Below are positions 1 to 64,000 of a stretch of DNA of 64,000 nucleotides, piece by piece. This DNA is from a virus. The stretch spans positions 1 to 64,000 of IMG/VR virus record IMGVR_UViG_3300028197_000982. One strand, 5' to 3'. The translations under genes were made by a program, and so were the position numbers. The stretch's first letter is position 1; each line of letters starts with the position of its first letter. The notes under the pieces were generated by a model. The model had not been told where the DNA came from and ran no database searches. It saw nothing but the letters and a program-made list of their open reading frames with translations.

Positions 1-263
1 ATGCATATGCAAATTATATTTTACCACTACATAAATATGTTGCTGGTGAAGAAGAGTTCAGTTATTTAAATAGAAACAATTGGGGTAAAGGTGGATTAAT
101 ATTAGACAATGATTTAGAACAATGGTCTGATTATTCCTTTGGAACTTCATTAGGTTTTAAAGTAAATAAAAATCTTGGAGTATTTATTGAAGGTGAATAT
201 GCAAAGATGTGGGATAGCAAACTATACCAAACTATGTTTGGATTAAATTATACTTTTAAATAA
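1..263 (+). CDS. C-terminal part of an outer-membrane beta-barrel-like protein (5' truncated)
   Basis: An open frame enters from the left edge and stops at TAA 261-263, giving 86 visible residues. The visible part ends with alternating polar and hydrophobic strands (FGTSLGFKV, LGVFIEGEYAKM, TMFGLNYTFK) and a terminal aromatic-rich strand, as in the last strands of small outer-membrane beta-barrels. The next gene starts one base after the stop, so the two are probably co-transcribed. The barrel reading is inferred from strand pattern only; the N-terminus and any signal peptide lie outside the window. A second barrel protein (1189-1617) follows within 1 kb, supporting an envelope-modification cluster. 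Confidence 0.6.
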   Translation, partial: AYANYILPLHKYVAGEEEFSYLNRNNWGKGGLILDNDLEQWSDYSFGTSLGFKVNKNLGVFIEGEYAKMWDSKLYQTMFGLNYTFK

Positions 264-264
264 A

Positions 265-549
265 ATGGCAAAGGAACTAAACGAAGACGTAGGATTTAAG
301 GTTAGTATTAAAACTTTATTAGCAATAGGTGCGGCAATGGCAACGGTAATTAGCATGTGGTTTGTATTACAGGCTGATATAGATGATGCAAAGAAATTAC
401 CTAAACCTGTAATTGAAAGAATGGAATTTGATATGAAGGATGAATTAATCAGACAAACGATCATGGACACACAAGAAGATGTTGAGGAAATGAAAGAGCA
501 ACTGAAGAAGATTGATGAACGTCTTTATGAATTACAACAAAGAAGATAA
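265..549 (+). CDS. Single-pass membrane protein with C-terminal coiled coil (holin- or spanin-like)
   Basis: A 94-residue protein. A short polar N-terminus is followed by one hydrophobic segment (about residues 16-38, rich in A, I, L and M), then a highly charged helical tail (about 50-94) with heptad-like E/K/L spacing. This layout fits an inner-membrane protein with a periplasmic coiled coil, as in i-spanins, and also some small holins; I cannot choose between them. The start ATG sits one base after the upstream stop. The next gene encodes a secreted protein and a transglycosylase lies downstream at 3140, so a lysis or envelope role is plausible. Confidence 0.5.
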   Translation: MAKELNEDVGFKVSIKTLLAIGAAMATVISMWFVLQADIDDAKKLPKPVIERMEFDMKDELIRQTIMDTQEDVEEMKEQLKKIDERLYELQQRR

Positions 550-550
550 T

Positions 551-988
551 ATGAAAAAGCTTTTAGTAATAATATTTTTATTAATAAACATATTTGCATT
601 TGCGCAGAATCAAAGACACTTTTTAAATTGGGTATCTGATAAAACTTTTGATGAAAAAGTTACAGGGTATGGTGCTTATGAAGATCATGATGATCATGAT
701 GTAATAGTTGTAGAATTTTACGCAGAGTTTAATAAAGATAATGCATTTAAAGATTGGGCAAAAATTGATAAATTAGATGGTGTTAAATATTACAGATGCA
801 ATATTTCTAATTCACCTCAATTAAAAAAGGATCTTAAAATTAGAATGGCGCCTACTATCTTACTTTATATTAGGGGAGATGCATATATTAAATTTACAGC
901 TAAGGCTGGTTTGGATCTTAAATGTCCAGTTGATTATGATAAGTTAGTTAGAGCAATAGAAGTAGTAAGAATAGAATCTCAATATTAA
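551..988 (+). CDS. Secreted thioredoxin-fold protein lacking the CXXC motif
   Basis: The preferred start is ATG 551, because it yields a clean signal peptide (MKKLLVIIFLLINIFAFAQ, cleavage likely before Q-N as usual in Bacteroidota). An in-frame ATG at 512 would add 13 polar residues and destroy it. The mature part follows the thioredoxin plan: a beta strand VVEFYAEF where thioredoxins carry W-C-G-P-C, a middle strand/helix ending in V-K-Y-Y-R-C-N-I, and M-A-P-T-I-L-L-Y, which matches the conserved cis-proline strand. The redox cysteine pair is absent, so disulfide exchange is unlikely; a binding or chaperone role in the periplasm is more probable. The 145-residue length is normal for a thioredoxin plus signal peptide. 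Confidence 0.6.
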   Translation: MKKLLVIIFLLINIFAFAQNQRHFLNWVSDKTFDEKVTGYGAYEDHDDHDVIVVEFYAEFNKDNAFKDWAKIDKLDGVKYYRCNISNSPQLKKDLKIRMAPTILLYIRGDAYIKFTAKAGLDLKCPVDYDKLVRAIEVVRIESQY

Positions 989-1049
989 TTCTGAAACAAA
1001 TTTATTAAATGCAATATAATTAAATATTAATAAAAGAAACTAAAGAAAA

Positions 1050-1155
1050 CTGTGGGCATGTCTGCTCACGGCTAATACCTGAAATTTATGAAAATTAAAG
1101 TACTAGATTCATTCTCATAAAATTCAAGTGTTTAACACCGGCTTCAAAACCCGGT
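1050..1155 (+). promoter_or_regulatory. Three-hairpin structured leader upstream of the beta-barrel gene
   Basis: The 200-base gap between stop 988 and ATG 1189 holds three successive inverted repeats. Hairpin 1 pairs 1050-1058 with 1063-1071 (nine pairs, two wobbles, UGUC tetraloop). Hairpin 2 pairs 1081-1091 with 1115-1125 (ten pairs, one mismatch). Hairpin 3 pairs 1137-1141 with 1151-1155 (ACCGG/CCGGT). None has a following T-run, so they are not obvious terminators. The region is less AT-rich than other gaps in the window. It could be an mRNA leader structure controlling the next gene or a small RNA; I recognise no known riboswitch family and it does not fold as a tRNA. Confidence 0.45.
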
Positions 1156-1188
1156 TCAAAATAATTTTAACTAAAAACAATTAATTAA

Positions 1189-1617
1189 ATGAAAAATTTT
1201 ATTTTAACTTTCGCCCTAACAATCCTAGTAGGTTTTGGGGCAAACGCACAAAATGCAAAAGGTGATTGGTACGTAGGTACTGGTGACGTTGCAAATGTGG
1301 CATGGACTGACTGGGCAATTTCACCAACTTTAGGTTATGGAGTATCTGATAAACTAATGATTGGTTTAGGGGTTGCACAAGCTGATTCATCCGAAGACCT
1401 TGCTGTTGATATACATGCAAGATACTTTGTTACTGCCGGAGAGCAGGACTTTTTCCTATATGCAGGAGTAAGTGAATTTGAAACTGATAACCTTGAATTA
1501 GGAATCGGTAAAATGTTCACATTCCATAAAGATGCATTGTTCGTTGATCCAAAATTGGTTTACCATACTGGAACAAAAACAACTAATCTTACATTAGGAT
1601 TTGGATTAAGATTCTAA
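1189..1617 (+). CDS. Small outer-membrane beta-barrel protein
   Basis: A 142-residue protein with a typical signal peptide (hydrophobic core, then G-A-N-A-Q-N with cleavage likely after A-N-A). The mature part is a series of short amphipathic strands separated by turns (WAISPTLGYGV, KLMIGLGVAQAD, DFFLYAGVSEFE, NLELGIGKMFTF) and ends L-T-L-G-F-G-L-R-F with a C-terminal phenylalanine, the classic outer-membrane barrel signature. Its size fits an eight-stranded barrel. It follows a structured leader and is closed by a strong terminator, so it is a separately regulated unit. Phage-encoded barrels may alter receptor availability or envelope permeability late in infection; that role is inferred. 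Confidence 0.72.
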   Translation: MKNFILTFALTILVGFGANAQNAKGDWYVGTGDVANVAWTDWAISPTLGYGVSDKLMIGLGVAQADSSEDLAVDIHARYFVTAGEQDFFLYAGVSEFETDNLELGIGKMFTFHKDALFVDPKLVYHTGTKTTNLTLGFGLRF

Positions 1618-1637
1618 ACTAATTTACATAACTCAAT

Positions 1638-1670
1638 AAAACCCAGGATTCTAGGACCCTGGGTTTTTTG
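1638..1670 (+). terminator. Rho-independent terminator
   Basis: ACCCAGG (1641-1647) pairs with CCTGGGT (1658-1664); flanking AAA and TTT extend the stem to ten pairs, and a run of six T follows (1664-1669). It lies 20 bases after the stop of the beta-barrel gene. Confidence 0.85.
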
Positions 1671-1743
1671 TGCTTAAACAATTAAACATTTAAGTATATA
1701 ATAATAAATAGAGAATGAACTTTATTTGTAAAAACAAAAACAC

Positions 1744-2088
1744 ATGGAAATATTTTATTATACTTTAGGTATACTATCGGTCCTTATTGTTATAGGAGTG
1801 TTTGGTATGGTTAAGGTTTGGACAAAACTTTCAAACTTTGAATTTAATTTTGATGATTTAGAAGATTACGTTTCGGATACTGCTGATGATTTATCTGATG
1901 AATGGGAAAAACTTAATGATAAATTCAATGATAGAATTGATCAAGTAGAAAGAGACCTAGGTCATGAATCTGAAGAGCTAGGCAAGCTAATTGATTCAAG
2001 AGCTGATAAGGTTGAAAATAAGCTAGGTTTAAAAATACAAAAACTAGAAGGTGCTCTTGGGAGAATTATCGCAGAGAAAAATTTATAA
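1744..2088 (+). CDS. Single-pass membrane protein with long acidic coiled coil
   Basis: A 114-residue protein with an N-terminal membrane segment (about residues 4-28, rich in L, I, V and G) followed by about 85 residues of acidic, heptad-patterned helix (DDLSDEWEKLNDKF, VERDLGHESEELGKL, ADKVENKLGLKIQKLEG). The architecture resembles the protein at 265-549 and fits a membrane-anchored coiled coil in the periplasm or cytoplasm. No enzymatic motif is visible. Candidate roles are lysis control, spanin-like function or superinfection exclusion; none can be chosen. It is the first gene after the terminator at 1638-1670 and precedes bS21. Confidence 0.5.
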   Translation: MEIFYYTLGILSVLIVIGVFGMVKVWTKLSNFEFNFDDLEDYVSDTADDLSDEWEKLNDKFNDRIDQVERDLGHESEELGKLIDSRADKVENKLGLKIQKLEGALGRIIAEKNL

Positions 2089-2105
2089 GTACAAATATAT
2101 ACTGT

Positions 2106-2309
2106 ATGATTATAATTAAAAAGAATGAAAAGGATTCTATTGATAGAATGCTTAAGCGCTATAAACAAAAGCTAAAAAAGACCAAGCAAGTTAGGGCAAT
2201 TAGAGATAGAAAACAATATACTAAACCATCTGAGATTAAAAGATTAAAGATGCAAAAAGCTATCTATATACAAAAGCTTAGAGACGAAGAGCAAAAAAAT
2301 TCATTCTAA
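2106..2309 (+). CDS. rpsU: Ribosomal protein bS21 (phage-encoded)
   Basis: A 67-residue, very basic, helical protein that matches bS21 along its length: N-terminal I-I-I-K strand, an N-E-K-D-S-I-D start of helix 1, a lysine-rich helix 1 (LKRYKQKLKKTKQ), the R-D-R-K-Q-Y-T-K-P-S linker, and a second helix ending A-I-Y-I-Q-K-L. The linker and A-(I/V)-Y-(I/V)-Q-K-L end are typical of Bacteroidota bS21, including Tyr54. bS21 sits on the 30S platform next to the 16S rRNA 3' end. In Flavobacterium johnsoniae ribosome structures bS21 helps occlude the anti-Shine-Dalgarno sequence, so a phage copy could reprogram start-site selection. Phage bS21 genes are known from several aquatic phages. Confidence 0.85.
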   Translation: MIIIKKNEKDSIDRMLKRYKQKLKKTKQVRAIRDRKQYTKPSEIKRLKMQKAIYIQKLRDEEQKNSF

Positions 2310-2358
2310 TCTTTCAGTTATTAAATACTTTTGTTATATTTAAATAAATCAATTAAAT

Positions 2359-2856
2359 ATGGAAGATATACAATTTGACATGGATGGTACAAAGAATACT
2401 ATTATTTTTGACCTTGACGGTACTATCGCTAACATAGATGAAAGGCGATCTATTTCCACTAAGGAAGATGGTAAAATGAATTGGGATAAATTCTTTGATC
2501 CTAATAACATTAATTTAGATAAACCAAATTTACCGGTTATCTCAATGATGAAACTTTTAAAATCGGTAGGTCATTTTATTGTAATTTTATCAGGGAGAAG
2601 TAAAGCAACAAAGGATGCTACTCGAAAATGGTTAAATGATAATGAAGCACCTTATGATGTTTTAAAAATGAGACCAACTGGCCACCCATGGGCATTTATG
2701 CCAGACGACAAATTAAAACAGCATTGGTTAGATACTTTGTTTGAAGGTGATAAGAAAGATGATATTCTTTGTGTCTTTGATGATAGGGATAAAGTCGTAA
2801 AGATGTGGAGAGAGAATGGTCTTGATTGCTTCCAGGTTGCTGAAGGTAACTTTTAA
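2359..2856 (+). CDS. Polynucleotide 3'-phosphatase, Pnkp-type HAD domain
   Basis: 165 residues, resembling the C-terminal phosphatase domain of T4 polynucleotide kinase/phosphatase but without the kinase domain. Visible HAD motifs: I, F-D-L-D-G-T with nucleophile Asp18 and acid Asp20; II, the serine in V-I-L-S-G-R-S; and IV, D-D-R-D near the C-terminus. The segment D-D-R-D-K-V-V-K-M-W-R followed by C-F-Q-V-A-E-G-N-F closely tracks the end of T4 Pnkp. The expected reaction removes 3'-phosphates from DNA or RNA ends to leave 3'-OH for ligation. The DNA ligase at 6706 and the ligase-like proteins at 57920 and 59360 are natural partners. ATG 2380 is an alternative start that would remove seven residues. 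Confidence 0.8.
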   Translation: MEDIQFDMDGTKNTIIFDLDGTIANIDERRSISTKEDGKMNWDKFFDPNNINLDKPNLPVISMMKLLKSVGHFIVILSGRSKATKDATRKWLNDNEAPYDVLKMRPTGHPWAFMPDDKLKQHWLDTLFEGDKKDDILCVFDDRDKVVKMWRENGLDCFQVAEGNF

Positions 2857-2866
2857 AAATAACTTT

Positions 2867-3040
2867 ATGACAAATAAATTATACAGAGGAGGTGGCTACA
2901 TTGGTGGTGTATGCCAAGGTTTAGGTAAGTGGTCAGGATTACCTTCAATCTTATGGAGATTAATCTTTTTGTTTACACCTATACCATCTGCCTTTCTCAT
3001 TTATGTAATCTTGTGGATATTTTTATCTAAAGAATTATGA
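2867..3040 (+). CDS. PspC-domain small membrane protein
   Basis: ATG 2867 is chosen: it gives MTNKLYRG, which begins exactly where PspC domains begin; an in-frame ATG at 2816 would lie inside the preceding gene. The 57-residue product has the PspC layout: L-Y-R-G-G-G-Y-I-G-G-V-C-Q-G-L-G, then a short amphipathic segment L-P-S-I-L-W-R-L-I, then one hydrophobic helix ending L-W-I-F-L. In bacteria PspC responds to inner-membrane stress. A phage copy might stabilise the host membrane or mask stress signalling before lysis (inference). The stop overlaps the next start as ATGA. Confidence 0.75.
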   Translation: MTNKLYRGGGYIGGVCQGLGKWSGLPSILWRLIFLFTPIPSAFLIYVILWIFLSKEL

Positions 3041-3129
3041 AAAGATTTTTAACTAAATTAGAATCTATAGATATTTTTCTAATTATAGCATTAGGGTATT
3101 TTACTTTAATGCTATTTTGTTTAACTTAA
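3037..3129 (+). CDS. 30-residue single-helix membrane peptide
   Basis: A short frame starts at ATG 3037, overlapping the TGA of the PspC-like gene (ATGA), and stops at TAA 3127-3129, eleven bases before the transglycosylase gene. The peptide has a positively charged N-terminus (MKRFLTKLES) and about 19 hydrophobic residues (IDIFLIIALGYFTLMLF). Translational coupling, and a position between a membrane-stress-like protein and an endolysin, suggest a small membrane effector such as a holin partner or antiholin. No family is recognised; the evidence is reading frame, coupling and composition. Confidence 0.5.
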   Translation: MKRFLTKLESIDIFLIIALGYFTLMLFCLT

Positions 3130-3139
3130 ACTACACGAA

Positions 3140-3655
3140 ATGAAAAATGCTTTATTAATATCCACACTTTTAGTAACTATGACAGGATCTCAGGAGATTG
3201 CGCAAAATCATGTACAAGATGTTTTGACTGAAGAAGTTGAAATGTTTAATGAAATTATAGATGAAGAAGTTAACCTCATTAATGCAAAGATTGATAACCG
3301 AGAAGAATTAATAGAAGCTATGGCTTTTGTAGAAAGTGGTGGTAATCCTGCAACAATTGGTGATATTAATTTAGGAACTCCTTCAGTAGGACTTTTACAA
3401 ATCAGACCTATTATGGTTAGAGAAGTAAATAGGATACTGAGAAAACAAGGATTAGATAAAAGATTTAAAAATAGTGATAGAAAGAGTGGTGATAAATCAA
3501 TTGAGATGTTTAATATCTGGGCTGATGCTTATCACTTAAATAGTTCCTTTGAAAAAATGGCTAGGAATTGGAATGGCGGACCTAAAGGCTATAAGAAATC
3601 TGCAACCGCTCACTATTGGACCAAAGTTCAAAATTATGTAACATTAAATTTATAA
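3140..3655 (+). CDS. Secreted lytic transglycosylase (SLT-like endolysin)
   Basis: 171 residues. The N-terminus has a signal-like hydrophobic stretch (ALLISTLLVTMTG) with a likely cleavage near A-Q-N. The catalytic domain shows the SLT pattern: M-A-F-V-E-S-G-G-N-P with catalytic Glu65, the G-L-L-Q-I motif, then A-R-N-W-N-G-G-P-K-G and T-A-H-Y-W near the C-terminus. The enzyme should cleave the MurNAc-GlcNAc bond of peptidoglycan in the periplasm. With its own export signal it would need a holin only for timing. It lies after two coupled small membrane proteins and ends at a bidirectional terminator, consistent with a lysis cassette. Confidence 0.75.
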   Translation: MKNALLISTLLVTMTGSQEIAQNHVQDVLTEEVEMFNEIIDEEVNLINAKIDNREELIEAMAFVESGGNPATIGDINLGTPSVGLLQIRPIMVREVNRILRKQGLDKRFKNSDRKSGDKSIEMFNIWADAYHLNSSFEKMARNWNGGPKGYKKSATAHYWTKVQNYVTLNL

Positions 3656-3659
3656 GACT

Positions 3660-3690
3660 AAAAAACCACTCATATAGTGGTCTTTTTTAG
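3660..3690. terminator. Bidirectional terminator between convergent genes
   Basis: ACCACT (3665-3670) pairs with AGTGGT (3676-3681) around a five-base loop. A-rich sequence precedes it and T-rich sequence follows, so it can act on both strands. It lies between the + strand transglycosylase stop (3655) and the - strand gene ending at 3709. Confidence 0.8.
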
Positions 3691-3708
3691 TTTGTATGTA
3701 AATAGAAA

Positions 3709-3951
3709 TTATCTTTCCATTCCTAAACCGTCGGTAGTTTTTCTACCTTCAGTTACATTTGATGTTTTCCAATGTTCACTCTGTCTAGGTTTTCCAGCAG
3801 GGTGGACTCCATTAAAGTCTTGGTATGCTGGGGTACCTGTTGCATTCGTATCTTGCCCAGCCATTTCATCCCAGTAATTTTTAAAGTCTTTTACGGTTCC
3901 TTTGTAATGTCTAATCTTACTTAGGTCTTCTCTTTCTTGGTTATTTTCCAT
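3709..3951 (-). CDS. Hypothetical protein, last gene of the minus-strand operon
   Basis: An 80-residue hydrophilic protein with no recognised family. It contains a charged N-terminus, a Y-W-D-E-M-A-G stretch and a G-V-H-P-A-G-K-P-R-Q segment, and ends T-E-G-R-K-T-T-D-G-L-G-M-E-R. Its start overlaps the end of the upstream minus-strand gene by 11 bases, implying translational coupling. N-V-T-E|G-R resembles the T4-type prohead protease site (hydrophobic-x-Glu, then a small residue), so it may be a head-associated protein, but there is no clear targeting leader. The coding call rests on the operon structure. Confidence 0.5.
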   Translation of the reverse strand: MENNQEREDLSKIRHYKGTVKDFKNYWDEMAGQDTNATGTPAYQDFNGVHPAGKPRQSEHWKTSNVTEGRKTTDGLGMER

Positions 3952-4186
3952 TCTTTTGTTTTAATTTATGTATAGCCGTTTGTACCTTTAATCCTTCAAG
4001 GTCAATTTTATCCATTTGTACTTTTAGTTGATATAATTCAATTGCATAATTATCTCCTCTTTCTTGAGCAGCTCTATATCTTTGAATATTTTCTTTTTCT
4101 CTATCCTTTAATCTTTTTGCAGCTTCATTAGGATTAAACTCATAATCAGATGCTTCATTTAAATAGTTATTAAATTTAGGTATCAT
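3941..4186 (-). CDS. Small helical protein with capsid-targeting-like leader
   Basis: 81 residues. The N-terminus M-I-P-K-F-N-N-Y-L-N-E|A-S matches the window's recurrent leader (aromatic-x-x-[FY]-[LIV]-x-E) and offers a T4 gp21-like cleavage after Glu11. The remainder is highly charged helix (AAKRLKDREKENIQRYRAAQERG and a second Lys-rich helix), suited to DNA binding. T4 internal head proteins are likewise small, basic and leader-tagged. The start overlaps the stop of the upstream minus-strand gene as TAATG. Function in the head is inferred from the leader. Confidence 0.55.
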   Translation of the reverse strand: MIPKFNNYLNEASDYEFNPNEAAKRLKDREKENIQRYRAAQERGDNYAIELYQLKVQMDKIDLEGLKVQTAIHKLKQKNGK

Positions 4187-4689
4187 TATACTTTATAGTT
4201 TTTAAGAAGATCTTTTAATTCTACAATATCAGCAGGATTTAATTGTACATAATTTCTTCCGATGTTTATTTGCATACATTTTCTACCTAAACCAAATGAC
4301 TCAACATCTTTAGGTCCAACAAATGTAGTTATCTGTGCATTATCAGAACCTTTAATACCGGCTTGGTTCCATGAACTAATATCAGTTCCTTCATTAAGAG
4401 TAGATTCACCCATTGCTGAATAGTTTTCGCATGCTTCATCTATCTTATCATTAATATGTTTCTTTGCTTCTTTAATATATGCCTTTGCAGTATGATCAGC
4501 ATTATCATTTGACTCATAGCTATTGGCTTGTTCTGCTACATGGTTTGAGCATTGTTCAACGGGGCCAACAATTGCATCCATACTATATCCTGTTTCTGGT
4601 CTGCTACTTCCACCCATAGAAAACTGAGTAGCATTATCGGCAGCAAAACCAACAGGTATAAAATCTTCGAATAAAGGTACCTTTTTCAT
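4186..4689 (-). CDS. Putative head-internal protein, first gene of the minus-strand operon
   Basis: 167 residues. The N-terminus MKKVPLFEDFIP resembles the leader shared by other proteins in this window (K-x-x-x-L-F-E-D-F-I). A second protease-like site S-T-L-N-E|G-T lies at Glu100. The middle is polar and helical; the C-terminal 60 residues contain alternating strands (QITTFVG, CMQINIGRNYVQLNP) and a final D-L-L-K helix. No enzyme family is recognised. A promoter-like GAATATATAAC lies 16-26 bases upstream on this strand, so the three minus-strand genes form one unit. Confidence 0.55.
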   Translation of the reverse strand: MKKVPLFEDFIPVGFAADNATQFSMGGSSRPETGYSMDAIVGPVEQCSNHVAEQANSYESNDNADHTAKAYIKEAKKHINDKIDEACENYSAMGESTLNEGTDISSWNQAGIKGSDNAQITTFVGPKDVESFGLGRKCMQINIGRNYVQLNPADIVELKDLLKNYKV

Positions 4690-4704
4690 AATATTGTTAT
4701 TTTA

Positions 4705-4715
4705 GTTATATATTC
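4705..4715 (-). promoter_or_regulatory. Putative late promoter of the minus-strand operon
   Basis: On the minus strand this reads GAATATATAAC, beginning 26 bases before ATG 4689. The same element precedes many + strand genes at similar distance; finding it in the correct orientation before the only minus-strand operon is good evidence that it is functional. Confidence 0.6.
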
Positions 4716-4759
4716 ATAAAACTAAGTCTTATTTTTGTATATAAAAATAAACAACTATT

Positions 4760-4975
4760 ATGAAAGATTTTTACAGAACATCCGCAGGAAGAAGATTCTT
4801 TGAAAGTGATGTTCCCTCGTTAATTGAAGTTCTAGGAAAAATATCTACCCAATTGGAAAGATCAAATGATATTGCAGAAAAGAAAAGAAGAGTAGATGAA
4901 AAATTAAAGAAGATTCAAATTAAAGAATCTAATAAAGCGCCTATCGGTAAGCCTAATAATTTACTAGGACTGTAA
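4760..4975 (+). CDS. Hypothetical 71-residue helical protein
   Basis: A small basic protein beginning MKDFYRTSAGRRFFES, followed by a predicted helix containing a charged K/R/E stretch (AEKKRRVDEKLKKIQ) and a G-K-P-N-N-L-L-G-L end. No family recognised. It is the first + strand gene after the divergent region 4690-4759, which holds the minus-strand promoter and T/A-rich sequence likely to contain a + strand promoter. Its stop overlaps the next start (TAATG), so the following genes are coupled to it. Confidence 0.5.
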   Translation: MKDFYRTSAGRRFFESDVPSLIEVLGKISTQLERSNDIAEKKRRVDEKLKKIQIKESNKAPIGKPNNLLGL

Positions 4976-5241
4976 TGCCTGATAAAGATATTACATATAA
5001 ACAATTTATTGCTCACATGGATAAAGGTAATAGAGTTTATATGAAAAAACCTAGATCATGGCAAAAGGTTTGGTTTTGGTGGGAAAGTAAAAAAGAAAAA
5101 TGGTTTTTAAATAAAGCCTTTGATAAAAGAGAAGACGGAAGAGTAGAACCAGAACCTTCAGTATGGATAACTGCGAAACAGATGGAAGGCCACATGGATC
5201 ACATGGTTAGACAAGGTTATAAATATTATATAGATGAGTAA
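4975..5241 (+). CDS. Hypothetical Trp/Lys-rich 88-residue protein
   Basis: A small basic protein, rich in tryptophan and lysine (S-W-Q-K-V-W-F-W-W-E-S, K-K-E-K-W-F-L-N-K) with a C-terminal H-M-D-H-M-V-R-Q-G-Y-K-Y-Y segment. No signal peptide or membrane segment and no recognised family. It is translationally coupled at both ends: a one-base overlap with the upstream gene and an eight-base overlap with the downstream membrane gene. Retention within a coupled series supports a real gene. Confidence 0.5.
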   Translation: MPDKDITYKQFIAHMDKGNRVYMKKPRSWQKVWFWWESKKEKWFLNKAFDKREDGRVEPEPSVWITAKQMEGHMDHMVRQGYKYYIDE

Positions 5242-5578
5242 ATTATTATTAGCATTTGCATTGTTCTTTTTAGGGCAATCTGCAATATGGTTTCAAACGA
5301 ATGGACAGTTTGTATGGCCTTGGTTTAAAAAGAATCCTTTTTTAATTTCAATTATATTTGGTACATCAATAAGTTATGTGTTGATTTATGGTACTAGGTT
5401 TATAGTTGAATACTATGATGGTCTTTTGTGGCCAGGTAGATTTATCGCGTTTGGATCAGGTATAATATCATTTACATTTTTAACTTGGTATTTTCTAGGA
5501 GAAGGTATTACAACAAAAACAATAGTATCGCTGTGCTTGGCCTGTAGCTTAATAGGCATTCAGCTTTTTTGGAAATGA
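5234..5578 (+). CDS. Four-helix small membrane protein
   Basis: 114 residues with about four hydrophobic segments (roughly 3-20, 36-54, 68-86, 93-112) separated by short loops containing W-P-W-F-K-K-N-P and Y-Y-D-G-L-L-W-P-G-R. The hairpin arrangement recalls small inner-membrane proteins of the drug/metabolite-transporter type, but without a diagnostic motif I do not assign a substrate. The stop overlaps the DnaJ-like start as ATGA. Confidence 0.5.
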   Translation: MSKLLLAFALFFLGQSAIWFQTNGQFVWPWFKKNPFLISIIFGTSISYVLIYGTRFIVEYYDGLLWPGRFIAFGSGIISFTFLTWYFLGEGITTKTIVSLCLACSLIGIQLFWK

Positions 5579-6381
5579 AAGACCCTTATAAAATATTAGG
5601 TGTAGATAGAAATGCTACAGATGATGAGATTAAAAAATCATATAGAAAATTAGCAAAAGAATACCACCCTGATAAATCCACAGGTAATGAAGAAAGATTT
5701 AAAGAGGTTGCAGATGCATATGATATATTAACAGATCCAAAAAAGAAATCAAAGTTTGAAGGTAATCCTTTTGGTACATTTAATGATGCTTTCTTTGAAG
5801 ACTTTATAAAAACTGCAGGTGGTCATGGGTTTGGGGGATTTGCTGGTCGTAGTGGGTTTAATACAAAAGGGCAAAATATAACTGCACAAGTATATGTTAC
5901 ATTAGAGGATGCTTATTATGGGTGCGTTAAACAGATAAGGTTAGGTACAAAAACCGTTAGTGTTGATATTAAGCCTGGTGTTAAACCTGGGCAAAGAATG
6001 AGATTAAAAGGATTAGGTCAAAGAGGTATGACTGAAGAATTAAATGGTGATCTTATTTTAACAATTCTTGTTCAAGATGATACTAATTTTTATTTAGATA
6101 AAAAAGGATTACATACAATTAAGCATATTAATATGTATGATGCACTATTAGGAGGTAAAGGTGAAGTTAAATTATTTGATAAAACAATAACCTATACTAT
6201 ACCTAAGTGTGTTAAGAATGGAACAATGCTCAGGATAAAAAACAAAGGATTTCCTTCTTATAATAATCCTGATATGTTAGGTGATTTTTATGTAAACATA
6301 TTAGTTGACTTACCTTCTGAATTAAACTCGGAACAGGAAAGTCTTATAAAACAAATGAAAGATTTAGAAAATGGACATTAA
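5575..6381 (+). CDS. dnaJ: DnaJ/CbpA-like co-chaperone (type B J-protein)
   Basis: 268 residues from ATG 5575, preferred over the in-frame TTG at 5569 because it forms the usual ATGA overlap and begins M-K-D-P-Y as J-proteins do. Residues 3-65 form a J domain with the H-P-D motif at 31-33. A short G/F-rich linker (GGHGFGGFAGRSGF) follows, then two C-terminal substrate-binding beta domains (ITAQVYVTLEDAYYG, VSVDIKPGVKPGQRMRLKGLG, GDFYVNILVDLP). The cysteine-rich zinc domain of DnaJ itself is absent, so this is a CbpA/type B protein. It should recruit host DnaK through H-P-D. With the GroES-like protein at 50909 it suggests redirection of host folding machinery. Confidence 0.88.
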   Translation: MKDPYKILGVDRNATDDEIKKSYRKLAKEYHPDKSTGNEERFKEVADAYDILTDPKKKSKFEGNPFGTFNDAFFEDFIKTAGGHGFGGFAGRSGFNTKGQNITAQVYVTLEDAYYGCVKQIRLGTKTVSVDIKPGVKPGQRMRLKGLGQRGMTEELNGDLILTILVQDDTNFYLDKKGLHTIKHINMYDALLGGKGEVKLFDKTITYTIPKCVKNGTMLRIKNKGFPSYNNPDMLGDFYVNILVDLPSELNSEQESLIKQMKDLENGH

Positions 6382-6622
6382 CGATGAAGAATTTATGAAG
6401 TCATTATTAGATCAATTAGAAAATACTAGTTGGGACCAATATATGAACTTATGTTATAATACTATTATGATGTTTCCTGATCAAGTATTTCAGTATGATG
6501 AAAAAACAGCAAAACATAAAGTTAAGAGTTTAAGTAGAATATTAAAACATTTTGAAAATAAAGAAGATTTTGAGAAATGCGCTAAGCTCAAAAAGATCCA
6601 GGATCAATTAAAAAATTGTTAA
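6371..6622 (+). CDS. Small acidic protein with UVR-like C-terminal helix pair
   Basis: 83 residues. The first half is acidic (MDINDEEFMKSLLDQLE). The C-terminal 30 residues (LSRILKHFENKEDFEKCAKLKKIQDQL) resemble the UVR motif of UvrB/UvrC, in which paired helices carry a central E-x-x-D-F-E-x-A-A-x-L-R-D core; here it reads N-K-E-D-F-E-K-C-A-K-L-K-K. The UVR motif mediates protein contacts in repair and in McsA-type adaptors. The resemblance is short and may be coincidental. The gene overlaps dnaJ by 11 bases. Confidence 0.45.
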   Translation: MDINDEEFMKSLLDQLENTSWDQYMNLCYNTIMMFPDQVFQYDEKTAKHKVKSLSRILKHFENKEDFEKCAKLKKIQDQLKNC

Positions 6623-6705
6623 TAACTTTTAGAAAAAAGTCTCCTAAAAATTTTCAATTCCCAATTTTTTTTATTATATTTATAATATAATTAAATAAAC
6701 GGAAT

Positions 6706-8028
6706 ATGACTGAATACACAAACCTTACTTATCTACAATCCTTCTTGGATGAAATGCGATCTTCCTCTTCAGGAAATCATAAAATTGCAACTCTTAAAAA
6801 GTATGCTGATAACTCTGATGAAAATTCTGATAGAGAATTCTTACAGAAAGTTTTCTTCTATACTTACAATCCTTATTTCAAATACAATGTAACTCCTAGG
6901 AATTGCAAAAAGAATTCAGATTTACTAGGTCACCCAAATACATACGGTAGTATTTTTACTTTATTGGATGATTTAAGAAATAGGATATGTACCGGTCATA
7001 CTGCAATTGCAAATGTAAACAGATTCGTCTTAGAGAATAAACAATGGGAAGATATTATTTACTATATGCTAAACCGAGACCTTAATATGGGATGTGGTAC
7101 TACCTCTATTAATAAGGCAATCCACTCAGATTTAATTCCAACCTTTAAGGTCGCTTTAGCAAATGCATATAATCCTAAGAGAGTAGATTTTCAAAGTGGA
7201 GAATGGTACGGATCCAGAAAATTGGATGGTGTAAGATGTATCTGTAGAAAGGAAATGAATACTGTAACATTCTTCTCAAGGAACGGTAAAGAATTTACTA
7301 CTTTAGGTAATTTGGAAAATGAAATTTCTAAGATAGGTGGAGACTTTATTTTAGATGGAGAAATCTGTATGGTGGACAAAGATGGTAATGAAGACTTCCA
7401 AGGAATTATGAAACAAATCAGAAAGAAGGATCATCAAATTGAAAATCCTAAATTCTTTGTATTTGATTATTTAACTTTAGAAGAATTTGATAATAAGACT
7501 GGAATTACGCCACTTACCGAAAGACTTAAGAATGGTTATGATCATCTTCCAGAAAATATTAACTCTTCTATGTTAGAATTCTTACCACAAGAACAATTAA
7601 CTACCGAGGAACAATTTACTGAAATGGCAAAAGAAGCTGAAGAGGCTGGGTTTGAAGGAATCATGGTTAGAAAGAATATCGGCTATGAAGGTAAAAGAAG
7701 TCATAATCTTTTAAAGGTTAAAAAATTCCATGATGCTGAATACACGGTATTAGAATGTGTTAACGGTACAATGAGATGGACAGAAAATGGTAAGCAGATT
7801 GAAAAGGAAGGTCTAAGTAATATCATAATTGAACATAAAGGCAATAAGGTAAGTGTAGGATCTGGATTCTCTAAAGAACAAAGAGAACACTACCTCAACA
7901 ATCATAATGAATTAATTGGTAAAACTATAACCGTTCAATACTTTGAAGAAAGCCAAAATCAGAATGGTGGTTATTCATTAAGATTTCCTGTTGTGAAACA
8001 CATATATCAGAATGGGAGGGATTGTTAA
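6706..8028 (+). CDS. ATP-dependent DNA ligase (T4 gp30-like)
   Basis: 440 residues, close in size to T4 gp30. Nucleotidyltransferase motifs in order: motif I S-R-K-L-D-G-V-R with AMP-accepting Lys172; motif III F-I-L-D-G-E-I; motif IV F-E-G-I-M-V-R-K at 316-323; motif V L-L-K-V-K-K at 335-340. An N-terminal helical DNA-binding-like region (1-160) and a C-terminal OB-fold segment (KVSVGSGFSKEQREHY, ITVQYFEESQ) complete the enzyme. It seals nicks in replication and recombination. It follows a non-coding AT-rich stretch (6623-6705) sharing the nonamer TTATATTTA with the region upstream of the Pnkp-like gene. Its stop overlaps the next start (TAATG). Confidence 0.9.
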   Translation: MTEYTNLTYLQSFLDEMRSSSSGNHKIATLKKYADNSDENSDREFLQKVFFYTYNPYFKYNVTPRNCKKNSDLLGHPNTYGSIFTLLDDLRNRICTGHTAIANVNRFVLENKQWEDIIYYMLNRDLNMGCGTTSINKAIHSDLIPTFKVALANAYNPKRVDFQSGEWYGSRKLDGVRCICRKEMNTVTFFSRNGKEFTTLGNLENEISKIGGDFILDGEICMVDKDGNEDFQGIMKQIRKKDHQIENPKFFVFDYLTLEEFDNKTGITPLTERLKNGYDHLPENINSSMLEFLPQEQLTTEEQFTEMAKEAEEAGFEGIMVRKNIGYEGKRSHNLLKVKKFHDAEYTVLECVNGTMRWTENGKQIEKEGLSNIIIEHKGNKVSVGSGFSKEQREHYLNNHNELIGKTITVQYFEESQNQNGGYSLRFPVVKHIYQNGRDC

Positions 8029-8678
8029 TGTATCCATTCTATATCTCACCTGTAGTAAGAGATCTTAAATTAAACAATATATATTGTATGGAACTATTTG
8101 AAAAGTATAAAAAATGGGGTAAAGACATAACTGTCTTTGACGTTGACGATACTTTGATTGTAACTAAAAGTAAGATTAAAGTTTTTAATCCTAAAACAGG
8201 ATATGAGATTGATCTTACACCACAAGAATTTAATACATTTAAAACTAAGCCTCATGACAAGTTTGATTTTAATGATTTCAGAGATTTAGAAATTCTTAAG
8301 GCTGGTAAAATAATTGATTGGGTTTTTAATATACTTAAGAGAACAATTTCAAAAGGAACTGCTGTAGGTATTATTACTGCAAGAGATGATTCAAAACTTA
8401 TCTATGATTTTTTAATGCATAATGGAGTTGATGTTAATCCTGATTTTATTTTTGCAATCAATGATCCTAACTTAGGATTTACTGGCTCTACTGCACAAAA
8501 GAAAAAAGATGCCTTTATGAAATTTGTACAAATGGGATTTAGAAATTTTAAATTCTTTGATGATGATAAAGAAAATATAAGAATTGCAAACAGTCTTAAT
8601 AAAGATTTACCTGAGGTAAAAATGAAGGCTACTTTAATAAAACAAAAATGGATTCCAAACTTCAGCGACTTCAGTTAA
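8028..8678 (+). CDS. HAD-superfamily phosphatase
   Basis: 216 residues from ATG 8028, which overlaps the ligase stop as TAATG; a TTG at 8022 and an internal ATG 8088 are alternatives. HAD motifs: I, F-D-V-D-D-T with Asp38 and Asp40; II, the threonine in G-I-I-T-A-R-D-D; IV, F-F-D-D-D near the C-terminus. A 45-residue insertion after motif I holds a K-V-F-N-P-K-T-G-Y-E-I-D-L-T stretch, a small cap. The motif II-IV spacing is like phage 5'/3'-end phosphatases and deoxynucleotidases. Position between ligase and dCMP deaminase suggests nucleotide or end metabolism; substrate unknown. Confidence 0.7.
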   Translation: MYPFYISPVVRDLKLNNIYCMELFEKYKKWGKDITVFDVDDTLIVTKSKIKVFNPKTGYEIDLTPQEFNTFKTKPHDKFDFNDFRDLEILKAGKIIDWVFNILKRTISKGTAVGIITARDDSKLIYDFLMHNGVDVNPDFIFAINDPNLGFTGSTAQKKKDAFMKFVQMGFRNFKFFDDDKENIRIANSLNKDLPEVKMKATLIKQKWIPNFSDFS

Positions 8679-9121
8679 AGCTAAACGCGTTTACTAACAT
8701 TTTATTAAGTATTAAGGATCTCTCTAATTCTTCTACTACTAAAGTTGGTTGTATGGCTCTAAAGAAAGACTTCAGTAAAATAGCAAGCTTTGGATATAAC
8801 GGTTCTTATAGTGGAGCTGAAACAAATAATAATACTGGAACTGAAGAAGATTCTTTAACACCAGGTGAAAGTGGTTTTATTCATGCTGAAGTAAATATGA
8901 TTGCAAAGTTTCAAGAATATGATCCTCAAAATTACATAATACTTTTAACATTATCACCTTGTAAAATGTGTACCAAGATCTTAGTTAATGCTGGATTTAA
9001 ACACGTTTACTGGATTGAAGATTATAGAGATACTAATCACCTTCAAATTTTTAATGAGTGCAATGTGACTCACGGTAAAATTTCTAACCTATTAAATGAC
9101 TACCACACAATAAAGAGCTGA
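8648..9121 (+). CDS. dCMP/cytidine deaminase family protein
   Basis: 157 residues. The zinc site is visible: H-A-E at 79-81 (zinc ligand His79, proton-shuttle Glu81) and S-P-C-K-M-C with Cys105 and Cys108. Upstream, T-K-V-G-C-M-A-L and G-Y-N-G-S match the substrate-binding strand of dCMP deaminases. It is expected to convert dCMP to dUMP for dTTP supply. It overlaps the HAD gene by 31 bases. A stretch of N, T, E and S between G-Y-N-G and the H-A-E motif is longer and more polar than usual, perhaps a loop insertion. The stop is followed immediately by a late-promoter-like element. Confidence 0.85.
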   Translation: MDSKLQRLQLKLNAFTNILLSIKDLSNSSTTKVGCMALKKDFSKIASFGYNGSYSGAETNNNTGTEEDSLTPGESGFIHAEVNMIAKFQEYDPQNYIILLTLSPCKMCTKILVNAGFKHVYWIEDYRDTNHLQIFNECNVTHGKISNLLNDYHTIKS

Positions 9122-9129
9122 ATATATAC
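9120..9129 (+). promoter_or_regulatory. Putative late promoter element
   Basis: GAATATATAC, starting 28 bases before TTG 9148. Its surroundings (GCTGAATATATAC, then A-rich and A-A-T-A-G) closely match those of the element at 15444. Confidence 0.5.
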
Positions 9130-9147
9130 AAAAAATAGTATATCCTC

Positions 9148-9729
9148 TTGGTCATTGAAGCCTTAACATTTAAATTATCATTAGACTTTTTTGTTTATTT
9201 AAAAAAGTATAAAATTGCTGTGTCTAAAATTAGAATAGGATTTTATGACCAAGCTAGTCAAAAAACCGAATTTACGGATTTTGCTAGTATTGCAGAATTG
9301 GAATTATTTTACCAAACTAACTATGTACCATTTGATCCTTGTTTTGTTGGGGATCTTGCTTCAATAGAATTATTTCTAGGTGATAGTAAATTATATGAAT
9401 TTCTAACTGAGTACCGTGCTGAAGATTTAACAGGTAAATTTAGACTTACATCAGGTTCTTCTTTTGATAAGCAAAGAAATAAACAAAGGTCAGTGTTAGT
9501 AAATAGACAAGTAGGATTTATTAACAGGGCAGTTGAAGATTATCGTAAATACTGGAATGAACTTTATAGAATATATACAACAGGTATCTATTCGCCTTGT
9601 TATGCTATACCAGGTTGGTCTGAAGGTACATGGTACCTTAATCAACTTAGGGAAATATTTACATCTAGAAAAGACACTGATGAATTTCCGTATGATGATG
9701 CAAATATTATTAATGAACCACCGGAATAA
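9148..9729 (+). CDS. Hypothetical virion-region protein, TTG start
   Basis: 193 residues. The start must be the TTG at 9148: an in-frame TAG lies at 9136-9138 and there is no ATG in the short interval. The sequence begins with mixed strands (MVIEALTFKLSLDFFVYLKKYKIAVSKIR would be the N-terminal fold) and ends in a region rich in aromatic residues (YRKYWNELYRIYTTGIYSPCYAIPG). No recognised family. It is the first gene of the structural block and lies just before the collagen-like fibre, so it may be a tail or fibre-attachment component. Confidence 0.55.
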   Translation: MVIEALTFKLSLDFFVYLKKYKIAVSKIRIGFYDQASQKTEFTDFASIAELELFYQTNYVPFDPCFVGDLASIELFLGDSKLYEFLTEYRAEDLTGKFRLTSGSSFDKQRNKQRSVLVNRQVGFINRAVEDYRKYWNELYRIYTTGIYSPCYAIPGWSEGTWYLNQLREIFTSRKDTDEFPYDDANIINEPPE

Positions 9730-9733
9730 ATAA
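9724..9733 (+). promoter_or_regulatory. Putative late promoter element of the collagen-like fibre gene
   Basis: GAATAAATAA begins exactly 26 bases before ATG 9750, the most frequent spacing of this element in the window. Confidence 0.5.
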
Positions 9734-9749
9734 AAAAACATTAGATTAA

Positions 9750-12700
9750 ATGGCATTCAATCTGAAAGAATATATCATCTATAGAGAAGAAGTTAAAAGG
9801 GAACTTTTTAATGGTGAGGTAGACAGTAACTTTAAAGCAGTAGCTAACCCTTGGGTAGACAATAGAACTTATAACGAAGGGCATGTAGTATACCACCCAG
9901 TAGAAGTAATTGATGTTACTGGTGGAACTAGCGTTTCATCAGAAGCTTTAGCATGGTGGAGAGCAAACAAAAGAACTACGCAAGGTGTTTTTGAAACTAG
10001 TGAATGGGACTTAATCGGTGGAATTGGTACAGGTGATCTTACTGTTACAGGTTCAAATAGCTATGGTAAGATTATTGTAAATTATACAGGTGCTGCTAGT
10101 TATCAATCAAATAATGATTTTACATTATCATCTTCTATACCAAATGATACTTTTAGGTTTGTTGCAGGTGATGGTGTACAATTACAATATGACCCTAGTG
10201 TAAATGCTATTAAATTAATTAATACATCTGCAGGTGGAGAAATAAACCAAGGATCTAATATAGGTATTAGTGGAGAGAATGTATTTGCTGGTATGAATGG
10301 TACTACATTAACATTCAGAAGTATTGATGCATCTAACTCAACATCAGTTATAGGTAATGCATTATCTGCTGGTTTTAATTCAGCTAATCAGAGTGTTGTT
10401 ATTAATTTTGATTCTTCAAATGTTGATTTAGCAACTCTTAATACAAATGCACCTTTAATTAATATGTTATCCGATGTTAACGCGCCATCTCCTGCTGCAT
10501 CAGATTTTTTGCAGTGGAATGGGACTACGTGGGTAAACGTAAGTGCCGCCGCCGCTGGTTTATTAGGTGCACAAGGTGCAACTGGTATACAAGGACCAAC
10601 TGGTGTACAAGGATCTATTGGACTGCAAGGTATACAAGGAACTACTGGAGCCGACTCTCAGGTGGTCGGGCCACAAGGACCTACTGGTGTACAAGGATCT
10701 ACTGGACCACAAGGTATACAAGGAACTACTGGAGCCGACTCAATAATTCCTGGAGGACCTGGCCCCCAAGGTGCACAAGGTATAACTGGTGCTCAAGGTG
10801 TACAAGGTATAACTGGTGCTCAAGGTGTACAAGGATTAACAGGAATACAGGGTGCGGTTGGTGAAAGCGGTACCTTTGGTGGTGCAACTTTTGATTATGA
10901 ATTTAATACATCAACCTCTGTGGCTGATCCTGGCTTTAGTTATGTTTCTTTAAACCAAACCATACAGAATACATCAACTATTATGTTAATTAATGATGAT
11001 GGTGTTACTGGTTCTGATATATCAAATTTTTTACAGACTATTGCTGCGTCGGCATCGATACCAAAAGGTTATGTTAGAATAACAGCAAAAGCTGATGCTA
11101 ATGAATTTTTACTTTTTCAAATTTCAGACTTAACTGATGCAGGTGGATACTGGGATATTGATGTAGTACCACAAGCATCTACTGCATCGGCACCATTTAC
11201 AATGGATGAAGATGTATTAGTATCGTTTGTTGTTACAGGTGAAAAAGGTGCACAAGGTGAACAAGGAACTCAAGGAGAACAAGGCATTCAAGGTGAAACT
11301 GGAATTCAAGGTATTCAAGGTGAAACTGGAATTCAAGGAGAACAAGGAACACAAGGTGAAACTGGAACTCAAGGTATTCAAGGTATAACCGGTACAGGTA
11401 CACAAGGTATTCAAGGGGAGCAAGGAACTCAAGGTATCCAAGGTATAACTGGTGCAGGTACTCAAGGTATTCAAGGAGAACAAGGAACTCAAGGTGAAAC
11501 TGGAACTCAAGGTATTCAAGGTATAACTGGTATAGGAGCACAAGGAGAACAAGGAGCACAAGGAGAAACAGGTACAGGTACACAAGGTATTCAAGGTATA
11601 ACCGGTAGTACTGGTTCTGTTAGTGGTACCGTTGCATACGGTTCTATGTTGCTATCAACTGGTGCTGCTGCCTTAACAGTTACTAATTCTTATGTAGGTT
11701 TATTATTACCTACTGGTGAATTAAATCAAATGTCATTCATTAATTCAGGTGGAAGCCCACAAGGTAATGTACTAAGTATTAATGCTAATGAAGCTGGTAA
11801 TTATGAACTTAACTTTAGTCTTAGTGGAACAACATCAACAAATGATGATATTTTTACCGAAGTATTTGTTAATGGTAGTCCGTATAATGGAAGTGGTGTT
11901 ACCGAGGTACGAACAAGCTTCACTGGAACTCTTTTTAATAGCATGTCTACTGTAGACATATTAGATCTTAATGGTGGTGATCAAGTTGAAGTAAGAATTA
12001 AGTGTTCAACTGCTAGTATAAATTTAACGCCATCTAATATTTCACTTACATTAGTTAAACTTGTAGGTAATGGTGTACAAGGTATTCAAGGTAATACCGG
12101 TGTACAAGGTACTACTGGTGCAGGTACACAAGGTACTCAAGGTATAACCGGTACACAGGGTGAAACTGGAACTCAAGGTGAAACTGGTACAGCTACACAA
12201 GGAACAACTGGTACCCAAGGAATAACTGGAAGTCAAGGTACTACTGGGACTCAAGGTACTAATGGTACCCAAGGAACAACTGGAAGTCAAGGAATAACTG
12301 GAAGTCAAGGAACAACTGGTACTCAAGGAACAACTGGTACCCAAGGAATAACTGGAACTCAAGGAGAACAAGGAACTCAAGGAAATCCTGGAACAACAGG
12401 AACTCAAGGTTTAAAAGGTATTCAAGGTATTCAAGGTATTCAAGGTATAACTGGTTCTCAAGGAGTAACTGGAACAGGTACACAAGGATCTACTGGTTCA
12501 CAAGGAGCAACTGGAACAGGTACACAAGGATCTACTGGTTCACAAGGAGCAACTGGAACAGGTACACAAGGATCTACCGGTGCTCAAGGAATAACGGGTG
12601 CACAAGGAACCTCTGGTAGTAGTGGTGGCTCGTTCGAAGTTCCACTTATGGAAACTAGTTATCAAATAGGCCGTAATATTTTGCCTGTAAGTGCAAATTC

Positions 12701-13214
12701 ATATTATGTTGGTGATCTAAACGGCTGGGATTCAAAGAGTTGGACTAATCAGTCTACTCATTTTATAGTAGGTACTACCCTAGGAAATGAAGCTATGAAT
12801 TGCGGCATACCTTTAGTTTATGATATAGTTAAAGGCGTTAGTCAAATAAGAGTAAGATTTACTTATTTTGCTGAGTTTAGTGCGGCCGCGCAAACCGTAC
12901 CGCAAATTATATTAAGACCTTATAAGTGGACCTGTGGTGGGTTTAATGGTGGGCAAGATTTGCAAATGGTTTCAGTAGGTGGCGAGCAATCTCTTACCTT
13001 AACTAATATCGGTAATAATTTCTGGTATGGCTGTGGAGACTTCACTTATCCAATTACCGAAGCAAATGGTGGTGGGCTTTTAGCCGCGGCTACTGGAGAG
13101 GCAGAGCCTGATAGATTATTTTTTGGATGGCGAGCTAATTCACTACAAGCAGTTACACACGCTCAGGGTGGTCAGATTAGTATAAAGTCTTGGGTTGAAT
13201 CTTCAGTAATATAA
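9750..13214 (+). CDS. Collagen-like tail fibre protein
   Basis: 1154 residues. The N-terminal ~90 residues contain an N-R-T-Y-N-E-G-H-V-V-Y segment and an A-W-W-R-A-N-K stretch, like carbohydrate-binding or virion-attachment modules. Then follow three collagen-type Gly-X-Y blocks (about 10566-10866, 11238-11602 and 12075-12620), dominated by G-I-Q-G, G-T-Q-G and G-x-T-G triplets. They are separated by two globular beta domains; the second (about 11620-12060) has a C1q/TNF-like jelly-roll look. A ~190-residue C-terminal globular domain with Trp-rich strands is the likely receptor-binding tip. Collagen triplets imply a trimeric triple helix. The near-identical DNA repeats inside the blocks could allow length change by recombination. 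Confidence 0.88.
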   Translation: MAFNLKEYIIYREEVKRELFNGEVDSNFKAVANPWVDNRTYNEGHVVYHPVEVIDVTGGTSVSSEALAWWRANKRTTQGVFETSEWDLIGGIGTGDLTVTGSNSYGKIIVNYTGAASYQSNNDFTLSSSIPNDTFRFVAGDGVQLQYDPSVNAIKLINTSAGGEINQGSNIGISGENVFAGMNGTTLTFRSIDASNSTSVIGNALSAGFNSANQSVVINFDSSNVDLATLNTNAPLINMLSDVNAPSPAASDFLQWNGTTWVNVSAAAAGLLGAQGATGIQGPTGVQGSIGLQGIQGTTGADSQVVGPQGPTGVQGSTGPQGIQGTTGADSIIPGGPGPQGAQGITGAQGVQGITGAQGVQGLTGIQGAVGESGTFGGATFDYEFNTSTSVADPGFSYVSLNQTIQNTSTIMLINDDGVTGSDISNFLQTIAASASIPKGYVRITAKADANEFLLFQISDLTDAGGYWDIDVVPQASTASAPFTMDEDVLVSFVVTGEKGAQGEQGTQGEQGIQGETGIQGIQGETGIQGEQGTQGETGTQGIQGITGTGTQGIQGEQGTQGIQGITGAGTQGIQGEQGTQGETGTQGIQGITGIGAQGEQGAQGETGTGTQGIQGITGSTGSVSGTVAYGSMLLSTGAAALTVTNSYVGLLLPTGELNQMSFINSGGSPQGNVLSINANEAGNYELNFSLSGTTSTNDDIFTEVFVNGSPYNGSGVTEVRTSFTGTLFNSMSTVDILDLNGGDQVEVRIKCSTASINLTPSNISLTLVKLVGNGVQGIQGNTGVQGTTGAGTQGTQGITGTQGETGTQGETGTATQGTTGTQGITGSQGTTGTQGTNGTQGTTGSQGITGSQGTTGTQGTTGTQGITGTQGEQGTQGNPGTTGTQGLKGIQGIQGIQGITGSQGVTGTGTQGSTGSQGATGTGTQGSTGSQGATGTGTQGSTGAQGITGAQGTSGSSGGSFEVPLMETSYQIGRNILPVSANSYYVGDLNGWDSKSWTNQSTHFIVGTTLGNEAMNCGIPLVYDIVKGVSQIRVRFTYFAEFSAAAQTVPQIILRPYKWTCGGFNGGQDLQMVSVGGEQSLTLTNIGNNFWYGCGDFTYPITEANGGGLLAAATGEAEPDRLFFGWRANSLQAVTHAQGGQISIKSWVESSVI
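10566..10866 (+). repeat. Collagen-like Gly-X-Y block A
   Basis: Approximate limits. Gly at every third residue, with G-I-Q-G and G-V-Q-G triplets and one interruption around 10744-10765. A 30-base DNA segment encoding Q-G-I-Q-G-T-T-G-A-D-S occurs twice, about 84 bases apart (starting near 10627 and 10711). Confidence 0.8.
11238..11602 (+). repeat. Collagen-like Gly-X-Y block B
   Basis: Approximate limits. About 120 residues of nearly unbroken Gly-X-Y, rich in G-E-Q-G, G-T-Q-G, G-I-Q-G and G-E-T-G. Four-residue G-T-G-T and G-A-G-T steps interrupt the triplet phase. Confidence 0.8.
12075..12620 (+). repeat. Collagen-like Gly-X-Y block C with exact 42-base tandem repeats
   Basis: Approximate limits. 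About 180 residues of Gly-X-Y. Near the end a 42-base unit is repeated exactly (12468-12509 and 12510-12551), followed by 24 bases of a third copy, encoding T-G-T-G-T-Q-G-S-T-G-S-Q-G-A. The identity at synonymous positions indicates recent duplication. Confidence 0.85.
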
Positions 13215-13247
13215 ACAATTTACTTTTTTTGCATATAATAATTATAA

Positions 13248-13778
13248 ATGGATAATAGTATGGAAAATACAGAAGAAGTAAAACTTCAGTGGATTAAGGG
13301 CGATAAGTTTGGTAATGTAGAAATTGTTAATGGTACACAAGATCAATGGACCACGTTTAAGAGTGGTGGTAGAATAGCAACAAATTTAATATCTGAATTC
13401 TTAGAACCAGTTGTTGGGAATGCATTAGATTTAAATCCACCACAAACAATAAAAGATCCTCATAAGCTAGATAATCAAGATTTAGAAGGAACTGACATGA
13501 AATGGGTAACTAAAAAAGCTACATCAGAAACCATATCACCTATTAGAACTCTTTTTGATAAACAGAAAAAAAATGATAAAGTAAAACTTAATCTTTCCTT
13601 TCCAATTGAAGTTCTTAATAAAGCTATATATGAAATTATAAGTTCTTCATTTGATGCGGATGAAGTTAACGATGAATTAGAATCTTTTATTAAAGATCAA
13701 ATATCTGAAGACTTAATTTTAGATAGTCTTTTTGATAGCATTAGAGAATTAATTAAAACTAGATATAAAATTGACTAA
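13248..13778 (+). CDS. Hypothetical acidic protein of the structural block
   Basis: 176 residues, acidic, no signal peptide or membrane segment. Visible features: an N-terminal W-I-K-G-D-K-F-G-N-V strand, a D-Q-W-T-T-F-K-S-G-G-R turn, and a helical C-terminal half (VLNKAIYEIISSSFDADEVNDELESFIKD would form two helices). No family recognised. The gene stands between the collagen-like fibre and a run of small coupled genes upstream of the tail hub, so an assembly or tail function is possible. The preceding 33-base gap contains a T-run and an A/T-rich promoter-like segment. Confidence 0.5.
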   Translation: MDNSMENTEEVKLQWIKGDKFGNVEIVNGTQDQWTTFKSGGRIATNLISEFLEPVVGNALDLNPPQTIKDPHKLDNQDLEGTDMKWVTKKATSETISPIRTLFDKQKKNDKVKLNLSFPIEVLNKAIYEIISSSFDADEVNDELESFIKDQISEDLILDSLFDSIRELIKTRYKID

Positions 13779-13791
13779 GCAATTTAAGCTA

Positions 13792-13801
13792 TAATATATA
13801 A
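13792..13801 (+). promoter_or_regulatory. Putative late promoter element
   Basis: TAATATATAA begins 23 bases before ATG 13815; a one-base variant of the GAATAWATAA element. Confidence 0.5.
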
Positions 13802-13814
13802 TAAAATCAATCAT

Positions 13815-14189
13815 ATGACACAAGCACCAAATAGAAGACAGAGAAGATTAGCAATGAAGTATCAAGGACTTCTTAAAGCAAAGAGTAAATTACCATTTCA
13901 TAAGTGGATGGAAATTACTAAAGAGAATATAGAAAGAGGGAAAGAATTACATGCTGCTAATACTGATGCGGTTGAAAAATCAATAGCCGAAAGATTAGAG
14001 AGTATTGAAGAAAGACAAATAATAGCTTGGCGAGAAGTAGGATATAATGAAAATGAGATTAAGTTACTGAGAGAGGCTAATGCAATATTAATGGTTAAGG
14101 ATAAAGAGACTTGGCAGTCTGATAAAAAAGACGCTAGAAAAATGATGAGGGATGCAAGAGAATCTTTAAATAAAAGACTTAATGATTAA
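13815..14189 (+). CDS. Hypothetical basic helical protein
   Basis: 124 residues, almost wholly helical and charged. It begins M-T-Q-A-P-N-R-R-Q-R-R-L-A, a basic N-terminal arm suited to nucleic acid or protein binding. The centre (AERLESIEERQIIAWREVGY) and C-terminus (DKKDARKMMRDARESLNKRL) are coiled-coil-like. No recognised family. It heads a series of four overlapping small genes reaching the large structural gene at 15472. A chaperone, scaffolding or adaptor role would fit but is not demonstrated. Confidence 0.5.
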   Translation: MTQAPNRRQRRLAMKYQGLLKAKSKLPFHKWMEITKENIERGKELHAANTDAVEKSIAERLESIEERQIIAWREVGYNENEIKLLREANAILMVKDKETWQSDKKDARKMMRDARESLNKRLND

Positions 14190-14511
14190 AATTGTTTTAG
14201 AGCCTGCAAGAAATGGCGTTATCAAAAGAGTGATTGATGATAATCACGGAGGAGGAAAAGAACAATGGACTTCAACAGATGTTTTTGAATCTAATGATAG
14301 TAATAGAAACAAATATGAATACATAATGAAATTCTTTTTTGAACTATGTGAAGACTTAGGGTTGGAATGTGGTAACAAATTTGAAAAAGATGTATTAAGA
14401 ATTAAGACAGAGTGGGGAACTCACTATGAGCCTAACAAGAAGGACGTAGAAAGCAAAATAAAAGAACTCCAGGCGGAGATCGATTTATTAACTGAATGGA
14501 AACAAGCATAG
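14182..14511 (+). CDS. Hypothetical protein
   Basis: 109 residues. An N-terminal strand I-K-I-V-L-E-P-A-R leads into a polar loop with a G-G-G-K-E-Q-W motif, then a helical region (YEYIMKFFFELCEDLGLECG) and a C-terminal coiled coil (VESKIKELQAEIDLLTEWKQA). No family recognised. It overlaps the preceding gene by eight bases and the next by 16, so translation is coupled. Confidence 0.5.
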   Translation: MIKIVLEPARNGVIKRVIDDNHGGGKEQWTSTDVFESNDSNRNKYEYIMKFFFELCEDLGLECGNKFEKDVLRIKTEWGTHYEPNKKDVESKIKELQAEIDLLTEWKQA

Positions 14512-14885
14512 AATTTAATTTCATATATTCAAAAGATGCCATAAAGGTAAAATCTTATTTAGGTACTGTACCAAGAAATATTGAATGTATCAATTACATG
14601 GATATTTTTAATAAGTTAACTAAGAATGACTTTTATCAATTTGAACCATCTGATGCTGTAGTGTCTTCTTACTTAATGAAACAATTACAAACCGTATTAG
14701 ATAGGTCTACAACTACATCTATATTTTATGTTCTAGGTAATCTTAATGAGCATACAGTTAAAGGTATTAAAAGATATGTAGAATCTTTAACTACCAAAGA
14801 AATTGAATATAACATATATCATTCACCAGACATAAATGTAAACGGTAGTGCTAAGCTATTTGAAAATGTCGTGGAATTTGAATGA
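14496..14885 (+). CDS. Hypothetical protein
   Basis: 129 residues with an alternating alpha/beta pattern: I-E-F-N-F-I-Y-S strand, an E-C-I-N-Y-M-D segment, a helix (SSYLMKQLQTVLDR), a T-S-I-F-Y-V-L-G-N-L strand, another helix and a closing strand with N-I-Y-H-S-P. The pattern is Rossmann-like, but no nucleotide-binding motif is seen. It overlaps its neighbours by 16 and four bases. Confidence 0.45.
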   Translation: METSIEFNFIYSKDAIKVKSYLGTVPRNIECINYMDIFNKLTKNDFYQFEPSDAVVSSYLMKQLQTVLDRSTTTSIFYVLGNLNEHTVKGIKRYVESLTTKEIEYNIYHSPDINVNGSAKLFENVVEFE

Positions 14886-15445
14886 AAGCACACAGAATAT
14901 TTACTAAAGGCCAAACTGTTTATTGCTTGCTATCTTCTTTTAGTAAGCCTAATGTTTTGTTGCCTATAAAAGGTTTAATAGTTGATACTCAATGGGATCC
15001 TATTAACCCTCTATATCAAATTCGTATTATTAAGATGTATGATAATATGAAGTACCTTAAGTCTCATTTTTTTGATATGAATTTTAAATATGAGTTTAAT
15101 AATAGAGCTAGAAAAATGCCTATTAAAAAGGAAGACTTTAAAAATGTAAAATCATTAGAAGATAGATTTGATGAAAGTGATAGAGAACGGTTATATGTAA
15201 TAGTTGAATCGGTTATGTGTAAGAAGACGAAAAATGATTTACAAGGGTTGTTTGAAAAAGTTCAGTTTTATATAATATCAAAAAACCTAAAAGAAGTACG
15301 GGACATATCATCCAGGCCTTTTTTTAAAGGTTCTCTTTCAACTGATAGTTCATATGAGTTTGATGCTAGGTTTAAAAAAGGTTGGACTGATAAGTTTAAA
15401 AAAGGAGATATTGACATTGATAAGTATCTCAACAGCTTAAGCTGA
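14882..15445 (+). CDS. Hypothetical basic protein
   Basis: 187 residues, lysine- and arginine-rich. The first 70 residues are strand-rich (QTVYCLLSSFSKP, LIVDTQWDPI, YQIRIIKMYDNM), resembling a small SH3-like barrel. The remainder is mixed helix and loop and ends D-I-D-I-D-K-Y-L-N-S-L-S. No family recognised. ATGA overlap with the upstream gene. Its last bases include a 12-base palindrome that abuts the promoter element of the next gene. Confidence 0.45.
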   Translation: MKAHRIFTKGQTVYCLLSSFSKPNVLLPIKGLIVDTQWDPINPLYQIRIIKMYDNMKYLKSHFFDMNFKYEFNNRARKMPIKKEDFKNVKSLEDRFDESDRERLYVIVESVMCKKTKNDLQGLFEKVQFYIISKNLKEVRDISSRPFFKGSLSTDSSYEFDARFKKGWTDKFKKGDIDIDKYLNSLS

Positions 15446-15453
15446 ATATATAC
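15433..15453 (+). promoter_or_regulatory. Palindrome plus putative late promoter
   Basis: The perfect palindrome CAGCTTAAGCTG (15433-15444) runs directly into GAATATATAC (15444-15453), which starts 28 bases before ATG 15472. The palindrome could be an operator; it also overlaps the stop of the preceding gene. Confidence 0.5.
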
Positions 15454-15471
15454 TAAAAATAGACTCTCTAT

Positions 15472-17265
15472 ATGGCATTCAATGATACAATAGGAAAACT
15501 TAACGATGCACTATTTCCAACTAACCCAAGTAAAGAAACTGCTAACCGATTAGGTGTATTTGGTGGGGAATCATTTGGATTTGCTCATGGAGTAGATACT
15601 ATGTTTGCAAAAAACTTTTATGTAGATAAAGCTGTCCCAGATGAATTTGGTGTTGCGGTTGGAATGAATGCACCAGTACCTAGATCTATTTTTAATAAGT
15701 ATGCTCTATTTAATTTTAGAGGATTATATGGTGGGCTAACCGGTGGCGAGGTTTTTAATGACTTTCATGATAAACCTAATAATCCAACAATGGGTGGTGA
15801 TGCATCCAGGAATGTTTCTATTGCTAAACTTATAGAATACTTTAGTACTAATTATCCTAGAATTGGTTATAGCGCACAAGATTTTTTATATTGTAAATAC
15901 TATAAACAAATTCCTGTTAATCATCTTATTACATTAAGAAGGTTCCCAACACCAGTAAATGATAACATATTTGATTTAACAGCAACACCAGGCTCTAAAG
16001 ATCCTAAGACACCAACACCAAAAGAATCCGTTGATGCTACACAAACTGCAGGTGTTACCGCAGTAACTTATATGGGTGAAAAGACAGGTAACAAATTAGA
16101 TGATTTATTAACAATGTCTTATGGGTTAAATTATAAGGAAGTTAAATCTGAAATGGAAGATATTAGTAGTGGTGACGGTGGTTATACATCCCAGCCTTTT
16201 TATTCTAAAATGAATGGTGTTGGTAAAGCTGGATTTGATGCAATGAAAGGTATCAGTTCAAGACAAAAGTTTGCCGCTCAAAATATGTCTACTGGTGATA
16301 AGCTAGGTACAACTTATGCTAATTTTGTAATAGGACCTGTTAATGTTATTGATTCTACACAGATTAGAGAGCGTGGTATGAAATTTTCAAATGACTTAAA
16401 GCTTAATTTTGAATATGAATTAAAATCTCTCAGTTATGTTAATCCTAAAATTGCAATGATTGACATTATTAGTAATATGTTAACTATGACTTATAATAAT
16501 GGTCAGTTCTTTGGCGGTGGTCAAAGATATTATGGTGGAGCTGGAGCGGTTGCTAGCCAATTTGGAGATATTAATAAATTAAAACAAGGAGACTTTAGTG
16601 GATATATTGGAAGTGTAGTTACTGATGTTGAAACTGGATTTAAGAATGTATTCGGTGGAGGTACTGGTGAATTTAATTTAGAAAATGGAATAGAAGGTTT
16701 ACTTAAGGTTGGTAAAACTATGCTAGGTAATATGCTAGGTGGATTTTTAAGTGATAATGTTGGAGCGGTTTCTGGTACACAAGCGTCTAAGGCATTAATT
16801 AGTGGTGAACCTACTGGTGACTGGCATGTAACTGTAGGTAATCCATTAAATCCAATTGTAACAATGGGTAATATGTATTGTGATAATTCAACTATGACTT
16901 TAGGACATGGTTTAGGGTATGATGATTTTCCTATGGAAGTTAAATTTGAAATAGATCTTAAACACGGTAAGCCTAGAGATAAAGGTGATATAGAAAATAT
17001 GTTTAATGCAGGTCGTGGTAGAATTTATGCATCTGCTCAAGGTGAAGAAGATATTTTAAATTTAGCTGGTAAAGATGTTGCTACTTATGGTTCTGTGAAG
17101 GCTGGTAATTTCACAAAAGGTTTATCATCAACACAAGGCACACCAGCATCAGATGTTAAAAACGAAAAAATAAGTAACGTGAAGAAACAATCAACTGCAA
17201 ATATATTTACTGATGATGATGCTGCATATGCATCTAATGCGGTGAGTATGTTTATTGATTCATAA
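15472..17265 (+). CDS. Baseplate or tail structural protein
   Basis: 597 residues, Gly/Asn/Asp-rich with no signal peptide, typical of a virion protein. The C-terminal third includes a conserved-looking module (about residues 441-530): E-P-T-G-D-W-H-V-T-V-G-N-P-L-N-P-I, then M-G-N-M-Y-C-D, D-D-F-P-M-E-V-K-F and L-K-H-G-K-P-R-D-K-G-D-I-E, then G-R-G-R-I-Y. It looks like a tail-tube-related fold used in tail-tube caps and baseplate hubs. Two Gly-rich segments (QFFGGGQRYYGGAGAV, NVFGGGTGEF) lie in the middle. It is first in the hub operon and is followed by LysM, hub-like and spike genes, so a central baseplate role is likely. Confidence 0.6.
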   Translation: MAFNDTIGKLNDALFPTNPSKETANRLGVFGGESFGFAHGVDTMFAKNFYVDKAVPDEFGVAVGMNAPVPRSIFNKYALFNFRGLYGGLTGGEVFNDFHDKPNNPTMGGDASRNVSIAKLIEYFSTNYPRIGYSAQDFLYCKYYKQIPVNHLITLRRFPTPVNDNIFDLTATPGSKDPKTPTPKESVDATQTAGVTAVTYMGEKTGNKLDDLLTMSYGLNYKEVKSEMEDISSGDGGYTSQPFYSKMNGVGKAGFDAMKGISSRQKFAAQNMSTGDKLGTTYANFVIGPVNVIDSTQIRERGMKFSNDLKLNFEYELKSLSYVNPKIAMIDIISNMLTMTYNNGQFFGGGQRYYGGAGAVASQFGDINKLKQGDFSGYIGSVVTDVETGFKNVFGGGTGEFNLENGIEGLLKVGKTMLGNMLGGFLSDNVGAVSGTQASKALISGEPTGDWHVTVGNPLNPIVTMGNMYCDNSTMTLGHGLGYDDFPMEVKFEIDLKHGKPRDKGDIENMFNAGRGRIYASAQGEEDILNLAGKDVATYGSVKAGNFTKGLSSTQGTPASDVKNEKISNVKKQSTANIFTDDDAAYASNAVSMFIDS

Positions 17266-17279
17266 TATAATAATAAGGT

Positions 17280-17822
17280 ATGGATGTAAAATCATTAACA
17301 TTAAAGAATAAATTAATTATTGATAAAACTGGTGAGGGTTATTGGGATCTTAATGCTCCTTCATTTATTTATGATTCGGATTTAGGAGTTAAGGCATTAC
17401 ATTATGTTATGCAAGATCAGGTTGGGCGTATAGATAAAATATCATTTAAATATTTCGGAAGTGGTGAATTCATAGATGCTATTTGTGTTGTTAATAATAT
17501 CTTCAATCCATTTAGTGTTAGTGAAGGCGATATCTTGGTTATACCTAATTTATCTAGAAAAGATCTAGTTTATAAAAGACCTAATCCTGCGACAAGACCT
17601 AACGATGTTCAAGAAGCGTATGTAGATACTGGAAGACAGAGTGAAAAAGATCAATCAAGAATCCAGAGGTTAATACAAAAAGCTAAAACAAAAGAATCTG
17701 GTGTAAAACAGCCAATGCCTCCTAATATGTTACAGCCTGGACAAGAGGCTAAAACCTTTAGTGGTGGTAAAATACAATTAGGAACTAACTTACCAAGTAG
17801 AAATACTAAACAATCGAATTAA
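17280..17822 (+). CDS. LysM-domain baseplate protein (gp53-like)
   Basis: 180 residues. Residues ~40-95 form a LysM-like unit: V-G-R-I-D-K-I-S-F-K-Y-F-G, then A-I-C-V-V-N-N-I-F-N-P-F and V-S-E-G-D-I-L-V-I-P-N, matching the D-T-L-W-x-I-A-x-x-Y ... N-x-I-x-N-P ... I-x-x-G-x-x-L-x-I-P plan. T4 baseplate wedge gp53 and other contractile-tail hub proteins carry LysM modules. The C-terminal half is basic and disordered (RRNP-like, K-rich, T-N-L-P-S-R-N-T). Two bases separate it from the hub-like gene. Confidence 0.7.
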   Translation: MDVKSLTLKNKLIIDKTGEGYWDLNAPSFIYDSDLGVKALHYVMQDQVGRIDKISFKYFGSGEFIDAICVVNNIFNPFSVSEGDILVIPNLSRKDLVYKRPNPATRPNDVQEAYVDTGRQSEKDQSRIQRLIQKAKTKESGVKQPMPPNMLQPGQEAKTFSGGKIQLGTNLPSRNTKQSN

Positions 17823-17823
17823 T

Positions 17824-19320
17824 ATGTCAGCAGTAGAAAGAAATATACTAACAGTAGTAGAACCTACCATCGAACTTGATGAGTTAGAAATAACTGATGT
17901 TGAGAGTGGTACTGAAAATTCTGATGGTGATACTATGAAAGAAAAACCTAGTAAGTTTTCTACAATGATACCTCTTATTAGAATTAATTCATATGAAGTA
18001 CAGGGTGATAAATTAGAAACATTTGAACTTAAGTGTACTGGTTTTTATCCAACATGTAAGTTTTCTTTTTATGATAGGGATGGAATGTTTACTGCTAGAT
18101 TTTTTCCAAAAGATGGAGATATTATTCAATTGTATATCAGATCACAGGGTGATGAAACTACATTTAAGCCTATAAGAATTGATTTTACTGTGGAAAAAAT
18201 AACTCCGTTAGGTGGCGGTGGTGCTACTGATTCAGCATCCCAAATTATGGTTGATGGTAGAATGCATGTACCTAATTTATTTACAGAGAAGGTTCAATTC
18301 CAAGATAATACTAGTTGGAATTCTTTATTATCTATTGCTGAAGAATTAAAATTGGGGTATGCATCTAATGTTGAAGATACTACAGATCAGCAGATATGGA
18401 CAAACCCTTATGATACTGCTCAAAAATTTATAGAAGATATAACTTCTAATTCATACTTAAATGATGAATCATTTTTTACTTCTTATATTGATCCTTATTA
18501 TTATTTAACTTTTGTTGATGCTAATAAGTTTTTCGGTATGGAAGATGATTTAGAGGTTAGCCAAATGTTTCAACAAAACGCAATGGATACAATGGGGAGT
18601 GGTGATGAAGAAGATAGTGAAAGCACATTTCCTAATATGTTAAGTAATCAATTAGATTTACAGGGTACTGCTAGATACATATCTAAATATCAGCAAGTTA
18701 ATAATAGTGGAAAGATTAGTAAGAATAATGGATATAAAAGATATACACAGTATTGGGATTTAAATGCAAAAGAATTTATAAGTGAATTTGTAGATCCTAT
18801 AACTAGTGATACGCCTGGTATGATACCTGTTACTAAAGGTAGAACTATTAATGGAGAAGTAGAAGGCCCAGTCGATCAACAGGTTAAATTTAAATTTTTA
18901 GGTACACAAGGTGATAATGTTCATGAGAATTATTATTACGCATCTATACAAAATTTTCAAAACCTTTCAGAGATTAATAAATTAGGTATGACGGTTGAAT
19001 TAGATACAATTAATCCTGCTATATTAAGGTATACCAGAATTTATTGTCATATGATGGAAACTGCACAGATGGTAAAAGGTACTTTAACCGCGCCGGAAAA
19101 TGATGAGAACGCTCCTAATGATTCACAAAGAAGAGCAGATACTCCCGATAATGCAGGCAGTGATGTTGATAATGAATTTGGTGTGATTAATGAATATCTT
19201 TCTGGTTTTTATGTTATAACAGGTATTGAATATTTTTTAACAAGTGGACCTCAGGCAGGTGGAGCTGGTTTAAAGCAGAAATTACATTTGCGTAGAAGAG
19301 AAGTAACTCCTTCTACATAA
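17824..19320 (+). CDS. Baseplate hub protein (gp27/gpD-like)
   Basis: 498 residues. After an acidic 45-residue N-terminus comes a strand-rich domain (LIRINSYEV, LETFELKCTGFYPTCKFSF, IIQLYIRSQGDETTFKPIR), a second domain with a hub-like helix (DTAQKFIEDITSNSYLNDESF) and Y-Y-Y-L-T-F-V, then further strand domains. This two-barrel arrangement is characteristic of hub proteins that cap the tail tube and hold the spike. It is followed after one gene by the gp5-like spike gene, its expected partner. An acidic insertion (GSGDEEDSESTF) lies near residue 260. Confidence 0.6.
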   Translation: MSAVERNILTVVEPTIELDELEITDVESGTENSDGDTMKEKPSKFSTMIPLIRINSYEVQGDKLETFELKCTGFYPTCKFSFYDRDGMFTARFFPKDGDIIQLYIRSQGDETTFKPIRIDFTVEKITPLGGGGATDSASQIMVDGRMHVPNLFTEKVQFQDNTSWNSLLSIAEELKLGYASNVEDTTDQQIWTNPYDTAQKFIEDITSNSYLNDESFFTSYIDPYYYLTFVDANKFFGMEDDLEVSQMFQQNAMDTMGSGDEEDSESTFPNMLSNQLDLQGTARYISKYQQVNNSGKISKNNGYKRYTQYWDLNAKEFISEFVDPITSDTPGMIPVTKGRTINGEVEGPVDQQVKFKFLGTQGDNVHENYYYASIQNFQNLSEINKLGMTVELDTINPAILRYTRIYCHMMETAQMVKGTLTAPENDENAPNDSQRRADTPDNAGSDVDNEFGVINEYLSGFYVITGIEYFLTSGPQAGGAGLKQKLHLRRREVTPST

Positions 19321-19321
19321 A

Positions 19322-19331
19322 GAATAAATAA
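19322..19331 (+). promoter_or_regulatory. Putative late promoter element
   Basis: GAATAAATAA followed by an A-run begins 27 bases before ATG 19349. Confidence 0.45.
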
Positions 19332-19348
19332 AAAAAATAAAATTATAA

Positions 19349-20764
19349 ATGCCAATATCAGAACTCTTTAATGCAGTACCGTCGGATGAAGTAACAGGCT
19401 TACTTGGTAATTTACAAAAATCATTTCCTAATAGTTATGATATGGCTAAGACGTTTGTGCAGACTTCATCATCGGCTGCAGGTGGTGGTAATGGGGTTAC
19501 TAGTTTAGATGACCCTACTTATTTAGGATTTAACATTTACTTTGATAGAATGAGCCCTTTATTTGAAGGTGCGTTAGAGGGCAGCCCTGCGATTCCTGCT
19601 AATGATGATCCTTTTGCGTTGTCAGGTGGTGGTGCTGGTGAATTAGGTTCACACCCATCTGGTGAATCAGCTGTTGGGTATTTAAATAATTTAGGTGAAG
19701 TTACTAGAGCCACTTATCTAAAGGCATTCTGCCAAGGATTAAAAGAAATAGAATCTAAAAGATCTTATTACTTTCAAACTATAGAAGGTTTACAAGAAGC
19801 TTTTAATAAAACTGTTAACATGACACCTTTTGGTGGATCTGCAGATGGTGAAGGAATTACTGTTGGTTTATTAGAGGCAATAGATTTAAAAATGTCTGCT
19901 TTATTTAATCTTTATAAATCTGCATGTTATGATGTTAAGTATAGAAGAAATCTTATACCTATAAATTTAATGTATTTTACAGTTCGGGTTGAAGTAGTTG
20001 AAGTTAGGAGATTTAAACAAGTTAGAAATTTTATAAATGCACTTAATCCGCTTTCACCTGAACCAGAACTTAGTAAATTTGTTAATGAAAACTTTTCAAA
20101 GATAACTTTCAAATTTGATGAATGTACATGGGATGCTGGTGCTAGTGGGCAAGTATTTGCAGATGTTACAAATGTACAAGGCGCTGGTGCTATGGCTACT
20201 TCATCCATGAAATGGTCATACGGAAGAGTTGAAATAGAATCTCAATTTGCTGGTTACGATTCAGCTTTAGTAGATTCAGCACCTAAACAACCAAAAACTT
20301 ACGGAGACTTAGCAAAAGGTGCAGGTAAAAAATTATTAGACAAGGCTATACAAGGAGCAGAGAATCTTGTGCAGAGAAAAGCATTAAGTTTTGTTCAAGG
20401 TTTAAAATTTGGTAATGTATATGGTTTAGGAAATCAAATTTTAAATACTATTAAAAATCCACAAGGCTTATTAAGTACTTTACAAGGTGCATTAGTACAA
20501 GAAGAAACTACACCAGGATTTACTAATCAGATAGGTACTAATATATATGAAGGTGAAATTGCCCCAGGTGGTAGTACGCAAACATTGGAAGTTAATAGGA
20601 TTTTACCTGAAGGTGGTGACCGACCGCCATTAACACAGACTAATGTATTTACTTCCGCACCATCAGGACCGGCTCCACTAGAACCTAGCAATTTATTTGA
20701 AGGTGATATTCCACCAGGCGGTAGTACACAAAGTATAGAAAGTAGTAACATATTTGAAGATTAA
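19349..20764 (+). CDS. Tail/baseplate protein with repeated C-terminal peptide
   Basis: 471 residues. The middle holds a strand-rich domain (LMYFTVRVEVVEVRRFKQ, ITFKFDECTWDAG, SSMKWSYGRVEIES) reminiscent of tail-tube/tube-cap proteins, followed by helices. The last 80 residues contain the motif N-[IL]-[FY]-E-G-[DE]-I-x-P-G-G-S-T-Q twice (near residues 391 and 444), with related N-[RV]-[IF] and N-I-F-E-D segments between and after. Such linear repeats often bind a partner several times. The gene is sandwiched between the hub-like and spike genes (three bases to the spike), so a hub or tube-initiator role is likely. Confidence 0.6.
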   Translation: MPISELFNAVPSDEVTGLLGNLQKSFPNSYDMAKTFVQTSSSAAGGGNGVTSLDDPTYLGFNIYFDRMSPLFEGALEGSPAIPANDDPFALSGGGAGELGSHPSGESAVGYLNNLGEVTRATYLKAFCQGLKEIESKRSYYFQTIEGLQEAFNKTVNMTPFGGSADGEGITVGLLEAIDLKMSALFNLYKSACYDVKYRRNLIPINLMYFTVRVEVVEVRRFKQVRNFINALNPLSPEPELSKFVNENFSKITFKFDECTWDAGASGQVFADVTNVQGAGAMATSSMKWSYGRVEIESQFAGYDSALVDSAPKQPKTYGDLAKGAGKKLLDKAIQGAENLVQRKALSFVQGLKFGNVYGLGNQILNTIKNPQGLLSTLQGALVQEETTPGFTNQIGTNIYEGEIAPGGSTQTLEVNRILPEGGDRPPLTQTNVFTSAPSGPAPLEPSNLFEGDIPPGGSTQSIESSNIFED

Positions 20765-20767
20765 TAA

Positions 20768-21682
20768 ATGGGAAAACTAACAGCAAAAGAGTTAAAGGAT
20801 GATAATCTAAAAGGCACTCAATGGATTGGTATTGTTGAAAATACTGATGATGATATTTTTGAAGGTAGATGTCGAATTAGAGTTTTTGGTAAAATGGACC
20901 AGAGAGAAGATCCTGAAGATCCAAGTAGCGCTTATGTTATGCCAACTGAATCTTTACCTTGGGCAAGACCATCAGTTGCTTCATCAGGTGGAAGTAACAC
21001 CGGGAGTGGTACATTTTCAGTTCCTAAAATTGGAACCATACTAAGAATAAGTTTTGATAATGGTAATTATTACGCGCCAGTATACCATGAGTCACTATAC
21101 CCTTCTGATGAGACGAAGGCGGAGATAGAAGCTGCCTATCCTAACTCACACGTATTAATATATGATACAGCATTTGGTTTAACAGGTGACTTACAATCTG
21201 GTGATCCTACCGTTACTAATGAAAGGGAAGGTGAGCATATTAAAGTTTTCTTTACAGAAGAAAAAGGATTAATGATGGACTATACTACAACCGAAGGTCC
21301 AACTACCGTTAATGTAAAACCTGATAATTCTGTTGAAATAATAAATGCAAATGGTGATTCTATAATAATGCTTAATGACGGTAATATAACATTTACACAT
21401 TCGGCTCAGTTTACAATAAACAGTGGAGCGGATACTGTAATTAATGCGACAACCGATACTCTTATTAATTGTGTTAATGCTGTAGTAACTGCATCTGCTG
21501 AAACTCATATTAATTCTCCAAGAATTAAATTAGGTGAAGCTGCGGCTGAGGCTGTCATTAAAGGTGATACATTTGCAGGTATATTTGATGGACATTCTCA
21601 TATAGGTAATTTAGGTGCTCCTACTAGTCCGCCTACATCAGTCACAGCACCGTCTTTAAGTGCAAAGAATACAACTGATTAA
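20768..21682 (+). CDS. 5: Baseplate spike protein (gp5/VgrG-like, no lysozyme domain)
   Basis: 304 residues. Residues ~14-112 form an OB-fold: Q-W-I-G-I-V-E-N, R-C-R-I-R-V-F-G, then L-P-W-A-R-P and P-K-I-G-T-I-L-R-I-S-F-D-N-G-N-Y-Y-A-P-V-Y, as in T4 gp5N and VgrG. The second half (about 170-250) is a repetitive beta-helix-like region with alternating D/N/T/V/I residues. It ends G-H-S-H-I-G-N, a histidine motif resembling those that bind metal at the tips of phage spikes, then a Pro/Thr tail. The lysozyme domain of T4 gp5 is absent, so wall digestion must come from another protein. The small next gene may encode a spike-tip cap. Confidence 0.8.
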   Translation: MGKLTAKELKDDNLKGTQWIGIVENTDDDIFEGRCRIRVFGKMDQREDPEDPSSAYVMPTESLPWARPSVASSGGSNTGSGTFSVPKIGTILRISFDNGNYYAPVYHESLYPSDETKAEIEAAYPNSHVLIYDTAFGLTGDLQSGDPTVTNEREGEHIKVFFTEEKGLMMDYTTTEGPTTVNVKPDNSVEIINANGDSIIMLNDGNITFTHSAQFTINSGADTVINATTDTLINCVNAVVTASAETHINSPRIKLGEAAAEAVIKGDTFAGIFDGHSHIGNLGAPTSPPTSVTAPSLSAKNTTD

Positions 21683-21689
21683 TATATAA
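21680..21689 (+). promoter_or_regulatory. Putative late promoter element
   Basis: TAATATATAA overlaps the spike stop codon and begins 30 bases before ATG 21710. Confidence 0.5.
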
Positions 21690-21709
21690 ACTATAAAAAT
21701 AATTAAATT

Positions 21710-22006
21710 ATGCCATTAGTTCCACCTATTTTAAACTCCGCATTAACTGCTGCATTTTCAGCTGCTATGTATGACTTTATTAATATATCAGCACAGCCTG
21801 GTACAAATGATGGGGTTGATAAATCAGCCTTAGCTATTTCAACAGCTTCGGCAACATTCTCAGGTATTGCTGGACCAGCGATAGATGCTTACATAAGATC
21901 ACAGCTTATAATTTTACCACCAGGACAAGCCGTCGCTACTGCAGGGTCACCGTCAGCACAAGTTGGCGCAACAACTGCACCATCTCCACCAGCTCTTATT
22001 ACATAA
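21710..22006 (+). CDS. Small Ala/Pro-rich protein following the spike gene
   Basis: 98 residues, rich in Ala, Ser, Pro and Thr. It starts M-P-L-V-P-P-I-L-N-S-A-L, then a hydrophobic helix (AAFSAAMYDFINIS), a polar G-T-N-D-G-V-D-K segment, a second helix, and a Pro/Ala tail (ILPPGQAVATAGSPSAQVG). Position directly after the spike suggests a spike-associated or assembly protein; T4 has the PAAR tip protein gp5.4 in this role, but I see no PAAR pattern here. It has its own promoter-like element. Confidence 0.5.
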   Translation: MPLVPPILNSALTAAFSAAMYDFINISAQPGTNDGVDKSALAISTASATFSGIAGPAIDAYIRSQLIILPPGQAVATAGSPSAQVGATTAPSPPALIT

Positions 22007-22056
22007 TCTTAAACAATATAGATAATAAGAAGTATAATAACTAAATCTAAACTAAG

Positions 22057-22066
22057 TAATATATAA
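22057..22066 (+). promoter_or_regulatory. Putative late promoter element
   Basis: TAATATATAA begins 38 bases before ATG 22095, within an 88-base intergenic gap that holds no gene. Confidence 0.45.
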
Positions 22067-22094
22067 TCTATAATAACCACTTTAATAAAAAATA

Positions 22095-23267
22095 ATGATA
22101 GAACAAGAAATCACAATACAATTAAGTGATGATCCATTTGACACTGTAACAAAAAAAGTAATGGTACCTAAAGGAACTAAACTAATGTCTACAGAAAGTT
22201 ATGCCGATGATCTAATGAAACTTTATGAATTGGATGACATTGAGGCTAAGAAATTAACAATGTCTGAAGAAGCAAATAATTATATAACACAAGGTGAGAT
22301 TATTCATATTAAAAAAGAAACTCATATTATTGATGGGGAAAACGTAGAAGTTAAGATTGAAGCTTTAGTTGATATATCTAGAAAAAGTACTGCTGTTTGT
22401 ATTTTACAAAAAGAAGATAAAGCAATAGTAGACCAATTAGAAATTGGTATGATGGTAGATATAAAGGTTAAGAATTCTAAACAAGGTACTTTATATGCGT
22501 CTATTAGTGATGCAATGGATGAAGTAAAAAGACAAGAAATTTATAACGCTATAGGTAATAAAACTATTGGATTTACTGGTAAAGTTAAAGAACTCATTCA
22601 TGGTGGTTATTGGGTTGAAGTTGGCGGAGTTCAATGTTTTATGCCAGGTTCATTAGGAGGATTAAATAAATTACCTAACTTTGAAGCCATTGTAGGTAAA
22701 GAATTAATTGTGATGCCTATTACTTATTCAAATGAAAAACGAACAATCGTAGTATCTCATAGAGAATATTTAAGAACGATGATTCCAACCACCGTAGAAA
22801 AACTTAGAGAAAATATTAAAGAACATATCACAGGGTTTGTTACTGGTACCACTAAGTTTGGTATATTTGCAGAATTTAATGAATGTCTTACTGGTCTAAT
22901 ACCTAAAAATGAATTGGATGAGGATACTTTAAATAAATTTGAAAAGAGAGATATAAAAGCAGGTGATAGTATTAACTTTTGGACTAAAGAAGTTATATCT
23001 GATAAAAAAATCATATTAAGTCAATTAGGTCCTAAGATTGATTTATGGGATGGTGCAGATGAAAAATATAAACCAATGATGATCACAAAAGGTAAAGTAA
23101 CTAAGGTAACTAAATACGGCGCATTTGTGGAATTGGAAAAAGGTATTAGTGGATTAATTCATAAAACTAAATTAAAAAATACCGAACTTTCTAAGGGTGA
23201 TGAAATCGATGTTAAAATCGGTAGTGTTAATGTTAGTGATCGCAAGATTACAATGAACTTAGTATAA
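22095..23267 (+). CDS. S1-domain RNA-binding protein (bS1-like)
   Basis: 390 residues. Three S1 OB-folds are clear: about 150-220 (TGKVKELIHGGYWVEVGG, then C-F-M-P-G-S and R-T-I-V-V-S), 237-307 (TGFVTGTTKFGIFAEF, L-T-G-L-I-P, K-I-I-L-S) and 325-390 (KGKVTKVTKYGAFVELEKG, S-G-L-I-H, R-K-I-T-M-N-L). A fourth, degenerate unit (69-137) may precede them, after a unique 68-residue N-terminus. This is the repeat organisation of ribosomal protein bS1, shorter than the usual six-repeat form. bS1 binds mRNA at the 30S exit platform; T4-type phages are not known for such a gene. Together with bS21 at 2106 it suggests translational takeover. Confidence 0.82.
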   Translation: MIEQEITIQLSDDPFDTVTKKVMVPKGTKLMSTESYADDLMKLYELDDIEAKKLTMSEEANNYITQGEIIHIKKETHIIDGENVEVKIEALVDISRKSTAVCILQKEDKAIVDQLEIGMMVDIKVKNSKQGTLYASISDAMDEVKRQEIYNAIGNKTIGFTGKVKELIHGGYWVEVGGVQCFMPGSLGGLNKLPNFEAIVGKELIVMPITYSNEKRTIVVSHREYLRTMIPTTVEKLRENIKEHITGFVTGTTKFGIFAEFNECLTGLIPKNELDEDTLNKFEKRDIKAGDSINFWTKEVISDKKIILSQLGPKIDLWDGADEKYKPMMITKGKVTKVTKYGAFVELEKGISGLIHKTKLKNTELSKGDEIDVKIGSVNVSDRKITMNLV

Positions 23268-23270
23268 CCT

Positions 23271-23307
23271 TTATCCTGGTTTGGAATATATAAACAAATC
23301 AGGATAA
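23271..23307 (+). promoter_or_regulatory. Inverted repeat flanking a late-promoter-like element
   Basis: TTATCCTG (23271-23278) and CAGGATAA (23300-23307) form a perfect eight-base inverted repeat around GAATATATAA (23284-23293), which starts 26 bases before ATG 23310. The right arm occupies the ribosome-binding region. It could be an operator or an mRNA hairpin controlling translation; no T-run follows, so it is not an intrinsic terminator. Confidence 0.5.
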
Positions 23308-23309
23308 AT

Positions 23310-24608
23310 ATGTATTCTAACGAACAACTTAATGCTATACATTCTTCAAAGATAGGTTTTGAATTTGAGTTCTTTTCAAATGAAAACCTTGATCTTACAA
23401 AGGATAGTTTAGCTCGTACTTTAAATAAATCAATCAGAGTAGAGGAAAAGGCTCATAGTGATTTTACTCCAACAGAAAATATCTTTAAATTAGAACCAGA
23501 TAATTCCGGCGGAACCGGAATGATTGAATTAGTAACTGGTCCATTACCATTTGTTGAGGCTAAGATAATCATGGCTAAAACTTTAAAATGGATTAGAGAA
23601 AATGGAAAGACTAATGAAAGATGCTCTATTCATATCAACCTTGCATTTGATGGAAAGAAGTTAGGACCAATTGTTAATATGTCTAAATTAGATGTAGGTA
23701 AATTCGTACTTAATTTTGATGAGAACAAAGTATATGAAGCTTTTCCAAATAGAAGAGATTCTGTTTATGCAAAGTCTATAAAGTTTATAGTTCCTTTAAG
23801 TGGTATGACTCAACCTTCACCAGAAAAAAATCTTTGGAAAAACTATATGTTTGTCAAAGAGAAGTATTATGGTATTAATTTTGAAAAGCTACAAAAGGGT
23901 TATATTGAATTTAGATATCTTGGTGGAGCTGATTATGAAAAGAAGTATTCTACAATACTTTCAATGACTGAACATTTTATTACTTCGTTATATGAAACTT
24001 TAGTTAATCCACAATATAACGAAACAGATTTAAAAGTTTTAGATAAGATTTTAGAAAAACATAAAACTGTTATTGAATCTTATAGAACCTATTCCTCATT
24101 TAAAGAAAAATTTCCTAAAATACATTTAATGATTGATCTGCAAACATATGATCAAATTGTTGAAATGTACTATCCTAAAATTAGAGAAAAGATTTTTGAT
24201 TTAATTACTAAGGCTGATATGAATGAAGGTTTAATTAATTATGATGCTGATAGTGGAAGAATACAAATAAAAGATGCTAAATTAATGAGATGCTTTGAGA
24301 TTATTGGTGTTGATATTGTTGATTCAGTTATACAAGGTAATATTATAAATTGTGATATCTTTGGCTGTGATTTAAAAAATACATCAGTGTTTGAATCTAA
24401 TCTTTTTGGTGCTACCGTTGCTGAAGATTGTAAAATAGAAGAATCATATGTTAGTAGAAATGTAATATGTGAAGAAAGTTATGTATTCGGTAAAAGAGGA
24501 GTATTTAGCGGGGAGATGATTGGTGGTATATTTAGACAAGGTAGAGCAACGCCTCTTGCTAGGTTTGGTGATAAAACCGAGGTAATAGAAATAGAAAAAA
24601 TTAAGTAA
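23310..24608 (+). CDS. Amidoligase-like protein with C-terminal beta-helix
   Basis: 432 residues. Residues 1-250 match the amidoligase (COOH-NH2 ligase) pattern: I-G-F-E-F-E-F with Glu18 and Glu20, a G-T-G-M-I-E-L-V-T-G-P-L strand, C-S-I-H-I-N-L, and Y-I-E-F-R-Y-L-G-G. These enzymes belong to the glutamine-synthetase/ATP-grasp-like ligases that form amide or peptide bonds. Residues ~325-415 are a pentapeptide-like ladder (VIQGNIINCDIFGCDLKNTSVFES and further N/D-x-x-[IVF] repeats), suggesting a beta-helix. Substrate is unknown; peptide tagging or envelope modification are known themes of the superfamily. It sits among virion genes with its own promoter-like element. Confidence 0.7.
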   Translation: MYSNEQLNAIHSSKIGFEFEFFSNENLDLTKDSLARTLNKSIRVEEKAHSDFTPTENIFKLEPDNSGGTGMIELVTGPLPFVEAKIIMAKTLKWIRENGKTNERCSIHINLAFDGKKLGPIVNMSKLDVGKFVLNFDENKVYEAFPNRRDSVYAKSIKFIVPLSGMTQPSPEKNLWKNYMFVKEKYYGINFEKLQKGYIEFRYLGGADYEKKYSTILSMTEHFITSLYETLVNPQYNETDLKVLDKILEKHKTVIESYRTYSSFKEKFPKIHLMIDLQTYDQIVEMYYPKIREKIFDLITKADMNEGLINYDADSGRIQIKDAKLMRCFEIIGVDIVDSVIQGNIINCDIFGCDLKNTSVFESNLFGATVAEDCKIEESYVSRNVICEESYVFGKRGVFSGEMIGGIFRQGRATPLARFGDKTEVIEIEKIK

Positions 24609-24612
24609 AGAT

Positions 24613-25479
24613 ATGGCTAGGAATAAAAGTTGGTGCAACCCAGATTCACAGGAATGTTTAGATGCACTCATAAAGGAAATTAATGATGATTTAACAGTAG
24701 GTTGTCAAATACCTTTTACAGTACCTAAAAAGGAATTAGCTCATATCATAAATAGGGCAAAGGATTACTTTTATAAAATATATGAAGATAGCGTTGAAGA
24801 AATGTTTATTGCATTACCTGCTACTGCATGGGGTGAATCTGCATTTAGACAAGGCATAAGCCATAATGACCAAACCGGTGCTACGCCTAATAAGCTAACT
24901 GAAAAGGATGTTAACAATCCCAGGGGTGTTGTAAAAATGCCGTCTACTGTTTGGGCTGTTAATAATGTATTCCAAATAAATGGTTTTTCTGGTGAAGATG
25001 GTGGTTTTGGTAGTAATTCATTTTCTGCTGGTGATATTGATTTTTCATTAGATAAATTTATATACTCTGATGTGTATGGTGCAGGTCTTGGTTCTGAAGA
25101 ATTAATGTATTATGTTATTAATGCTAAATATGTTGATAATGCAAGACAGGCTTTACAGGCGCAAATCTCTTATAATTATAATAGGCTTACTAAGAAATTT
25201 AGATTTATGGGAGAACTTCCTAAAAGAGGAGCGTGTATATTTCAGGTTTATAATACTATTCCTGACTGTGATCTTTTTCAAGACGAGGCTTTTATAAGAT
25301 ACTGTATAGGTATGGCTAAAATACAATTATCTAGAATATTAGGTACATTTCAATTTAACTTACCTGGTAATATTACTATTAATTACGATTTAATCTCTAG
25401 TGAAGGTAGAGAAGAGGTTGATGCTATCGTTGAAGAAATAAAAGGTGATGAAGGTGTTGATTATTTTTTCACAGGATAA
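24613..25479 (+). CDS. Virion structural protein (possible neck or tail completion)
   Basis: 288 residues, no signal peptide. Helical N-terminus (L-I-K-E-I-N-D-D-L-T, I-N-R-A-K-D-Y-F-Y-K-I-Y-E-D), a glycine-rich middle (VFQINGFSGEDGGFG), then Y-Y-V-I-N-A-K-Y and a C-terminal module with A-K-I-Q-L-S-R-I-L-G-T-F-Q-F-N-L-P-G and E-E-V-D-A-I-V-E-E-I-K-G-D-E-G-V-D-Y-F-F. Helical proteins with this kind of C-terminus are common beside baseplate wedge genes in T4-like phages, but I cannot name the T4 equivalent. Four bases separate it from the amidoligase-like gene. Confidence 0.55.
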   Translation: MARNKSWCNPDSQECLDALIKEINDDLTVGCQIPFTVPKKELAHIINRAKDYFYKIYEDSVEEMFIALPATAWGESAFRQGISHNDQTGATPNKLTEKDVNNPRGVVKMPSTVWAVNNVFQINGFSGEDGGFGSNSFSAGDIDFSLDKFIYSDVYGAGLGSEELMYYVINAKYVDNARQALQAQISYNYNRLTKKFRFMGELPKRGACIFQVYNTIPDCDLFQDEAFIRYCIGMAKIQLSRILGTFQFNLPGNITINYDLISSEGREEVDAIVEEIKGDEGVDYFFTG

Positions 25480-25508
25480 TTTATAATCTAAGACCCTCAA
25501 AAAATGTA

Positions 25509-25535
25509 GAGAATATATAATAAAAGAATATTCTC
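25509..25535 (+). promoter_or_regulatory. Late-promoter-like element within an inverted repeat
   Basis: GAGAATAT (25509-25516) and ATATTCTC (25528-25535) form a perfect eight-base inverted repeat ending one base before ATG 25537. GAATATATAA (25511-25520) lies inside it, starting 26 bases before the ATG. Confidence 0.5.
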
Positions 25536-25536
25536 A

Positions 25537-25902
25537 ATGATTAAAGAAATATACAGTAGAGACGTAGATGCACCGAAGTACAATGATGATGTAATTGAGG
25601 TGACAGATCAGTTACAGCAGCTTATCCTTAAGATAGAGAATTGTTTGTTTACAAGACAAGGTGATGTGCTAGGTTCTCCTAATATGGGATGTAATTTAGA
25701 TGATCTTGTCTTTTCTTTAGTATTAAATGAATCTGTTATTGCACAGAAAATCAGTACTCAGATTCAAACATATTGCTTAAACAGCAGTAGTAGCCAATTT
25801 GGCATAGATGTAAGAGTACAATTTTACAGCTTAGTTGATAGGAGCGGTTGTTTAGTTGATATTTTTGTAAATGAAGAAAGAGTCATTGGGGCTTTGTTTT
25901 AA
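25537..25902 (+). CDS. 25: Baseplate wedge protein gp25-like
   Basis: 121 residues, close to T4 gp25. It shows the gp25/lysozyme-like wedge pattern: E-V-T-D-Q-L-Q-Q-L-I-L-K-I-E-N helix, the conserved turn after it (G-S-P-N-M-G-C-N-L-D-D-L-V-F), then a helix with Q-K-I-S-T-Q-I-Q-T-Y and strands I-D-V-R-V-Q-F-Y and L-V-D-I-F-V-N. gp25 forms part of the conserved wedge core and helps trigger sheath contraction. The following gene is gp6-like, its partner in the wedge, which strengthens the call. Confidence 0.8.
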   Translation: MIKEIYSRDVDAPKYNDDVIEVTDQLQQLILKIENCLFTRQGDVLGSPNMGCNLDDLVFSLVLNESVIAQKISTQIQTYCLNSSSSQFGIDVRVQFYSLVDRSGCLVDIFVNEERVIGALF

Positions 25903-25921
25903 AATAAAAATAAAATAGTTA

Positions 25922-27778
25922 ATGTCATTTTTTAGTAAAACCAGAATTAAAGCAACAGAGTTATTCTTTGATGCATTCCAATATCTACAACGTCAATATG
26001 ACCAGGCAGGTGAAGTGTTTACACCAGCATCGCCGTTTGGGCAAATTCTTACTGTTGTTGCTAACTTAGGAGAACTTATTCTATTTTATATTGAAGCCGT
26101 TGGAACTGAACTTAATATTAGCAGAGCAAGAAATATAGAATCTATTTACGGTTTATCAAGATTAACAGGCCATGATCCTACTAGAGGAATATCTGCACAA
26201 GGGATTATAGGATTAAGATTAAATACTTCGGCAGCATCATTAGTTGAAGGTGATTACGTACAAATATTAAATTATGCGCCATTAGAAATAGGTCAAAATA
26301 GTTTAATGTATTTTATAAAATTTGATAGTGATTATATAAGATTAGAAAAAACATCGAGGCAATTTGTTAATGTTGAGCTTATACAAGGTAAGAGAGAAGA
26401 TCAAACTTTTACAGGAACTGGGCTGGATTTACAAAGTTATAACTTAACTACAAAAGAGCCTACAGATCAATATATGGTTGATGTACATGTAGATGGTAAG
26501 TTATGGAAAAATGTTAATTCATTATATGATATGAATAATGGCGAGGAATGCGTTATGGTTAAAACTAGTGTTAACGGTGGATTAACATGTTTCTTTGGAA
26601 ACAAACAATTTGGTGAACCGCCTGCATTAGGATCTATTATTAAAGTTACTTATGTAAAGACTAGGGGCTCTGCTGGAAATATAGGAGGTAAGAATTTAGA
26701 TTTAAAATTTTTGGAGCCAGCTACCGATGCAACTGGCCAAGATGTTGACTTAAATACCGTTTTAGCATTAAACATTGTTAGAAACCCAATGTTTGGTTCT
26801 GACTCTGAAGATCCTTCATTTACTAGATTAATTGCTCCATATCAAAGTAATTCTTTTGTATTAGCTAACCCAAACAATTATATTTACTATTTAAGTAAGT
26901 ATGATTATTTTTCTTTTGTAGATGCATACAATACAAAGGATGATGAATATTTAGATGATGATAATATAGTATACTTATTTCTTATACCTGATATTGCTAA
27001 AAAGATAACAAGTGATAAAGATTATTTTACTGTTCCTGTTGATGAATTTTCAATGACGGCTGATGAAAAGGAAATGGTATATGAAATTTTAAACGAAAGC
27101 GGTAGACAAATAGTTACTGCTGAGGTTAGAATTAATGATCCTGTGATTAAAAGATATGCATTAAATATTGTAATAAGATATGTTGAAGGGTTTGATAAAG
27201 ATGAGATGCATGCTGCAATAAGAGAACAACTTAGTACTTATTTTATATACATTAATAGAAGAGATAGAATTCCAAGATCTGATATTATTTCAATAATTGA
27301 AAATGTAGATGGTGTTGATTCTGTAAATGTATTTTTTATATCGGAGGCTAATGAAAAAGCAATAGCTGATGGATTTTATGAAGTACCAGTGTATGGAACG
27401 GATCCTGTTACAGATCAAAAAGTATTAATAGAAACTAAAAAGGTAGAAATTAAAGAAGGTGAAGATCCTCAAATAGGTTTAGATGAATTTGGTGATGTTG
27501 TGATTGGTCCAGAAGATCTTGCTATCATAAGAGGTGGATGGGAAGATAGAAATGGAACATTATACGAAGTAGTACCTAATAAGAACGCTGTTAGTTCACT
27601 TAATATATTCTTTAAAGGTACTATTCCAAATAACCTATATAATAAAACTCAACAATCTAAGTTTCAAGATTTAAAAAGAACACGAGGGACAACGATTGCA
27701 ACATCAGGAAACTCAAGAAGTACAAACACTGGAAGGTTAAAAGATAACCCTACATTAAAAGCAATACAAGGAAAGTAA
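25922..27778 (+). CDS. 6: Baseplate wedge protein gp6-like (baseplate J family)
   Basis: 618 residues, similar in size to T4 gp6. The N-terminal helical half contains L-G-E-L-I-L-F-Y-I-E and R-A-R-N-I-E-S-I-Y-G-L-S-R-L-T-G-H, typical of the baseplate-J family, followed by strand-rich repeats. The C-terminal region includes Y-A-L-N-I-V-I-R-Y, then R-I-P-R-S-D-I-I-S-I-I-E-N-V-D-G-V-D-S-V-N-V, the hallmark dimerisation segment of gp6/gpJ. gp6 dimers form the wedge ring around the hub. The last 40 residues are a basic, Ser/Thr-rich tail. Confidence 0.85.
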   Translation: MSFFSKTRIKATELFFDAFQYLQRQYDQAGEVFTPASPFGQILTVVANLGELILFYIEAVGTELNISRARNIESIYGLSRLTGHDPTRGISAQGIIGLRLNTSAASLVEGDYVQILNYAPLEIGQNSLMYFIKFDSDYIRLEKTSRQFVNVELIQGKREDQTFTGTGLDLQSYNLTTKEPTDQYMVDVHVDGKLWKNVNSLYDMNNGEECVMVKTSVNGGLTCFFGNKQFGEPPALGSIIKVTYVKTRGSAGNIGGKNLDLKFLEPATDATGQDVDLNTVLALNIVRNPMFGSDSEDPSFTRLIAPYQSNSFVLANPNNYIYYLSKYDYFSFVDAYNTKDDEYLDDDNIVYLFLIPDIAKKITSDKDYFTVPVDEFSMTADEKEMVYEILNESGRQIVTAEVRINDPVIKRYALNIVIRYVEGFDKDEMHAAIREQLSTYFIYINRRDRIPRSDIISIIENVDGVDSVNVFFISEANEKAIADGFYEVPVYGTDPVTDQKVLIETKKVEIKEGEDPQIGLDEFGDVVIGPEDLAIIRGGWEDRNGTLYEVVPNKNAVSSLNIFFKGTIPNNLYNKTQQSKFQDLKRTRGTTIATSGNSRSTNTGRLKDNPTLKAIQGK

Positions 27779-27779
27779 C

Positions 27780-28049
27780 ATGAATAAATTTACAGAGAGA
27801 AGAACCGGTATGCCTAGTGTTTATAAAGCTACTTATGAAGAAGGTTGGGAATTAAAAAATTTAGGTAACGATTATAATGAAAATCTCATGAGAAATTCAT
27901 TTTCTAATTATATGTTTAGAAATGAAAGACTTGGTACCTTTATAGATTCATACTTAAAACCTATTATGACTTTTTGGATTAATAAAGTAAAGTACTTAAG
28001 AATTTATTATAATTTTGGTGTACCTAAAGACTATCAAAAAATAGATTAA
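27780..28049 (+). CDS. Small protein between wedge genes
   Basis: 89 residues, basic and aromatic-rich, with Y-K-A-T-Y-E-E-G-W-E-L, N-Y-M-F-R-N-E-R-L-G-T-F-I-D-S-Y and K-Y-L-R-I-Y-Y-N-F-G. No family recognised. One base separates it from gp6 and one from the next large gene, so it is translated as part of the wedge operon and is probably a small wedge component or adaptor. Confidence 0.55.
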   Translation: MNKFTERRTGMPSVYKATYEEGWELKNLGNDYNENLMRNSFSNYMFRNERLGTFIDSYLKPIMTFWINKVKYLRIYYNFGVPKDYQKID

Positions 28050-28050
28050 G

Positions 28051-31000
28051 ATGGTTAACAATTGGAAAAATTTAAATTTCTTTGATAAGAATGGAAAGTG
28101 TTATAATTTTGATTATGATTCATCTGAGGATAAATGGTCAGGTTCTATTTACCTGTCTGAAGTATCTATAGGACTATTTGAAGTTGGTCAGATATTTATA
28201 CTCGAGCAATTTGTTAACAAAAATACTAATACTAAAGCATTTGGTTTTCCTCATGGTATAGAAGTACCAACAGGAACTACAGGATCAACTAACGGTGTAT
28301 GTAATTGGTTGGTGGAATGGCAAACATCGGACCCAACTGAAATTATGCTATTTCAATTCAACATGAATTTCAATAGTGGGACACAAACATCATTAGAGAT
28401 GGAACCTGACGGTCCGCCTTTACAGATTATTACAGAATTAGAAGTACCTTTAGGATATGATCCTACTGAAACTGTTAGCCCAGATGGTTACATTGTAACA
28501 GATACTATTATCTCGGAGGCATTACAAATTAATATAGCAATAAGGTCAGAAGTTGAAAATACATATAAACGAACACTGTTAATTAAGGATGATTGTACAG
28601 GTAATGTTGTGGCTGAGATATTAGTATATGGTGAAACTATTTCCGAAGATGAGAGACTTAAGGTTATGACTCAGAATATGGGTTATAATGTTTTGGAATC
28701 TGATAGTGACATATTTAGAAATACAAATATTAAAGAATTACTTCCTAATTTTGAAGAAGTAAATTTAAAGAGAAAGGAAATAATGATGGAGGGTAGTAAT
28801 ATTTACCCCTTTATCGGTTCCTATAAAGGTTTAATAAATGCTATTAAATTCTTTGGTTATGATACTTTACAAGTAAAAGAATTCTGGAAAAATGTAGATG
28901 CAAACTCTCCTATGTTTGGTAAATATATTCAAAGTAATAATATAGCCCTCTTTGATCCTAAAGTACAGTTCAATGATAAGTCTATAACATTACCTAATAA
29001 AAAGTTTAGAAAAACTAGTTTATTTAGTTTAGTATATAGAATTAATGAAATAGTACCAGATAAGTATGATATAGAAGACTTACCTATAACCGAAGAGAAT
29101 TATGATTTTACCATCGAAGAAATTTTACTTAAGCTATTTGGATTAAAGAAAAAATTAGAAAATGAATTTTTACCGCTTAATGCTAGAATAAAAGATATTA
29201 CTGGTGAGGCTGATTTTTTCGGTTTATTAGAGGTTGTAAATACAATAAGTAGAAATGATAAGACAGAAATTGTAGCAGGAATAGATACTAATTTTAAGCT
29301 ATCTACTGATGATTGTATTTACATGGAAGATTTAAGATCGTTTAGCCAATTTTGTTTAGCATCTGAAGCTATAGTTGATATAGCCATTATAAATTACTGT
29401 AATGCATTTATTGCACCTATATCATCTGCGGTGGGTATTGGTAGAAACTTATTACTTGGCCCTATCACACCTGGAGAAGTTTATCCACCTTCACCTATTG
29501 GTCCTGATCTGAATGGCCCTTTAGGTAATCCTAGCGATGGGTCTAATTATTTAGTTAAAGATTTATCGGATGCATTTCTTGCGTATTTTACTAGGTACGC
29601 CCCTAAGCTAAGTAAAGTAGGTGCATGGCCTGATGGTGAATCTTCATATTACTTACCAGATAAACCAGATATACCTGTTGGTGCTATGACGGTTTTAGAA
29701 AATACGTCATTTAATAATATAACTTGGGATAATGTAGATTCTACATGGAATCAATTAAATGATGCAAATAAATTTTTTACATTTGATATTGATCCGCAAG
29801 GTGTTTTTGTTGGTGATGTGTTTACTGTTACTGACCCAGATACAAATACTGGTGCTACATATACCGCTACATTAGGAGATACCGACACTGATGTAAGAAA
29901 CGCGCTATACGATCAATTAATAAATTTAAAAACATCATTCACTGACCCTTGGTTATTTTGGGATATTACAAAGGAGAGTGGAGTTACTGGTGATGTGCTT
30001 AGGCTGTTCGGGCAAAATGTTGATAGACTAACAGTTACCTGTGAATCGTCCGTTGGTTCAGTATTGCTGTTTAGCCAATTGCCTGGAGAAACGCTATTTA
30101 CTTGGGAAGGTATTGAGAGAGGAAATTTTGATGAAATAGAATGGACTATTTATAAAGATGCTACTGATGTTTCACCTTCTTATTATAGAGTGTTCAGAGG
30201 ACCTATATCCCAATATAATAAATTACCATTAATACTACCGTATGTTGGTTTATATAGTGTGGAAATGAAGCTATTTGATCTCTATAACAATATATCATCC
30301 AACGTAAAGTCTGATTTTATTTGTGTAGAAAGTAGAGAAGTAGAATACTCTGGTTGGTACCAATCTAGGAAAGAAAATTATACTTGGAATAGTGAGTCTA
30401 AATATTTATGGAATGATTATGGGTCATTATGGAATTTACCAATTGAACCTTCTATAACATGGGCAGATGAAACACCAAGCCTATATTCCTCATTAGATAG
30501 AGTTAATGCTATTCTTAATAATTTTGGTTTAGGTACTTCTCCGGATTTTCAATTGTTAAATTATCAAGATGATGGTAAGGCCAGTTTTAGTGGACCTTAT
30601 AGATGGGATAACTTAACCACTGGTGGATGGAATGACACTTATCATTTATGGTGGGATATGACTAGTACTACAGGTGATACACCAGCGTTCTTTCAGTTTA
30701 AAGAAGTTATACCTGAAACTTATCTCAAAATAATTGATGAGAATGGGGAAACCGCTGAACATTATTTTGATTCCACTATTGATACTTTAGCTAAAGCCGC
30801 ATCAGGCTTAAACACTAGTAAAAATAAAATAATTAATAAGTATATTTATAATGTAGTATATGATGCTTCAAACAATCAAAAATTTATACAGGCAGTTTGT
30901 AGATATTTTGGAGTACATGGTGATTGGAAATATGTTGACATTGTATATGCAAACGGTGACAGGGTGTGTCCAACTACTGGAGTAACAGGTGTACCTTTCC

Positions 31001-31341
31001 CAACTGGTGAAACAGATTGTCCTAGTTTAATTTATAGAAAAGGTTTGCATAAAGCAAGTAATCCTACGTGGAATACTGCTAAGTTTATAAATAATGGTAA
31101 GACATTACCTAAAATGACTTGGTTAATGTTTGTTTATGATAAATGTAAGATACCTGGGAAGAATAAACCTAGATGGATTATTAAGAATACAACTAACTCA
31201 AACATGGCCGATATATATTTTGAGAGTAAATACTTAACATATCTGTTTAAGGAATCTGGTAAATACGAGATCACCCTTGAACTTACAGATACGAATGGGA
31301 ATAAATATAAAAAGGGTAGAAATATCCTAGTAATAAAATAG
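28051..31341 (+). CDS. Large baseplate wedge/tail protein (gp7-like by position)
   Basis: 1096 residues. In T4 the genes run 6, 7, 8, and gp7 has about 1030 residues, so both position and size suit a gp7 analogue. The N-terminal domain is strand-rich with W-L-V-E-W-Q-T; the middle includes a helix-rich section (EEILLKLFGLKKKLENEF) and an Ig/PKD-like region. There are repeated W-N-[SD] motifs (YTWNSESKYLWNDYGSLWN). The C-terminus (GKYEITLELTDTNGNKYKKGRNILVIK) is a PKD-like strand pair. Sequence identity to gp7 is not demonstrable here. Confidence 0.6.
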   Translation: MVNNWKNLNFFDKNGKCYNFDYDSSEDKWSGSIYLSEVSIGLFEVGQIFILEQFVNKNTNTKAFGFPHGIEVPTGTTGSTNGVCNWLVEWQTSDPTEIMLFQFNMNFNSGTQTSLEMEPDGPPLQIITELEVPLGYDPTETVSPDGYIVTDTIISEALQINIAIRSEVENTYKRTLLIKDDCTGNVVAEILVYGETISEDERLKVMTQNMGYNVLESDSDIFRNTNIKELLPNFEEVNLKRKEIMMEGSNIYPFIGSYKGLINAIKFFGYDTLQVKEFWKNVDANSPMFGKYIQSNNIALFDPKVQFNDKSITLPNKKFRKTSLFSLVYRINEIVPDKYDIEDLPITEENYDFTIEEILLKLFGLKKKLENEFLPLNARIKDITGEADFFGLLEVVNTISRNDKTEIVAGIDTNFKLSTDDCIYMEDLRSFSQFCLASEAIVDIAIINYCNAFIAPISSAVGIGRNLLLGPITPGEVYPPSPIGPDLNGPLGNPSDGSNYLVKDLSDAFLAYFTRYAPKLSKVGAWPDGESSYYLPDKPDIPVGAMTVLENTSFNNITWDNVDSTWNQLNDANKFFTFDIDPQGVFVGDVFTVTDPDTNTGATYTATLGDTDTDVRNALYDQLINLKTSFTDPWLFWDITKESGVTGDVLRLFGQNVDRLTVTCESSVGSVLLFSQLPGETLFTWEGIERGNFDEIEWTIYKDATDVSPSYYRVFRGPISQYNKLPLILPYVGLYSVEMKLFDLYNNISSNVKSDFICVESREVEYSGWYQSRKENYTWNSESKYLWNDYGSLWNLPIEPSITWADETPSLYSSLDRVNAILNNFGLGTSPDFQLLNYQDDGKASFSGPYRWDNLTTGGWNDTYHLWWDMTSTTGDTPAFFQFKEVIPETYLKIIDENGETAEHYFDSTIDTLAKAASGLNTSKNKIINKYIYNVVYDASNNQKFIQAVCRYFGVHGDWKYVDIVYANGDRVCPTTGVTGVPFPTGETDCPSLIYRKGLHKASNPTWNTAKFINNGKTLPKMTWLMFVYDKCKIPGKNKPRWIIKNTTNSNMADIYFESKYLTYLFKESGKYEITLELTDTNGNKYKKGRNILVIK

Positions 31342-31348
31342 AAAAGAA

Positions 31349-31993
31349 ATGGCAATTAGCGTAACAGAAATTCTTGGAACAGATTCTTTATCAGGATCCA
31401 GGCTAGTATTGAATGATAACTTCAATATTTTGACCAGTGAAATCAATGCAATGGAGGTTTACTTTAACCCTACGGCTGGTACTATCACTAACCTTAACGA
31501 TTTAAAAACCGAATCATTAAGAGTAGGATTAAGTACCATCTTATTAGATGTTAATGCTTCCACGTTTGATATTTTAACCAATGTTAATATGACAGGTAAC
31601 CTAAACCTTAATGGTGGTGGTTTAATTAGAAATGATGTAGATCCACAAACATTAAATGATGGGTTTGCGACAGGATCACCTGGAGTAATTACAGTTGGAA
31701 CTAGTACTGCAGTACCACCTTATACAGTTGAAAGGGTTGGTAATCAGACGGCAACAACAGTAACTATTCAACTTAACGATGGTTCAATAGGTCAAGAAAT
31801 ATTTTTTGTATATTCTGAAGCACAGACCGGTGTAATTAGTATTACCGGCGCAGTAACTCCATTAGTACTACCAGGTGGTACTAAAATTGATTTAGATGCG
31901 CAAGGTGAATCTGCTCACTTGTTATGTGTTAATGATGGTACAGGAAATGGGGTTTGGTTCTTAGTAGGTGGAACTGGATATACAATAAGTTAA
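31349..31993 (+). CDS. Fibre- or decoration-type virion protein
   Basis: 214 residues. The N-terminal ~40 residues (M-A-I-S-V-T-E-I-L-G-T-D-S-L-S, then L-N-D-N-F-N-I-L) resemble the N-terminus of the Hint-bearing fibre at 42777 (M-A-I-T-I-Q-D-L-L-S-S-D-T-V-S, I-N-F-N-F-D-Q-L), suggesting a shared attachment motif. Next comes a strand-rich segment and a compact C-terminal beta domain (V-T-I-Q-L-N-D-G, L-P-G-G-T-K-I-D-L-D) ending G-V-W-F-L-V-G-G-T. Such a layout fits a short fibre or collar protein. Confidence 0.55.
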   Translation: MAISVTEILGTDSLSGSRLVLNDNFNILTSEINAMEVYFNPTAGTITNLNDLKTESLRVGLSTILLDVNASTFDILTNVNMTGNLNLNGGGLIRNDVDPQTLNDGFATGSPGVITVGTSTAVPPYTVERVGNQTATTVTIQLNDGSIGQEIFFVYSEAQTGVISITGAVTPLVLPGGTKIDLDAQGESAHLLCVNDGTGNGVWFLVGGTGYTIS

Positions 31994-32011
31994 TAAAAAG
32001 AAAAACGATAC

Positions 32012-34138
32012 ATGGCAACGACGCCTTTAATTAAAACGCCGCAGGCTGATGGGGGTACATTTTATACCTTCTCTTCATCTGCACGAGATCTTTCAAAGAC
32101 CCTTAACAATGATGAGCTTAAGTTGGTCTTTTCGAAGTTTGTGCTTTTAAATTTACCAGATTTTGATAAATTAGACCCAAATAGTGCAGCCTCTCTTACA
32201 TTATCAAACTACATGCAATTTGATACCATTGACGGTATGATTGCAAGTGGTGGATTAAAAGGCGATCCTAATGTTAACTTTACTGAGAGTCTTCAGAATT
32301 ACGCTCTGAACTTAGAAGAATTAATTATTAGTGATACTTCTTATGATAATACTTTACAGAGATCTGTTGCCGAAAGAGTATTCTTTAAATGGTTAAAAGA
32401 GACAGGTGCAATGAGGTACCGTGCTGCTACTAATCTTGAAAAGAATCCTGGTGTTGTTAGACCATTATTTGTAGAAGAAGATTCTATAAGCACAGCAACA
32501 GATGAGTATAACCGAGTAGTAAAATATGTAGGTGATATTGATATTGTAAATAATGTAGATAAAGCAGGTGAGGCTTATACAGAACTTTACATTAATGTTC
32601 CAACAGAAGTTGGTGGAACTCCTACTATTTTATTTGATTCTATTTCAGATGCTAATTATCAACCTAGTTTAAAAATACAAGGTAAAAATGAATTTATTTT
32701 AGGTCGTAATGCAAGTACTGTGCAACCACAAGGATTAAGCATTAATGCATTTTATGATTATGATCAACCTTTATTAAATCCAACAGGCCCTGCAGGTTAT
32801 ACAGATCCTAATGCGAATTGGATGGATGAACCAACCCCACCAACGACAGTAGATTCTTATTTTACTGAACCTGTTACATTTACTAATCCTACTAATGTTT
32901 TTATACAAAAATATCCTGCGGATTATGGTAGTCCTGCAGGTTTTAATGGATCTGCTTATATACGATCTGAGTTAGATGGAATTTCAGTTGACTTTACTCC
33001 TAATGATTATGAACAAATTGTAACTGATCCAACAATTTCTACTATAGCTCAATTTAATGGAACTGATTTAGCAAGCACATTTGAATTTAATGCAGTATTA
33101 GTTTATTATGATTTAGTTGATACTAGTAATACCGCAAACACTGTTACTAATTTATATGGTATTTTATTAGTAGATAATGTTACACCTACTACAGATGGTG
33201 GGTTTATTCAAAGATACCCTAAATTTAAACCTAATAAAGTTACAGGGCAAAATGGAAATAGTTATGGGTTTAAAATCAATTTGCGATTTGATGCTTCACC
33301 AGGATCAGCTGGCATCGATACAATCGTTAATGATTATAATACATTTTCAATGCAGCTCTTCAGTGAAGCAACTGCACAATTACAGGAATCGGCTAAAATA
33401 TTCCAAACTCAACAATTAGAAATATCTACACTAGATCAAAAAGTTCAAACTTTAGAAAATCAAATAACTAATGTCGCTGATGTAACTTCATTACAAGCAC
33501 AAATCACAAGCGTACAAGATCAATTAGATAATGCTAATTTGGCTTTTGCAAATGATACGGTTTTACTTGACTTAATTGCTAATAATTCAGATGAAATACA
33601 ATCCATAGCAAATGGAAATGTACCTATTAGTTTACAGTATAATACAGATGTAGTTAGGCAAGGTACTGGAATTACGGTAGATACTAATACACCTAACTTA
33701 ATTACTATTTCTTTAGCAACACAAGAGTATAGTTTTATGGTACCTATAAATAAAAACCAGGTTCAAATAACACCAACTAATCCATTAAATTTAAATCAAG
33801 CTATACCACAAGTATTTACAGAGCTTAAGACATATACTAACATGCTTAGGTTAGATACTGTGAATGAAGCAGGTGGTGATTTAAATATTTATGTAAATGA
33901 TACAGGTATACAATGGAAGACAGGGCAAACATTAAGGTTAGCATTTAATAATACTTTAGATATAGGAGCAAGAAATATAAGAGTATGGACGGATGCACCA
34001 AGTAGACTTAATAACGGTTCTTATGGAATGTCCATGGGAGTAATACAAAACGCAGAGATAACATCATCTAAGCCTATCATAGAATTTATATGTACAGAGC
34101 AAGGTGTTCTTAATTTCGTATATGATGTAATTAAATAA
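32012..34138 (+). CDS. Large virion protein with internal coiled coil
   Basis: 708 residues. An N-terminal helical domain (residues 1-150, with L-S-K-F-V-L-L-N-L-P and F-F-K-W-L-K-E-T-G-A-M-R-Y-R-A) precedes a Pro/Thr/Asn-rich strand region. A clear coiled coil (about 455-535; Q-Q-L-E-I-S-T-L-D-Q-K-V-Q-T-L-E-N-Q-I) is followed by a C-terminal beta domain ending G-V-L-N-F-V-Y-D-V-I-K. Trimeric coiled coils of this kind are common in fibres and whiskers. No specific family recognised. Confidence 0.6.
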   Translation: MATTPLIKTPQADGGTFYTFSSSARDLSKTLNNDELKLVFSKFVLLNLPDFDKLDPNSAASLTLSNYMQFDTIDGMIASGGLKGDPNVNFTESLQNYALNLEELIISDTSYDNTLQRSVAERVFFKWLKETGAMRYRAATNLEKNPGVVRPLFVEEDSISTATDEYNRVVKYVGDIDIVNNVDKAGEAYTELYINVPTEVGGTPTILFDSISDANYQPSLKIQGKNEFILGRNASTVQPQGLSINAFYDYDQPLLNPTGPAGYTDPNANWMDEPTPPTTVDSYFTEPVTFTNPTNVFIQKYPADYGSPAGFNGSAYIRSELDGISVDFTPNDYEQIVTDPTISTIAQFNGTDLASTFEFNAVLVYYDLVDTSNTANTVTNLYGILLVDNVTPTTDGGFIQRYPKFKPNKVTGQNGNSYGFKINLRFDASPGSAGIDTIVNDYNTFSMQLFSEATAQLQESAKIFQTQQLEISTLDQKVQTLENQITNVADVTSLQAQITSVQDQLDNANLAFANDTVLLDLIANNSDEIQSIANGNVPISLQYNTDVVRQGTGITVDTNTPNLITISLATQEYSFMVPINKNQVQITPTNPLNLNQAIPQVFTELKTYTNMLRLDTVNEAGGDLNIYVNDTGIQWKTGQTLRLAFNNTLDIGARNIRVWTDAPSRLNNGSYGMSMGVIQNAEITSSKPIIEFICTEQGVLNFVYDVIK

Positions 34139-34162
34139 ATAATAAAAGAAAGACGAAAACTA

Positions 34163-37100
34163 ATGGCTGAAAATAATTCAATATCAACAATGTTACCGGA
34201 GCTTCTTAGACTTTTTAATAATTCATTAGAAGGGTTTGAGAAGGTTAACCAAGCCATAACTTCTAGTAATGAATCTGTGACTATTAATATTCAAAATAAT
34301 GATGGTACTAATTCAAGAGTTACTATACCTAGTTTTGGTTTTCTTAAGAATTCAGTAGATAGGCTACAAACAAATATAGATACTATTACTAATGTAGGTG
34401 GGCAGAACAGTTCAATAAGATTAGCTGATGGTACATTTAGAAAATTAGTATTAGCAAAATTACCAACAGAGGCATTAGATTTAACTTCTATAAATTCTAT
34501 TGAAAATTTTAATGTTAAGCCTAATTGGTTTTTTGAAGAATTAATTAATCCACTATTATACATTTCATTTGATTTAACTGGCCAAGTACCTATAGATACA
34601 GAAAGAGCTATAATTCAAAGGTATATACTAAGTACTAATACTCAAACCAAGATTGATTATTTTACTAATGCGTTTTTAGGTAGAGCTGACATTAATTATG
34701 AGAATTTTTTAGAGAGCATTGTTCAGAGAAACATTTCTTATGTACTAGATGAAGCGGTAGTTGATTTACCACCAAGAGTAAAAAGGTATACTGGTAACTT
34801 TAGTGTACTAAGAATTTCAGATGCTACAGTTACAGAGGAAATAAACGGTGTTAGTGTCACTTCACAAAGGAAACAATATAAATTAAATAAGATATTTTAT
34901 ACTGATGTAGAGGCTGATTTTGATGACACTGTGCAACTGTCAGTAGGTGATAGTTTAGAGGTTATAACTAATCCTATTACAACAAGATATAAAATTACAA
35001 AAATAGATTCAAGCACTAACACAGTTATTGTAGAATTAATTGAAGGCTCTGCGGCAATAAGAATTGGTGCTGATGTATTAAAAATAGCATCATCGCTAGA
35101 AGATAATGTACAAGTAGATGTTACTGTAGGTTTTAATGAACGATGTGTTACTTTTGTTAAACCTATTGACCCAGATTCAAAAATACCTTCAGTTAACTGG
35201 TCACCAGGAAGCGCGTTTTTCACTAACACGTTAACTACACTAAATGAAGCAGGGGTAGAACAAACATTAGCAGAATATTACCAACAGAGCGCTATTGATT
35301 TTGGGGCAATGTTGCTTTCGTTTGCTGATGATAGAATGCCTACAACTAGAGAAGGTGTAACACCAAATGCACCAACTCTTAATGATGGAGATTTTGGAGT
35401 AAAGCTTATTAATGGGCAGGTAAGTGATTCACCTGCTATCGTAGAACTTACAGATTTAAATAATCAAAAGAATACTATTGAATCAACTCTTAAAGAATTA
35501 GATGGTGCAATTTCACAGAGTAGAACTAAAATACAAACAACAAATTATTCAACAGAGGTTGAGCGTGATGCTGATGTAAATGCTTTACAAGGATTAGTAA
35601 CCGAGAGATCATCACAAGGGGAATTATATGCGTCGGTTGTAAAAGAGATAGATGCTAAAGCTAAAGATAATTCAGTATCAAGTATTTCACCTAAATATAG
35701 AGCAAGAGGATTTTGGGCAATGCCAGAGGAAAGGTCCACGCCAGCTACCGGTACACAATCTATCGTTAAATTTAAAACAAGATACCGCTATCTATCAAGT
35801 GATGGCGCAGCTAACCCAGTAGACCAATTTAATTTTATTGATGGATCAGGTGTTAGTCAAGGGGCGTTTTCCAATTACAATATTATAGATAGTACATTAA
35901 GACCAAGAATTAAGAATAAGATAACGGGTGTTTATGAATGGGTTGAGCTAAATGCAGATAATGCAGATGCGGTTAATATTAATCAATTAGATATTCCAAT
36001 TAGAAAAGGTGAACAGGTTGAGGTGCAAGTTAAGTCTGTATCTGAGGCAGGGTGGCCTTCTAATCCATTAGAAAGCGATTGGTCAACTAGTATAATTATT
36101 CCATTTCCTGCAGATCTTAGTTCTGATAATGCAGTTGAAGCTATAATTAATCAAAATCAACAAGATGTAGCAAAAGTTTCACTAGAGGAAGATTTAAATG
36201 AATTAGGAATACAACAACACTTAAGCAGTTCCTTTACTGCAAACGAAACTTATTTTGCTCATTCATCTCCAGTGATTGCATCAGGGTTCTTATCCGAAAA
36301 TCAAACACCTATTGATCTATTTACTAAATTAACTGAAATGCAAAATCAGTTAGATTTGTTTTCTGAAATTCTTGCAAATGCACAGGGTGAACTGGTGGTT
36401 ACTTTAATTGATGATCAAGGTAATGTTACTAACTTACAAAGGAATTCGGTTACTAAAGTTTTTGCTGGTTTCTATTCACAGGAAGTTTCTAACTTAGATG
36501 ATCCTAGAGGAGCTGTTATTTCAAAAACATTCTTTATTAACCTAGCGAACAGAGAACAGACTGGATTAAGGTTAATTTCTAGAATAGCCGGAAATAGAAA
36601 GAGAATGGTTAAACAATCTGAGAATCCTATATATAGTGTTGCTGATGTAACAAGCGGTTCTACTATTTTACCAGCAACATATGCATGGCTAGATAATAGT
36701 TCAGTGAATCAAACAAATGGAAGAGCAACATATTCCTCTGATGATTCTGATTATAACACTATTAGAAAATATGATTTAACTCCCTTACTTTTAACTAATC
36801 CAAAGTTGTCAAAACAAGTTAATGGTGGTTGGAAGTATGGGCAAACAACATCATTAGCGCCATTTCAATCTACACAAAATAAAAATCAATTTATAACAAG
36901 TAGATTTAGTGACGTATCATCAGAAGAAAATTTCTATAGTTACATAAACCCAGCAGGTGATTTTACATTTAATTTAGATACTGCTGAAAACTTTTACGGA
37001 AGACCAACTGACACTAGCGCAAGCGATGAAACCGAGTTTATTTGGGGTGCAGGGTTTGATGTAACTACAGGGTTACCTACCACATCTGCTAGTTACGGTA

Positions 37101-38101
37101 CAGTTGCATTAAATGATGATGTATTAGAAGTACATACTTCTCACCCTATAATAACAACAATGGATGCGTTTAGAACTGCATACATTAGTGCTACTGGTGA
37201 TACTGTTACACTAGGTCAACCTGGTGATGCTATCACAGCTGCGCAGGCTGATTGTTCAACTGCCGGTAATGGAACTGCAAACATTATGTTTAGACAATCT
37301 AAATTTATGCCATTACAATCGGACCAGGACCTTGGTAAACTACAAGCTATTTATTTAAATGAAGATGTTATAGATTTATCAGTACTTGCTACCGCGCCTC
37401 CATTGGCTGGCCAAACATGGACATCTGGACAAACAATATCAGCAAGTCCTAGTATAGTTGCAATTGGCCCATTATCAAACCCAACGAATGCTAACCTTGT
37501 TAATGGTGGTAAAGGTTATGAGAGAAATGTTAAAAATTCATTTGAAACATTTGATCAATATACATTAGGGAAAAAATCATGCGGATCATATTTATTTATG
37601 TCTGCTGATGATCATCAAAGTTTGCAAATGCAAGGCGATTCAATACAATCTTCTGCTATAATAGGATTTGGTCAACAAAACTCTGTAAATATTCCAATGG
37701 TATTTCAGTATAGAATGACTGATTATTTTGGAACAGGAACAGGCTCAGAAGGTGGATTAGGAAACATTGCTGGTGATACTACACAAGCAACTGTAAATCT
37801 TACATATGCCAAGAAAATAGGATTTGATATATTTCCTAATAACCAAGATGTTTATCAATATGATATTGAAATATTTTCTAAGTATAGATCAGATAATCTT
37901 AACCTAGATGTATTCCCATCCAAAACTGTTACAAAAGGATTAAATGATCTAGAGAAAGTATTAACTAAATTAAGTCCTACTGTTACTGCTACTAAAGTTA
38001 ACCAAGTGGTTAGAAATGGTGGTGGAGGCGGAGCCGGAGGTGGAGGTGGAATGACCAGAGGGTTTGCACAAGAAAGTGATAACAGCGGAAACTTCCTGTA
38101 A
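34163..38101 (+). CDS. Large tail protein with fibronectin-III-like domain
   Basis: 1312 residues. Helical N-terminus (M-L-P-E-L-L-R-L-F-N-N-S-L), a helical region around 430-500, then about 510-650 a fibronectin-III-like module (K-F-K-T-R-Y-R-Y-L-S-S-D-G, V-E-V-Q-V-K-S-V-S-E-A-G-W-P-S-N, S-T-S-I-I-I-P-F-P). The C-terminal half is strand-rich with W-T-S-G-Q and Y-L-F-M-S-A-D-D-H motifs. The protein ends with a run of glycines (two G-G-G-G-G-type clusters) then G-F-A-Q-E-S-D-N. Glycine-rich tails occur in fibres and adhesins. A TAAATAAATAA promoter-like variant precedes the gene. Confidence 0.6.
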   Translation: MAENNSISTMLPELLRLFNNSLEGFEKVNQAITSSNESVTINIQNNDGTNSRVTIPSFGFLKNSVDRLQTNIDTITNVGGQNSSIRLADGTFRKLVLAKLPTEALDLTSINSIENFNVKPNWFFEELINPLLYISFDLTGQVPIDTERAIIQRYILSTNTQTKIDYFTNAFLGRADINYENFLESIVQRNISYVLDEAVVDLPPRVKRYTGNFSVLRISDATVTEEINGVSVTSQRKQYKLNKIFYTDVEADFDDTVQLSVGDSLEVITNPITTRYKITKIDSSTNTVIVELIEGSAAIRIGADVLKIASSLEDNVQVDVTVGFNERCVTFVKPIDPDSKIPSVNWSPGSAFFTNTLTTLNEAGVEQTLAEYYQQSAIDFGAMLLSFADDRMPTTREGVTPNAPTLNDGDFGVKLINGQVSDSPAIVELTDLNNQKNTIESTLKELDGAISQSRTKIQTTNYSTEVERDADVNALQGLVTERSSQGELYASVVKEIDAKAKDNSVSSISPKYRARGFWAMPEERSTPATGTQSIVKFKTRYRYLSSDGAANPVDQFNFIDGSGVSQGAFSNYNIIDSTLRPRIKNKITGVYEWVELNADNADAVNINQLDIPIRKGEQVEVQVKSVSEAGWPSNPLESDWSTSIIIPFPADLSSDNAVEAIINQNQQDVAKVSLEEDLNELGIQQHLSSSFTANETYFAHSSPVIASGFLSENQTPIDLFTKLTEMQNQLDLFSEILANAQGELVVTLIDDQGNVTNLQRNSVTKVFAGFYSQEVSNLDDPRGAVISKTFFINLANREQTGLRLISRIAGNRKRMVKQSENPIYSVADVTSGSTILPATYAWLDNSSVNQTNGRATYSSDDSDYNTIRKYDLTPLLLTNPKLSKQVNGGWKYGQTTSLAPFQSTQNKNQFITSRFSDVSSEENFYSYINPAGDFTFNLDTAENFYGRPTDTSASDETEFIWGAGFDVTTGLPTTSASYGTVALNDDVLEVHTSHPIITTMDAFRTAYISATGDTVTLGQPGDAITAAQADCSTAGNGTANIMFRQSKFMPLQSDQDLGKLQAIYLNEDVIDLSVLATAPPLAGQTWTSGQTISASPSIVAIGPLSNPTNANLVNGGKGYERNVKNSFETFDQYTLGKKSCGSYLFMSADDHQSLQMQGDSIQSSAIIGFGQQNSVNIPMVFQYRMTDYFGTGTGSEGGLGNIAGDTTQATVNLTYAKKIGFDIFPNNQDVYQYDIEIFSKYRSDNLNLDVFPSKTVTKGLNDLEKVLTKLSPTVTATKVNQVVRNGGGGGAGGGGGMTRGFAQESDNSGNFL

Positions 38102-38125
38102 CATTTAATTTTCATTACCTTCATG

Positions 38126-38145
38126 GTGAATAAATAAAAAAAGTG
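38126..38145 (+). promoter_or_regulatory. 20-base element repeated at 62886, containing a late-promoter motif
   Basis: The 20 bases at 38126-38145 are identical to those at 62886-62905. They contain GAATAAATAA (from 38128, 26 bases before ATG 38154) and end A-A-A-G-T-G. The same sequence immediately upstream of two unrelated genes suggests a promoter plus leader. Confidence 0.55.
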
Positions 38146-38153
38146 AAACTTAA

Positions 38154-41100
38154 ATGTCTAAAAATCTCTTTGATAAAGCATCATATAGTATAGCCAGAAC
38201 TAATCCTAAGCTAACAGGTAATGTTAAACTTATTAGTGACGGTACTGACTTATACTTAGAATCATTTAGTGCAAACACCGAACTCTCATCATCTGCATTT
38301 AAAGCATTTAAGATAAGCGGTAAAGATACGTATGATCGAGATGTATGGAAATTTTTTCAAGGTGGTAGATTTCCTGCTAATTTAGGTTATGAAGTATTTC
38401 AAGAATTCCAAGACATATCAGTATTATCACAATACCAGAATCAATATGAAATGTTCTATTCTGCAGGTACACGGTCCGTATCGTCTAACGCATATTCCGA
38501 TGATCTTGGTCTCCTTGCTCCAATTTGGTTAAATGAACAAATACCAGAAAACTTTGTAATATTTAGAATAGATAACCCAGCTGCTGTAAATAATATAAAT
38601 GAAACTTTACAAAATGCAAATTATTTAGACGCACAAACATCCTCAAAATTTACAGAAAATGTTTTGCAAAATTGCACGGCAATTAAAACCTTTGATTTAT
38701 CATCTAATAGTTTGCTTGGATCATATCTTAGAAATTATAGATTACAAGAATCTTTTCCTAAGTCACCTCTTAACATTTCATGGAGAAAAGATGAACCTAT
38801 ACAATGGGCAGGTATAAACTATACCAAGGGTGGGTTTACGCAATCAGGTAGTTTTTCATATGATGGTTTAGTTACACAAGATACTACAATAATAAATAAT
38901 GAATACTTTTTTACTGAAGGGTTTGAGAGAAATAAGGTATTATTAGCAAACCTTATTAATATGGAATTTTTATTTACTGATGTTAATGCTAATGATTATT
39001 CAATAAACAGATATTTTGGTTTATATGTTAATGAAATAGAAGAAGGAAAGTTTGATATATCAGGAGAAGGTTTTTATAAAAATACTGAGAAAACCCAATT
39101 ACCTAAAATTAAAACAATAACTGAGGTTTCTGATTTACTGAATACTCCATTTGAAATGACAAATTCCGCAGGGGTACTACTTTTTCTAGACCCTACCAAA
39201 ACAACCACAGTAACAGGTTTACCTACACCAAATAGAGTTAATGAAGTTGAATCTATTTTTTACGCAAAAGATAAAGATAACAATTACCATACAATTAAGA
39301 AGGGTTCCAATTGGGGAGAAAATCAAATAAGATTATTTGACACAAAACTAGATGTATCTAAGTTTGCAGGGTTTCAACAACCTGACACTTTTGCAAATGC
39401 TACTATTTTACAACAAAAAGGTAAAGCTACTAGTAGTTTTAAAATATTAGATGAATTAGTAGACGGTTTTAAAATTACATTTTATGATGGTGTTGATTTA
39501 GTAGGAGAGATCGCAGCCAGTACTGCTGAGTCACCTATACCAGGTAATAATAAAATGCAATTTTTTAATCCTAGTGGTACACCACAAGAAATTGCCCAAG
39601 CGATTACTTTAGCCATTAATCAAGGAATTTCACCAGAGAAAAGATTCTTTGTGGCATCTTATAACGATGATACCATATATGTTCAGTCTAGGTTTGGTGG
39701 TAGCAGATTTAATAGGTTAAGTTTTGAAATTGATTTTATCCAATACCCATTGATGATAAATTCCATATCATCATATCCAATTACATCAGAGGTTGAAACC
39801 AGTAAAAACTTCGTAGGAGGTAATGATGTTAATGGTGCTTTACTAAAAGTTGCTAATGGTGACCAGGATAGGTTTATTAAGGGCGATTTTATACAGTCTA
39901 AAAGTGGCTTTGCTGAAATAGGTGATTGGGTGCCATATCTAAATAGTCCTATTATAAATGATAGAAATAAACAAATAGGATATAATGAAGTAGATGAGTA
40001 TGTTATAATAACTTTAGATGATGACCAGATAAATGTTACTAGGAGTGGTCAAGTTGCTTTATATTCAGATTACCGATCTTCGTTTGGTAGATTTTCATTT
40101 TTCCCAGTAAGAGATTTTGATTATGATTTTTATAGTAAGATGTATAGTCAAATGGGCGAATTAAATTATGAGTATACTCACTATAATCAAAAAGACGCGC
40201 TAGGAGCATATGAAGGAATTAGTACTAACCCAGAAATAAGAGAATTTTACGATAACGGTGGATTTACCACTTTAATAGGCTTGCTTAAAAACGCGGACCC
40301 TGATGTTAATGTTGAATCTATTATTAAATGTGAATATGATAGACTTGAGGAAAATTATATAAAACAACAAGCAGTAGCATCTAGGGTAATACCTTATATA
40401 AATAAATGGTCATGGTTAAACGATGGTAAGAATGTTAGAAATGTACCTTATAATTTAAATTTAAGCGAGGCATTTAGCCAAAACAATTTTGCACCTTCTA
40501 AATATTCAGTAGGACAGGTTCCGTTAGGGTTTACTCATGAGTGGTATTACTTATGTGAATTTCCTTTCTATTTTAATAATGATGCTATCTTAAATTCATG
40601 GAGTTATGTAGATGCTGCCCCAGTTGATACTAAAGAAGAAAACCCTTTAACCGGACAAGCGTATACACCAGGAACATTCCAAAAGGTTGATAAAGATTAT
40701 TTTAATGATTATTTTATTATAGATAAGTTTACTGCTGGTGGTAATATTAATCTTATAGATAGACAATTAAGATATGGTAGATTTAGTGGTGGTGATGAAA
40801 AGAATTTTGCGGAAACATTTTTGAGAGGGGTTAGAATAATTGCAAAACCTAAAGCAAACCCACTTGATAAACCTAATTTTAATGCGAGATCGTTAAAATA
40901 TATTAATGATGGAAGATTTAATGAGTATAGATTTTCAGTAATGTTAATACCTAATGCAGATGAAAAACCTGAAACACAAATTAAATTTGTAAAGAATGAA
41001 AAATGGAAGACTGTTGTAATGATGGTATTTTTAACTTTAGATAATGAATGTATAAATGCTGGAAAGCAAGAAATAGATAGAACTTCCCTTTATTCATTAG

Positions 41101-42767
41101 AAAGTGATTATAAAGTAGGATTACCAGGTAGTGCTGGAGAATGCGAACCTAAAATAGACCCCTCAACCGGAGGTTATTTTTATTTAAATGGAGATGTGGA
41201 TGGTGCATTAAACTTAACAGCAACCTCATTTGACATACAGGCAAATGCATACTTAGTACAAGGTGTACCAAACATTAATGGAATACAGCCTAGATTTTTA
41301 AGGGATATTACTATTGGGGCTGGTGGTCAATTTAATGATATTGAGTTTGTAATTAACGGGGATGTTTATAAGTGTGAAGGGATATCTAGAGTAGTCTCAG
41401 ATTCTCAGTTTTATTCAGCGGTAATTACAAAGAACGGTGCTTCATTTGTACCAGGAGGATTAACTCCATCCTCGTCTGATTTATTAAATGCTACTTATGT
41501 TACTGTGAATGGTGGATTTAATGCATACTCTGCACGACTAAGGGATGTAGGTTTTGCTACCATATTTAAAAATGTTAACAAAGGTAATCCTAATATTATA
41601 TATGAAACTATTGACAAAGATGGGAATAGGTTATTAGATGATACTGGTAATTTATTACAGACGTTTGTAATTGAATTAAGAGCACAGGCGGATATTTTAA
41701 AATCTGTATATGTTGGAGTCTTGCCTGATCCTTCTAAGCCTACTGTATTTAACCTTACTGATATTATTGGGTATGATTTATCTTTACAGAAAAAACCTAG
41801 AATAACACCAATAGGTAGGCATGCTGGATATTATCAACCAACTTCATTAAATTTATTTTCATTTAGAGACCCTTATTTAGACTTGGATTTTAATAGCGGT
41901 ACACCAATATCTGACGAGGCATATAAATTAAAAGTATTAGAATTATGTAGATATGCTAATACTCAATTTAATAGCAAGGATGTTGAAAATTTTGGACAGA
42001 TCAAAAATTTATTTTATCATAAAGTAAATGAAGAAGATCCTTCTACTGTATTAGAGCTATCTAGAGATAGTGCATATCTTAGTGTTTATCCACTAATTAA
42101 TGAAGTAGGAATACAAAGTAGAGATTTTTATATGTTTTCTTCTAATTGGGAACCTGCTTATTTTAGAAAAAGTATAGATAAATCTCAAATAGAATCCATT
42201 ATAGGTACTAAGGCTATGACAGAGCGAAAGTCTTTTTATGGATCTAAATACTTAAAGGTACCACAAGAAATAAAATTAGAAACTTTTGTTCATTCACCTT
42301 TTATACGTGATGCAATAAAACAACCTAGTTTAATAGATGGTACATTTATGACAGAGGAAAACAAAACTTCAATCGTCTTTTATAATTTTATTCAAAAGAG
42401 ATTAGTTGAATTTCTTTTTAATCCTATTAAAGAACAATTTATAAATTATATAAAAGACGCTTTTAGCTTTGGTGATATTACAACTATAGATGATGACGTA
42501 GAACGATACATAACTCAAAATATTTTACAGCTTTATAAAATATCTAATGTTAATTTTTATGTAAAGTCTACGAGACAAAAACAACCGTTAGATTATTCTA
42601 CAGCAGAATTAACTGATGCAGAAAAAATATCTGATGGTTTAAGTATAAATACTTCAATAGGATCAAAGCTCTTAAATACTAATCCATTTGATTTAAAGCT
42701 AATATATAACAAAAGGAAAGGTTTTACTGAGGCGTTTGGTTTTAGTATTACTATAGTTAAAAAATAA
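38154..42767 (+). CDS. Very large virion protein
   Basis: 1537 residues, the longest gene here. No signal peptide, membrane helix or enzyme motif. Aromatic- and Asn/Asp-rich strand segments alternate with short helices throughout (Y-W-F-F-like clusters such as G-F-T-H-E-W-Y-Y-L-C-E-F-P-F-Y). The C-terminus is more basic and helical with an F-S-I-T-I-V-K-K end. Gene position between fibre-like proteins and very low cysteine content fit a tail or baseplate-periphery protein such as a long-fibre proximal part. No T4 homologue is evident. Confidence 0.55.
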   Translation: MSKNLFDKASYSIARTNPKLTGNVKLISDGTDLYLESFSANTELSSSAFKAFKISGKDTYDRDVWKFFQGGRFPANLGYEVFQEFQDISVLSQYQNQYEMFYSAGTRSVSSNAYSDDLGLLAPIWLNEQIPENFVIFRIDNPAAVNNINETLQNANYLDAQTSSKFTENVLQNCTAIKTFDLSSNSLLGSYLRNYRLQESFPKSPLNISWRKDEPIQWAGINYTKGGFTQSGSFSYDGLVTQDTTIINNEYFFTEGFERNKVLLANLINMEFLFTDVNANDYSINRYFGLYVNEIEEGKFDISGEGFYKNTEKTQLPKIKTITEVSDLLNTPFEMTNSAGVLLFLDPTKTTTVTGLPTPNRVNEVESIFYAKDKDNNYHTIKKGSNWGENQIRLFDTKLDVSKFAGFQQPDTFANATILQQKGKATSSFKILDELVDGFKITFYDGVDLVGEIAASTAESPIPGNNKMQFFNPSGTPQEIAQAITLAINQGISPEKRFFVASYNDDTIYVQSRFGGSRFNRLSFEIDFIQYPLMINSISSYPITSEVETSKNFVGGNDVNGALLKVANGDQDRFIKGDFIQSKSGFAEIGDWVPYLNSPIINDRNKQIGYNEVDEYVIITLDDDQINVTRSGQVALYSDYRSSFGRFSFFPVRDFDYDFYSKMYSQMGELNYEYTHYNQKDALGAYEGISTNPEIREFYDNGGFTTLIGLLKNADPDVNVESIIKCEYDRLEENYIKQQAVASRVIPYINKWSWLNDGKNVRNVPYNLNLSEAFSQNNFAPSKYSVGQVPLGFTHEWYYLCEFPFYFNNDAILNSWSYVDAAPVDTKEENPLTGQAYTPGTFQKVDKDYFNDYFIIDKFTAGGNINLIDRQLRYGRFSGGDEKNFAETFLRGVRIIAKPKANPLDKPNFNARSLKYINDGRFNEYRFSVMLIPNADEKPETQIKFVKNEKWKTVVMMVFLTLDNECINAGKQEIDRTSLYSLESDYKVGLPGSAGECEPKIDPSTGGYFYLNGDVDGALNLTATSFDIQANAYLVQGVPNINGIQPRFLRDITIGAGGQFNDIEFVINGDVYKCEGISRVVSDSQFYSAVITKNGASFVPGGLTPSSSDLLNATYVTVNGGFNAYSARLRDVGFATIFKNVNKGNPNIIYETIDKDGNRLLDDTGNLLQTFVIELRAQADILKSVYVGVLPDPSKPTVFNLTDIIGYDLSLQKKPRITPIGRHAGYYQPTSLNLFSFRDPYLDLDFNSGTPISDEAYKLKVLELCRYANTQFNSKDVENFGQIKNLFYHKVNEEDPSTVLELSRDSAYLSVYPLINEVGIQSRDFYMFSSNWEPAYFRKSIDKSQIESIIGTKAMTERKSFYGSKYLKVPQEIKLETFVHSPFIRDAIKQPSLIDGTFMTEENKTSIVFYNFIQKRLVEFLFNPIKEQFINYIKDAFSFGDITTIDDDVERYITQNILQLYKISNVNFYVKSTRQKQPLDYSTAELTDAEKISDGLSINTSIGSKLLNTNPFDLKLIYNKRKGFTEAFGFSITIVKK

Positions 42768-42776
42768 GAATTAGAA

Positions 42777-45743
42777 ATGGCAATCACCATACAAGATTTA
42801 CTTTCTTCAGATACAGTTTCACAGGCAGTTGATAAAATTAATTTTAATTTTGATCAATTATTACTGAATGGTGGAGGGCCTGTTGGACCACTTGGACCAG
42901 CCGGACCAGCCGGGCCAATAGGTGGTAGAGGAGAAAGAGGAACAGAATGGTACGAAGGTACTGATCTCCCAACCGTAACCCCACCAACAGCAACACCATT
43001 AAAGGCAGATTATTATCTGCAATCAAATGGAGATGTTTGGGAATACAGTGGATTAACTTGGGGTAATACTGGAATTAATCTAACTGGACCACAAGGACCA
43101 ACAGGAGCATCAATAGGGTGGTCTCAGTTTGGTAATAGTCCTAACCCAGGCTCTGCTGGTACTGATAATTATGATCTTACTGCAAAAAATCTTTCTTACC
43201 CAGCATTAATACCTAGCGGCTCTAATACGGTTAGTACAAACAACCAAGGTGTCCCTGCAACAGCATTCGGTATAGCAGGACCTAATGACAATGACTATCC
43301 TGGTGTACCGTTAACTTCAGCATTTCAGTTATCAACAACAATGGCAGGTCAATTAGACTCATCAAAAGTAACTATGCTAGTTCATCAAAAAGATACTGGC
43401 GTTAGAGCTATGTCATTTATGGGTGGTGGTGCTATTGCTGGAGAAAACTTTGAACAGAATGATTTAACAAACCTATCTACTATATTTTTAAGTAAAGATG
43501 ATAGATTAAATATTGCTATACCTAAAGCACCTGTGTTAGGTTCTACTGCAGATGAAAGAATTGGTTTTAGTATTGATGCAGGCTTTAGAGGTCAATCATT
43601 TAGGGCAGGTAATGGATTTACATTTACAACAGGTACTAAAAGTAATACTTCTTTTCCAGGTGATACATCTGATGTATCCTATATTTTAAACTCATTAACA
43701 GGAGCCGGTGAAAATGCTAAGTTTAATGTTAAAACAATAGGAACTGCTGGTTCTAACGATTTTACTATTGGAGAATTTCCATCTACTTCACCTTCACCAA
43801 GTAATGTGTATACTGGTGGAATGGTTTCTTTAACTAATAGATTTGGAGTTTACGCAGGTTCTCAAATAACTTTGGAAACTGCAGCATCTGGTGAGATTAC
43901 ATTAGTAGGCGTGAACAATACCTTAACTGTATCTGATACTTTTATAAATTTATCAGCGTCTGGAAATTCACCAATAAATATTACCTCTGTTTCTGGAAAT
44001 ATTACATGCGATGCAAATTCTGGTGAATTTAGAGGATATAGTGATGTAAAGGCAGAGCTTAAGTCAGGTACTAATCAAATTGCAGCAGAAGGCCCTGGTG
44101 GTGATATTAAACTTAGCGCACAAGAAGCTAATTCTGATATAACTTTAACAGCAGCACAAGGTATCGGAGGGCAAATAAGACTACTATCCGCAGATTCAAT
44201 TAGATTAAATGGATCAGGTGCAACGGACCCTTATATTGTTTTAGATTATACGAACTCTAACACAAATCATAGATTTATTCAGTATAAAGGTAGACAAGCA
44301 TGGGGTGATGCCGGTGTAGGATTTACTGGTACAATACCAGAGGATCAGTGGATTTATTTTGCTCCACCAGTAAATACTAATGAAACTATTCAACGATTTG
44401 GTAATGGTAATGGAGGACAACCTAACGGTACAATGTGGCAAGTTTATAATGGTGGTGCTGCTAGTGGAGAAAGTATTGCAATAGGTAGGCCTGATTATCC
44501 AACTGGGAATTCATCCAATTATGCCGGTATATTTGTTAATAGTGATGATAATGTACCACAACAAGTGGACAACGGTACTACTTCGGGCGGTGCAGCATCT
44601 TCAGATTATAATTCAGCTGAACAGTTTAGAGTAGATAAACAGAAAACTAAAATAAGTAATAAATTAATTTGGGGTGGACAAAATGGAATTGATACTAATT
44701 ATTATGATCCTTATCTAACCTTCGCGCCAAATCCAGATATAACTTGTTTTACACCTTACTATAGACTTGTTGTTGGTAGGTTTACACCAGTTACTACATC
44801 AAATATATCTGCACTACCAGCTTCACCTATCATATATAATTTAACCTTTAATCTTCAATTTAACACCGCTCTTGAGACTGTTGGACAAAGAGTATTAGTT
44901 GAAGTAGTAAATGTACCTAGTAAATTTGTGCTTACTACAGGTTCATGTTTTATTGCAGGTACTAGTATTAGTTTAGGTAATGGTGATTATAAAAATATTG
45001 AAGATGTTAGCCAAGGTGAAACGGTTATAACCTATAATGAAACTACAGGATTAAATGAAACTGGTATAGTAGGATCAATCACAGAGCACCAAGCCTCTTC
45101 TGTTATTAAGTTATTATTTGTAGATGGAACTAGTATTACTACAACACCAGAACACCCATTCTTTATAGAAGGTCAATGGGTTAAGGCTGGTGAATTACAT
45201 GTTGGAAATAATACTCATAAACTTGACGGTAGTAAATTAGCAATATCTGAAATTGAATTAATAGAAGAACCTCATACAGTATATAACTTATTAGATGTAG
45301 GCAATAACCATAACTTCTATGCAAATGAAACATTAGTACATAATAAAGGTGGTGGGACTCCACAATCAACAGTAAGACAGAGATATGGGAATATAACACT
45401 GAAGTATTGCCCATGGGGGGTTAATGGTACCGGAACTGCTGGATCGGGATTCTTTTCGACTGTAACTGCTGGTATAGTAAGTGCGTCAGAGGTTACAGCA
45501 AGTAGTAGTGGAGGTGGTTATGACGTGGTTGGAACTTGTAAGATATTTGAATTTGTATATGTTGGTCAATCAAATACATTTTATAATTCTAATGCTACTG
45601 ATACTGGAAATGAAGCTAAAATAGTAACGTCAGGTTGGCGATTCATAGGAGCCACTGATTCTGCCTTTTTCACGGCGGGTGTTGTACCAGATTTGAATAT
45701 GACATTTAATAGTCTTACTACAGGCGGGAGTGAAGGCGGTTAA
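42777..45743 (+). CDS. Fibre protein with collagen-like segment and intein-like Hint domain
   Basis: 988 residues. N-terminal attachment-like segment (1-30), collagen-type run G-P-V-G-P-L-G-P-A-G-P-A-G at ~35-50 and again G-P-Q-G-P-T-G near 107, then a long repetitive beta region typical of fibres (SGEITLVGVNNTLTV, S-P-I-N-I-T-S-V-S-G-N-I-T). Residues 724-856 are a Hint domain (separate entry). The C-terminal 132 residues (K857-G988) form a strand-rich, Gly/Ser-rich tip. Without Hint activity the domain would simply interrupt a beta domain; with activity the fibre is cut or spliced during maturation. Confidence 0.8.
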   Translation: MAITIQDLLSSDTVSQAVDKINFNFDQLLLNGGGPVGPLGPAGPAGPIGGRGERGTEWYEGTDLPTVTPPTATPLKADYYLQSNGDVWEYSGLTWGNTGINLTGPQGPTGASIGWSQFGNSPNPGSAGTDNYDLTAKNLSYPALIPSGSNTVSTNNQGVPATAFGIAGPNDNDYPGVPLTSAFQLSTTMAGQLDSSKVTMLVHQKDTGVRAMSFMGGGAIAGENFEQNDLTNLSTIFLSKDDRLNIAIPKAPVLGSTADERIGFSIDAGFRGQSFRAGNGFTFTTGTKSNTSFPGDTSDVSYILNSLTGAGENAKFNVKTIGTAGSNDFTIGEFPSTSPSPSNVYTGGMVSLTNRFGVYAGSQITLETAASGEITLVGVNNTLTVSDTFINLSASGNSPINITSVSGNITCDANSGEFRGYSDVKAELKSGTNQIAAEGPGGDIKLSAQEANSDITLTAAQGIGGQIRLLSADSIRLNGSGATDPYIVLDYTNSNTNHRFIQYKGRQAWGDAGVGFTGTIPEDQWIYFAPPVNTNETIQRFGNGNGGQPNGTMWQVYNGGAASGESIAIGRPDYPTGNSSNYAGIFVNSDDNVPQQVDNGTTSGGAASSDYNSAEQFRVDKQKTKISNKLIWGGQNGIDTNYYDPYLTFAPNPDITCFTPYYRLVVGRFTPVTTSNISALPASPIIYNLTFNLQFNTALETVGQRVLVEVVNVPSKFVLTTGSCFIAGTSISLGNGDYKNIEDVSQGETVITYNETTGLNETGIVGSITEHQASSVIKLLFVDGTSITTTPEHPFFIEGQWVKAGELHVGNNTHKLDGSKLAISEIELIEEPHTVYNLLDVGNNHNFYANETLVHNKGGGTPQSTVRQRYGNITLKYCPWGVNGTGTAGSGFFSTVTAGIVSASEVTASSSGGGYDVVGTCKIFEFVYVGQSNTFYNSNATDTGNEAKIVTSGWRFIGATDSAFFTAGVVPDLNMTFNSLTTGGSEGG
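44946..45344 (+). other. Hint (intein-like/BIL) domain inside the fibre protein
   Basis: 133 codons, Cys724 to Asn856. Block A: C-F-I-A-G-T-S-I, with the nucleophilic cysteine directly after Gly-Ser. Block B: S-I-T-T-T-P-E-H-P-F-F, carrying the T-x-x-H motif that drives the N-S acyl shift. Block F/G: H-T-V-Y-N-L-L-D-V, then H-N-F-Y-A-N and V-H-N, with the penultimate His and terminal Asn for cyclisation. The next residue is Lys857 rather than Cys, Ser or Thr, as in bacterial intein-like (BIL) domains, so cleavage is more likely than classical splicing. No homing-endonuclease insertion. Confidence 0.88.
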
Positions 45744-45766
45744 TTAAATAATTAAATAAAAGTAAA

Positions 45767-46009
45767 ATGAATAAAAAAGAAAGAAAAGAATTATCTGTAT
45801 TTATAGACAGATATAAAGAAATTGAAACTTCTATAGAACTTATGCAGAAAAGTATTTTAAGTTTAGCAGAAAAAAGAGATGAGCTATTTGAAGAATTAGA
45901 TACTATGAAAAATAAAGAAAAAAAATTCATGGATGGTCTAATAAAAAAATATGGAGAGAGTAACGTAACACCTTATAAACTAAAAGAGATATACGAAGAA
46001 GGATTATGA
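45767..46009 (+). CDS. Small coiled-coil protein
   Basis: 80 residues, lysine- and glutamate-rich, with an almost continuous amphipathic helix (VFIDRYKEIETSIELMQKS, LAEKRDELFEELDTMKNKEKK) and a short basic tail. No family recognised. Its stop overlaps the next start (ATGA); the next protein is a membrane-anchored spanin-like protein, so the two may act together at lysis or in assembly. Confidence 0.5.
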   Translation: MNKKERKELSVFIDRYKEIETSIELMQKSILSLAEKRDELFEELDTMKNKEKKFMDGLIKKYGESNVTPYKLKEIYEEGL

Positions 46010-46776
46010 TCATTTTAAAAAACATAATAGGAATATTAACTGATCCTAAAAACACGAGAATGTTTTTATTAGGTAGTATTGTAGTGTTATGTATTTTGCT
46101 ATTAAGACAATGTCAAGCAACAGGCGAAGCTAAAGGCGAAGCAAATAGAATAGATAATAATTGGAAAGCCTCATTAGATACAATAGAAAATTATATTGAT
46201 AAAAATGGTAATGCAGCTGCAGAGATAAGAGCATTAAATTTATCATTGGAGGAAATTGAAGATGAATTAGAATATGAAAAAGGGAAGCCACCATTAACAG
46301 TAATAAAAACAGAAACAGTTATTAAAGAAGTTATAGTAGAAGTTCCTGTTACTATTGTTGATACTATAATAGGTAATTTTAATTCAGCCTTAACACTATC
46401 AGACACTGCGTCATGGGGTAAAAGTTTTAGAAAAGTAGGTGTTTTTGTACCTTATGAAATTGATGGTACTTATATAGATTTTGGAGGAGCTACTATTGAC
46501 TTAAATCAAAATATATTTTTATCTGCTTCCTTAACAAGAGATAATAAAACAAAAGAATTATTTGTAAATCTTTCAACTGATTATCCTGGTACTACATTTA
46601 ATAGTGCTGAAGGTATATTAATTGATCAAAGAAGCAAAGCGTTTAAAGATTTGCAATATCAAAATAGAAAAACATTAGGCCTTGGATTACAACTAGGTGT
46701 AGGATTAAGCGGTAATGGTGTTTCACCATACGTAGGAATAGGCTTGAACTATACACCAAAGTTTTTACAATGGTAA
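46006..46776 (+). CDS. Inner-membrane-anchored protein with C-terminal beta-strands (spanin-like candidate)
   Basis: 256 residues. One transmembrane segment (about 19-37, F-L-L-G-S-I-V-V-L-C-I-L-L-L) is followed by a charged coiled coil (60-95) and a valine/isoleucine-rich linker (VIKTETVIKEVIVEVPVTIVD). The C-terminal 70 residues form amphipathic strands ending G-V-S-P-Y-V-G-I-G-L-N-Y-T-P, like outer-membrane barrel strands. The layout spans the periplasm from inner to outer membrane, as spanins do. It is coupled to the upstream coiled-coil gene. I have no family match; the spanin reading is inference. Confidence 0.5.
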   Translation: MIILKNIIGILTDPKNTRMFLLGSIVVLCILLLRQCQATGEAKGEANRIDNNWKASLDTIENYIDKNGNAAAEIRALNLSLEEIEDELEYEKGKPPLTVIKTETVIKEVIVEVPVTIVDTIIGNFNSALTLSDTASWGKSFRKVGVFVPYEIDGTYIDFGGATIDLNQNIFLSASLTRDNKTKELFVNLSTDYPGTTFNSAEGILIDQRSKAFKDLQYQNRKTLGLGLQLGVGLSGNGVSPYVGIGLNYTPKFLQW

Positions 46777-46789
46777 ATAAATAAAAAGA

Positions 46790-48169
46790 ATGGAATCATC
46801 TAAATTCATACAATTATCCGATGGGATTTTACTAGAGTATATTTATACTAGTCAGTCTAACCCAACGGAATTTAATACAGGTAATTATCCTATTGAGATA
46901 ATGAAGGATGGTCATACTGGTGGAAGTTACTTTTTTAATACTGAAAGTGTTTCAGTGGAGATGGGTAATTATCGTGATATATCAGTAGCTGCAATTAATA
47001 AAAACAAAACACAGTATGCGTATTTGGATACGGATATTGGCGTACCCTATAATGATTTTGATCCAGAATTAACTGATAGTGTAAATTTATTACAATCATT
47101 TAACCCACAGCAAAATATTGCATATGATAAAATAAGAGTTCATTTTGTTGCAGGATTTACATTTACAGGATATGATGGTATAATATTTGAAACATTAGTT
47201 CCTAGAAGAGATGGAGTAGAGCTTAATCTATCATCAATCAATTTTCTAAAAACCGATACACCTGTTTTTAATCCTGATCCTGTATTAATAAATGATAAGC
47301 TATATGCAACATATATAGAATGGAGAGTCCCTTCATTATTTTATATGAATAATTCTTTTAATACAGCAGACCCAAATGGAATAGGATATAGGTTAACTGA
47401 AGGACAAGGATTCTTAAGCACACCTACAATAACATTTAAAGCTACAGGTATATATGAGACAATAGTAGACAATGGTTATAGTTATTATAATGTAGAAGAA
47501 ATAAATGCAAATACTTTTGCGAGCAGGGATATCTATGATGAACTATATGCAGAAGTTAAGGAGTCGGATGGTGGCGATTATTTTGAATTAAGCGGACAAG
47601 TAACAGGATCTACCTTTGCTAATTTTATCGCGCAGTTAAATTCATCAGGTGGTGACTATGTAGTATTTCATGAAATAAATGTAAGTGAACAAATTAATAC
47701 TACGTTTGTAAAAACTAGTACTCAGGTATTTACACAAACTACTAATTTTGATAATCCTATACTATTTAGACCAATTATTTTAAATAGCGCAATCGCAGCT
47801 TCATTTTCAATTAACTATATGTTAAGACTTTATAACCGAGCTGATAATACACAAATAGTAAAGATTGCAAAACTAACTTCATTTGATGTTAATAAGTATG
47901 GTAGAAGATTAATGAAAATAAATTTAGGAGTTGTACCAACCGTTGCTAATGTATATAACCAAATAGCAGCAGATGACGGTAAAAATATAATTGTTAGCAA
48001 AGGTGTTAGTACATCAAAACCTGGAGAAACTTCTGATCAAATAGTAGAGCAATTGGTAGTAAAAACTAAATATGTTACTTCATTTAGAGATAGAATAAAT
48101 ATAAAAGCTGCAATTTCACCAGCTAAAATACAAACAATAACAGAAGAAGATGGCAGCACAACAGAATAA
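46790..48169 (+). CDS. Virion structural protein
   Basis: 459 residues with no signal peptide. Strand-rich throughout, with recurring aromatic and Asp/Asn turns (Y-P-I-E-I-M-K-D-G-H-T-G-G-S-Y-F, D-K-I-R-V-H-F-V-A-G-F-T-F-T-G-Y). The C-terminal section shifts to K/T-rich strands (VVKTKYVTSFRDRINIKAAIS). It overlaps the next gene by 20 bases. Position just before the tail-tube-like gene suggests a tail component. No T4 equivalent recognised. Confidence 0.55.
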   Translation: MESSKFIQLSDGILLEYIYTSQSNPTEFNTGNYPIEIMKDGHTGGSYFFNTESVSVEMGNYRDISVAAINKNKTQYAYLDTDIGVPYNDFDPELTDSVNLLQSFNPQQNIAYDKIRVHFVAGFTFTGYDGIIFETLVPRRDGVELNLSSINFLKTDTPVFNPDPVLINDKLYATYIEWRVPSLFYMNNSFNTADPNGIGYRLTEGQGFLSTPTITFKATGIYETIVDNGYSYYNVEEINANTFASRDIYDELYAEVKESDGGDYFELSGQVTGSTFANFIAQLNSSGGDYVVFHEINVSEQINTTFVKTSTQVFTQTTNFDNPILFRPIILNSAIAASFSINYMLRLYNRADNTQIVKIAKLTSFDVNKYGRRLMKINLGVVPTVANVYNQIAADDGKNIIVSKGVSTSKPGETSDQIVEQLVVKTKYVTSFRDRINIKAAISPAKIQTITEEDGSTTE

Positions 48170-49166
48170 ATCAAAAAGTATATCTAAAGCAAATCTTACT
48201 AAGCCGGCTATAACAACTAAACCGGTTGGAGTACAGAGCAATATAGCTGTTACTAAAAAAGAGAGGGAATATTTTAAAAAATTTACTTCATTAAATCCTA
48301 CGGCCGAACCTTTACCACAAGGAGAAGGTACTATAAGAATATCTCCCTTTGATGATTATATTATTTTTACTCTATTTGATGAGACAGGTGAAAATGGTGA
48401 TTTAGCAGATACACCAATTGATTTAAGTAATGTAGGAACTCTTACTTTGGTGTTCGTAGGTGAAAATGATGAAATAAGAGTACCTAATTGGACACAGGTA
48501 AGTGAAGTAGATCTTTCACAAGGTCAGGTTTTATTTAGAATAAGTAAAGAAGATTCTAAAAAGATCTTAGCATTAGATAATCAGAATTTTTATGTTTCTA
48601 CTAGAATGGAAGATGAAAATGGTATTAGTGATGAAAGCGTACTGTACACGGGAACGTTTTTAACTTTACAAGATGAGGCTGAGCAAACAATGACTGCTAA
48701 GTTTAATGAACAAGCATTAATATATTCTCAAGAGTTAGCTAAATTACAAGCCGAGATAAAAAGATTAAATAAAGAGTTGGCTAATATGATATCTTTAGAT
48801 GAAGAACAGATAGCATTAATTGCAAGATTAGAATCATCAAATTTAGAATTAACTAACCAAGTAGCAACTTTATCAGAACAGTTAGGAAGTACTGAATCTG
48901 AATTAGCATTAAAGACTGCTCAGTTGGTCGCAAAACGAGCGGAAGAACTAAAAAGAAAGCGAGCACAAATACAAGCAATACAGAAAAAGAATACCAAGGC
49001 TAGAACAAAGGGAAAACTAAAACGCTATTATAAACAAGCAGCTGGTACTTTACAACAGTATAATACACAACCTGCTCCTCTTGCTGATTTCAATAATGAT
49101 GGGGTAATTAACATAATAGATCGTCAAATTGGAGAGATGATAAGAGACAACAACAATAGGAGATAA
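48150..49166 (+). CDS. Coiled-coil virion protein ending in a dockerin-like calcium motif
   Basis: 338 residues. A basic, flexible N-terminus (residues 1-45), a beta domain (~50-175, with G-T-I-R-I-S-P-F-D-D-Y-I-I-F-T-L-F and L-T-L-V-F-V-G-E-N-D), a long coiled coil (~180-275; L-A-K-L-Q-A-E-I-K-R-L-N-K-E-L, L-E-L-T-N-Q-V-A-T-L-S-E-Q-L) and a K/R-rich helix. The last 29 residues contain D-F-N-N-D-G-V-I-N-I-I-D-R, an exact D-x-N-x-D-G-x-I-N-x-x-D calcium-loop pattern as in type I dockerin or EF-hand repeats. Only one repeat is present, whereas dockerins have two. A trimeric fibre with a metal-binding C-terminus is plausible. Confidence 0.6.
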   Translation: MAAQQNKSKSISKANLTKPAITTKPVGVQSNIAVTKKEREYFKKFTSLNPTAEPLPQGEGTIRISPFDDYIIFTLFDETGENGDLADTPIDLSNVGTLTLVFVGENDEIRVPNWTQVSEVDLSQGQVLFRISKEDSKKILALDNQNFYVSTRMEDENGISDESVLYTGTFLTLQDEAEQTMTAKFNEQALIYSQELAKLQAEIKRLNKELANMISLDEEQIALIARLESSNLELTNQVATLSEQLGSTESELALKTAQLVAKRAEELKRKRAQIQAIQKKNTKARTKGKLKRYYKQAAGTLQQYNTQPAPLADFNNDGVINIIDRQIGEMIRDNNNRR

Positions 49167-49183
49167 TTTAAGTTTTATAAGAT

Positions 49184-49738
49184 ATGATATTAAGTGCAAG
49201 AAATAACCAATTTAAATTTGAATTCCCTAGAAATTTTATACCTAAGGAAATTTCAAATAAATATAAACCATATTTAAATAGAATGCCAGGTTCAATGATT
49301 AAAGAACCTATCGACTATTTTAATTATGGTATACAGTCAATGAATCTACCAGGTCCTAGTTTTGATCCTGTATCACAAAATGATTTTCCAGGTAATACTA
49401 GAAGGTTTAGAACAAGTTTGCCTAAACAAGAATTATTTGATAAAGAACTAACAATAACAATGCAAGCCTTTGATGGTTGGGTAAATTATTGGATGGCTAT
49501 TGAGGTATTTGATTATTATTATGAGCAGAGTGGAAAAAATCCATTCGTACCTGAAGGTATAGGTTTACAGATGATTGATGGTGATGGAAATATTTTTGTT
49601 ACATGTCAATTAAAAGATATGATTATGACAGGTGTTAGTGCACTAGATTTAAACTTCTCAAGTAACACAATAGAATTCCAGACTTTTGAAATTAATTTTA
49701 CTTATAACATTTTAGAAACTGTAGTTAATCTTGTCTAA
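49184..49738 (+). CDS. Tail-tube-fold protein (gp19-like)
   Basis: 184 residues. N-terminal N-Q-F-K-F-E-F-P, a loop Y-F-N-Y-G-I-Q-S-M-N-L-P-G-P, then L-T-I-T-M-Q-A-F-D-G-W-V-N-Y-W and two closing strands (V-T-C-Q-L-K-D, then F-Q-T-F-E-I-N-F-T-Y). The strand order and F-E-I-N-F-T-Y closing strand fit the tail-tube family (T4 gp19 and its cap relatives gp48/gp54). gp19 is 163 residues in T4. A paralogue such as a tube cap is also possible. The stop overlaps a promoter-like element for the next gene. Confidence 0.55.
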   Translation: MILSARNNQFKFEFPRNFIPKEISNKYKPYLNRMPGSMIKEPIDYFNYGIQSMNLPGPSFDPVSQNDFPGNTRRFRTSLPKQELFDKELTITMQAFDGWVNYWMAIEVFDYYYEQSGKNPFVPEGIGLQMIDGDGNIFVTCQLKDMIMTGVSALDLNFSSNTIEFQTFEINFTYNILETVVNLV

Positions 49739-49745
49739 TATATAA
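49736..49745 (+). promoter_or_regulatory. Putative late promoter element
   Basis: TAATATATAA overlaps the stop of the upstream gene and begins exactly 26 bases before ATG 49762. Confidence 0.5.
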
Positions 49746-49761
49746 ACAAATAGAAAGAGCA

Positions 49762-50118
49762 ATGAAAACATTTAAAGATTACCTTAACGAGGATCATAAT
49801 GAATCTATAGATATACAAAGTTTATTGAATGAATCTTATGATTTAACAGAAGAACAAGAAACCGCAATAGATAATGCAGTTGATAGAATTATGGAAGAAC
49901 ATAATAACGGAAAAGATTTAGAAGTTATTATGGAAGAAATAATTAATGAAGGTATTTTAGGATCTGTTTTAGGTGGTCTTACTGGTTTTGCTTTAGGTAA
50001 ATCCGTAGGAAAGGCTATTGCAAAAGTACTAGGTATTCAAAAAGGAGCCTTATATGATTTATTAACCAGTCGATTAATTGGTGCTGCATTAGGAGCAGTG
50101 TTAGGTAAAAGACTTTAA
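49762..50118 (+). CDS. Leader-tagged glycine-zipper protein (candidate injected membrane peptide)
   Basis: 118 residues. The first ten, M-K-T-F-K-D-Y-L-N-E, align position for position with the T4 IPIII capsid-targeting sequence (M-K-T-Y-Q-E-F-I-A-E). An acidic spacer with two more protease-like sites follows: L-L-N-E24|S and I-I-N-E63|G. Residues 64-118 are a glycine-zipper region (G-S-V-L-G-G-L-T-G-F-A-L-G-K, then I-G-A-A-L-G-A-V-L-G-K-R-L). Processing after Glu63 would release a 55-residue cationic, membrane-active-looking peptide inside the head. Such peptides could assist genome entry. Packaging and processing are inferred from the pattern. Confidence 0.6.
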   Translation: MKTFKDYLNEDHNESIDIQSLLNESYDLTEEQETAIDNAVDRIMEEHNNGKDLEVIMEEIINEGILGSVLGGLTGFALGKSVGKAIAKVLGIQKGALYDLLTSRLIGAALGAVLGKRL

Positions 50119-50128
50119 TTCAATATAA

Positions 50129-50794
50129 TTGATTTACACAGGTATAGATTTTTCTCTTAATAGTCCAGGTACATGTACACAGGACCATAAAGGTAAATAC
50201 ACGTTTATTACATTCTTTAATTACGGTAATAGAATATGGGATGAAGAAGGTAGAAAGATACCTAAGTCATTTTCGGTTCATAAAGAATTAATGGACAATA
50301 AAACAATATTAGGGTTTCCTTATTATAGACAAGTAAAGGATAAGGACTTTTTACTTAGGGAAAGAGAAAAACTCACAGATGGCCAAAACATAGCCGACTT
50401 AATTTCAAATATTTTAATAACATTATATGGAACCGATGAGCATAAGATTGCATTAGAAGGATTTTCTTATGGATCAAAAGGAAACTCATTCATAGATATT
50501 GTTCAGTATAATACATTTTTAAGAAATGAAATAGTTAATGCATGGGGTGTAGAAAATATTTCAATTTATCAACCGTCACATGTTAAGAAATTGGCAGGTA
50601 AAGGTAATGCAAATAAACATTATATGGTAAAGGCGTTCCAAGACGATGTTTTTAACGATAAAGATTTAAGGAAAACAGATTTATGGAAATGGACTCAAGG
50701 TAAAGACTTTACAGAAAAGATTCCTAAACCGATAGATGACTTAGTAGATGCGTACTTTATATTAAATGCGAATAAAGAAAAAGGGTGGTCATAG
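50129..50794 (+). CDS. RuvC/RNase H-fold nuclease-like protein, TTG start
   Basis: 221 residues from TTG 50129; the protein begins M-I-Y-T-G-I-D-F-S-L-N-S-P-G, the first acidic strand of RNase H/RuvC folds, so a later start would remove it. Other core elements: K-I-A-L-E-G-F-S-Y-G-S-K-G-N-S (second acidic strand), I-S-I-Y-Q-P-S-H-V-K-K, then I-D-D-L-V-D-A-Y-F-I-L at the C-terminus with the last catalytic acids. This is the D...E...D-D arrangement of RuvC-like resolvases. A Holliday-junction or flap nuclease for recombination or packaging is a reasonable reading; T4 itself uses the unrelated gp49. Substrate unproven. Confidence 0.65.
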   Translation: MIYTGIDFSLNSPGTCTQDHKGKYTFITFFNYGNRIWDEEGRKIPKSFSVHKELMDNKTILGFPYYRQVKDKDFLLREREKLTDGQNIADLISNILITLYGTDEHKIALEGFSYGSKGNSFIDIVQYNTFLRNEIVNAWGVENISIYQPSHVKKLAGKGNANKHYMVKAFQDDVFNDKDLRKTDLWKWTQGKDFTEKIPKPIDDLVDAYFILNANKEKGWS

Positions 50795-50908
50795 AAATAC
50801 TTTATACATTAAAACCACTAAATACTTTAAGTCTAGTAATTACATACTTCTCTTTCATTAATTTAGTATATTTTATATATAGAGTTTAGAAATTAGTTTC
50901 AGATAATT

Positions 50909-51175
50909 ATGATAAAAGCAATAAAAAATAGAATATTTATTAAAAAAGATGAACTACCTGAGAAAATAGGTAACATTTATGTACCAAAAACCGAAGGGCA
51001 GTATGCTCCTCCTTACTCAGGAACTATCATTTCCGTTGGTGGTGACATAGAAGATACTGATTATAAAGTAGGCTCCCGAGTACTATTTCATGATTTAGCA
51101 GGAACTGAGTTTAAGTATAATGATGATACTATATTCAGTATTAGAGAAAATGATGTAACTGCTATTTTACAATAA
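50909..51175 (+). CDS. GroES-like co-chaperonin (gp31 analogue)
   Basis: 88 residues, near the 97 of GroES. Characteristic elements: N-terminal I-K-A-I-K-N-R-I-F-I-K strand, the mobile-loop region (L-P-E-K-I-G-N-I-Y-V-P), then P-P-Y-S-G-T-I-I-S-V-G-G, Y-K-V-G-S-R-V-L-F, and the closing F-K-Y-N-D-D-T-I-F-S-I-R-E-N-D-V-T-A-I-L. It is recognisably GroES by sequence, unlike T4 gp31, which is highly divergent. It would cap host GroEL, presumably to fold the major capsid protein. The 114-base gap upstream (50795-50908) has no gene but contains T/A-rich promoter-like sequence (TTATATATAG). Confidence 0.85.
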   Translation: MIKAIKNRIFIKKDELPEKIGNIYVPKTEGQYAPPYSGTIISVGGDIEDTDYKVGSRVLFHDLAGTEFKYNDDTIFSIRENDVTAILQ

Positions 51176-51211
51176 AAAAGTTTTATTTAGTCTGAAACTA
51201 AATAGAGATAT

Positions 51212-51221
51212 GAATATATAA
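51212..51221 (+). promoter_or_regulatory. Putative promoter of the gp32-primase operon
   Basis: GAATATATAA, 160 bases before ATG 51372, giving gp32 an unusually long leader compared with other genes here. Confidence 0.5.
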
Positions 51222-51378
51222 TAAACAAAGGAACTGATATTATTGGTGACTTTTAAATGGCATATAACAAGGCAAAGTATATTGGCAATACCCGGGCAAA
51301 TTAAAAATAGGCAATGCTTTGTTATGGCTTTAATTAAATAAATAACAAACAAATAAAAAAGGCAAATTAAAATGGCAA
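51222..51378 (+). promoter_or_regulatory. gp32 leader with iterated GGCAA motifs (candidate autogenous operator)
   Basis: GGCAA occurs at 51271, 51284, 51295, 51310, 51361 and 51374. The dodecamer GGCAAATTAAAA is present twice, at 51295-51306 and 51361-51372, the second copy covering the ribosome-binding region and the A of the gp32 ATG. An open frame of 15 codons (51258-51305, M-A-Y-N-K-A-K-Y-I-G...) lies in the leader and could be a leader peptide. ATAACAA near 51264 can pair with TTGTTAT near 51320. T4 gp32 represses its own translation by cooperative binding to an unstructured leader nucleated at a pseudoknot, so an analogous device is plausible. Confidence 0.5.
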
Positions 51379-52289
51379 ATGAATTCGACATTTTCAGTGT
51401 TAGCGTCAAGGACCTAGACACTGGAGACAGACCGCAAACAACAAGCGATCTTTACACACCAAAACCTGATCAAGGTTCAGACGGTACTTACCGTTCACTA
51501 ATTAGGTTTCTACCTAATGTTAAAAATCCACGCAAACCTTTCGTTCGTAAATATGTCTACTGGTTAGAAGACAGAGATGGGAACGGCTTTTACGTAGACT
51601 CACCTTCAACAGTTGGAGATAAATGTTCTGTACAGGATATGTTCTTTAAACTTAGAAATTCTGAATCTGCTGTAGACAAAAAGATGTCAGAAGGGCTAAA
51701 GCGTAGAGAAGTATTTTATGCATTAGTACAGATCGTAAAAGATCCACAAAACAGAGATCTTGAAGGTCAGGTTAAAATCATGAAATTTGGTTATAAAATT
51801 AAAACCAAAATTGATGAGGAATTAAATCCACAGTTTGATGAACCAACTCAAGTATTCGATCCTTTTGAAGGAAAGAATTTTGAATTAGTAATTTCAAAGA
51901 AAGGTGGTTATCCTAACTATGATTCTTGTAAATTTCAAGGAAGTAAATCGGCAATGACGATTAACGAAGAAGCGGTAACTGCTGATGATGCAGGTAGAAC
52001 TGCTATTCTTGATTTTATTAAAGATGCTCCAGAGTTAAGTAATTTTGATTATAGACCATGGACTGATGATCAAAGAACTAAAGTAATGGGTGTTCTTTCA
52101 CAATTCAGTAATCCAGGATCTTCAATAGAAACTGTAACAAGAAAGCAATCTGCACCTGAACCTGTAAAAGCTGAAGCCGCTGCAACTAAAGTAACGGAAA
52201 CCGCAACAGCACCAGTAACAGAAACCAAAACCGAAGATTCTTCTAAGGGAGATGATTTCGATGATTTTATTAATGGATTAGACCTTTAA
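51372..52289 (+). CDS. 32: Single-stranded DNA-binding protein (gp32-like)
   Basis: 305 residues, the same size as T4 gp32 (301). Features: N-terminal basic/hydrophobic segment, a core with R-S-L-I-R-F-L-P-N-V-K-N-P, K-Y-V-Y-W-L-E-D-R-D-G, then R-R-E-V-F-Y-A-L-V-Q-I-V-K-D and G-Q-V-K-I-M-K-F-G-Y-K-I; the F-x-P-F-E-G-K-N-F segment and a Pro/Ala/Thr linker lead to an acidic C-terminus (D-D-F-D-D-F-I-N-G-L-D-L). The acidic tail is the usual gp32 protein-interaction site. The clear zinc-ligand cluster of T4 gp32 is not obvious. The long leader upstream and downstream primase support the assignment. Confidence 0.82.
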   Translation: MANEFDIFSVSVKDLDTGDRPQTTSDLYTPKPDQGSDGTYRSLIRFLPNVKNPRKPFVRKYVYWLEDRDGNGFYVDSPSTVGDKCSVQDMFFKLRNSESAVDKKMSEGLKRREVFYALVQIVKDPQNRDLEGQVKIMKFGYKIKTKIDEELNPQFDEPTQVFDPFEGKNFELVISKKGGYPNYDSCKFQGSKSAMTINEEAVTADDAGRTAILDFIKDAPELSNFDYRPWTDDQRTKVMGVLSQFSNPGSSIETVTRKQSAPEPVKAEAAATKVTETATAPVTETKTEDSSKGDDFDDFINGLDL

Positions 52290-52293
52290 TAAT

Positions 52294-53367
52294 ATGGGAA
52301 CGGAAGTAGTAATATCTTCTGAAATGAAAGCTCGGATCATCGATAAGGTGGTCCGAGTTCTTCACCTTAACCATTCTCATCCAGAAAAAAGGAGAATGTT
52401 GGAAAGTAAGGAAAGGTTAAATTTTGCATGCCCTTACTGTGGAGATTCAACAGATTCAGTAAGAAAGAAAAGAGGTAATCTTTATTGGAATAATTTACAT
52501 TTTCATTGTTACAATTGCTCCGCGCATGAAAGCTTAGATGTTTTCTTAAAAGATCATAATTTAAATTTTGAAGGTGAAGATAGAATTGATGTTCTTAATT
52601 ACATAAAAGATAACAGTAAAAACTTTTCATTAGGTGAAAGCTTAGAGTTTCATTTATTTGAAAAAGCTAACAATCTTGCATTATCTTTTGATGAAATTGC
52701 ATTAGGTTTTAATGTGTATCCAATAAACTCTTTAACTTATAGGGCATATCCATATTTAAAAAGTAGGCTATTGCATCATAAGACTGAAAAGTTTGGATAT
52801 GATCCAAGACGAAAAGAACTTTATGTCTTTAATTTAAACGGTAAAGAAAAAATTGTAGGATTCCAAGTTAGGGCATTAGATGATAACGGTGGCCCTAAAT
52901 ATAAAACATGGAATATAGAAAGGATATATGATAGATTAAAAAAACCTTTAAATGTAACCGAAGAAGAATTAGATTCTCTAAATAAAATATCAATGATTTT
53001 CGGTATACTTACAACCGATTTAAGCAGGCAGTTTACAGTGTTTGAAGGTCCTATAGATTCTTTCTTTATGACAAATACAATTGGTCTTACTGGTGTTAAA
53101 AAACAAATATTAGATTTTGATGAAATTCCAACGGTTAGGTATTTCTTTGATAATGACATGGAGGGAAAATCTAAAATGATCCAAAAACTAAAAGGCGGTA
53201 ATACTGTTTTTATGTGGGATAAGTTTTTAAAAGATTTTAGAATACCTTCTAAAAAAGTAAAAGATTTAAACGATTTAGTTATGTACGAATACAAGCATAG
53301 GACTGGGTGTTTAAATGAGTTGGATAAATATTTTACAAACAATCATTTAGATCTTATATTTATATGA
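52294..53367 (+). CDS. 61: DNA primase (gp61-like)
   Basis: 357 residues (T4 gp61 has 342). Zinc-binding domain: C46-P-Y-C49-G-D and H-C72-Y-N-C75 near the N-terminus, preceded by a helix. TOPRIM domain: F-E-G-P-I-D-S-F-F with Glu251, and Y-F-F-D-N-D-M-E-G with Asp286 and Asp288. It synthesises RNA primers at the replication fork together with a DnaB-type helicase (gp41), which is not in this window. The start is four bases after gp32. A stable hairpin lies in the first 65 bases of coding sequence (separate entry). The stop overlaps the next start (ATGA). Confidence 0.85.
   Translation: MGTEVVISSEMKARIIDKVVRVLHLNHSHPEKRRMLESKERLNFACPYCGDSTDSVRKKRGNLYWNNLHFHCYNCSAHESLDVFLKDHNLNFEGEDRIDVLNYIKDNSKNFSLGESLEFHLFEKANNLALSFDEIALGFNVYPINSLTYRAYPYLKSRLLHHKTEKFGYDPRRKELYVFNLNGKEKIVGFQVRALDDNGGPKYKTWNIERIYDRLKKPLNVTEEELDSLNKISMIFGILTTDLSRQFTVFEGPIDSFFMTNTIGLTGVKKQILDFDEIPTVRYFFDNDMEGKSKMIQKLKGGNTVFMWDKFLKDFRIPSKKVKDLNDLVMYEYKHRTGCLNELDKYFTNNHLDLIFI
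52331..52357 (+). promoter_or_regulatory. Hairpin within the start of the primase gene
   Basis: CTCGGATC (52331-52338) pairs with GGTCCGAG (52350-52357), eight pairs with one wobble and an 11-base loop. It sits 37 bases after the primase ATG, directly behind the gp32 gene. It might dampen primase expression or stabilise gp32 mRNA. There is no strong T-run. Confidence 0.4.
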
Positions 53368-53582
53368 TAAAAAATTATAATGATTTTGTGACTGAACAAT
53401 TTGATGATTTTTATGATGATTTAGAAACTTCTAAGAAAAAACTTAAATTATTTACTAAGTTTAAAAAGATTGAGACTAATGATGTAACTAGTAATTTTTC
53501 TTTACCTCAACCTAAAAAGAAATTTCAACCTAAGATTAAGAATTATAAAAAGAGTAGTAATAATAATAAAGGAATATTTTAA
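53364..53582 (+). CDS. Small leader-tagged basic protein
   Basis: 72 residues. The N-terminus M-I-K-N-Y-N-D-F-V-T-E|Q fits the capsid-targeting-like leader. The rest is acidic (FDDFYDDLETS) and then strongly basic with Pro/Lys (PKKKFQPKIKNYKKSSNNNK), suited to condensing DNA. A small basic internal head protein, like T4 IPs, is the likeliest reading. It overlaps the primase stop as ATGA and the uvsY start by one base. Confidence 0.5.
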   Translation: MIKNYNDFVTEQFDDFYDDLETSKKKLKLFTKFKKIETNDVTSNFSLPQPKKKFQPKIKNYKKSSNNNKGIF

Positions 53583-54031
53583 TGGCATTTGACGATACAC
53601 AAATAAAAGAAGCTAACGAACAGTTAGAAATTAGACTAGGATCTGATAGAACCGATTGGAAAGGAAAAATTAAAGATCTTGTTTCTAAGCTAAAAAATAT
53701 GAATGAGCTAGCCGAATGCCAAGTAAGAATGTTATCATATCGGCAAATTCTTTTAGATAAAGTAACTGATTTTAAAACTACTATATATAAAAGGAATGCT
53801 ACTTGGGATAGGTACTATAAGCAACAATATCGGGAGTATTCAATTAACTATGATGTTAAATTAACAAACGGAGAAAAGCATCAATTTATAAAAGCTGACC
53901 TTTCTTCGTTAAGACAACAAATTGATATGTTACAATCTCATATAGATTATTATTATGAATGTATTAAGACTTTAGATAATATGGCATTTGCAATAAGAAA
54001 TCGAATAAACTTAGATGACAAGGAATTTTAA
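53582..54031 (+). CDS. uvsY: Recombination mediator UvsY-like protein
   Basis: 149 residues (T4 UvsY has 137). Helical and basic; the C-terminal half has the UvsY pattern L-R-Q-Q-I-D-M-L-Q-S-H-I-D-Y-Y-Y-E-C-I-K-T-L-D-N-M-A-F-A-I-R-N-R-I. UvsY loads UvsX recombinase onto gp32-coated ssDNA. The adjacency to uvsW and the nearby gp32-like gene fit the T4 organisation, in which uvsY and uvsW are neighbours. Stops and starts overlap by one base (TAATG). The uvsX gene is not in the window. Confidence 0.7.
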   Translation: MAFDDTQIKEANEQLEIRLGSDRTDWKGKIKDLVSKLKNMNELAECQVRMLSYRQILLDKVTDFKTTIYKRNATWDRYYKQQYREYSINYDVKLTNGEKHQFIKADLSSLRQQIDMLQSHIDYYYECIKTLDNMAFAIRNRINLDDKEF

Positions 54032-55533
54032 TGGAATTATCTCTTTCTGAAAATAAAAAGTTTTTAGTAATTGATTCATGTACCGAATTGGAATATGAAC
54101 AGTTAAAATCTAGTCTTACTAAGAAAATAGAAGGGTGGCGATTCCATCCCCTAGTAAAGAAAAAGGTATGGGATGGAAATATTTCATTTATTAAAAGAAA
54201 TAAAATTCCTGCAGGATTATGGAAAGAAGTAATAGATATATGTAAACAATATGATTATCAATTTACATTAAATGGAATAACTGATATTTTTGATACTTCA
54301 ATAGATGAAGGTGTATTTAGGTTATGGGTAGATGAATTCTTTTGTAACTCCGAGATTAAGCCTCGTGATTATCAGATAAATGCTGCAATTAAAATTTTAA
54401 AATATAGGAGATGTTTAGCAGAGTTGGCAACTTCCGCCGGTAAAACACTAATCTCATTTATGGTAGTAGCTTACATGATGGAGCAATTAGGAAAGAAGAA
54501 AATTTTAATGATCGTACCTAATGTAAGTTTAGTAGTTCAGGCAAGTGGAGATTTTGAAGAATATAATAAAGGCAGGGTACCTATTAAGATTCAACAAATT
54601 TATGCAGGTGTTAAATTAAGAAAGAGTTCTAATATGGTTATTGGTACTTATCAATCATTAACTAAAAAAGATGAAAAATACTTTAGTCAATTTGATGCCG
54701 TTTTTGTTGATGAAACTCACAAAGCAAAAGCTAATTCAATTCAAAAGATAATGGATAAATGTTGGCATTGTGATTATAGATTTGGGTTAAGTGGAACTAT
54801 TCCTAAAAGAGGAACGGTGAATAGGTTAAGTCTAATGTCTGCAATGGGTCCTTTAGTAACCCAAGTAAAGGCTTCACATTTACAAGAAGAAGGGTTTATA
54901 GCAAAATGTAAAGTATTACAGATCCACATGGACTATGCAACCGATGCACAGAAGGAGGCATTCTCGTCTTTGTCTAAAAACCCATATGATAAACAAAAAT
55001 TATTTAGCTTAGAACAAAATTTTATTAATGAAAGTGAAAAAAGACTAGATTTTGTTTGCCAAGTAATAAAAAAATCCACATCTAATTCATTAGTGTTATT
55101 TCATAAAATTGCATACGGTGAAAAATTATATAAAAAACTTAGAACAATAACAGATAAGAAAGTATATTATGTAGATGGTTCTGTTAAGTCTGATTTTAGA
55201 GAAGAGTTTAAAAAGAGAATGGAAAAGAATGATGATGTTATAATAGTAGCCTCATACGGTACTTTTTCTACAGGTATATCAATTAAAAATATTCATAACA
55301 TATTTTTTACAGAAAGTTTTAAATCTGAGGTGATTATTAGACAATCTATCGGTAGAGGATTACGAACACACAAAAATAAAGATGTTGTAAAAATATATGA
55401 CTTTATTGACGATTTTAGATATAAAGCAGAAGAGCATGACTGGGTAAATTATATTTATAGGCATGGAATGGAGAGAAGAAAAATTTATAAAGAGGAAAAG
55501 TTTCCTTTTGATGTACAAAACGTCAGATACTAA
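54031..55533 (+). CDS. uvsW: UvsW-like SF2 helicase
   Basis: 500 residues. SF2 motifs in order: Q-like/Walker A A-T-S-A-G-K-T (Lys138, Thr139); Ia M-I-V-P-N-V-S-L-V-V-Q; motif II V-D-E-T-H (226-230), where T4 UvsW has a DExH box; motif III G-L-S-G-T; motif V Y-G-T-F-S-T-G-I-S; motif VI Q-S-I-G-R-G-L-R (438-445). An N-terminal small domain (1-110) contains W-R-F-H-P-L-V-K-K-K-V-W-D-G-N. UvsW unwinds R-loops, regresses forks and drives the switch from origin- to recombination-dependent replication. It overlaps uvsY by one base. Confidence 0.87.
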   Translation: MELSLSENKKFLVIDSCTELEYEQLKSSLTKKIEGWRFHPLVKKKVWDGNISFIKRNKIPAGLWKEVIDICKQYDYQFTLNGITDIFDTSIDEGVFRLWVDEFFCNSEIKPRDYQINAAIKILKYRRCLAELATSAGKTLISFMVVAYMMEQLGKKKILMIVPNVSLVVQASGDFEEYNKGRVPIKIQQIYAGVKLRKSSNMVIGTYQSLTKKDEKYFSQFDAVFVDETHKAKANSIQKIMDKCWHCDYRFGLSGTIPKRGTVNRLSLMSAMGPLVTQVKASHLQEEGFIAKCKVLQIHMDYATDAQKEAFSSLSKNPYDKQKLFSLEQNFINESEKRLDFVCQVIKKSTSNSLVLFHKIAYGEKLYKKLRTITDKKVYYVDGSVKSDFREEFKKRMEKNDDVIIVASYGTFSTGISIKNIHNIFFTESFKSEVIIRQSIGRGLRTHKNKDVVKIYDFIDDFRYKAEEHDWVNYIYRHGMERRKIYKEEKFPFDVQNVRY

Positions 55534-55559
55534 TATAGAATATCTTTCTCATGAGAGAT

Positions 55560-55569
55560 GGATATATAA
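55560..55569 (+). promoter_or_regulatory. Putative late promoter element
   Basis: GGATATATAA, a one-base variant, begins 37 bases before ATG 55597. Inverted repeat TATCTTT (55541-55547) and AAAGATA (55584-55590) flanks it. TCTCATGAGA, a perfect palindrome, lies just upstream. Confidence 0.45.
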
Positions 55570-55596
55570 AAAAAGAATCAAAAAAAGATAATTATA

Positions 55597-57120
55597 ATGA
55601 AACCAATTAAAAAGTTTTCAATGATGACTAAAGCCGAAGATTCAATTAATGAATCGGCAGATGTTAATCACGATGCAGTAATGGATCTCGTTAAAAAGAT
55701 GGGTTACGATAGCGTTGACGAATTAAAGAAAGAAAAAAATCTATTAAGTAAATTAGAAGGTTTACTAAAAGATGTTTCCCCAAAACAAGATATATCTGAA
55801 GATGAGCTAGAAGAAGATCGTGCCGAAGATATAGCCGACGAGGTTAAGAAAAAAGGTACTCCTAAATCTTTAGAAGCCGAAGAAGAAAAAGAAGAAGATA
55901 AAGTTGGTGCAGAAGGCGAAGTCGCTGAAGACGAGGAAATGGAAGATGATGATTTAGTTACTAAAGATCAAGAAATTACTAAAGAAGTTCCTGCTGAAGC
56001 TGATGAAGTAGAAGATGAAGATGGTGTTGAGGTTGCTGCTGAGGAAGAAGAAACTCCAGCTGCTACTCGAAGAATTATGGCATTTGAAGATTTCATTAAA
56101 GAAAAAGAAGTTACAATAAATAAGAATGTCAAATATCACGATGATGATGAAGAGAAAGAAGACTACTCTGTTGTTGCTGCATCTGCCGATGCTATTTCTG
56201 AAGATGATGAAGAAGAAGGCAAGGATGATGAAAAGAAAGGTGATGAGTTAGAAGATAAAGGAGATAAGAAAGTTGATTCTGAAGACGATAAAGAAAAGGA
56301 AGATCATTACAAAGGTGCTGTTAAATCTGATGACTCTGAAATTGACGCATTAAAGAAAGATGTTAAATACGATAAAGAAGAAGAAGATGATGATGATGAC
56401 GATGACGATAAGAATGAATCAAGAATTATGTCATTCTCAAACTTCGTAACAGAAGCTTATGATGTAGATGAAGACAGAGCTGATGATATTGAGGACGAAC
56501 TTAAAAAGAAAGGTACTCCTAAATCTTTAGAAGACGAAAAAGATGAATCCGTTGAAGAAGGTGTTGGTGAAGTAATTACTAAAGTAGAAGGTGATGAAAT
56601 TGCTGATGAAGAAGCAGGTGATGATGGTCTTGCTATTCCTGCAGAAAAAGGTGACGGTTCTGAAACTGCTGCTGGTATCGCTGGAGATATAATGGATATG
56701 GGTAAAGTAAAAGTTCAACCTGAATCAAAAGGTGAAGAATTAGTTACTAAAGACCAAAACGTTACAACTGAAGTAAAAGGTGAAGCTGACGATCTTAAGG
56801 ATGCTACTGAAGTTCCTGCAGAAATGGGCGATGGTTCTGAATCTGCCGCAGGTATTGCTGGAGACATAATGAATATGGGTAAAGTAAAAGCTCAGCCTGA
56901 AGCAAAAGGTGCTGCACTAGTTGGAGAAGCTAAGATTAATGAAAAGGATATTACTTCTGCTGATGAATTTAAAGAATATGCAATGGCAATTCTAAAAGAT
57001 GCATTCGGAGATGATTTTGATGAAACTAAAGCAACTGAAACTGCTGATGGTTTACTTAAGAAGTATGGTGAAGATTACGGCGCAATGGTCGGAGCTTTAC
57101 AATCTACTATGGGATCATAA
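55597..57120 (+). CDS. Highly acidic repeat protein with three leader-like motifs (head core/internal candidate)
   Basis: 507 residues, dominated by Asp, Glu and Lys. It starts M-K-P-I-K-K-F-S-M-M with S-I-N-E19|S, then contains R-I-M-A-F-E-D-F-I-K-E (Met161) and R-I-M-S-F-S-N-F-V-T-E|A (Met278), two internal copies of the leader motif. Two sets of internal repeats: D-R-A-[ED]-D-I followed by K-K-K-G-T-P-K-S-L-E (near residues 74 and 290); and G-D-G-S-E-[TS]-A-A-G-I-A-G-D-I-M followed by G-K-V-K (near 354 and 409). The high acidity recalls T4 core proteins gp22 and gp67, which the prohead protease reduces to small peptides. A scaffold/internal-peptide precursor is the leading idea. Confidence 0.6.
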   Translation: MKPIKKFSMMTKAEDSINESADVNHDAVMDLVKKMGYDSVDELKKEKNLLSKLEGLLKDVSPKQDISEDELEEDRAEDIADEVKKKGTPKSLEAEEEKEEDKVGAEGEVAEDEEMEDDDLVTKDQEITKEVPAEADEVEDEDGVEVAAEEEETPAATRRIMAFEDFIKEKEVTINKNVKYHDDDEEKEDYSVVAASADAISEDDEEEGKDDEKKGDELEDKGDKKVDSEDDKEKEDHYKGAVKSDDSEIDALKKDVKYDKEEEDDDDDDDDKNESRIMSFSNFVTEAYDVDEDRADDIEDELKKKGTPKSLEDEKDESVEEGVGEVITKVEGDEIADEEAGDDGLAIPAEKGDGSETAAGIAGDIMDMGKVKVQPESKGEELVTKDQNVTTEVKGEADDLKDATEVPAEMGDGSESAAGIAGDIMNMGKVKAQPEAKGAALVGEAKINEKDITSADEFKEYAMAILKDAFGDDFDETKATETADGLLKKYGEDYGAMVGALQSTMGS

Positions 57121-57151
57121 CAAATCAATATAAATTATAAAAAACAAAATT

Positions 57152-57916
57152 ATGAAAACAATACTAAATTTTTCGGAATTTGTAAATGAAAATTTAAATG
57201 AAGAATCATTTTCTGATTTTAACAAGTCTTCTGGTTTTAAAATGGATTCTAAAGCTAAAAGTACATTAAAAAAATTAAATGTAAATCCTACAAAGTTAAA
57301 GGATGCATTTGATGATTACAGTAAAATCATGAAATACTTAGATTCCAATGGTAAAAAGATTGGTACTGTATCAATACCTAACCCAGGAAGTAAATCAAAT
57401 CCTGAATTTATGTATACTGTTTATGATACTGATATGTATGGCAAAGTATTAACAGGCGATGGAGATTCAGTATTTATTGAAATGGTAAAGGAATCACTTA
57501 ATGAAGGTGAATTTCCATCTTGGGTTGATAAAGGTAGAGTAGACTCTCTCAAAGATATGTTTGCTTATATTGGTGGTGATATTCAAAATGCTGATGGTTC
57601 AGAGCTAACAGTAGCTGATGTTAATAAAAATTACAAACCAGCTTTAAAATATCTAGGAGTAAGATCTATTGATGATATGGGTATGATTGCAAGTTCAATT
57701 GATAATGATGATATGTTTGATGGTGCTGATGCAATAGATAAACAAATGAAAAGTTCTAACTTTCTTGGAGATGATAGAGGAAAGGGAATGAATCCAACTC
57801 CATACACTGCTGCATATAAAGGAATGGTAGGAGATATGAAAGTAATTATAACTCAAGATATTAATGGAGAAAATACTTTTGTATTTGCTGCAACCAAAGG
57901 AGGAAAACTTAAATAA
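57152..57916 (+). CDS. Leader-tagged putative internal head protein
   Basis: 254 residues. The N-terminus M-K-T-I-L-N-F-S-E-F-V-N-E matches the capsid-targeting-like leader, with a second N-L-N-E|E at 14-18 and a third good site S-L-N-E118|G in mid-protein. The region up to 118 contains a strand-rich module (GTVSIPNPGSKSNPEFMYTVYD); after it comes a helical module (V-D-S-L-K-D-M-F-A-Y-I-G-G, K-Y-L-G-V-R-S-I-D-D-M-G) and a last pair of strands (DMKVIITQDINGENTFVF). Protease cutting at Glu118 would split it into two domains. No enzyme family recognised. It is followed by three bases and then the ligase-like gene. Confidence 0.55.
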   Translation: MKTILNFSEFVNENLNEESFSDFNKSSGFKMDSKAKSTLKKLNVNPTKLKDAFDDYSKIMKYLDSNGKKIGTVSIPNPGSKSNPEFMYTVYDTDMYGKVLTGDGDSVFIEMVKESLNEGEFPSWVDKGRVDSLKDMFAYIGGDIQNADGSELTVADVNKNYKPALKYLGVRSIDDMGMIASSIDNDDMFDGADAIDKQMKSSNFLGDDRGKGMNPTPYTAAYKGMVGDMKVIITQDINGENTFVFAATKGGKLK

Positions 57917-57919
57917 AAC

Positions 57920-59191
57920 ATGAAACATATAAAATTGTTTGAAGAGTGGCTGACTGACAAAAGTCAGCCATTTTTGTTTGAAGGTGGTGCCGCTGGCCAC
58001 ATGGCTCACCCATTTGATGATAAGGATTTAACCTTTGGTGATTTTAAGGCAATGATAGATTCTGGTCTTAGAGGTGAATTAAACTTTGAAGAAGATGCTA
58101 CTGAAAAGACTGATGGGCAAAATGCATTTGCTACTATTCAAGACGGTGAAGTTAAATTTGCAAGAAACAAAACAGAGTTAAAGAATCCAATGACTCTTTC
58201 TGAATTTAAGAATAAATTTGAAGGGCATCCTAGTAAATTAGTACAAGATACTTTTCAATTTGCCGCACAAGATTTAGCTAGGTTACTAATGAACCTTTCA
58301 CCAGCTGACCAAGAAAAGTATTTTAAGAATGGAAAAGACTTTATGAACATGGAGTTAATCTATTCACAAAACCCTAATGTTATTCATTATGATACAGACG
58401 TTATTCAATTTCATGGTATAAAGGAAACTGATGGAAATGGAAATATTACAGGTACTAATAATAAACCTGCAAAAGAAATTGCAGATATACTTAAAAAGGT
58501 TGAATCTGATATTGGTAAAACGTTTAAAATAATTCCACCTAGAGCTATCAAATTACAAAAGGATTTAGATTTTACTACAAACAAGAAAAGATTTATTAAT
58601 CAAGTTAATGCTTTAGAAAAAAGATACGGTTTAACTGATAGTGATGAAGTTGCTAAATATCACGAAATGTGGTGGAGGGAAATGATAGACAAACAGTTTC
58701 CAAAATTATCACAGGATGTAAAAGAAGGCTTACTTAAGAGATGGGCGTATGGAGATAAGAAGAGTTTAAACATGAGATCTCTTGCTAAACAAATTGGACC
58801 TAAGGAGGCTGCGGTGGTTAAAAAGTTTGATAAAGAAGATGTTGCTAAAAAGTATAAAGAAAACATTAGACCTTTTGAAGATCTGTTCTTAGAACTAGGA
58901 TCTGTAATTCTTAAAAATGCATCTGACTTTTTAGCGGTTAACCCGTCCGATGAAGCACAAAGACTAAGATCTCAAATACAAACAGCAGGGAGCAAGATTA
59001 AAAAGACTGGCGGTGCTGACCAAGTAAGAAGAGTAGAAGCTGAATTAGCAAGGCTTGATAGAATTGGTGGAATAGAATCCATATTTCCAACCGAAGGGAT
59101 AGTATTTAAATATAAAGGAAAAATTTACAAACTTACCGGTACATTTGCTGCAATTAATCAGCTATTAGGTATCATTAAGTACGGTAGATAA
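57920..59191 (+). CDS. Leader-tagged ligase-like covalent nucleotidyltransferase
   Basis: 423 residues. Leader M-K-H-I-K-L-F-E-E-W-L-T-D, then F-L-F-E21|G-G-A-A-G, a candidate protease site. Nucleotidyltransferase motifs: I, E-K-T-D-G-Q-N with Lys63; III/IIIa, M-N-M-E-L-I-Y and D-V-I-Q-F-H-G; IV, T-E-G-I-V-F-K; V, I-Y-K-L-T-G. The conserved G-G-A-A-G-H-M-A-H-P-F block precedes motif I. The mature protein after Glu21 would keep Lys63. The N-terminal catalytic core is thus followed by a helical region (200-345) inserted between motifs III and IV, unusual for ligases. DNA versus RNA substrate cannot be told from sequence. A head-packaged ligase would be injected with the genome. Confidence 0.65.
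   Translation: MKHIKLFEEWLTDKSQPFLFEGGAAGHMAHPFDDKDLTFGDFKAMIDSGLRGELNFEEDATEKTDGQNAFATIQDGEVKFARNKTELKNPMTLSEFKNKFEGHPSKLVQDTFQFAAQDLARLLMNLSPADQEKYFKNGKDFMNMELIYSQNPNVIHYDTDVIQFHGIKETDGNGNITGTNNKPAKEIADILKKVESDIGKTFKIIPPRAIKLQKDLDFTTNKKRFINQVNALEKRYGLTDSDEVAKYHEMWWREMIDKQFPKLSQDVKEGLLKRWAYGDKKSLNMRSLAKQIGPKEAAVVKKFDKEDVAKKYKENIRPFEDLFLELGSVILKNASDFLAVNPSDEAQRLRSQIQTAGSKIKKTGGADQVRRVEAELARLDRIGGIESIFPTEGIVFKYKGKIYKLTGTFAAINQLLGIIKYGR
57947..57979 (+). terminator. Terminator-like hairpin inside the start of the ligase-like gene
   Basis: TGGCTGACT (57947-57955) pairs perfectly with AGTCAGCCA (57962-57970), nine pairs with a six-base loop, and is followed by T-rich sequence (57971-57979). It lies within codons 10-18 of the gene at 57920 and 31 bases after the stop of the upstream gene, the usual place for a terminator. 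It may act as an attenuator between the two genes. Confidence 0.55.
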
Positions 59192-59252
59192 AATAGTAGA
59201 TACACCTATATAGATCACCTGTATTAAGAGTTAATATTTGTAGTATTTGTAT

Positions 59253-59308
59253 ATACTCTGAAAGTAGTAGAGTATGATAAAGGATAGGTATGTGCTGTCC
59301 TTTTTTTT
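59253..59308 (+). terminator. Tandem hairpins with rho-independent terminator
   Basis: In the 168-base gap 59192-59359: ATACTCT (59253-59259) pairs with AGAGTAT (59269-59275), then AAGGATA (59280-59286) pairs with TGTCCTT (59296-59302, one wobble), followed by eight T (59301-59308). The second hairpin is a typical terminator; the first may stabilise the 3' end. No gene is seen in the rest of the gap, except the promoter-like element at 59328. Confidence 0.75.
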
Positions 59309-59327
59309 ATATAGCTATTTAACTAAA

Positions 59328-59337
59328 GAATATATAA
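59328..59337 (+). promoter_or_regulatory. Putative late promoter element
   Basis: GAATATATAA begins 32 bases before ATG 59360, directly after the terminator. Confidence 0.55.
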
Positions 59338-59359
59338 ATTGACAATATAAAATAAGCAA

Positions 59360-62300
59360 ATGAAAGAGTTAACTCAAATTTATAAAGATGCAGGCCAACA
59401 ATTAATAGAAGATCTTTTTAAAGATTATCTCGTAGTATCCGAAAAACTATCTGGTTCTTCATTTTCATTTAAGAAAGACGGTGAAGGGATTACTTTTTAT
59501 AAAGGTGGAAACCAAAAGCCTATTAACTTAATTGATAGGACTATAATGGTTTATTATGAAAAGCCTATTAATTTTATAAAATCTGTAACTAGCAAAAATC
59601 TTTCTTCCATTCCTGAGAATTGGAAGTTCTGTTTTCAATATTTTGTAAATACTAATCCTGGTATTATTACTTATGATAGGCTACCTAAAAATAATTTAGT
59701 ACTTACTCATATTAAAGTGATGACGCCAGCCGGTAAAGTTACAAAGGTTATAGAAGATCCTAGAGTAATTAGAGACTGGGCAAATGCGTTAGGTGTTACT
59801 CCACTACTTCCATTATTTAAAGGTTACTTAACAGAAGATCAAAAGAAAAAAATAAAGGAATTTTTAGACACGCCAAAAGAAGATCATGCTGAAATTTTTA
59901 GTACTAATTCTTTTGCTGAATATTTACTTAGAATTTTAAATCCTAATATTCAATCAACAACTCTACAAAATGATCTTAAGAAGCCTATAGAATCTATTGT
60001 ATTTAAATTTTATAAATCTGGTACCAAACAAGTTATTGCTGCTAAATTAATAGATCCCTATACAATTAACCTAATGAAAGAAAAGGAACCTATCGATATG
60101 AGAAAGGCTCCTGCTGATATTAATGAAATTATTCTATTAGATCTTTTAGCATTTATAGAAGAAAGAGGAATTAAGAAGCATGAGATTTTAGGTGATGCTG
60201 AAGATACAAGATATATTGAACTAGTTTCAAATATATTTAATGACTATGTAACCAAAAGAGGTAAGGATATTGCAAAGATTGATATTGAAAAGGCTGATTT
60301 TGCTAAAGGTAAAGAATTTGATTTAAATGTAGAATTAATACCAAGCCAAAGAACTAAAGATATCCTTAATAGTAATCCTAAGCTAAAAGACTTATTTAAA
60401 ATAATACTAGGTTCTTTAAAAAAGAAAAGAAAGAATGCTGGTAATATTATGACGCCATCTGTTATTGAAGATTTTAATAAAATGGTAGATAAAGTAACTG
60501 ATGTAATTCAAACAAAAGATGATGGTAAATTTAAAACTTTTGATGATTACTTAAAAATTAAATCTACTAATGAATCTCTTTTGCCTAACGCTGAAGAACT
60601 ATTAATTGAAGATAAAGTTTTAGACTATAACAACTTTATTAATTTAGGTAAAGTTATTGTAGAAGATAGTAGAAAGAGTGGTGAAATTTGGAAAACCTCA
60701 ACAGGGTTTAGAGGGCAGGATGCTAACGGTGATAGAAAAACATTTAAGTCTAAAGAACAGACTCAATCGTGGATAAAAACCGGAAGAGAGGATGTTAATA
60801 AAGAACCTACTGAGAAAACCAAAGAATTTGATATTTCTACAATTGATAAAAAGAAAAGCCCTGGGGCATTTAAACTAGCATCAAAATTAAATAAAGTAAA
60901 AGATCCTAAACAAAGAAAAGAGGCAGAGAAAGTAATTAAGTCACTAAACGATTTTGAATCTGCTGATACTGATGCAGATAAAAAGAAAGCATTAGAAGAA
61001 CTAATTAAAAATGGTGACCTTAATAGAAATGCAACTGGTTCTAAAACAGATAAAATTTACTTGGGCCAGCCAAAGGACAATGATAAATTTAGAACAAACC
61101 AAAAAACTGGTTTGCCTTATAAAAATTCAATAGGTGGTGATAGTTCTAAGCTTACTAACAGTATTCTTGATGAGGCTGATAGATTAGGTGTATCTTTTCC
61201 ATTAAATGCTGAGTCTAAAAGAATGGCCGGTGCAAGTGTTGCCCCTAATGCCATACATGTTGATGAAAAAGGTAAGCCAGCAAAACCAGCTAAAATAGAA
61301 ACAATAGAGATTAAAGGTAAAGGTAAACCTGGTGATGATGATTATGAAGCTCCTGGTGTTCAGTTAGGTGGTAAAGATGGTTTAGTTATAAAAGAAACCC
61401 CACCACTTACTGGCAGTCAAAAATCTGATTTAAAAGAAAAATTTAAAAAGGCAGATCCAACAAGAAGCGATGCCGAGATAAATAGGCTAGTATCAATTAA
61501 TGAAGAATTTAGAAATCAAAATAATAAAAAATTAGAAGCCATTAGATCTGGTGAGTTAACTATTGCCCCAATTATTAGAGAAGATGGTTCTGAGGTTAAT
61601 GTATTTGATAAAAAAGGACAAAAGGAAGCTGTAGGTATAATTGCAAAGAATATGACTTCTAGGATAGATGATCTTCTTTCAAATCCACCAGGTTATGAAA
61701 AGAGTCCACAATTACAAAAAGGATTAGATAGTTTTAAAAGTGCAGGTGAAGATTTTTCTAGTGGTAAAATATCAAAAGAAGAATTTAAAAAAGCATCTGA
61801 TGAATTACTTATAGAACTAATGAATGATCCACAAGGTAGATATGGGGGTCCATTTTTACAAGAGACTCTTTTAATGGCAGAAGGATTAAGTGAAGGTCGT
61901 GCTGTGATATCACCTTCGTCTGCTAATTATAAAGTAGCAGACTTAGTAACATTTGATTCAGCTGAATTACCTGCTGATGCTACACCAGAGCAAATTAATG
62001 ATTATGTACAACTAATGTCTGTTTCAGGTGGACCTACATCAATTAAACAGGGTAAAGGTGGAGCAAGTTCTTCTAATTCTAAAATAACCGCTACTGAATA
62101 TGCAGACTATACAGATAATGATGGTAAAGTTACAAAAGGTGCTGATGTTAGACAAGATTTAGAAAATTTAACATCAAAAGGTTTTGACAATATTTGGAAT
62201 ACACCATCAGCTCCTAATAAAGATGGTAAATTTGAAACTTTAGATAAGTCTATAAAAGAAGGCGAAGAATTAGCCAAAAAATATGGGAGCACTGAGTTCT

Positions 62301-62869
62301 TAAAAGATAAAGGCATAATTCCATTATCTAAAAAACAGCAAGAAAAATATGAAAAGAGAGCAAACCCTAAGAGAATTGAATCACTAAAAGAAAGTTATGC
62401 TAAAAAGAAACCACCTATCGAACTATCGGATGATCAAGCAAAAGAGGTATTAATTAAAAGATGGCACGCAACAGATATAAATGGTTATTTAATGATGGAT
62501 ATTAATAATAAGCAACAAATGGCCCAAAGTTTTACCAATATATCAAGATCTGTAGAACCAGTGAACGGTGGTAATTCTGCAATGTCAGAAGAAGATGCAA
62601 AGAGAGATGACAATATTGTAAAAGATTCAAAAGGTAATCCTATTCCTATTGTAGATAAAGATGGGGTACCAGAAACAACTAGTAAAGGTACACCTAAATG
62701 GAGGAGACAAGAGAAGGTGGTCAAACAAGAAACTAATGGAATATCTCAATTAGCTTGTATGGATTATCAATCAACACCAGACTTTACTGATACGGGTAGA
62801 CCAACTAATAAAATGCCAGCATTTGTTAAAAAATGTTCTGATGAAAATAAGTGGATAGGAGATTCTTAG
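59360..62869 (+). CDS. Giant protein with N-terminal ligase-like nucleotidyltransferase domain
   Basis: 1169 residues. The N-terminal ~235 residues have nucleotidyltransferase-like motifs: I, S-E-K-L-S-G-S-S with Lys29; IIIa, W-K-F-C-F-Q-Y-F-V; IV, I-E-S-I-V-F-K-F; V, I-A-A-K-L-I. They are weaker than in the protein at 57920. Next come helical linkers (~235-430), L-L-I-E|D and N-F-I-N-L-G-K-V-I-V-E segments near 415-435, a W-K-T-S-T-G-F-R-G-Q-D motif near 445, and a long, mostly helical Lys/Asp/Glu-rich C-terminal half of unknown fold. It lacks a good N-terminal leader, so packaging is less certain than for its neighbours. An Alt-like giant internal protein is a possibility only by context. 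Confidence 0.5.
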   Translation: MKELTQIYKDAGQQLIEDLFKDYLVVSEKLSGSSFSFKKDGEGITFYKGGNQKPINLIDRTIMVYYEKPINFIKSVTSKNLSSIPENWKFCFQYFVNTNPGIITYDRLPKNNLVLTHIKVMTPAGKVTKVIEDPRVIRDWANALGVTPLLPLFKGYLTEDQKKKIKEFLDTPKEDHAEIFSTNSFAEYLLRILNPNIQSTTLQNDLKKPIESIVFKFYKSGTKQVIAAKLIDPYTINLMKEKEPIDMRKAPADINEIILLDLLAFIEERGIKKHEILGDAEDTRYIELVSNIFNDYVTKRGKDIAKIDIEKADFAKGKEFDLNVELIPSQRTKDILNSNPKLKDLFKIILGSLKKKRKNAGNIMTPSVIEDFNKMVDKVTDVIQTKDDGKFKTFDDYLKIKSTNESLLPNAEELLIEDKVLDYNNFINLGKVIVEDSRKSGEIWKTSTGFRGQDANGDRKTFKSKEQTQSWIKTGREDVNKEPTEKTKEFDISTIDKKKSPGAFKLASKLNKVKDPKQRKEAEKVIKSLNDFESADTDADKKKALEELIKNGDLNRNATGSKTDKIYLGQPKDNDKFRTNQKTGLPYKNSIGGDSSKLTNSILDEADRLGVSFPLNAESKRMAGASVAPNAIHVDEKGKPAKPAKIETIEIKGKGKPGDDDYEAPGVQLGGKDGLVIKETPPLTGSQKSDLKEKFKKADPTRSDAEINRLVSINEEFRNQNNKKLEAIRSGELTIAPIIREDGSEVNVFDKKGQKEAVGIIAKNMTSRIDDLLSNPPGYEKSPQLQKGLDSFKSAGEDFSSGKISKEEFKKASDELLIELMNDPQGRYGGPFLQETLLMAEGLSEGRAVISPSSANYKVADLVTFDSAELPADATPEQINDYVQLMSVSGGPTSIKQGKGGASSSNSKITATEYADYTDNDGKVTKGADVRQDLENLTSKGFDNIWNTPSAPNKDGKFETLDKSIKEGEELAKKYGSTEFLKDKGIIPLSKKQQEKYEKRANPKRIESLKESYAKKKPPIELSDDQAKEVLIKRWHATDINGYLMMDINNKQQMAQSFTNISRSVEPVNGGNSAMSEEDAKRDDNIVKDSKGNPIPIVDKDGVPETTSKGTPKWRRQEKVVKQETNGISQLACMDYQSTPDFTDTGRPTNKMPAFVKKCSDENKWIGDS

Positions 62870-62885
62870 TATTAATTTGATAAGA

Positions 62886-62905
62886 GTGAATAAATAAAAA
62901 AAGTG
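62886..62905 (+). promoter_or_regulatory. Second copy of the 20-base promoter-like element
   Basis: Identical over 20 bases to 38126-38145. GAATAAATAA begins at 62888, 21 bases before ATG 62909. Confidence 0.55.
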
Positions 62906-62908
62906 TAC

Positions 62909-64000
62909 ATGGATAATCTAAAAAACATACAAGATTTTATAACAGAAAAAAGAGTTACTGTTAAGAGGAGATATACTGAAAGACACCCAGCTAAAAATGT
63001 ATCTACTGCAGCTAGAGTTCGTTCTGCTATTTTAGATGCTGTTTCTGATGGTCATTTAACCGAAGATGAAGTTAATAATATTCTATCTGAAATTAAAGCT
63101 CATAAAAGATGGCTTAAAAGAAATGTAGGATTATTTAATATTAGTGAAGATGAAACTGGAGTTAAGAGATATTCTTTATCACCTTATGGTCATAGAGTAA
63201 GAACCGCAACTGCCCCGATTAATGAGGCTTTAAAAGTTCCTCATAAAGAACAAGGTAACAAAAAGGTTAATATGTTTGTTGGTAGATTCCAACCTTTTAC
63301 ATTAGGTCATGTTAAAGTATTTGAAAAAATGTACAAAGAAAATGGAAAACCTGTAGTTGTATTTTTAGTTAGAGGAAAAAACAACGATCCTGAGAAAAGA
63401 CCGTTTGATGAAGAAATGCAACAAGCAATGTTTGCTAAGATGGCAAAACAATATCCATTTTTAGAAACTGCTATTGTAGTTCCTAATGGTTCAATTGATA
63501 CAATGTTTGCAGCTGCAAGGCCTGCTTATGAACCTGTGATGTGGGGATATGGGACAGATAGAAAAAAATCATACGGTGCAATGATTGACAAACAATCATA
63601 CCGAGATCAATTAGGTGTAGATCCTGATTTTAAAGGATATGAAATTTTTAGAACTGATGATAACATTTCAGCATCCAAAGTTCGTAATGCGTTAAAGATA
63701 GATGATGAAAAGACTTTTAAGAAAATGACTCCTAAAAGCATACATAGTTTTTATAAACCATTACAAAATATATTAGAACCAATAAAAGAAAATAACAATA
63801 TGAAAAATTTAAAATCACTAACAAGTTTTAGCATTGACGAATCTTTGAATGAAGGTAAAAAAGCTAAAGCAAAAAACCCTAATAAAGTAAACACTATAGA
63901 TGTTGATTTATCTGGAGACGATTCAGATATAATGGATGCAATTAAATCATTTAATCTAAAGGTTAAATCTAACGGAGCCAATAAAGGAACAGGGTATGAT
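62909..64000 (+). CDS. Leader-tagged GRFQPF-type nucleotidyltransferase, fused to a second leader-like segment (3' truncated)
   Basis: 364 codons visible; the frame is open at the right edge. The N-terminus M-D-N-L-K-N-I-Q-D-F-I-T-E fits the leader motif; a basic helical pro-region (15-100) ends A-P-I-N-E106|A, a good protease site just before the enzyme. The catalytic domain starts at V-N-M-F-V-G-R-F-Q-P-F-T-L-G-H (120-134) and includes I-S-A-S-K-V-R-N-A-L near 255, the two signatures of NMNAT/cytidylyltransferase-type enzymes. At Met298 a second leader-like M-K-N-L-K-S-L-T-S-F-S-I-D-E-S-L-N-E|G-K begins in the same frame without a stop. The substrate (NMN, a CTP-linked alcohol or other) cannot be decided. 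Confidence 0.75.
   Translation, partial: MDNLKNIQDFITEKRVTVKRRYTERHPAKNVSTAARVRSAILDAVSDGHLTEDEVNNILSEIKAHKRWLKRNVGLFNISEDETGVKRYSLSPYGHRVRTATAPINEALKVPHKEQGNKKVNMFVGRFQPFTLGHVKVFEKMYKENGKPVVVFLVRGKNNDPEKRPFDEEMQQAMFAKMAKQYPFLETAIVVPNGSIDTMFAAARPAYEPVMWGYGTDRKKSYGAMIDKQSYRDQLGVDPDFKGYEIFRTDDNISASKVRNALKIDDEKTFKKMTPKSIHSFYKPLQNILEPIKENNNMKNLKSLTSFSIDESLNEGKKAKAKNPNKVNTIDVDLSGDDSDIMDAIKSFNLKVKSNGANKGTGYD

Follow-up and report, generated by a model that had tools for sequence, protein, structure and literature searches.

What does a Hint domain do inside a viral structural protein when the residue that follows it is lysine rather than the Cys, Ser or Thr of class 1 inteins? The case considered here, from a marine phage, lies in IMG/VR record IMGVR_UViG_3300028197_000982 (74,922 bases), whose positions 1 to 64,000 form the window, i.e., the whole stretch of DNA that was analysed.

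The Hint domain and its host protein

The features concerned, in window coordinates, are:

42777..45743, + strand: ORF of a collagen-like structural, probably fibre, protein of 988 aa, host of the Hint domain, lying among tail/baseplate-type genes
42873..42938, + strand: N-terminal collagen-like GPxGPx stretch, about residues 33-54, with a weak match to phrog_1806 (collagen-like minor tail)
44697..44945, + strand: N-flank, residues 641-723, first part of the distal beta-rich domain (dS 1.4 against the diverged homologue L003)
44946..45344, + strand: Hint/BIL domain, C724-N856, 133 aa, in frame, recognised by Pfam, PDB sequence and fold
44946..44948, + strand: Cys724, block A, putative nucleophile of the N-S acyl shift
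45144..45155, + strand: T790-P-E-H793, block B, with His793
45285..45287, + strand: Asn837 at the block-F position, Asp in canonical inteins
45339..45344, + strand: His855-Asn856, block G
45345..45347, + strand: Lys857 at +1, aligning as part of the insert
45348..45740, + strand: C-flank or tip, residues 858-988, a GGG linker and then the remainder of the distal beta domain, homologous to Hint-free L004
25922-27778: neighbouring gene, baseplate wedge (phrog_219)
49184-49738: neighbouring gene, tail tube (phrog_45)

The 988-aa protein has a collagen-like N-terminal start (DKINFNFDQLLLNGGGPxGPxGP), and its collagen-like repeats, gene position and pattern of tip variation indicate that it is probably a fibre. 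The nearest named relatives of the neighbouring structural proteins belong to huge or jumbo phages, mostly with Bacteroidetes hosts (the uncultured 462-kb phage LR756500, Tenacibaculum phages PTm1/PTm5/pT24, Prevotella Lak phages and Chryseobacterium phages MA9V), and the record therefore probably represents one part of a larger myovirus genome. Separate from the Hint-bearing protein, the window encodes another large collagen-like one (1154 aa, 9750-13214) with many tail-fibre PHROG matches, and its phage structural cluster includes a weak match to Amidoligase_2 (PF12224; 23310-24608) below the curated cut-off.

The initial annotation had placed a Hint/BIL domain at exactly the coordinates that translate in frame to C724...N856, and the residues it listed are all present: Cys724, T-x-x-H and His-Asn856 (C1, T67-P-E-H70, H132 and N133 in Hint numbering), followed by Lys857. 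Two Pfam profiles match above their curated cut-offs (PT-HINT, E=3e-13; Intein_splicing, E=2e-9), and in a search of the virus record PT-HINT (PF07591; 55 bits, E=5e-16) has this single match in all its 74,922 bases. The best solved relatives by sequence are CthBIL4 of Clostridium thermocellum (2lwy, E=1e-10) and BIL2 of Tetrahymena BUBL1 (6y75/6tmm, 2e-9). An AlphaFold2 model of the region, with pLDDT mostly 93-98 in the Hint and poor flanks, likewise retrieves BIL2 (6tmm/6y75, E 3e-14) and CthBIL4 (2lwy, E 1.8e-12, TMt 0.89) in fold searches, all inteins scoring below. With these profile and PDB matches and every catalytic residue kept, the autocatalytic domain indeed looks intact. A chance resemblance to Hint is excluded by the Pfam scores above cut-off and the match to 2lwy, and an assembly artefact by two further contigs that carry the Hint at the same place, one near-identical (L002, 100%) and one diverged (L003, 79%).

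Pfam, the model and the fold search all assign the domain to the Hint superfamily, with a horseshoe fold and Cys at position 1. Its size (133 aa, within the 130-155 aa of A-type BILs), HN end and lack of an endonuclease, its +1 Lys where A-type BILs dispense with Cys, Ser or Thr, and its location in a variable region of a non-conserved protein (flanks 46-61% identical to L003, as against 98% for the N-terminus) are those of an A-type BIL. Canonical class 1 inteins of phage enzymes (ribonucleotide reductase, terminase, portal) share the fold and the block A, B and G residues, but have Cys or Ser at +1 in 92 of 92 and Asp in block F in 85 of 92 of those sampled (among the matches listed), and sit in conserved enzyme active sites, whereas the window has Lys857, Asn837 and a variable fibre loop. 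The PT-HINT domains of polymorphic toxins, which share PF07591 and an Asn in block F, precede a C-terminal toxin, whereas the C-flank here is the rest of the fibre domain and aligns with Hint-free fibres; Pfam matched no toxin family after the Hint. CthBIL4 shares the Cys1 family, TxxH, the HN end, the lack of an endonuclease and a length of about 135 aa, at about 31% identity, but lies in a cellular rather than a phage structural protein. BIL2 shares the NNHNFxANxxLxHN end and differs in its eukaryotic host, in its +1 residue (Met in the crystallised chain) and in having its reacting Lys in the C-flanking ubiquitin-like domain. The domain is of a known kind, the A-type BIL, and most likely represents a phage-associated subtype with a basic Lys/Arg +1 junction, carried as a mobile cassette.

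Insertion site and allelic history

That the domain is inserted, as its beta-rich surroundings had suggested, is confirmed by Hint-free homologues on two contigs (L004 and L005; 845 aa, 58% identical to the window fibre), in which NVPSKFTMTTS-GGGKSQSYARAAFG aligns with NVPSKFVLTTGS-[133 aa]-KGGGTPQSTVRQRYG of the window. This comparison, which the initial annotation had proposed, gives TTS-GGGKSQS as the Hint-free junction, against TTGS-[Hint]-KGGGTPQS in the window, and an insert that includes the lysine: Lys857 has no counterpart in the aligned Hint-free allele, so it came, and travels, with the Hint. Further, more distant homologues (L007-L010, L016) are likewise Hint-free, and for this fibre just two diverged lineages with the Hint came to light.

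In an AlphaFold2 model of the distal region of Hint-free L004 (mean pLDDT 70, best parts 85-93), built on a shallow alignment that makes the loop position fairly good and the domain model moderate, the insertion site falls between strands 91-97 and 104-118, i.e., in a predicted loop between two strands of one beta domain. A fold search of PDB and BFVD gave no match for this distal domain. Since the site lies within a single predicted domain, cleavage would split that domain, and the simple release of a 132-residue tip that had been envisaged appears doubtful.

The Hint domains of the window and L003, at the same site, are 84% identical with a dS of 0.35 (95% bootstrap 0.22-0.51), similar to the core of the protein (residues 341-540; 0.31, 0.20-0.45), whereas dS reaches 1.04 (0.72-1.69) in segment 541-723 just before the Hint and 0.75 (0.49-1.11) in the tip after it, a contrast that holds firmly at the 5' boundary but is suggestive at the 3' boundary, where the intervals of Hint and tip touch. 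Omega in the same comparison is 0.24 for the Hint, indicating purifying selection, and 0.65 for the tip. Because synonymous divergence should not track selection on the protein, Hint and flanks apparently differ in history, either through recombination of the tip regions around the domain or through movement of the domain between alleles. Low dS in the Hint against high dS in both flanks thus suggests that it behaves as a cassette of the form Ser/Gly-[Cys...His-Asn]-Lys-Gly-rich; no match to a source protein was found in the window's own record, which is a fragment.

The residue following phage Hint domains

The +1 lysine is no oddity but proved to be a class feature in two pattern scans that left this position free. 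The block-G pattern NHN[FY]xANxxhVHN yielded at least 121 distinct sites in IMG/VR, with 59 Cys, 34 Ser, 20 Lys, 8 Arg and no other residue at +1 among the matches listed, a tally that counts the window locus and L003 along with loci retrieved earlier for their resemblance to the Hint or the fibre, so that the sample is not purely blind. The block-A pattern CF[VI]xGTx[IV]xxxDG, restricted to HMM-bounded Hints ending in HN, gave Lys or Arg at +1 in 50 of 58 phage mini-Hints (45 K, 5 R; 38 of 46 after 80% de-replication) as opposed to 12 of 52 from GTDB cellular genomes (10 of 43 de-replicated; Fisher p=1.6e-8), where the boundary HMM, built on HN-K/R seeds, may favour that look, although it does not model the +1 column. 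Chance or composition is ruled out by the 8.4% of K+R over the next 20 positions in the phage set, and entropy in phages is 1.6 bits at +1 versus 3.3-3.7 at +2 to +6. Across this sample of intein-like domains in phage contigs, Lys or Arg at +1 is the rule (about 85%). Among open-access papers, our literature search found none that reports a group of BILs in phage structural proteins with Lys/Arg nearly fixed at +1.

Among the matches listed, the Cys1 motif and T-x-x-H are kept in all 29 full-length HN-K/R block-G sites, although the set was chosen on the C-terminal end alone. A stop codon follows within three residues of HN in 8 of 31 HN-K/R sites, while none of 100 HN-C/S/T sites has one within ten (both among the matches listed); some HN-K proteins end at HN-K-stop, without a C-extein, yet keep Cys1 and TxxH. 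Block-F Asp, so frequent at HN-C/S sites, occurs in 0 of 31 HN-K/R sites among the matches listed, a loss that is specific to K/R only with respect to canonical inteins, other cellular BILs also having Asn. The acidic residue of block B (T-x-D/E-H) was rejected as a partner of the lysine, being not specific to K/R (41/75 versus 25/47, p=1).

On a tree computed without the +1 column, the K/R label changes 13 times compared with 43.9 when shuffled (0 of 500 as low); deep support is weak, and a single origin of the K/R class is possible. Some cellular K cases cluster with viral ones, e.g., those of four Aeromonas genomes. After L003, the Hints nearest to that of the window (L166, L155, L154) belong to other proteins of structural type or with several Hints; for the L154 host protein, a search found no homologue without a Hint. 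In L093, an independent phage structural protein, there is a Hint that its homologues in Tenacibaculum PTm1 and Chryseobacterium MA9V-1 lack; the homologue is one ORF in PTm1 (L440, ORF-011) and is annotated as two (011, 012) in PTm5 (L444).

Other arrangements were observed alongside. One phage protein family (MKGTLFSADFVKDSNGNLRLLExNTDT...; L054, L056, L058, L061, L062, L095, L121, L164, L166) combines an N-part of ~450 aa, whose motifs may resemble the ATP-grasp fold, with one to three tandem Hints joined HN-R/K-x-CF and often ending HN-K-stop, the first active-looking Hint being preceded by an apparently degenerate one that ends HN-AP. At L291:2179-3354 (+), two tandem K-type Hints are directly followed by KSDARLKRNIEL; judged by eye, a tail-fibre domain of the peptidase-S74 (intramolecular chaperone) type may start here. 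Hint-like segments of a second type (CF[LVI]xGTxIxMxDGxxKxxxxxDxGxx, without an HN end) are C-terminal in phage proteins (L218, L219, L224, L238, L274, L285, L300), often right behind a K-type Hint.

Possible fates of the fibre protein

Hint domains are known from reviews to combine an N-S acyl shift at residue 1, aided by the block-B His, with Asn cyclisation aided by the penultimate His. In the window, Cys724 would take over the Ser723-Cys724 bond as a thioester with the aid of His793, and Asn856, aided by His855, would cyclise and free the C-flank. Lys857, then beside the thioester, could take up the N-flank on its alpha-amine once that is freed, the route argued for BILs whose +1 is not nucleophilic, or alternatively on its side-chain amine to give an isopeptide, an outcome comparable to that of Tetrahymena BIL2. 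The 133-aa domain would thereby be excised and the fibre rejoined as ...TTGS-KGGG..., near the Hint-free allele. Ligation without a +1 nucleophile was reportedly argued for BILs by Dassa in 2004 and Aranko in 2013. Excision with rejoining by an active phage-type BIL is favoured by the +1 K/R constraint, the in-domain site and the closeness of the spliced product to the Hint-free allele; we give it a probability of roughly 0.45, inferring from sequence the activity, the order of steps, the nucleophile and ligation over cleavage. That processing of some kind occurs, be it rejoining, cleavage or transfer, is very probable.

The domain might instead only cleave, by hydrolysis of the Ser723/Cys724 thioester and Asn856 cyclisation, leaving two pieces held as one beta domain or losing the tip. 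BILs without a +1 nucleophile are described in review as giving predominantly N- and C-cleaved products, which speaks against rejoining, and the absence of Cys, Ser or Thr at +1 and of the block-F Asp points the same way; cleavage alone, however, would leave the strong +1 K/R bias unexplained and would cut inside one predicted domain, and we regard it as a real but tentative possibility. The view that Lys is unsuitable for standard splicing holds as regards standard trans-esterification, but by analogy does not extend to joining as such: partial splicing is reported for A-type BILs despite their having no +1 Cys/Ser/Thr, and BIL2 is reported to form an isopeptide from its N-flank to a Lys epsilon-amine of different substrates (PMC8616854). 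The same BIL2 chemistry, in the closest fold, would be the model for an intermolecular transfer in which the carboxyl of residue 723, held as a thioester, passes to an amine on a second fibre chain, on some other virion protein or on the host surface, and HN-K-stop proteins that keep Cys1 and TxxH would suit such a transfer; yet the adjacent Lys857 would compete and no result here favours it directly, making it highly improbable. An inert Hint that decorates the fibre without reacting would fit a +1 residue that is non-nucleophilic in the standard sense, but is at odds with the catalytic residues kept in the window, L003 and the 29 full-length relatives among the matches listed, and with the low omega, and appears quite improbable. 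A maturation switch, or joining to another nucleophile, as initially proposed, is possible given the sequence.

As for the basic residue itself, Arg replaces Lys in 5 of the 50 phage block-A cases and is an implausible side-chain acceptor, which may mean that charge is what is conserved, and HN-K-stop proteins have nothing to rejoin, so the Lys need not serve ligation. Both observations weaken the case for Lys as an obligatory side-chain nucleophile and suggest a part beyond that of acceptor; the residue might, for example, assist Asn cyclisation or attack on the thioester electrostatically. BIL2 was rejected as a precedent for a +1 Lys, its own +1 being Met, so its Lys chemistry is an analogy for the window. 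A distinct phage BIL family in structural proteins could have the basic +1 as part of the catalytic unit, with the Lys amine taking the thioester to yield an isopeptide- or amine-ligated fibre or cross-linked chains; we consider this unlikely, although, if true, it would add a third chemistry to those of intein splicing and Hedgehog-type transfer.

The prevalence of Lys or Arg after phage Hints points to what may be a distinct kind of protein self-processing in virus particles. If active, these domains would mean post-translational remodelling of virion proteins, possibly with unusual covalent joints in fibres, and would supply protein chemistry with natural Hint domains whose junction already contains an amine acceptor, while the low-dS Hint between diverged flanks suggests a part in the shuffling of fibre tips. 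The Lys/Arg rule at +1 bears on how BILs act without a nucleophilic +1 side chain, a question since these domains were described.

Follow-up and report, generated by a model that had tools for sequence, protein, structure and literature searches.

Many unrelated proteins of this virus and its larger relatives start with a short leader which, in our best explanation of the whole (at a probability of roughly 0.78), is a portable T4-like head-targeting tag that is cut by an S77 protease and whose cargo is delivered together with the DNA. The window, the whole stretch of 64,000 nucleotides analysed here, belongs to a 75-kb fragment and would come from a tailed phage of the T4-like kind, whose genome is most likely large. 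The tag, the cleavage sites, the fusion of protease and repeats, their co-occurrence and the domain matches were all read from sequence. The proteins concerned are listed in Table 1; the ORFs, residue numbers and cleavage sites quoted in the initial annotation were all correctly placed.

Table 1. Proteins discussed in the text. A slash marks the candidate cleavage point.
Protein	Position	Strand	Leader	Sites and other features
118-aa tagged protein	49762..50118	+	MKTFKDYLNE	LNE/S at 24; INE/G at 63
72-aa protein	53364..53582	+	MIKNYNDFVTE	no [LI]xE[AGS] site; 32 family members
507-aa acidic protein	55597..57120	+	MKPIKKFSMM (degenerate)	INE/S at 19
254-aa protein	57152..57916	+	MKTILNFSEFVNE	LNE/G at 118, site covered by only 2 sequences
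423-aa RNA-ligase-like protein	57920..59191	+	MKHIKLFEEWLTDK...FLFE/G	LFE/G at 21; motif K63-T-D-G
1169-aa protein	59360..62869	+	none	residues 1-414 homologous to the N-terminal partner domain of cytidylyltransferases
Tagged protein, N-terminal part	62909..64000	+	MDNLKNIQDFITE	INE/A at 106; cytidylyltransferase-like domain from about 123
81-aa protein	3941..4186	-	MIPKFNNYLNE/A	site at 11; one homologue only
167-aa protein	4186..4689	-	MKKVPLFEDFI (weak, E absent)	LNE/G at 100

Eight leaders had originally been proposed, six of which are convincing: they are clear in 3941-4186 (minus strand), 49762, 53364 and 57152, and looser in 57920 and 62909, yet backed there by the homologues. The leader of 4186-4689 (minus strand; MKKVPLFEDFIPV, without the E) and the start of 55597 are weak and fit the aromatic pattern of the capsid-targeting sequence (CTS) only in part, but 55597 contains two conserved copies of the leader inside the protein. 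The proposed likeness of the 49762 leader to T4 IPIII was borne out, as IPII and IPIII both have MKTYQEFIAE at the N-terminus and IPI has MKTFKEF (NC_000866). According to a study of IPIII mutants, residues 4 and 7 act in targeting and residues 8 and 10 in processing (PMC9026906). The leader pattern, defined as M..[FY]xx[FYW][LIV]xE at the N-terminus, coincides with all four functional positions. In this record the strict pattern was found at 4 of 66 ORF starts versus 2 of 282 internal methionines (Fisher p = 0.013), a count that allowed as many as two candidate ATGs in each ORF, to the slight advantage of the starts. The aromatics which, at IPIII positions 4 and 7 in a leader of 10-19 residues, mark T4 CTS proteins were found strictly as [FY]xx[FYW] at 4/66 starts and are also present in homologues of 57920 and 62909.

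Across the relatives, the leader is carried by 51 families that are separate by BLAST, at 243 of 2366 first ATGs versus 237 of 12147 internal methionines. Several of these families are doubtful, for example the DNA ligase 6706-8028, which, like a DNA-end-protector family (29 members), fits the loose pattern and may do so by chance. The strict pattern stands at 21 of 611 ORF starts in LR756500, a 462-kb phage, and at 17 of 534 in 400 kb of LR756502. Odds ratios of starts versus internal methionines ranged from 6 to 26 (p from 1.4e-4 to 7e-10) in G023, G027, LR756500 and LR756502; the excess was modest in G000 (p = 0.013) and G011 (p = 0.019) taken singly. Within families, 41 members of the 49762 family have the leader and its Lak-C1 homologue has none. 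The 57920 leader takes 37 forms over 80 loci, all 80 of which keep an aromatic pair followed by [LIVM], plus E/GG; the second aromatic is F or W in 79 and Y in one, and the full strict core is present in 25/80. Moreover, the cytidyltransferases of three of four cyanophage records start with MKSFFQFLSE/A, MKKFSAFLSE/A and MKRYTNFLSE/A, and the gp21/gp22/gp23 head cluster is present in MC09, another T4-like cyanophage. The cytidyltransferase of Vibrio phage SRILMA, the single non-cyanophage one examined, is without a leader.

We then turned to the cleavage sites, whose predicted enrichment was seen in the eight proteins of this record and failed to appear behind the leaders of LR756500. In the eight proteins, [LI]NE[AGS] occurs 8 times in 2078 residues versus 4 times in the 21652 residues of the other 61 ORFs (ratio 21), and the wider [LI]xE[AGS] 13 versus 43 times (ratio 3.2, p = 9e-4), counts that are partly circular since the initial reader may have chosen the proteins by their sites. 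The controls [LI]xD[AGS] (7 vs 46) and [LI]xK[AGS] (2 vs 37) show no excess. Support independent of these counts comes from the homologues, where, in sets of distinct sequences of which many are near relatives of each other, P1 is E throughout: in 50/50 at site 21 of 57920, 47/47 at site 24 of 49762 and 55/55 at site 106 of 62909. Site 63 of 49762 is E/G in 47/47, with T at P3 in 15. A gp21-type [LI]xE site at or after the leader is thus conserved in the 57920, 49762 and 62909 families; it is absent from 53364. Sites 311, 315 and 397 of 62909 are not conserved among homologues, and site 118 of 57152 and the sites of 3941 and 4186 were judged on two to three sequences. In LR756500, [LI]xE[AGS] behind the leader occurs 14 times in 6462 residues of tagged proteins versus 307 in 132098 (2.17 vs 2.32 per 1000 aa), and [LI]NE[AGS] 3 versus 30 times in the same sets; elsewhere the enrichment is weak (p = 0.05, 0.09 and 0.02 in G011, G023 and G027). 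A general enrichment of sites behind the leader was therefore rejected, and for this reason most tagged proteins are probably cut just at the leader or not at all. By weighted count, 26.3 of 51 families have A/G/S at P1' behind the leader E, compared with 8.3 of 51 when other E's are taken; roughly every second leader, and 12 of 21 in LR756500, has another residue there.

A gp21-like protease, which the initial annotation proposed to look for elsewhere in the genome, was not found in the window's own 75-kb fragment, nor was a major capsid protein, but an S77 protease was present in 7 of 34 related records. These include G011, whose homologue of 57920 is 82% identical. All five records of a further set have the protease as well, two of them above the family cut-off. 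In the relatives, the protease matches PF03420 (E 1.5e-13), and H72, S127 and S128, which we take to be the catalytic residues, are invariant in 19 sequences. Several of the seven records have this protease joined in one protein to repeats of 14 residues, [FY]xx[YH][LIV]xE, and the same fusion was seen in 58/58 full-length ORFs of a wider group and in LR756502, LR745206 and LR756504. Tags are frequent in the repeat-bearing records and at background level in four records without repeats, which are distant relatives, so that descent confounds this co-occurrence. LR756500, the record richest in tags, has just three strict copies of the repeat core.

The idea that the leader mimics a whole repeat was rejected: with a profile built from 74 leaders, the repeat flanks scored -7.5, where the remaining internal hits to the core scored -3.3 (p about 1 for the direction expected). 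Because the repeat flanks are unlike the leaders, docking by mimicry would have to work through the core residues only. Of the 200 internal windows that this profile ranked as most leader-like, 159 fell outside S77 proteins, and the MAFEDF or MTFEDF segment of the 55597 family accounts for 19 of the best 30 among these 159. That the repeat region is homologous to T4 gp22, plausible by eye, was also discarded, as hhalign, comparing the S77-fusion profile with six gp22 proteins, gave a probability of 0.4%. PF25623 (gp22-type scaffold) gave no hit either. The gp22 segment FIDHLAKEW resembles the leader core, but only 3/6 gp22 proteins fit a loose pattern, and we give the resemblance no weight. 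AlphaFold modelled the fusion poorly (mean pLDDT 55), and of that model only the continuous helix 235-363, which spans the repeats, is used, as a low-confidence hint. Overall, a leader of the T4 capsid-targeting kind and a protease of the gp21 type, as first proposed, are well supported by the coincidence with the functional IPIII residues, the S77 proteases of relatives, the recurrence of the leader on many families and the P1' bias; the general enrichment of sites behind the leader was not borne out.

In RNA ligases and other covalent nucleotidyltransferases, a KxDG nucleotidylation motif is followed further on by an EG and a K motif; K63, D65, G66, E392, G393 and K404 are invariant in 23 sequences of the 57920 family. 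The best fold match of 57920 was a fungal tRNA ligase (Z 8.5, 181 residues at 4.8 A), where a best Z of 7-8 is common; the first 38 matches listed (Z at least 5.3) are DNA/RNA ligases and the first other one has Z 4.9. The best Foldseek E was 0.011 (model pLDDT 75), and a sequence search of solved structures returned nothing useful. The full 62909 protein has 456 residues and ends at 64279 of the record. A site xxE/[AG]L sits 15-16 residues ahead of the domain in 27/27 distinct cytidylyltransferase proteins, irrespective of the N-terminal partner, which is a tagged module some 105 residues long in 13 and a 59360-type domain in 14. The latter (59360 residues 1-414) has 18 homologous ORFs, at E 1e-51 to 1e-97. 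That it might be a ligase was rejected, the EKxxG-like stretch being seen by eye only and BLAST giving no match to 57920 at E 1.

Besides the RNA-ligase-like enzyme and cytidylyltransferases, the tagged proteins include 2H phosphoesterases and a 3'-phosphatase, and PNK3P and DUF2201 domains were found on them. Most tagged proteins have no known domain: Pfam matches above the curated cut-off were obtained for 5 of 46 scanned, 10 of the 21 strictly tagged proteins of LR756500 having been scanned. An Acb1-like protein (G027, L112:3684-4223) matches PF23474 at 30 bits (cut-off 27) with HxT at 61 and 136; for its homologues in LR756502 and LR745206 the general 2H family outscores PF23474. The 2H phosphoesterase tag is there in three phages and missing in three others. 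The C-terminal segment of 49762 is glycine-rich and by eye glycine-zipper-like, with a Pfam match below the cut-off. The 55597 protein (D+E = 33%) has inner leader-like segments, FEDFIKE at 163 and FSNFVTE/A at 280, and 36/38 acidic homologues likewise have two such segments. It and 53364, which had no domain match in the Pfam scan, could be core proteins rather than cargo.

On docking, cutting, packaging, injection and cargo function, we infer the following. The N-terminal leader, of about 10-20 residues, would be a portable tag for head targeting, which its two aromatics would dock, as a short amphipathic helix, onto the prohead core. The candidate for this dock, in the relatives, is the helical array of 14-residue repeats on the S77 protease. 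The protease would then cut after [LI]xE, at the leader if P1' is A, G or S, or alternatively at a later site such as LFE/G, INE/A or LNE/S. The cargo, some of it possibly made as polyproteins split at conserved sites, would thus be freed inside the head and enter the host along with the DNA. With an RNA-ligase-like enzyme, a cytidylyltransferase, a 2H phosphoesterase and a 3'-phosphatase, part of it looks like a kit for RNA repair and counter-defence. Since many unrelated proteins start with a T4-type address label, these phages probably reach the bacterium with an enzyme kit on board, perhaps with RNA-repair enzymes among it. A bolder version is tentative and to us rather doubtful: that huge T4-like phages pre-load such a kit, that a tag of about 12 codons copying the key residues of the repeat makes any gene cargo which the protease releases, and that the injected proteome is sequence-readable in uncultured phages of up to 640 kb. 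Injected phage proteins are normally found by virion proteomics, which is barred for uncultured huge phages; if true, a sequence-readable tag would turn their finding into a search, with about 5 to 20 candidates per phage. The RNA-ligase-like, 2H-phosphoesterase and 3'-phosphatase enzymes would act ahead of any phage gene expression, at the time when the host sets off its tRNA-cleaving or CBASS defences. The core common to tag and repeat would also offer a testable explanation of how the prohead core is recognised by a T4-type leader of ten residues.

The tagged proteins might instead be parts of the prohead core, associated with the scaffold like T4 gp67 and gp68 and mostly degraded at maturation. 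The very acidic 55597 with its leader-like segments, the short 53364, the core pattern shared with the protease-linked repeats and the rarity of Pfam matches are all in line with this. However, some tagged proteins resemble enzymes in which catalytic motifs are kept (57920 with K63xDG, the Acb1-like protein with two HxT), PNK3P and DUF2201 domains occur on tagged proteins, and the conserved junction site would release a whole domain with no fragmentation; we consider this reading unlikely. Less likely still, the leader would mark a different destination or property, as a signal for a compartment, a membrane, translation or stability, and its likeness to the T4 tag would be superficial. Leaders with K or N at P1' need not be cut, but the coincidence of four functional IPIII positions and the E-A/G/S bias argue otherwise, as do the scarcity of the leader where the S77-repeat fusion is missing (four records) and the like leader on the cytidyltransferases of T4-like cyanophages, a group with the head cluster. 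We give hardly any weight to chance, that is, a short degenerate pattern gathered by viewing many N-termini. It is true that 0.14-0.75% of internal methionines fit the strict pattern (in those tagged records of which over 20 kb was searched), that several families are doubtful and that two records show a modest excess, but the odds ratios are high and the pattern is kept while the leader sequences vary; for the group as a whole, chance is already refuted.

A head-targeting tag, the reading we prefer, has parallels in known systems, and we found no description of a huge-phage tag of this kind in the literature as represented by titles and abstract openings, with subscription papers largely outside. 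As in T4 IPI-IPIII and gp21, there is a leader at the N-terminus whose aromatics stand at the targeting positions, an [LI]xE processing motif, an S77 protease (in the relatives), and unrelated candidate cargo with the leader alone in common. Unlike in T4, a single record has up to about 20 tagged proteins, among them enzymes several hundred residues long; the candidate cargo includes polyproteins with conserved junction sites, the protease is fused to a long repeat array, and P1' is often other than A/G/S. In the giant phage SPN3US, whose prohead protease is gp245 (PMC10052503), that protease likewise processes a set of head and ejection proteins, with propeptides proposed as targeting; there, however, several propeptides exceed 100 residues, and the accessible text reports one identical N-terminus pair (gp53/gp54) and no short many-protein tag (PMC5694885), a gp22 counterpart being unconfirmed in that phage as far as the available text goes. 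DarB of phage P1 also has an N-terminal head-directing signal, which brings this anti-restriction protein, and likewise a reporter, into the head, but in the accessible account this concerns one protein (PMC9024508). Finally, RNA ligases, 2H phosphoesterases and end-healing enzymes co-occur in jumbo phages, in a source whose accessible part does not state head packaging (PMC7824862), whereas the members described here carry a head-targeting-like tag.

A short N-terminal leader, M-(K)-x...F-x-x-[FYW]-[LIV]-x-E, likened to the capsid-targeting sequence of the T4 internal protein IPIII, had been assigned to at least eight proteins of the window, which were read as a large injected cargo, most of them bearing gp21-type cleavage sites (see table). 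The ORFs and residue numbers of this initial annotation were correct on rechecking, and so was its IPIII start: in NC_000866, IPII and IPIII both begin MKTYQEFIAE/A (slash, cleavage point), IPI begins MKTFKEFTS...ITE/A, and gp23 has FGSFLTE/A at residue 65. The strict pattern M.{1,8}[FY]xx[FYW][LIVM]xE was found at 4 of 66 ORF starts in the window's record vs 2 of 282 internal methionines (p = 0.013). In a wider sample (160 IMG/VR loci, the window's record, 37 pieces of the related records G011, G023, G027 and G028, and one piece of phage LR756500; 2528 distinct ORFs), a looser pattern matched 243 of 2366 first ATGs (10.3%) vs 237 of 12147 internal methionines (2.0%). BLAST (E 1e-4) of the sequences downstream of the leader grouped the 249 leader-bearing ORFs into 51 families, which may be remotely kin and of which perhaps five to eight are false. 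A DNA-end-protector-like protein with 28 relatives also fits the loose pattern, in 29 distinct ORFs, and this may be chance.

Location of the features discussed (window coordinates unless another record is named; single numbers are gene starts).
Location	Strand	Feature
3941-4186	minus	leader-bearing; sites based on 2 or 3 sequences
4186-4689	minus	weak leader; sites based on 2 or 3 sequences
9750-13214		very long GxQG/GxTG collagen-like repeats; tail or fibre protein(s)
42777-45743	plus	988-aa collagen-like tail protein; segment SCFIAGTSI...VHNKG Hint/intein-like by eye
49762	plus	leader-bearing; sites 24 and 63
53364	plus	leader-bearing
55597	plus	degenerate leader
57152	plus	leader-bearing; site 118 based on 2 or 3 sequences
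57920	plus	leader-bearing; predicted RNA-ligase-like
59360	plus	domain at residues 1-414
62909	plus	leader-bearing; cytidylyltransferase-like (PF01467)
64279-64506 of record (L002:9279-9506)		small protein with capsid-protein segment
69756-74922 of record		as for 9750-13214: such repeats, in several tail or fibre proteins across the two stretches
G027 42780-54340		7 strictly tagged ORFs in 12 kb, cargo-cassette-like; MK[HKY][IV]KL[FY]E[ED][FY][IV]NE or nearly
L217:3245-3823		DNA-end-protector-like protein (phrog_429)

The leader of protein 57920 is conserved as a pattern while its sequence varies. Relatives were confirmed at 564 IMG/VR places, and the best 80 of these 564 loci hold 37 different leaders (for example MKHIKLFEEWLTDKSQPFLFE, MKILSFKDFLIERENKEALDSKLILE and MKTKILNFNQFLTEKYEVKLYESLLLE); all 80 have the aromatic pair, the two-residue spacing and then [LIVM], and run into E/GG, the full strict core including E being present in 25. 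Three records of the phage collection contain a match (LR756500, 462 kb; LR756508, 484 kb; Microcystis phage Mel-JY01, 190 kb), and the LR756500 homologue has MKFLKSYEEFLNENLILE/GG.

Counts of [LI]NE[AGS] in the window's record are 8 for the eight proteins of the initial annotation (2078 aa in all) vs 4 for its remaining 61 ORFs (21652 aa), and those of [LI]xE[AGS] are 13 vs 43; the controls [LI]ND[AGS], [LI]xD[AGS] and [LI]xK[AGS] give 0 vs 7, 7 vs 46 and 2 vs 37. LR756500 shows no enrichment of sites behind the leader (14 in 6462 aa of tagged protein vs 307 in 132098 aa). The leader site of 57920 has E at P1, G at P1' and L, I or V at P3 in all 50 distinct sequences. Site 24 of 49762 keeps E at P1 in 47/47 and S, G or A at P1' in 46/47; site 63 is E/G in 47/47, with I, T or V at P3 (T in 15). 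Site 106 of 62909 lies in a linker whose mean identity is 55%; it has E at P1 and I, L or V at P3 in 55/55 (P1' A in 37, K in 8, G in 6, S in 2), with [LIVMF]xE[AGS] within three columns in 44/55. Sites 311, 315 and 397 of the same protein lack conservation. Across families, A, G or S follows the leader's E in a weighted 26.3 of 51 vs 8.3 of 51 after other E's, and in 9 of 21 LR756500 leaders. Published IPIII mutants fit this pattern: PMC9026906 assigns targeting to residues 4 and 7 and processing to 8 and 10, D at residue 10 blocking processing with targeting intact.

In the window's clade a tagged module of ~105 residues precedes the cytidylyltransferase, and the 59360 domain is encoded in another gene; 18 other ORFs instead have this domain fused ahead of the cytidylyltransferase (E 1e-51 to 1e-97). 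All 27 distinct proteins from the loci, 13 with the tagged module and 14 with the 59360-type domain as N-terminal partner, carry xxE/[AG]L 15-16 residues upstream of the enzyme domain, with I, L or V at P3 in 26 and T in LR756500. The enzyme would be freed by the same cut whichever of the two partners precedes it. Mel-JY01 has a cytidylyltransferase fused to a 57920-like domain, with IIAE/GG at the junction. Relatives of 62909 occur in 142 phage records; among the four opened, the cyanophage proteins start MKSFFQFLSE/A (S-SM2), MKKFSAFLSE/A (S-RIM4) and MKRYTNFLSE/A (S-CREM1), and the leader is absent from that of Vibrio phage SRILMA. A ligase label for 59360 was withdrawn.

A search for the gp21-like protease, which the initial annotation had proposed, found S77 (PF03420) in 7 of 34 records (G011, G023, G024, G027, LR756500, Mel-JY01 and Lak-C1) and none in the window's own. 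As this record (74,922 bases, IMG/VR virus, classed linear) contains neither PF03420 nor the Gp23 capsid protein (PF07068), it is probably a fragment; no tRNA genes were found within the window. In the window's wider group the protease is fused to 5-11 copies of [FY]xx[FYH][LIVM]xE in 58/58 full-length ORFs, spaced by exactly 14 residues in 420 of 495 cases, and none of the 462 other proteins at least 450 aa long exceeds 3 copies. LR756502, LR745206 and LR756504 have 11 units each (e.g. YSEYIAENLDKNIA), whereas LR756500 has just 3 strict copies, placed at multiples of 14. In the stretches covered, LR756502 and LR756500 each have a single ORF with 3 or more copies, that of the protease, and Lak-C1, LR756508, Mel-JY01 and Molly_5 have none. 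AlphaFold gives the fusion one long helix (residues 235-363) at low confidence. The fusion itself is not new, since phrog_207 (519 positions) already holds a fused head maturation protease. By eye, the LR756508 protease gene (L261) has an apparent intein-like insert between GELDHP and SSVVNL. A small protein, at record positions 64279-64506 and in 17 loci, repeats the segment LNPNMNVQ.MG..LPG.PGS, which in G011-type relatives follows LNE/S in the major capsid protein; after it come mostly a lysine run and the leader-core-like C-terminal LLSFDKYMEL. In a longer form these parts are preceded by a DUF3008 domain.

Strict tags and repeats tend to occur together: seven records with repeats (G011, 5 of 196 ORFs; G023, 9/145; G027, 14/204; LR756500, 21/611; LR756502, 17/534 in 400 kb; LR756504, 5/19, and LR745206, 1/23, in 16 kb each) sum to 72 tags in 1732 ORFs, vs 4 in 1340 for four without (Lak-C1, 2/464, and LR756508, 1/470, in 400 kb each; Mel-JY01, 1/219; Molly_5, 0/187; Fisher p 3e-14), a sum that leaves out G000 (the window's record), G024, G028 and T4, is confounded by descent, and includes 6 tags and 42 ORFs from a pair of 16-kb loci chosen for holding a relative of a tagged protein. 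T4 has 3 strict tags in 126 ORFs (89 kb), two of them IPs. Simple mimicry of the repeats by the leader is disfavoured, as no leader likeness was found in residues around the repeat core; homology of the repeats to gp22 was not found either.

As to the cargo, 57920 is predicted to be RNA-ligase-like: K63, D65, G66, E392, G393 and K404 are invariant in 23 sequences. Its model (pLDDT 75; residues 1-29 mostly under 50) best matches fungal tRNA ligase Trl1 at Z 8.5, where best Z values of 7-8 are common according to the tool; the first 38 matches listed (Z 5.3 or more) are all DNA or RNA ligases, and the best Foldseek E is 0.011. A tagged 180-aa protein of G027 (MKKIKLFEEFMNEA...) matches Acb1 above cut-off and keeps two HxT motifs; its homologues are tagged in LR756502 and LR745206 (MIKKYLEFMKES, MKLKKYKQFIKES) and lack the leader in LR756508, LR756504 and Molly_5. 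Because the general 2H family outscores Acb1 in the LR756502 and LR745206 homologues, anti-CBASS activity and RNA-end healing are both possible roles. Pfam matches above cut-off were obtained for 5 of 46 tagged proteins scanned; in LR756500, 3 of 10 gave PNK3P 3'-phosphatase, DUF2201 and leucine-rich repeats. In LR756500, several of the tagged proteins have similar C-termini as well, of the type KYEHLxNADDFGFFDN, which may be a second common tag or belong to a common domain. PMC7824862 describes RNA repair in jumbo phages by RNA ligases together with kinases and 2H phosphoesterases.

The genomes hold a tag, its sites, a protease-repeat fusion and one protein that has gained or lost its tag. 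Judged from sequence, the tagged proteins are probably packaged, cut and injected, and could include a virion-borne RNA-repair kit; confidence in this reading rests on the tag and its sites, not on the 57920 fold or a 59360 label. Membership of the window's own virus in a T4-type system is not proven, because the protease gene is absent from the fragment. The T4 leader and protease rules are known, and the tag system of the window's group, which would work likewise, fits best as an enlarged form of the T4 internal-protein system.
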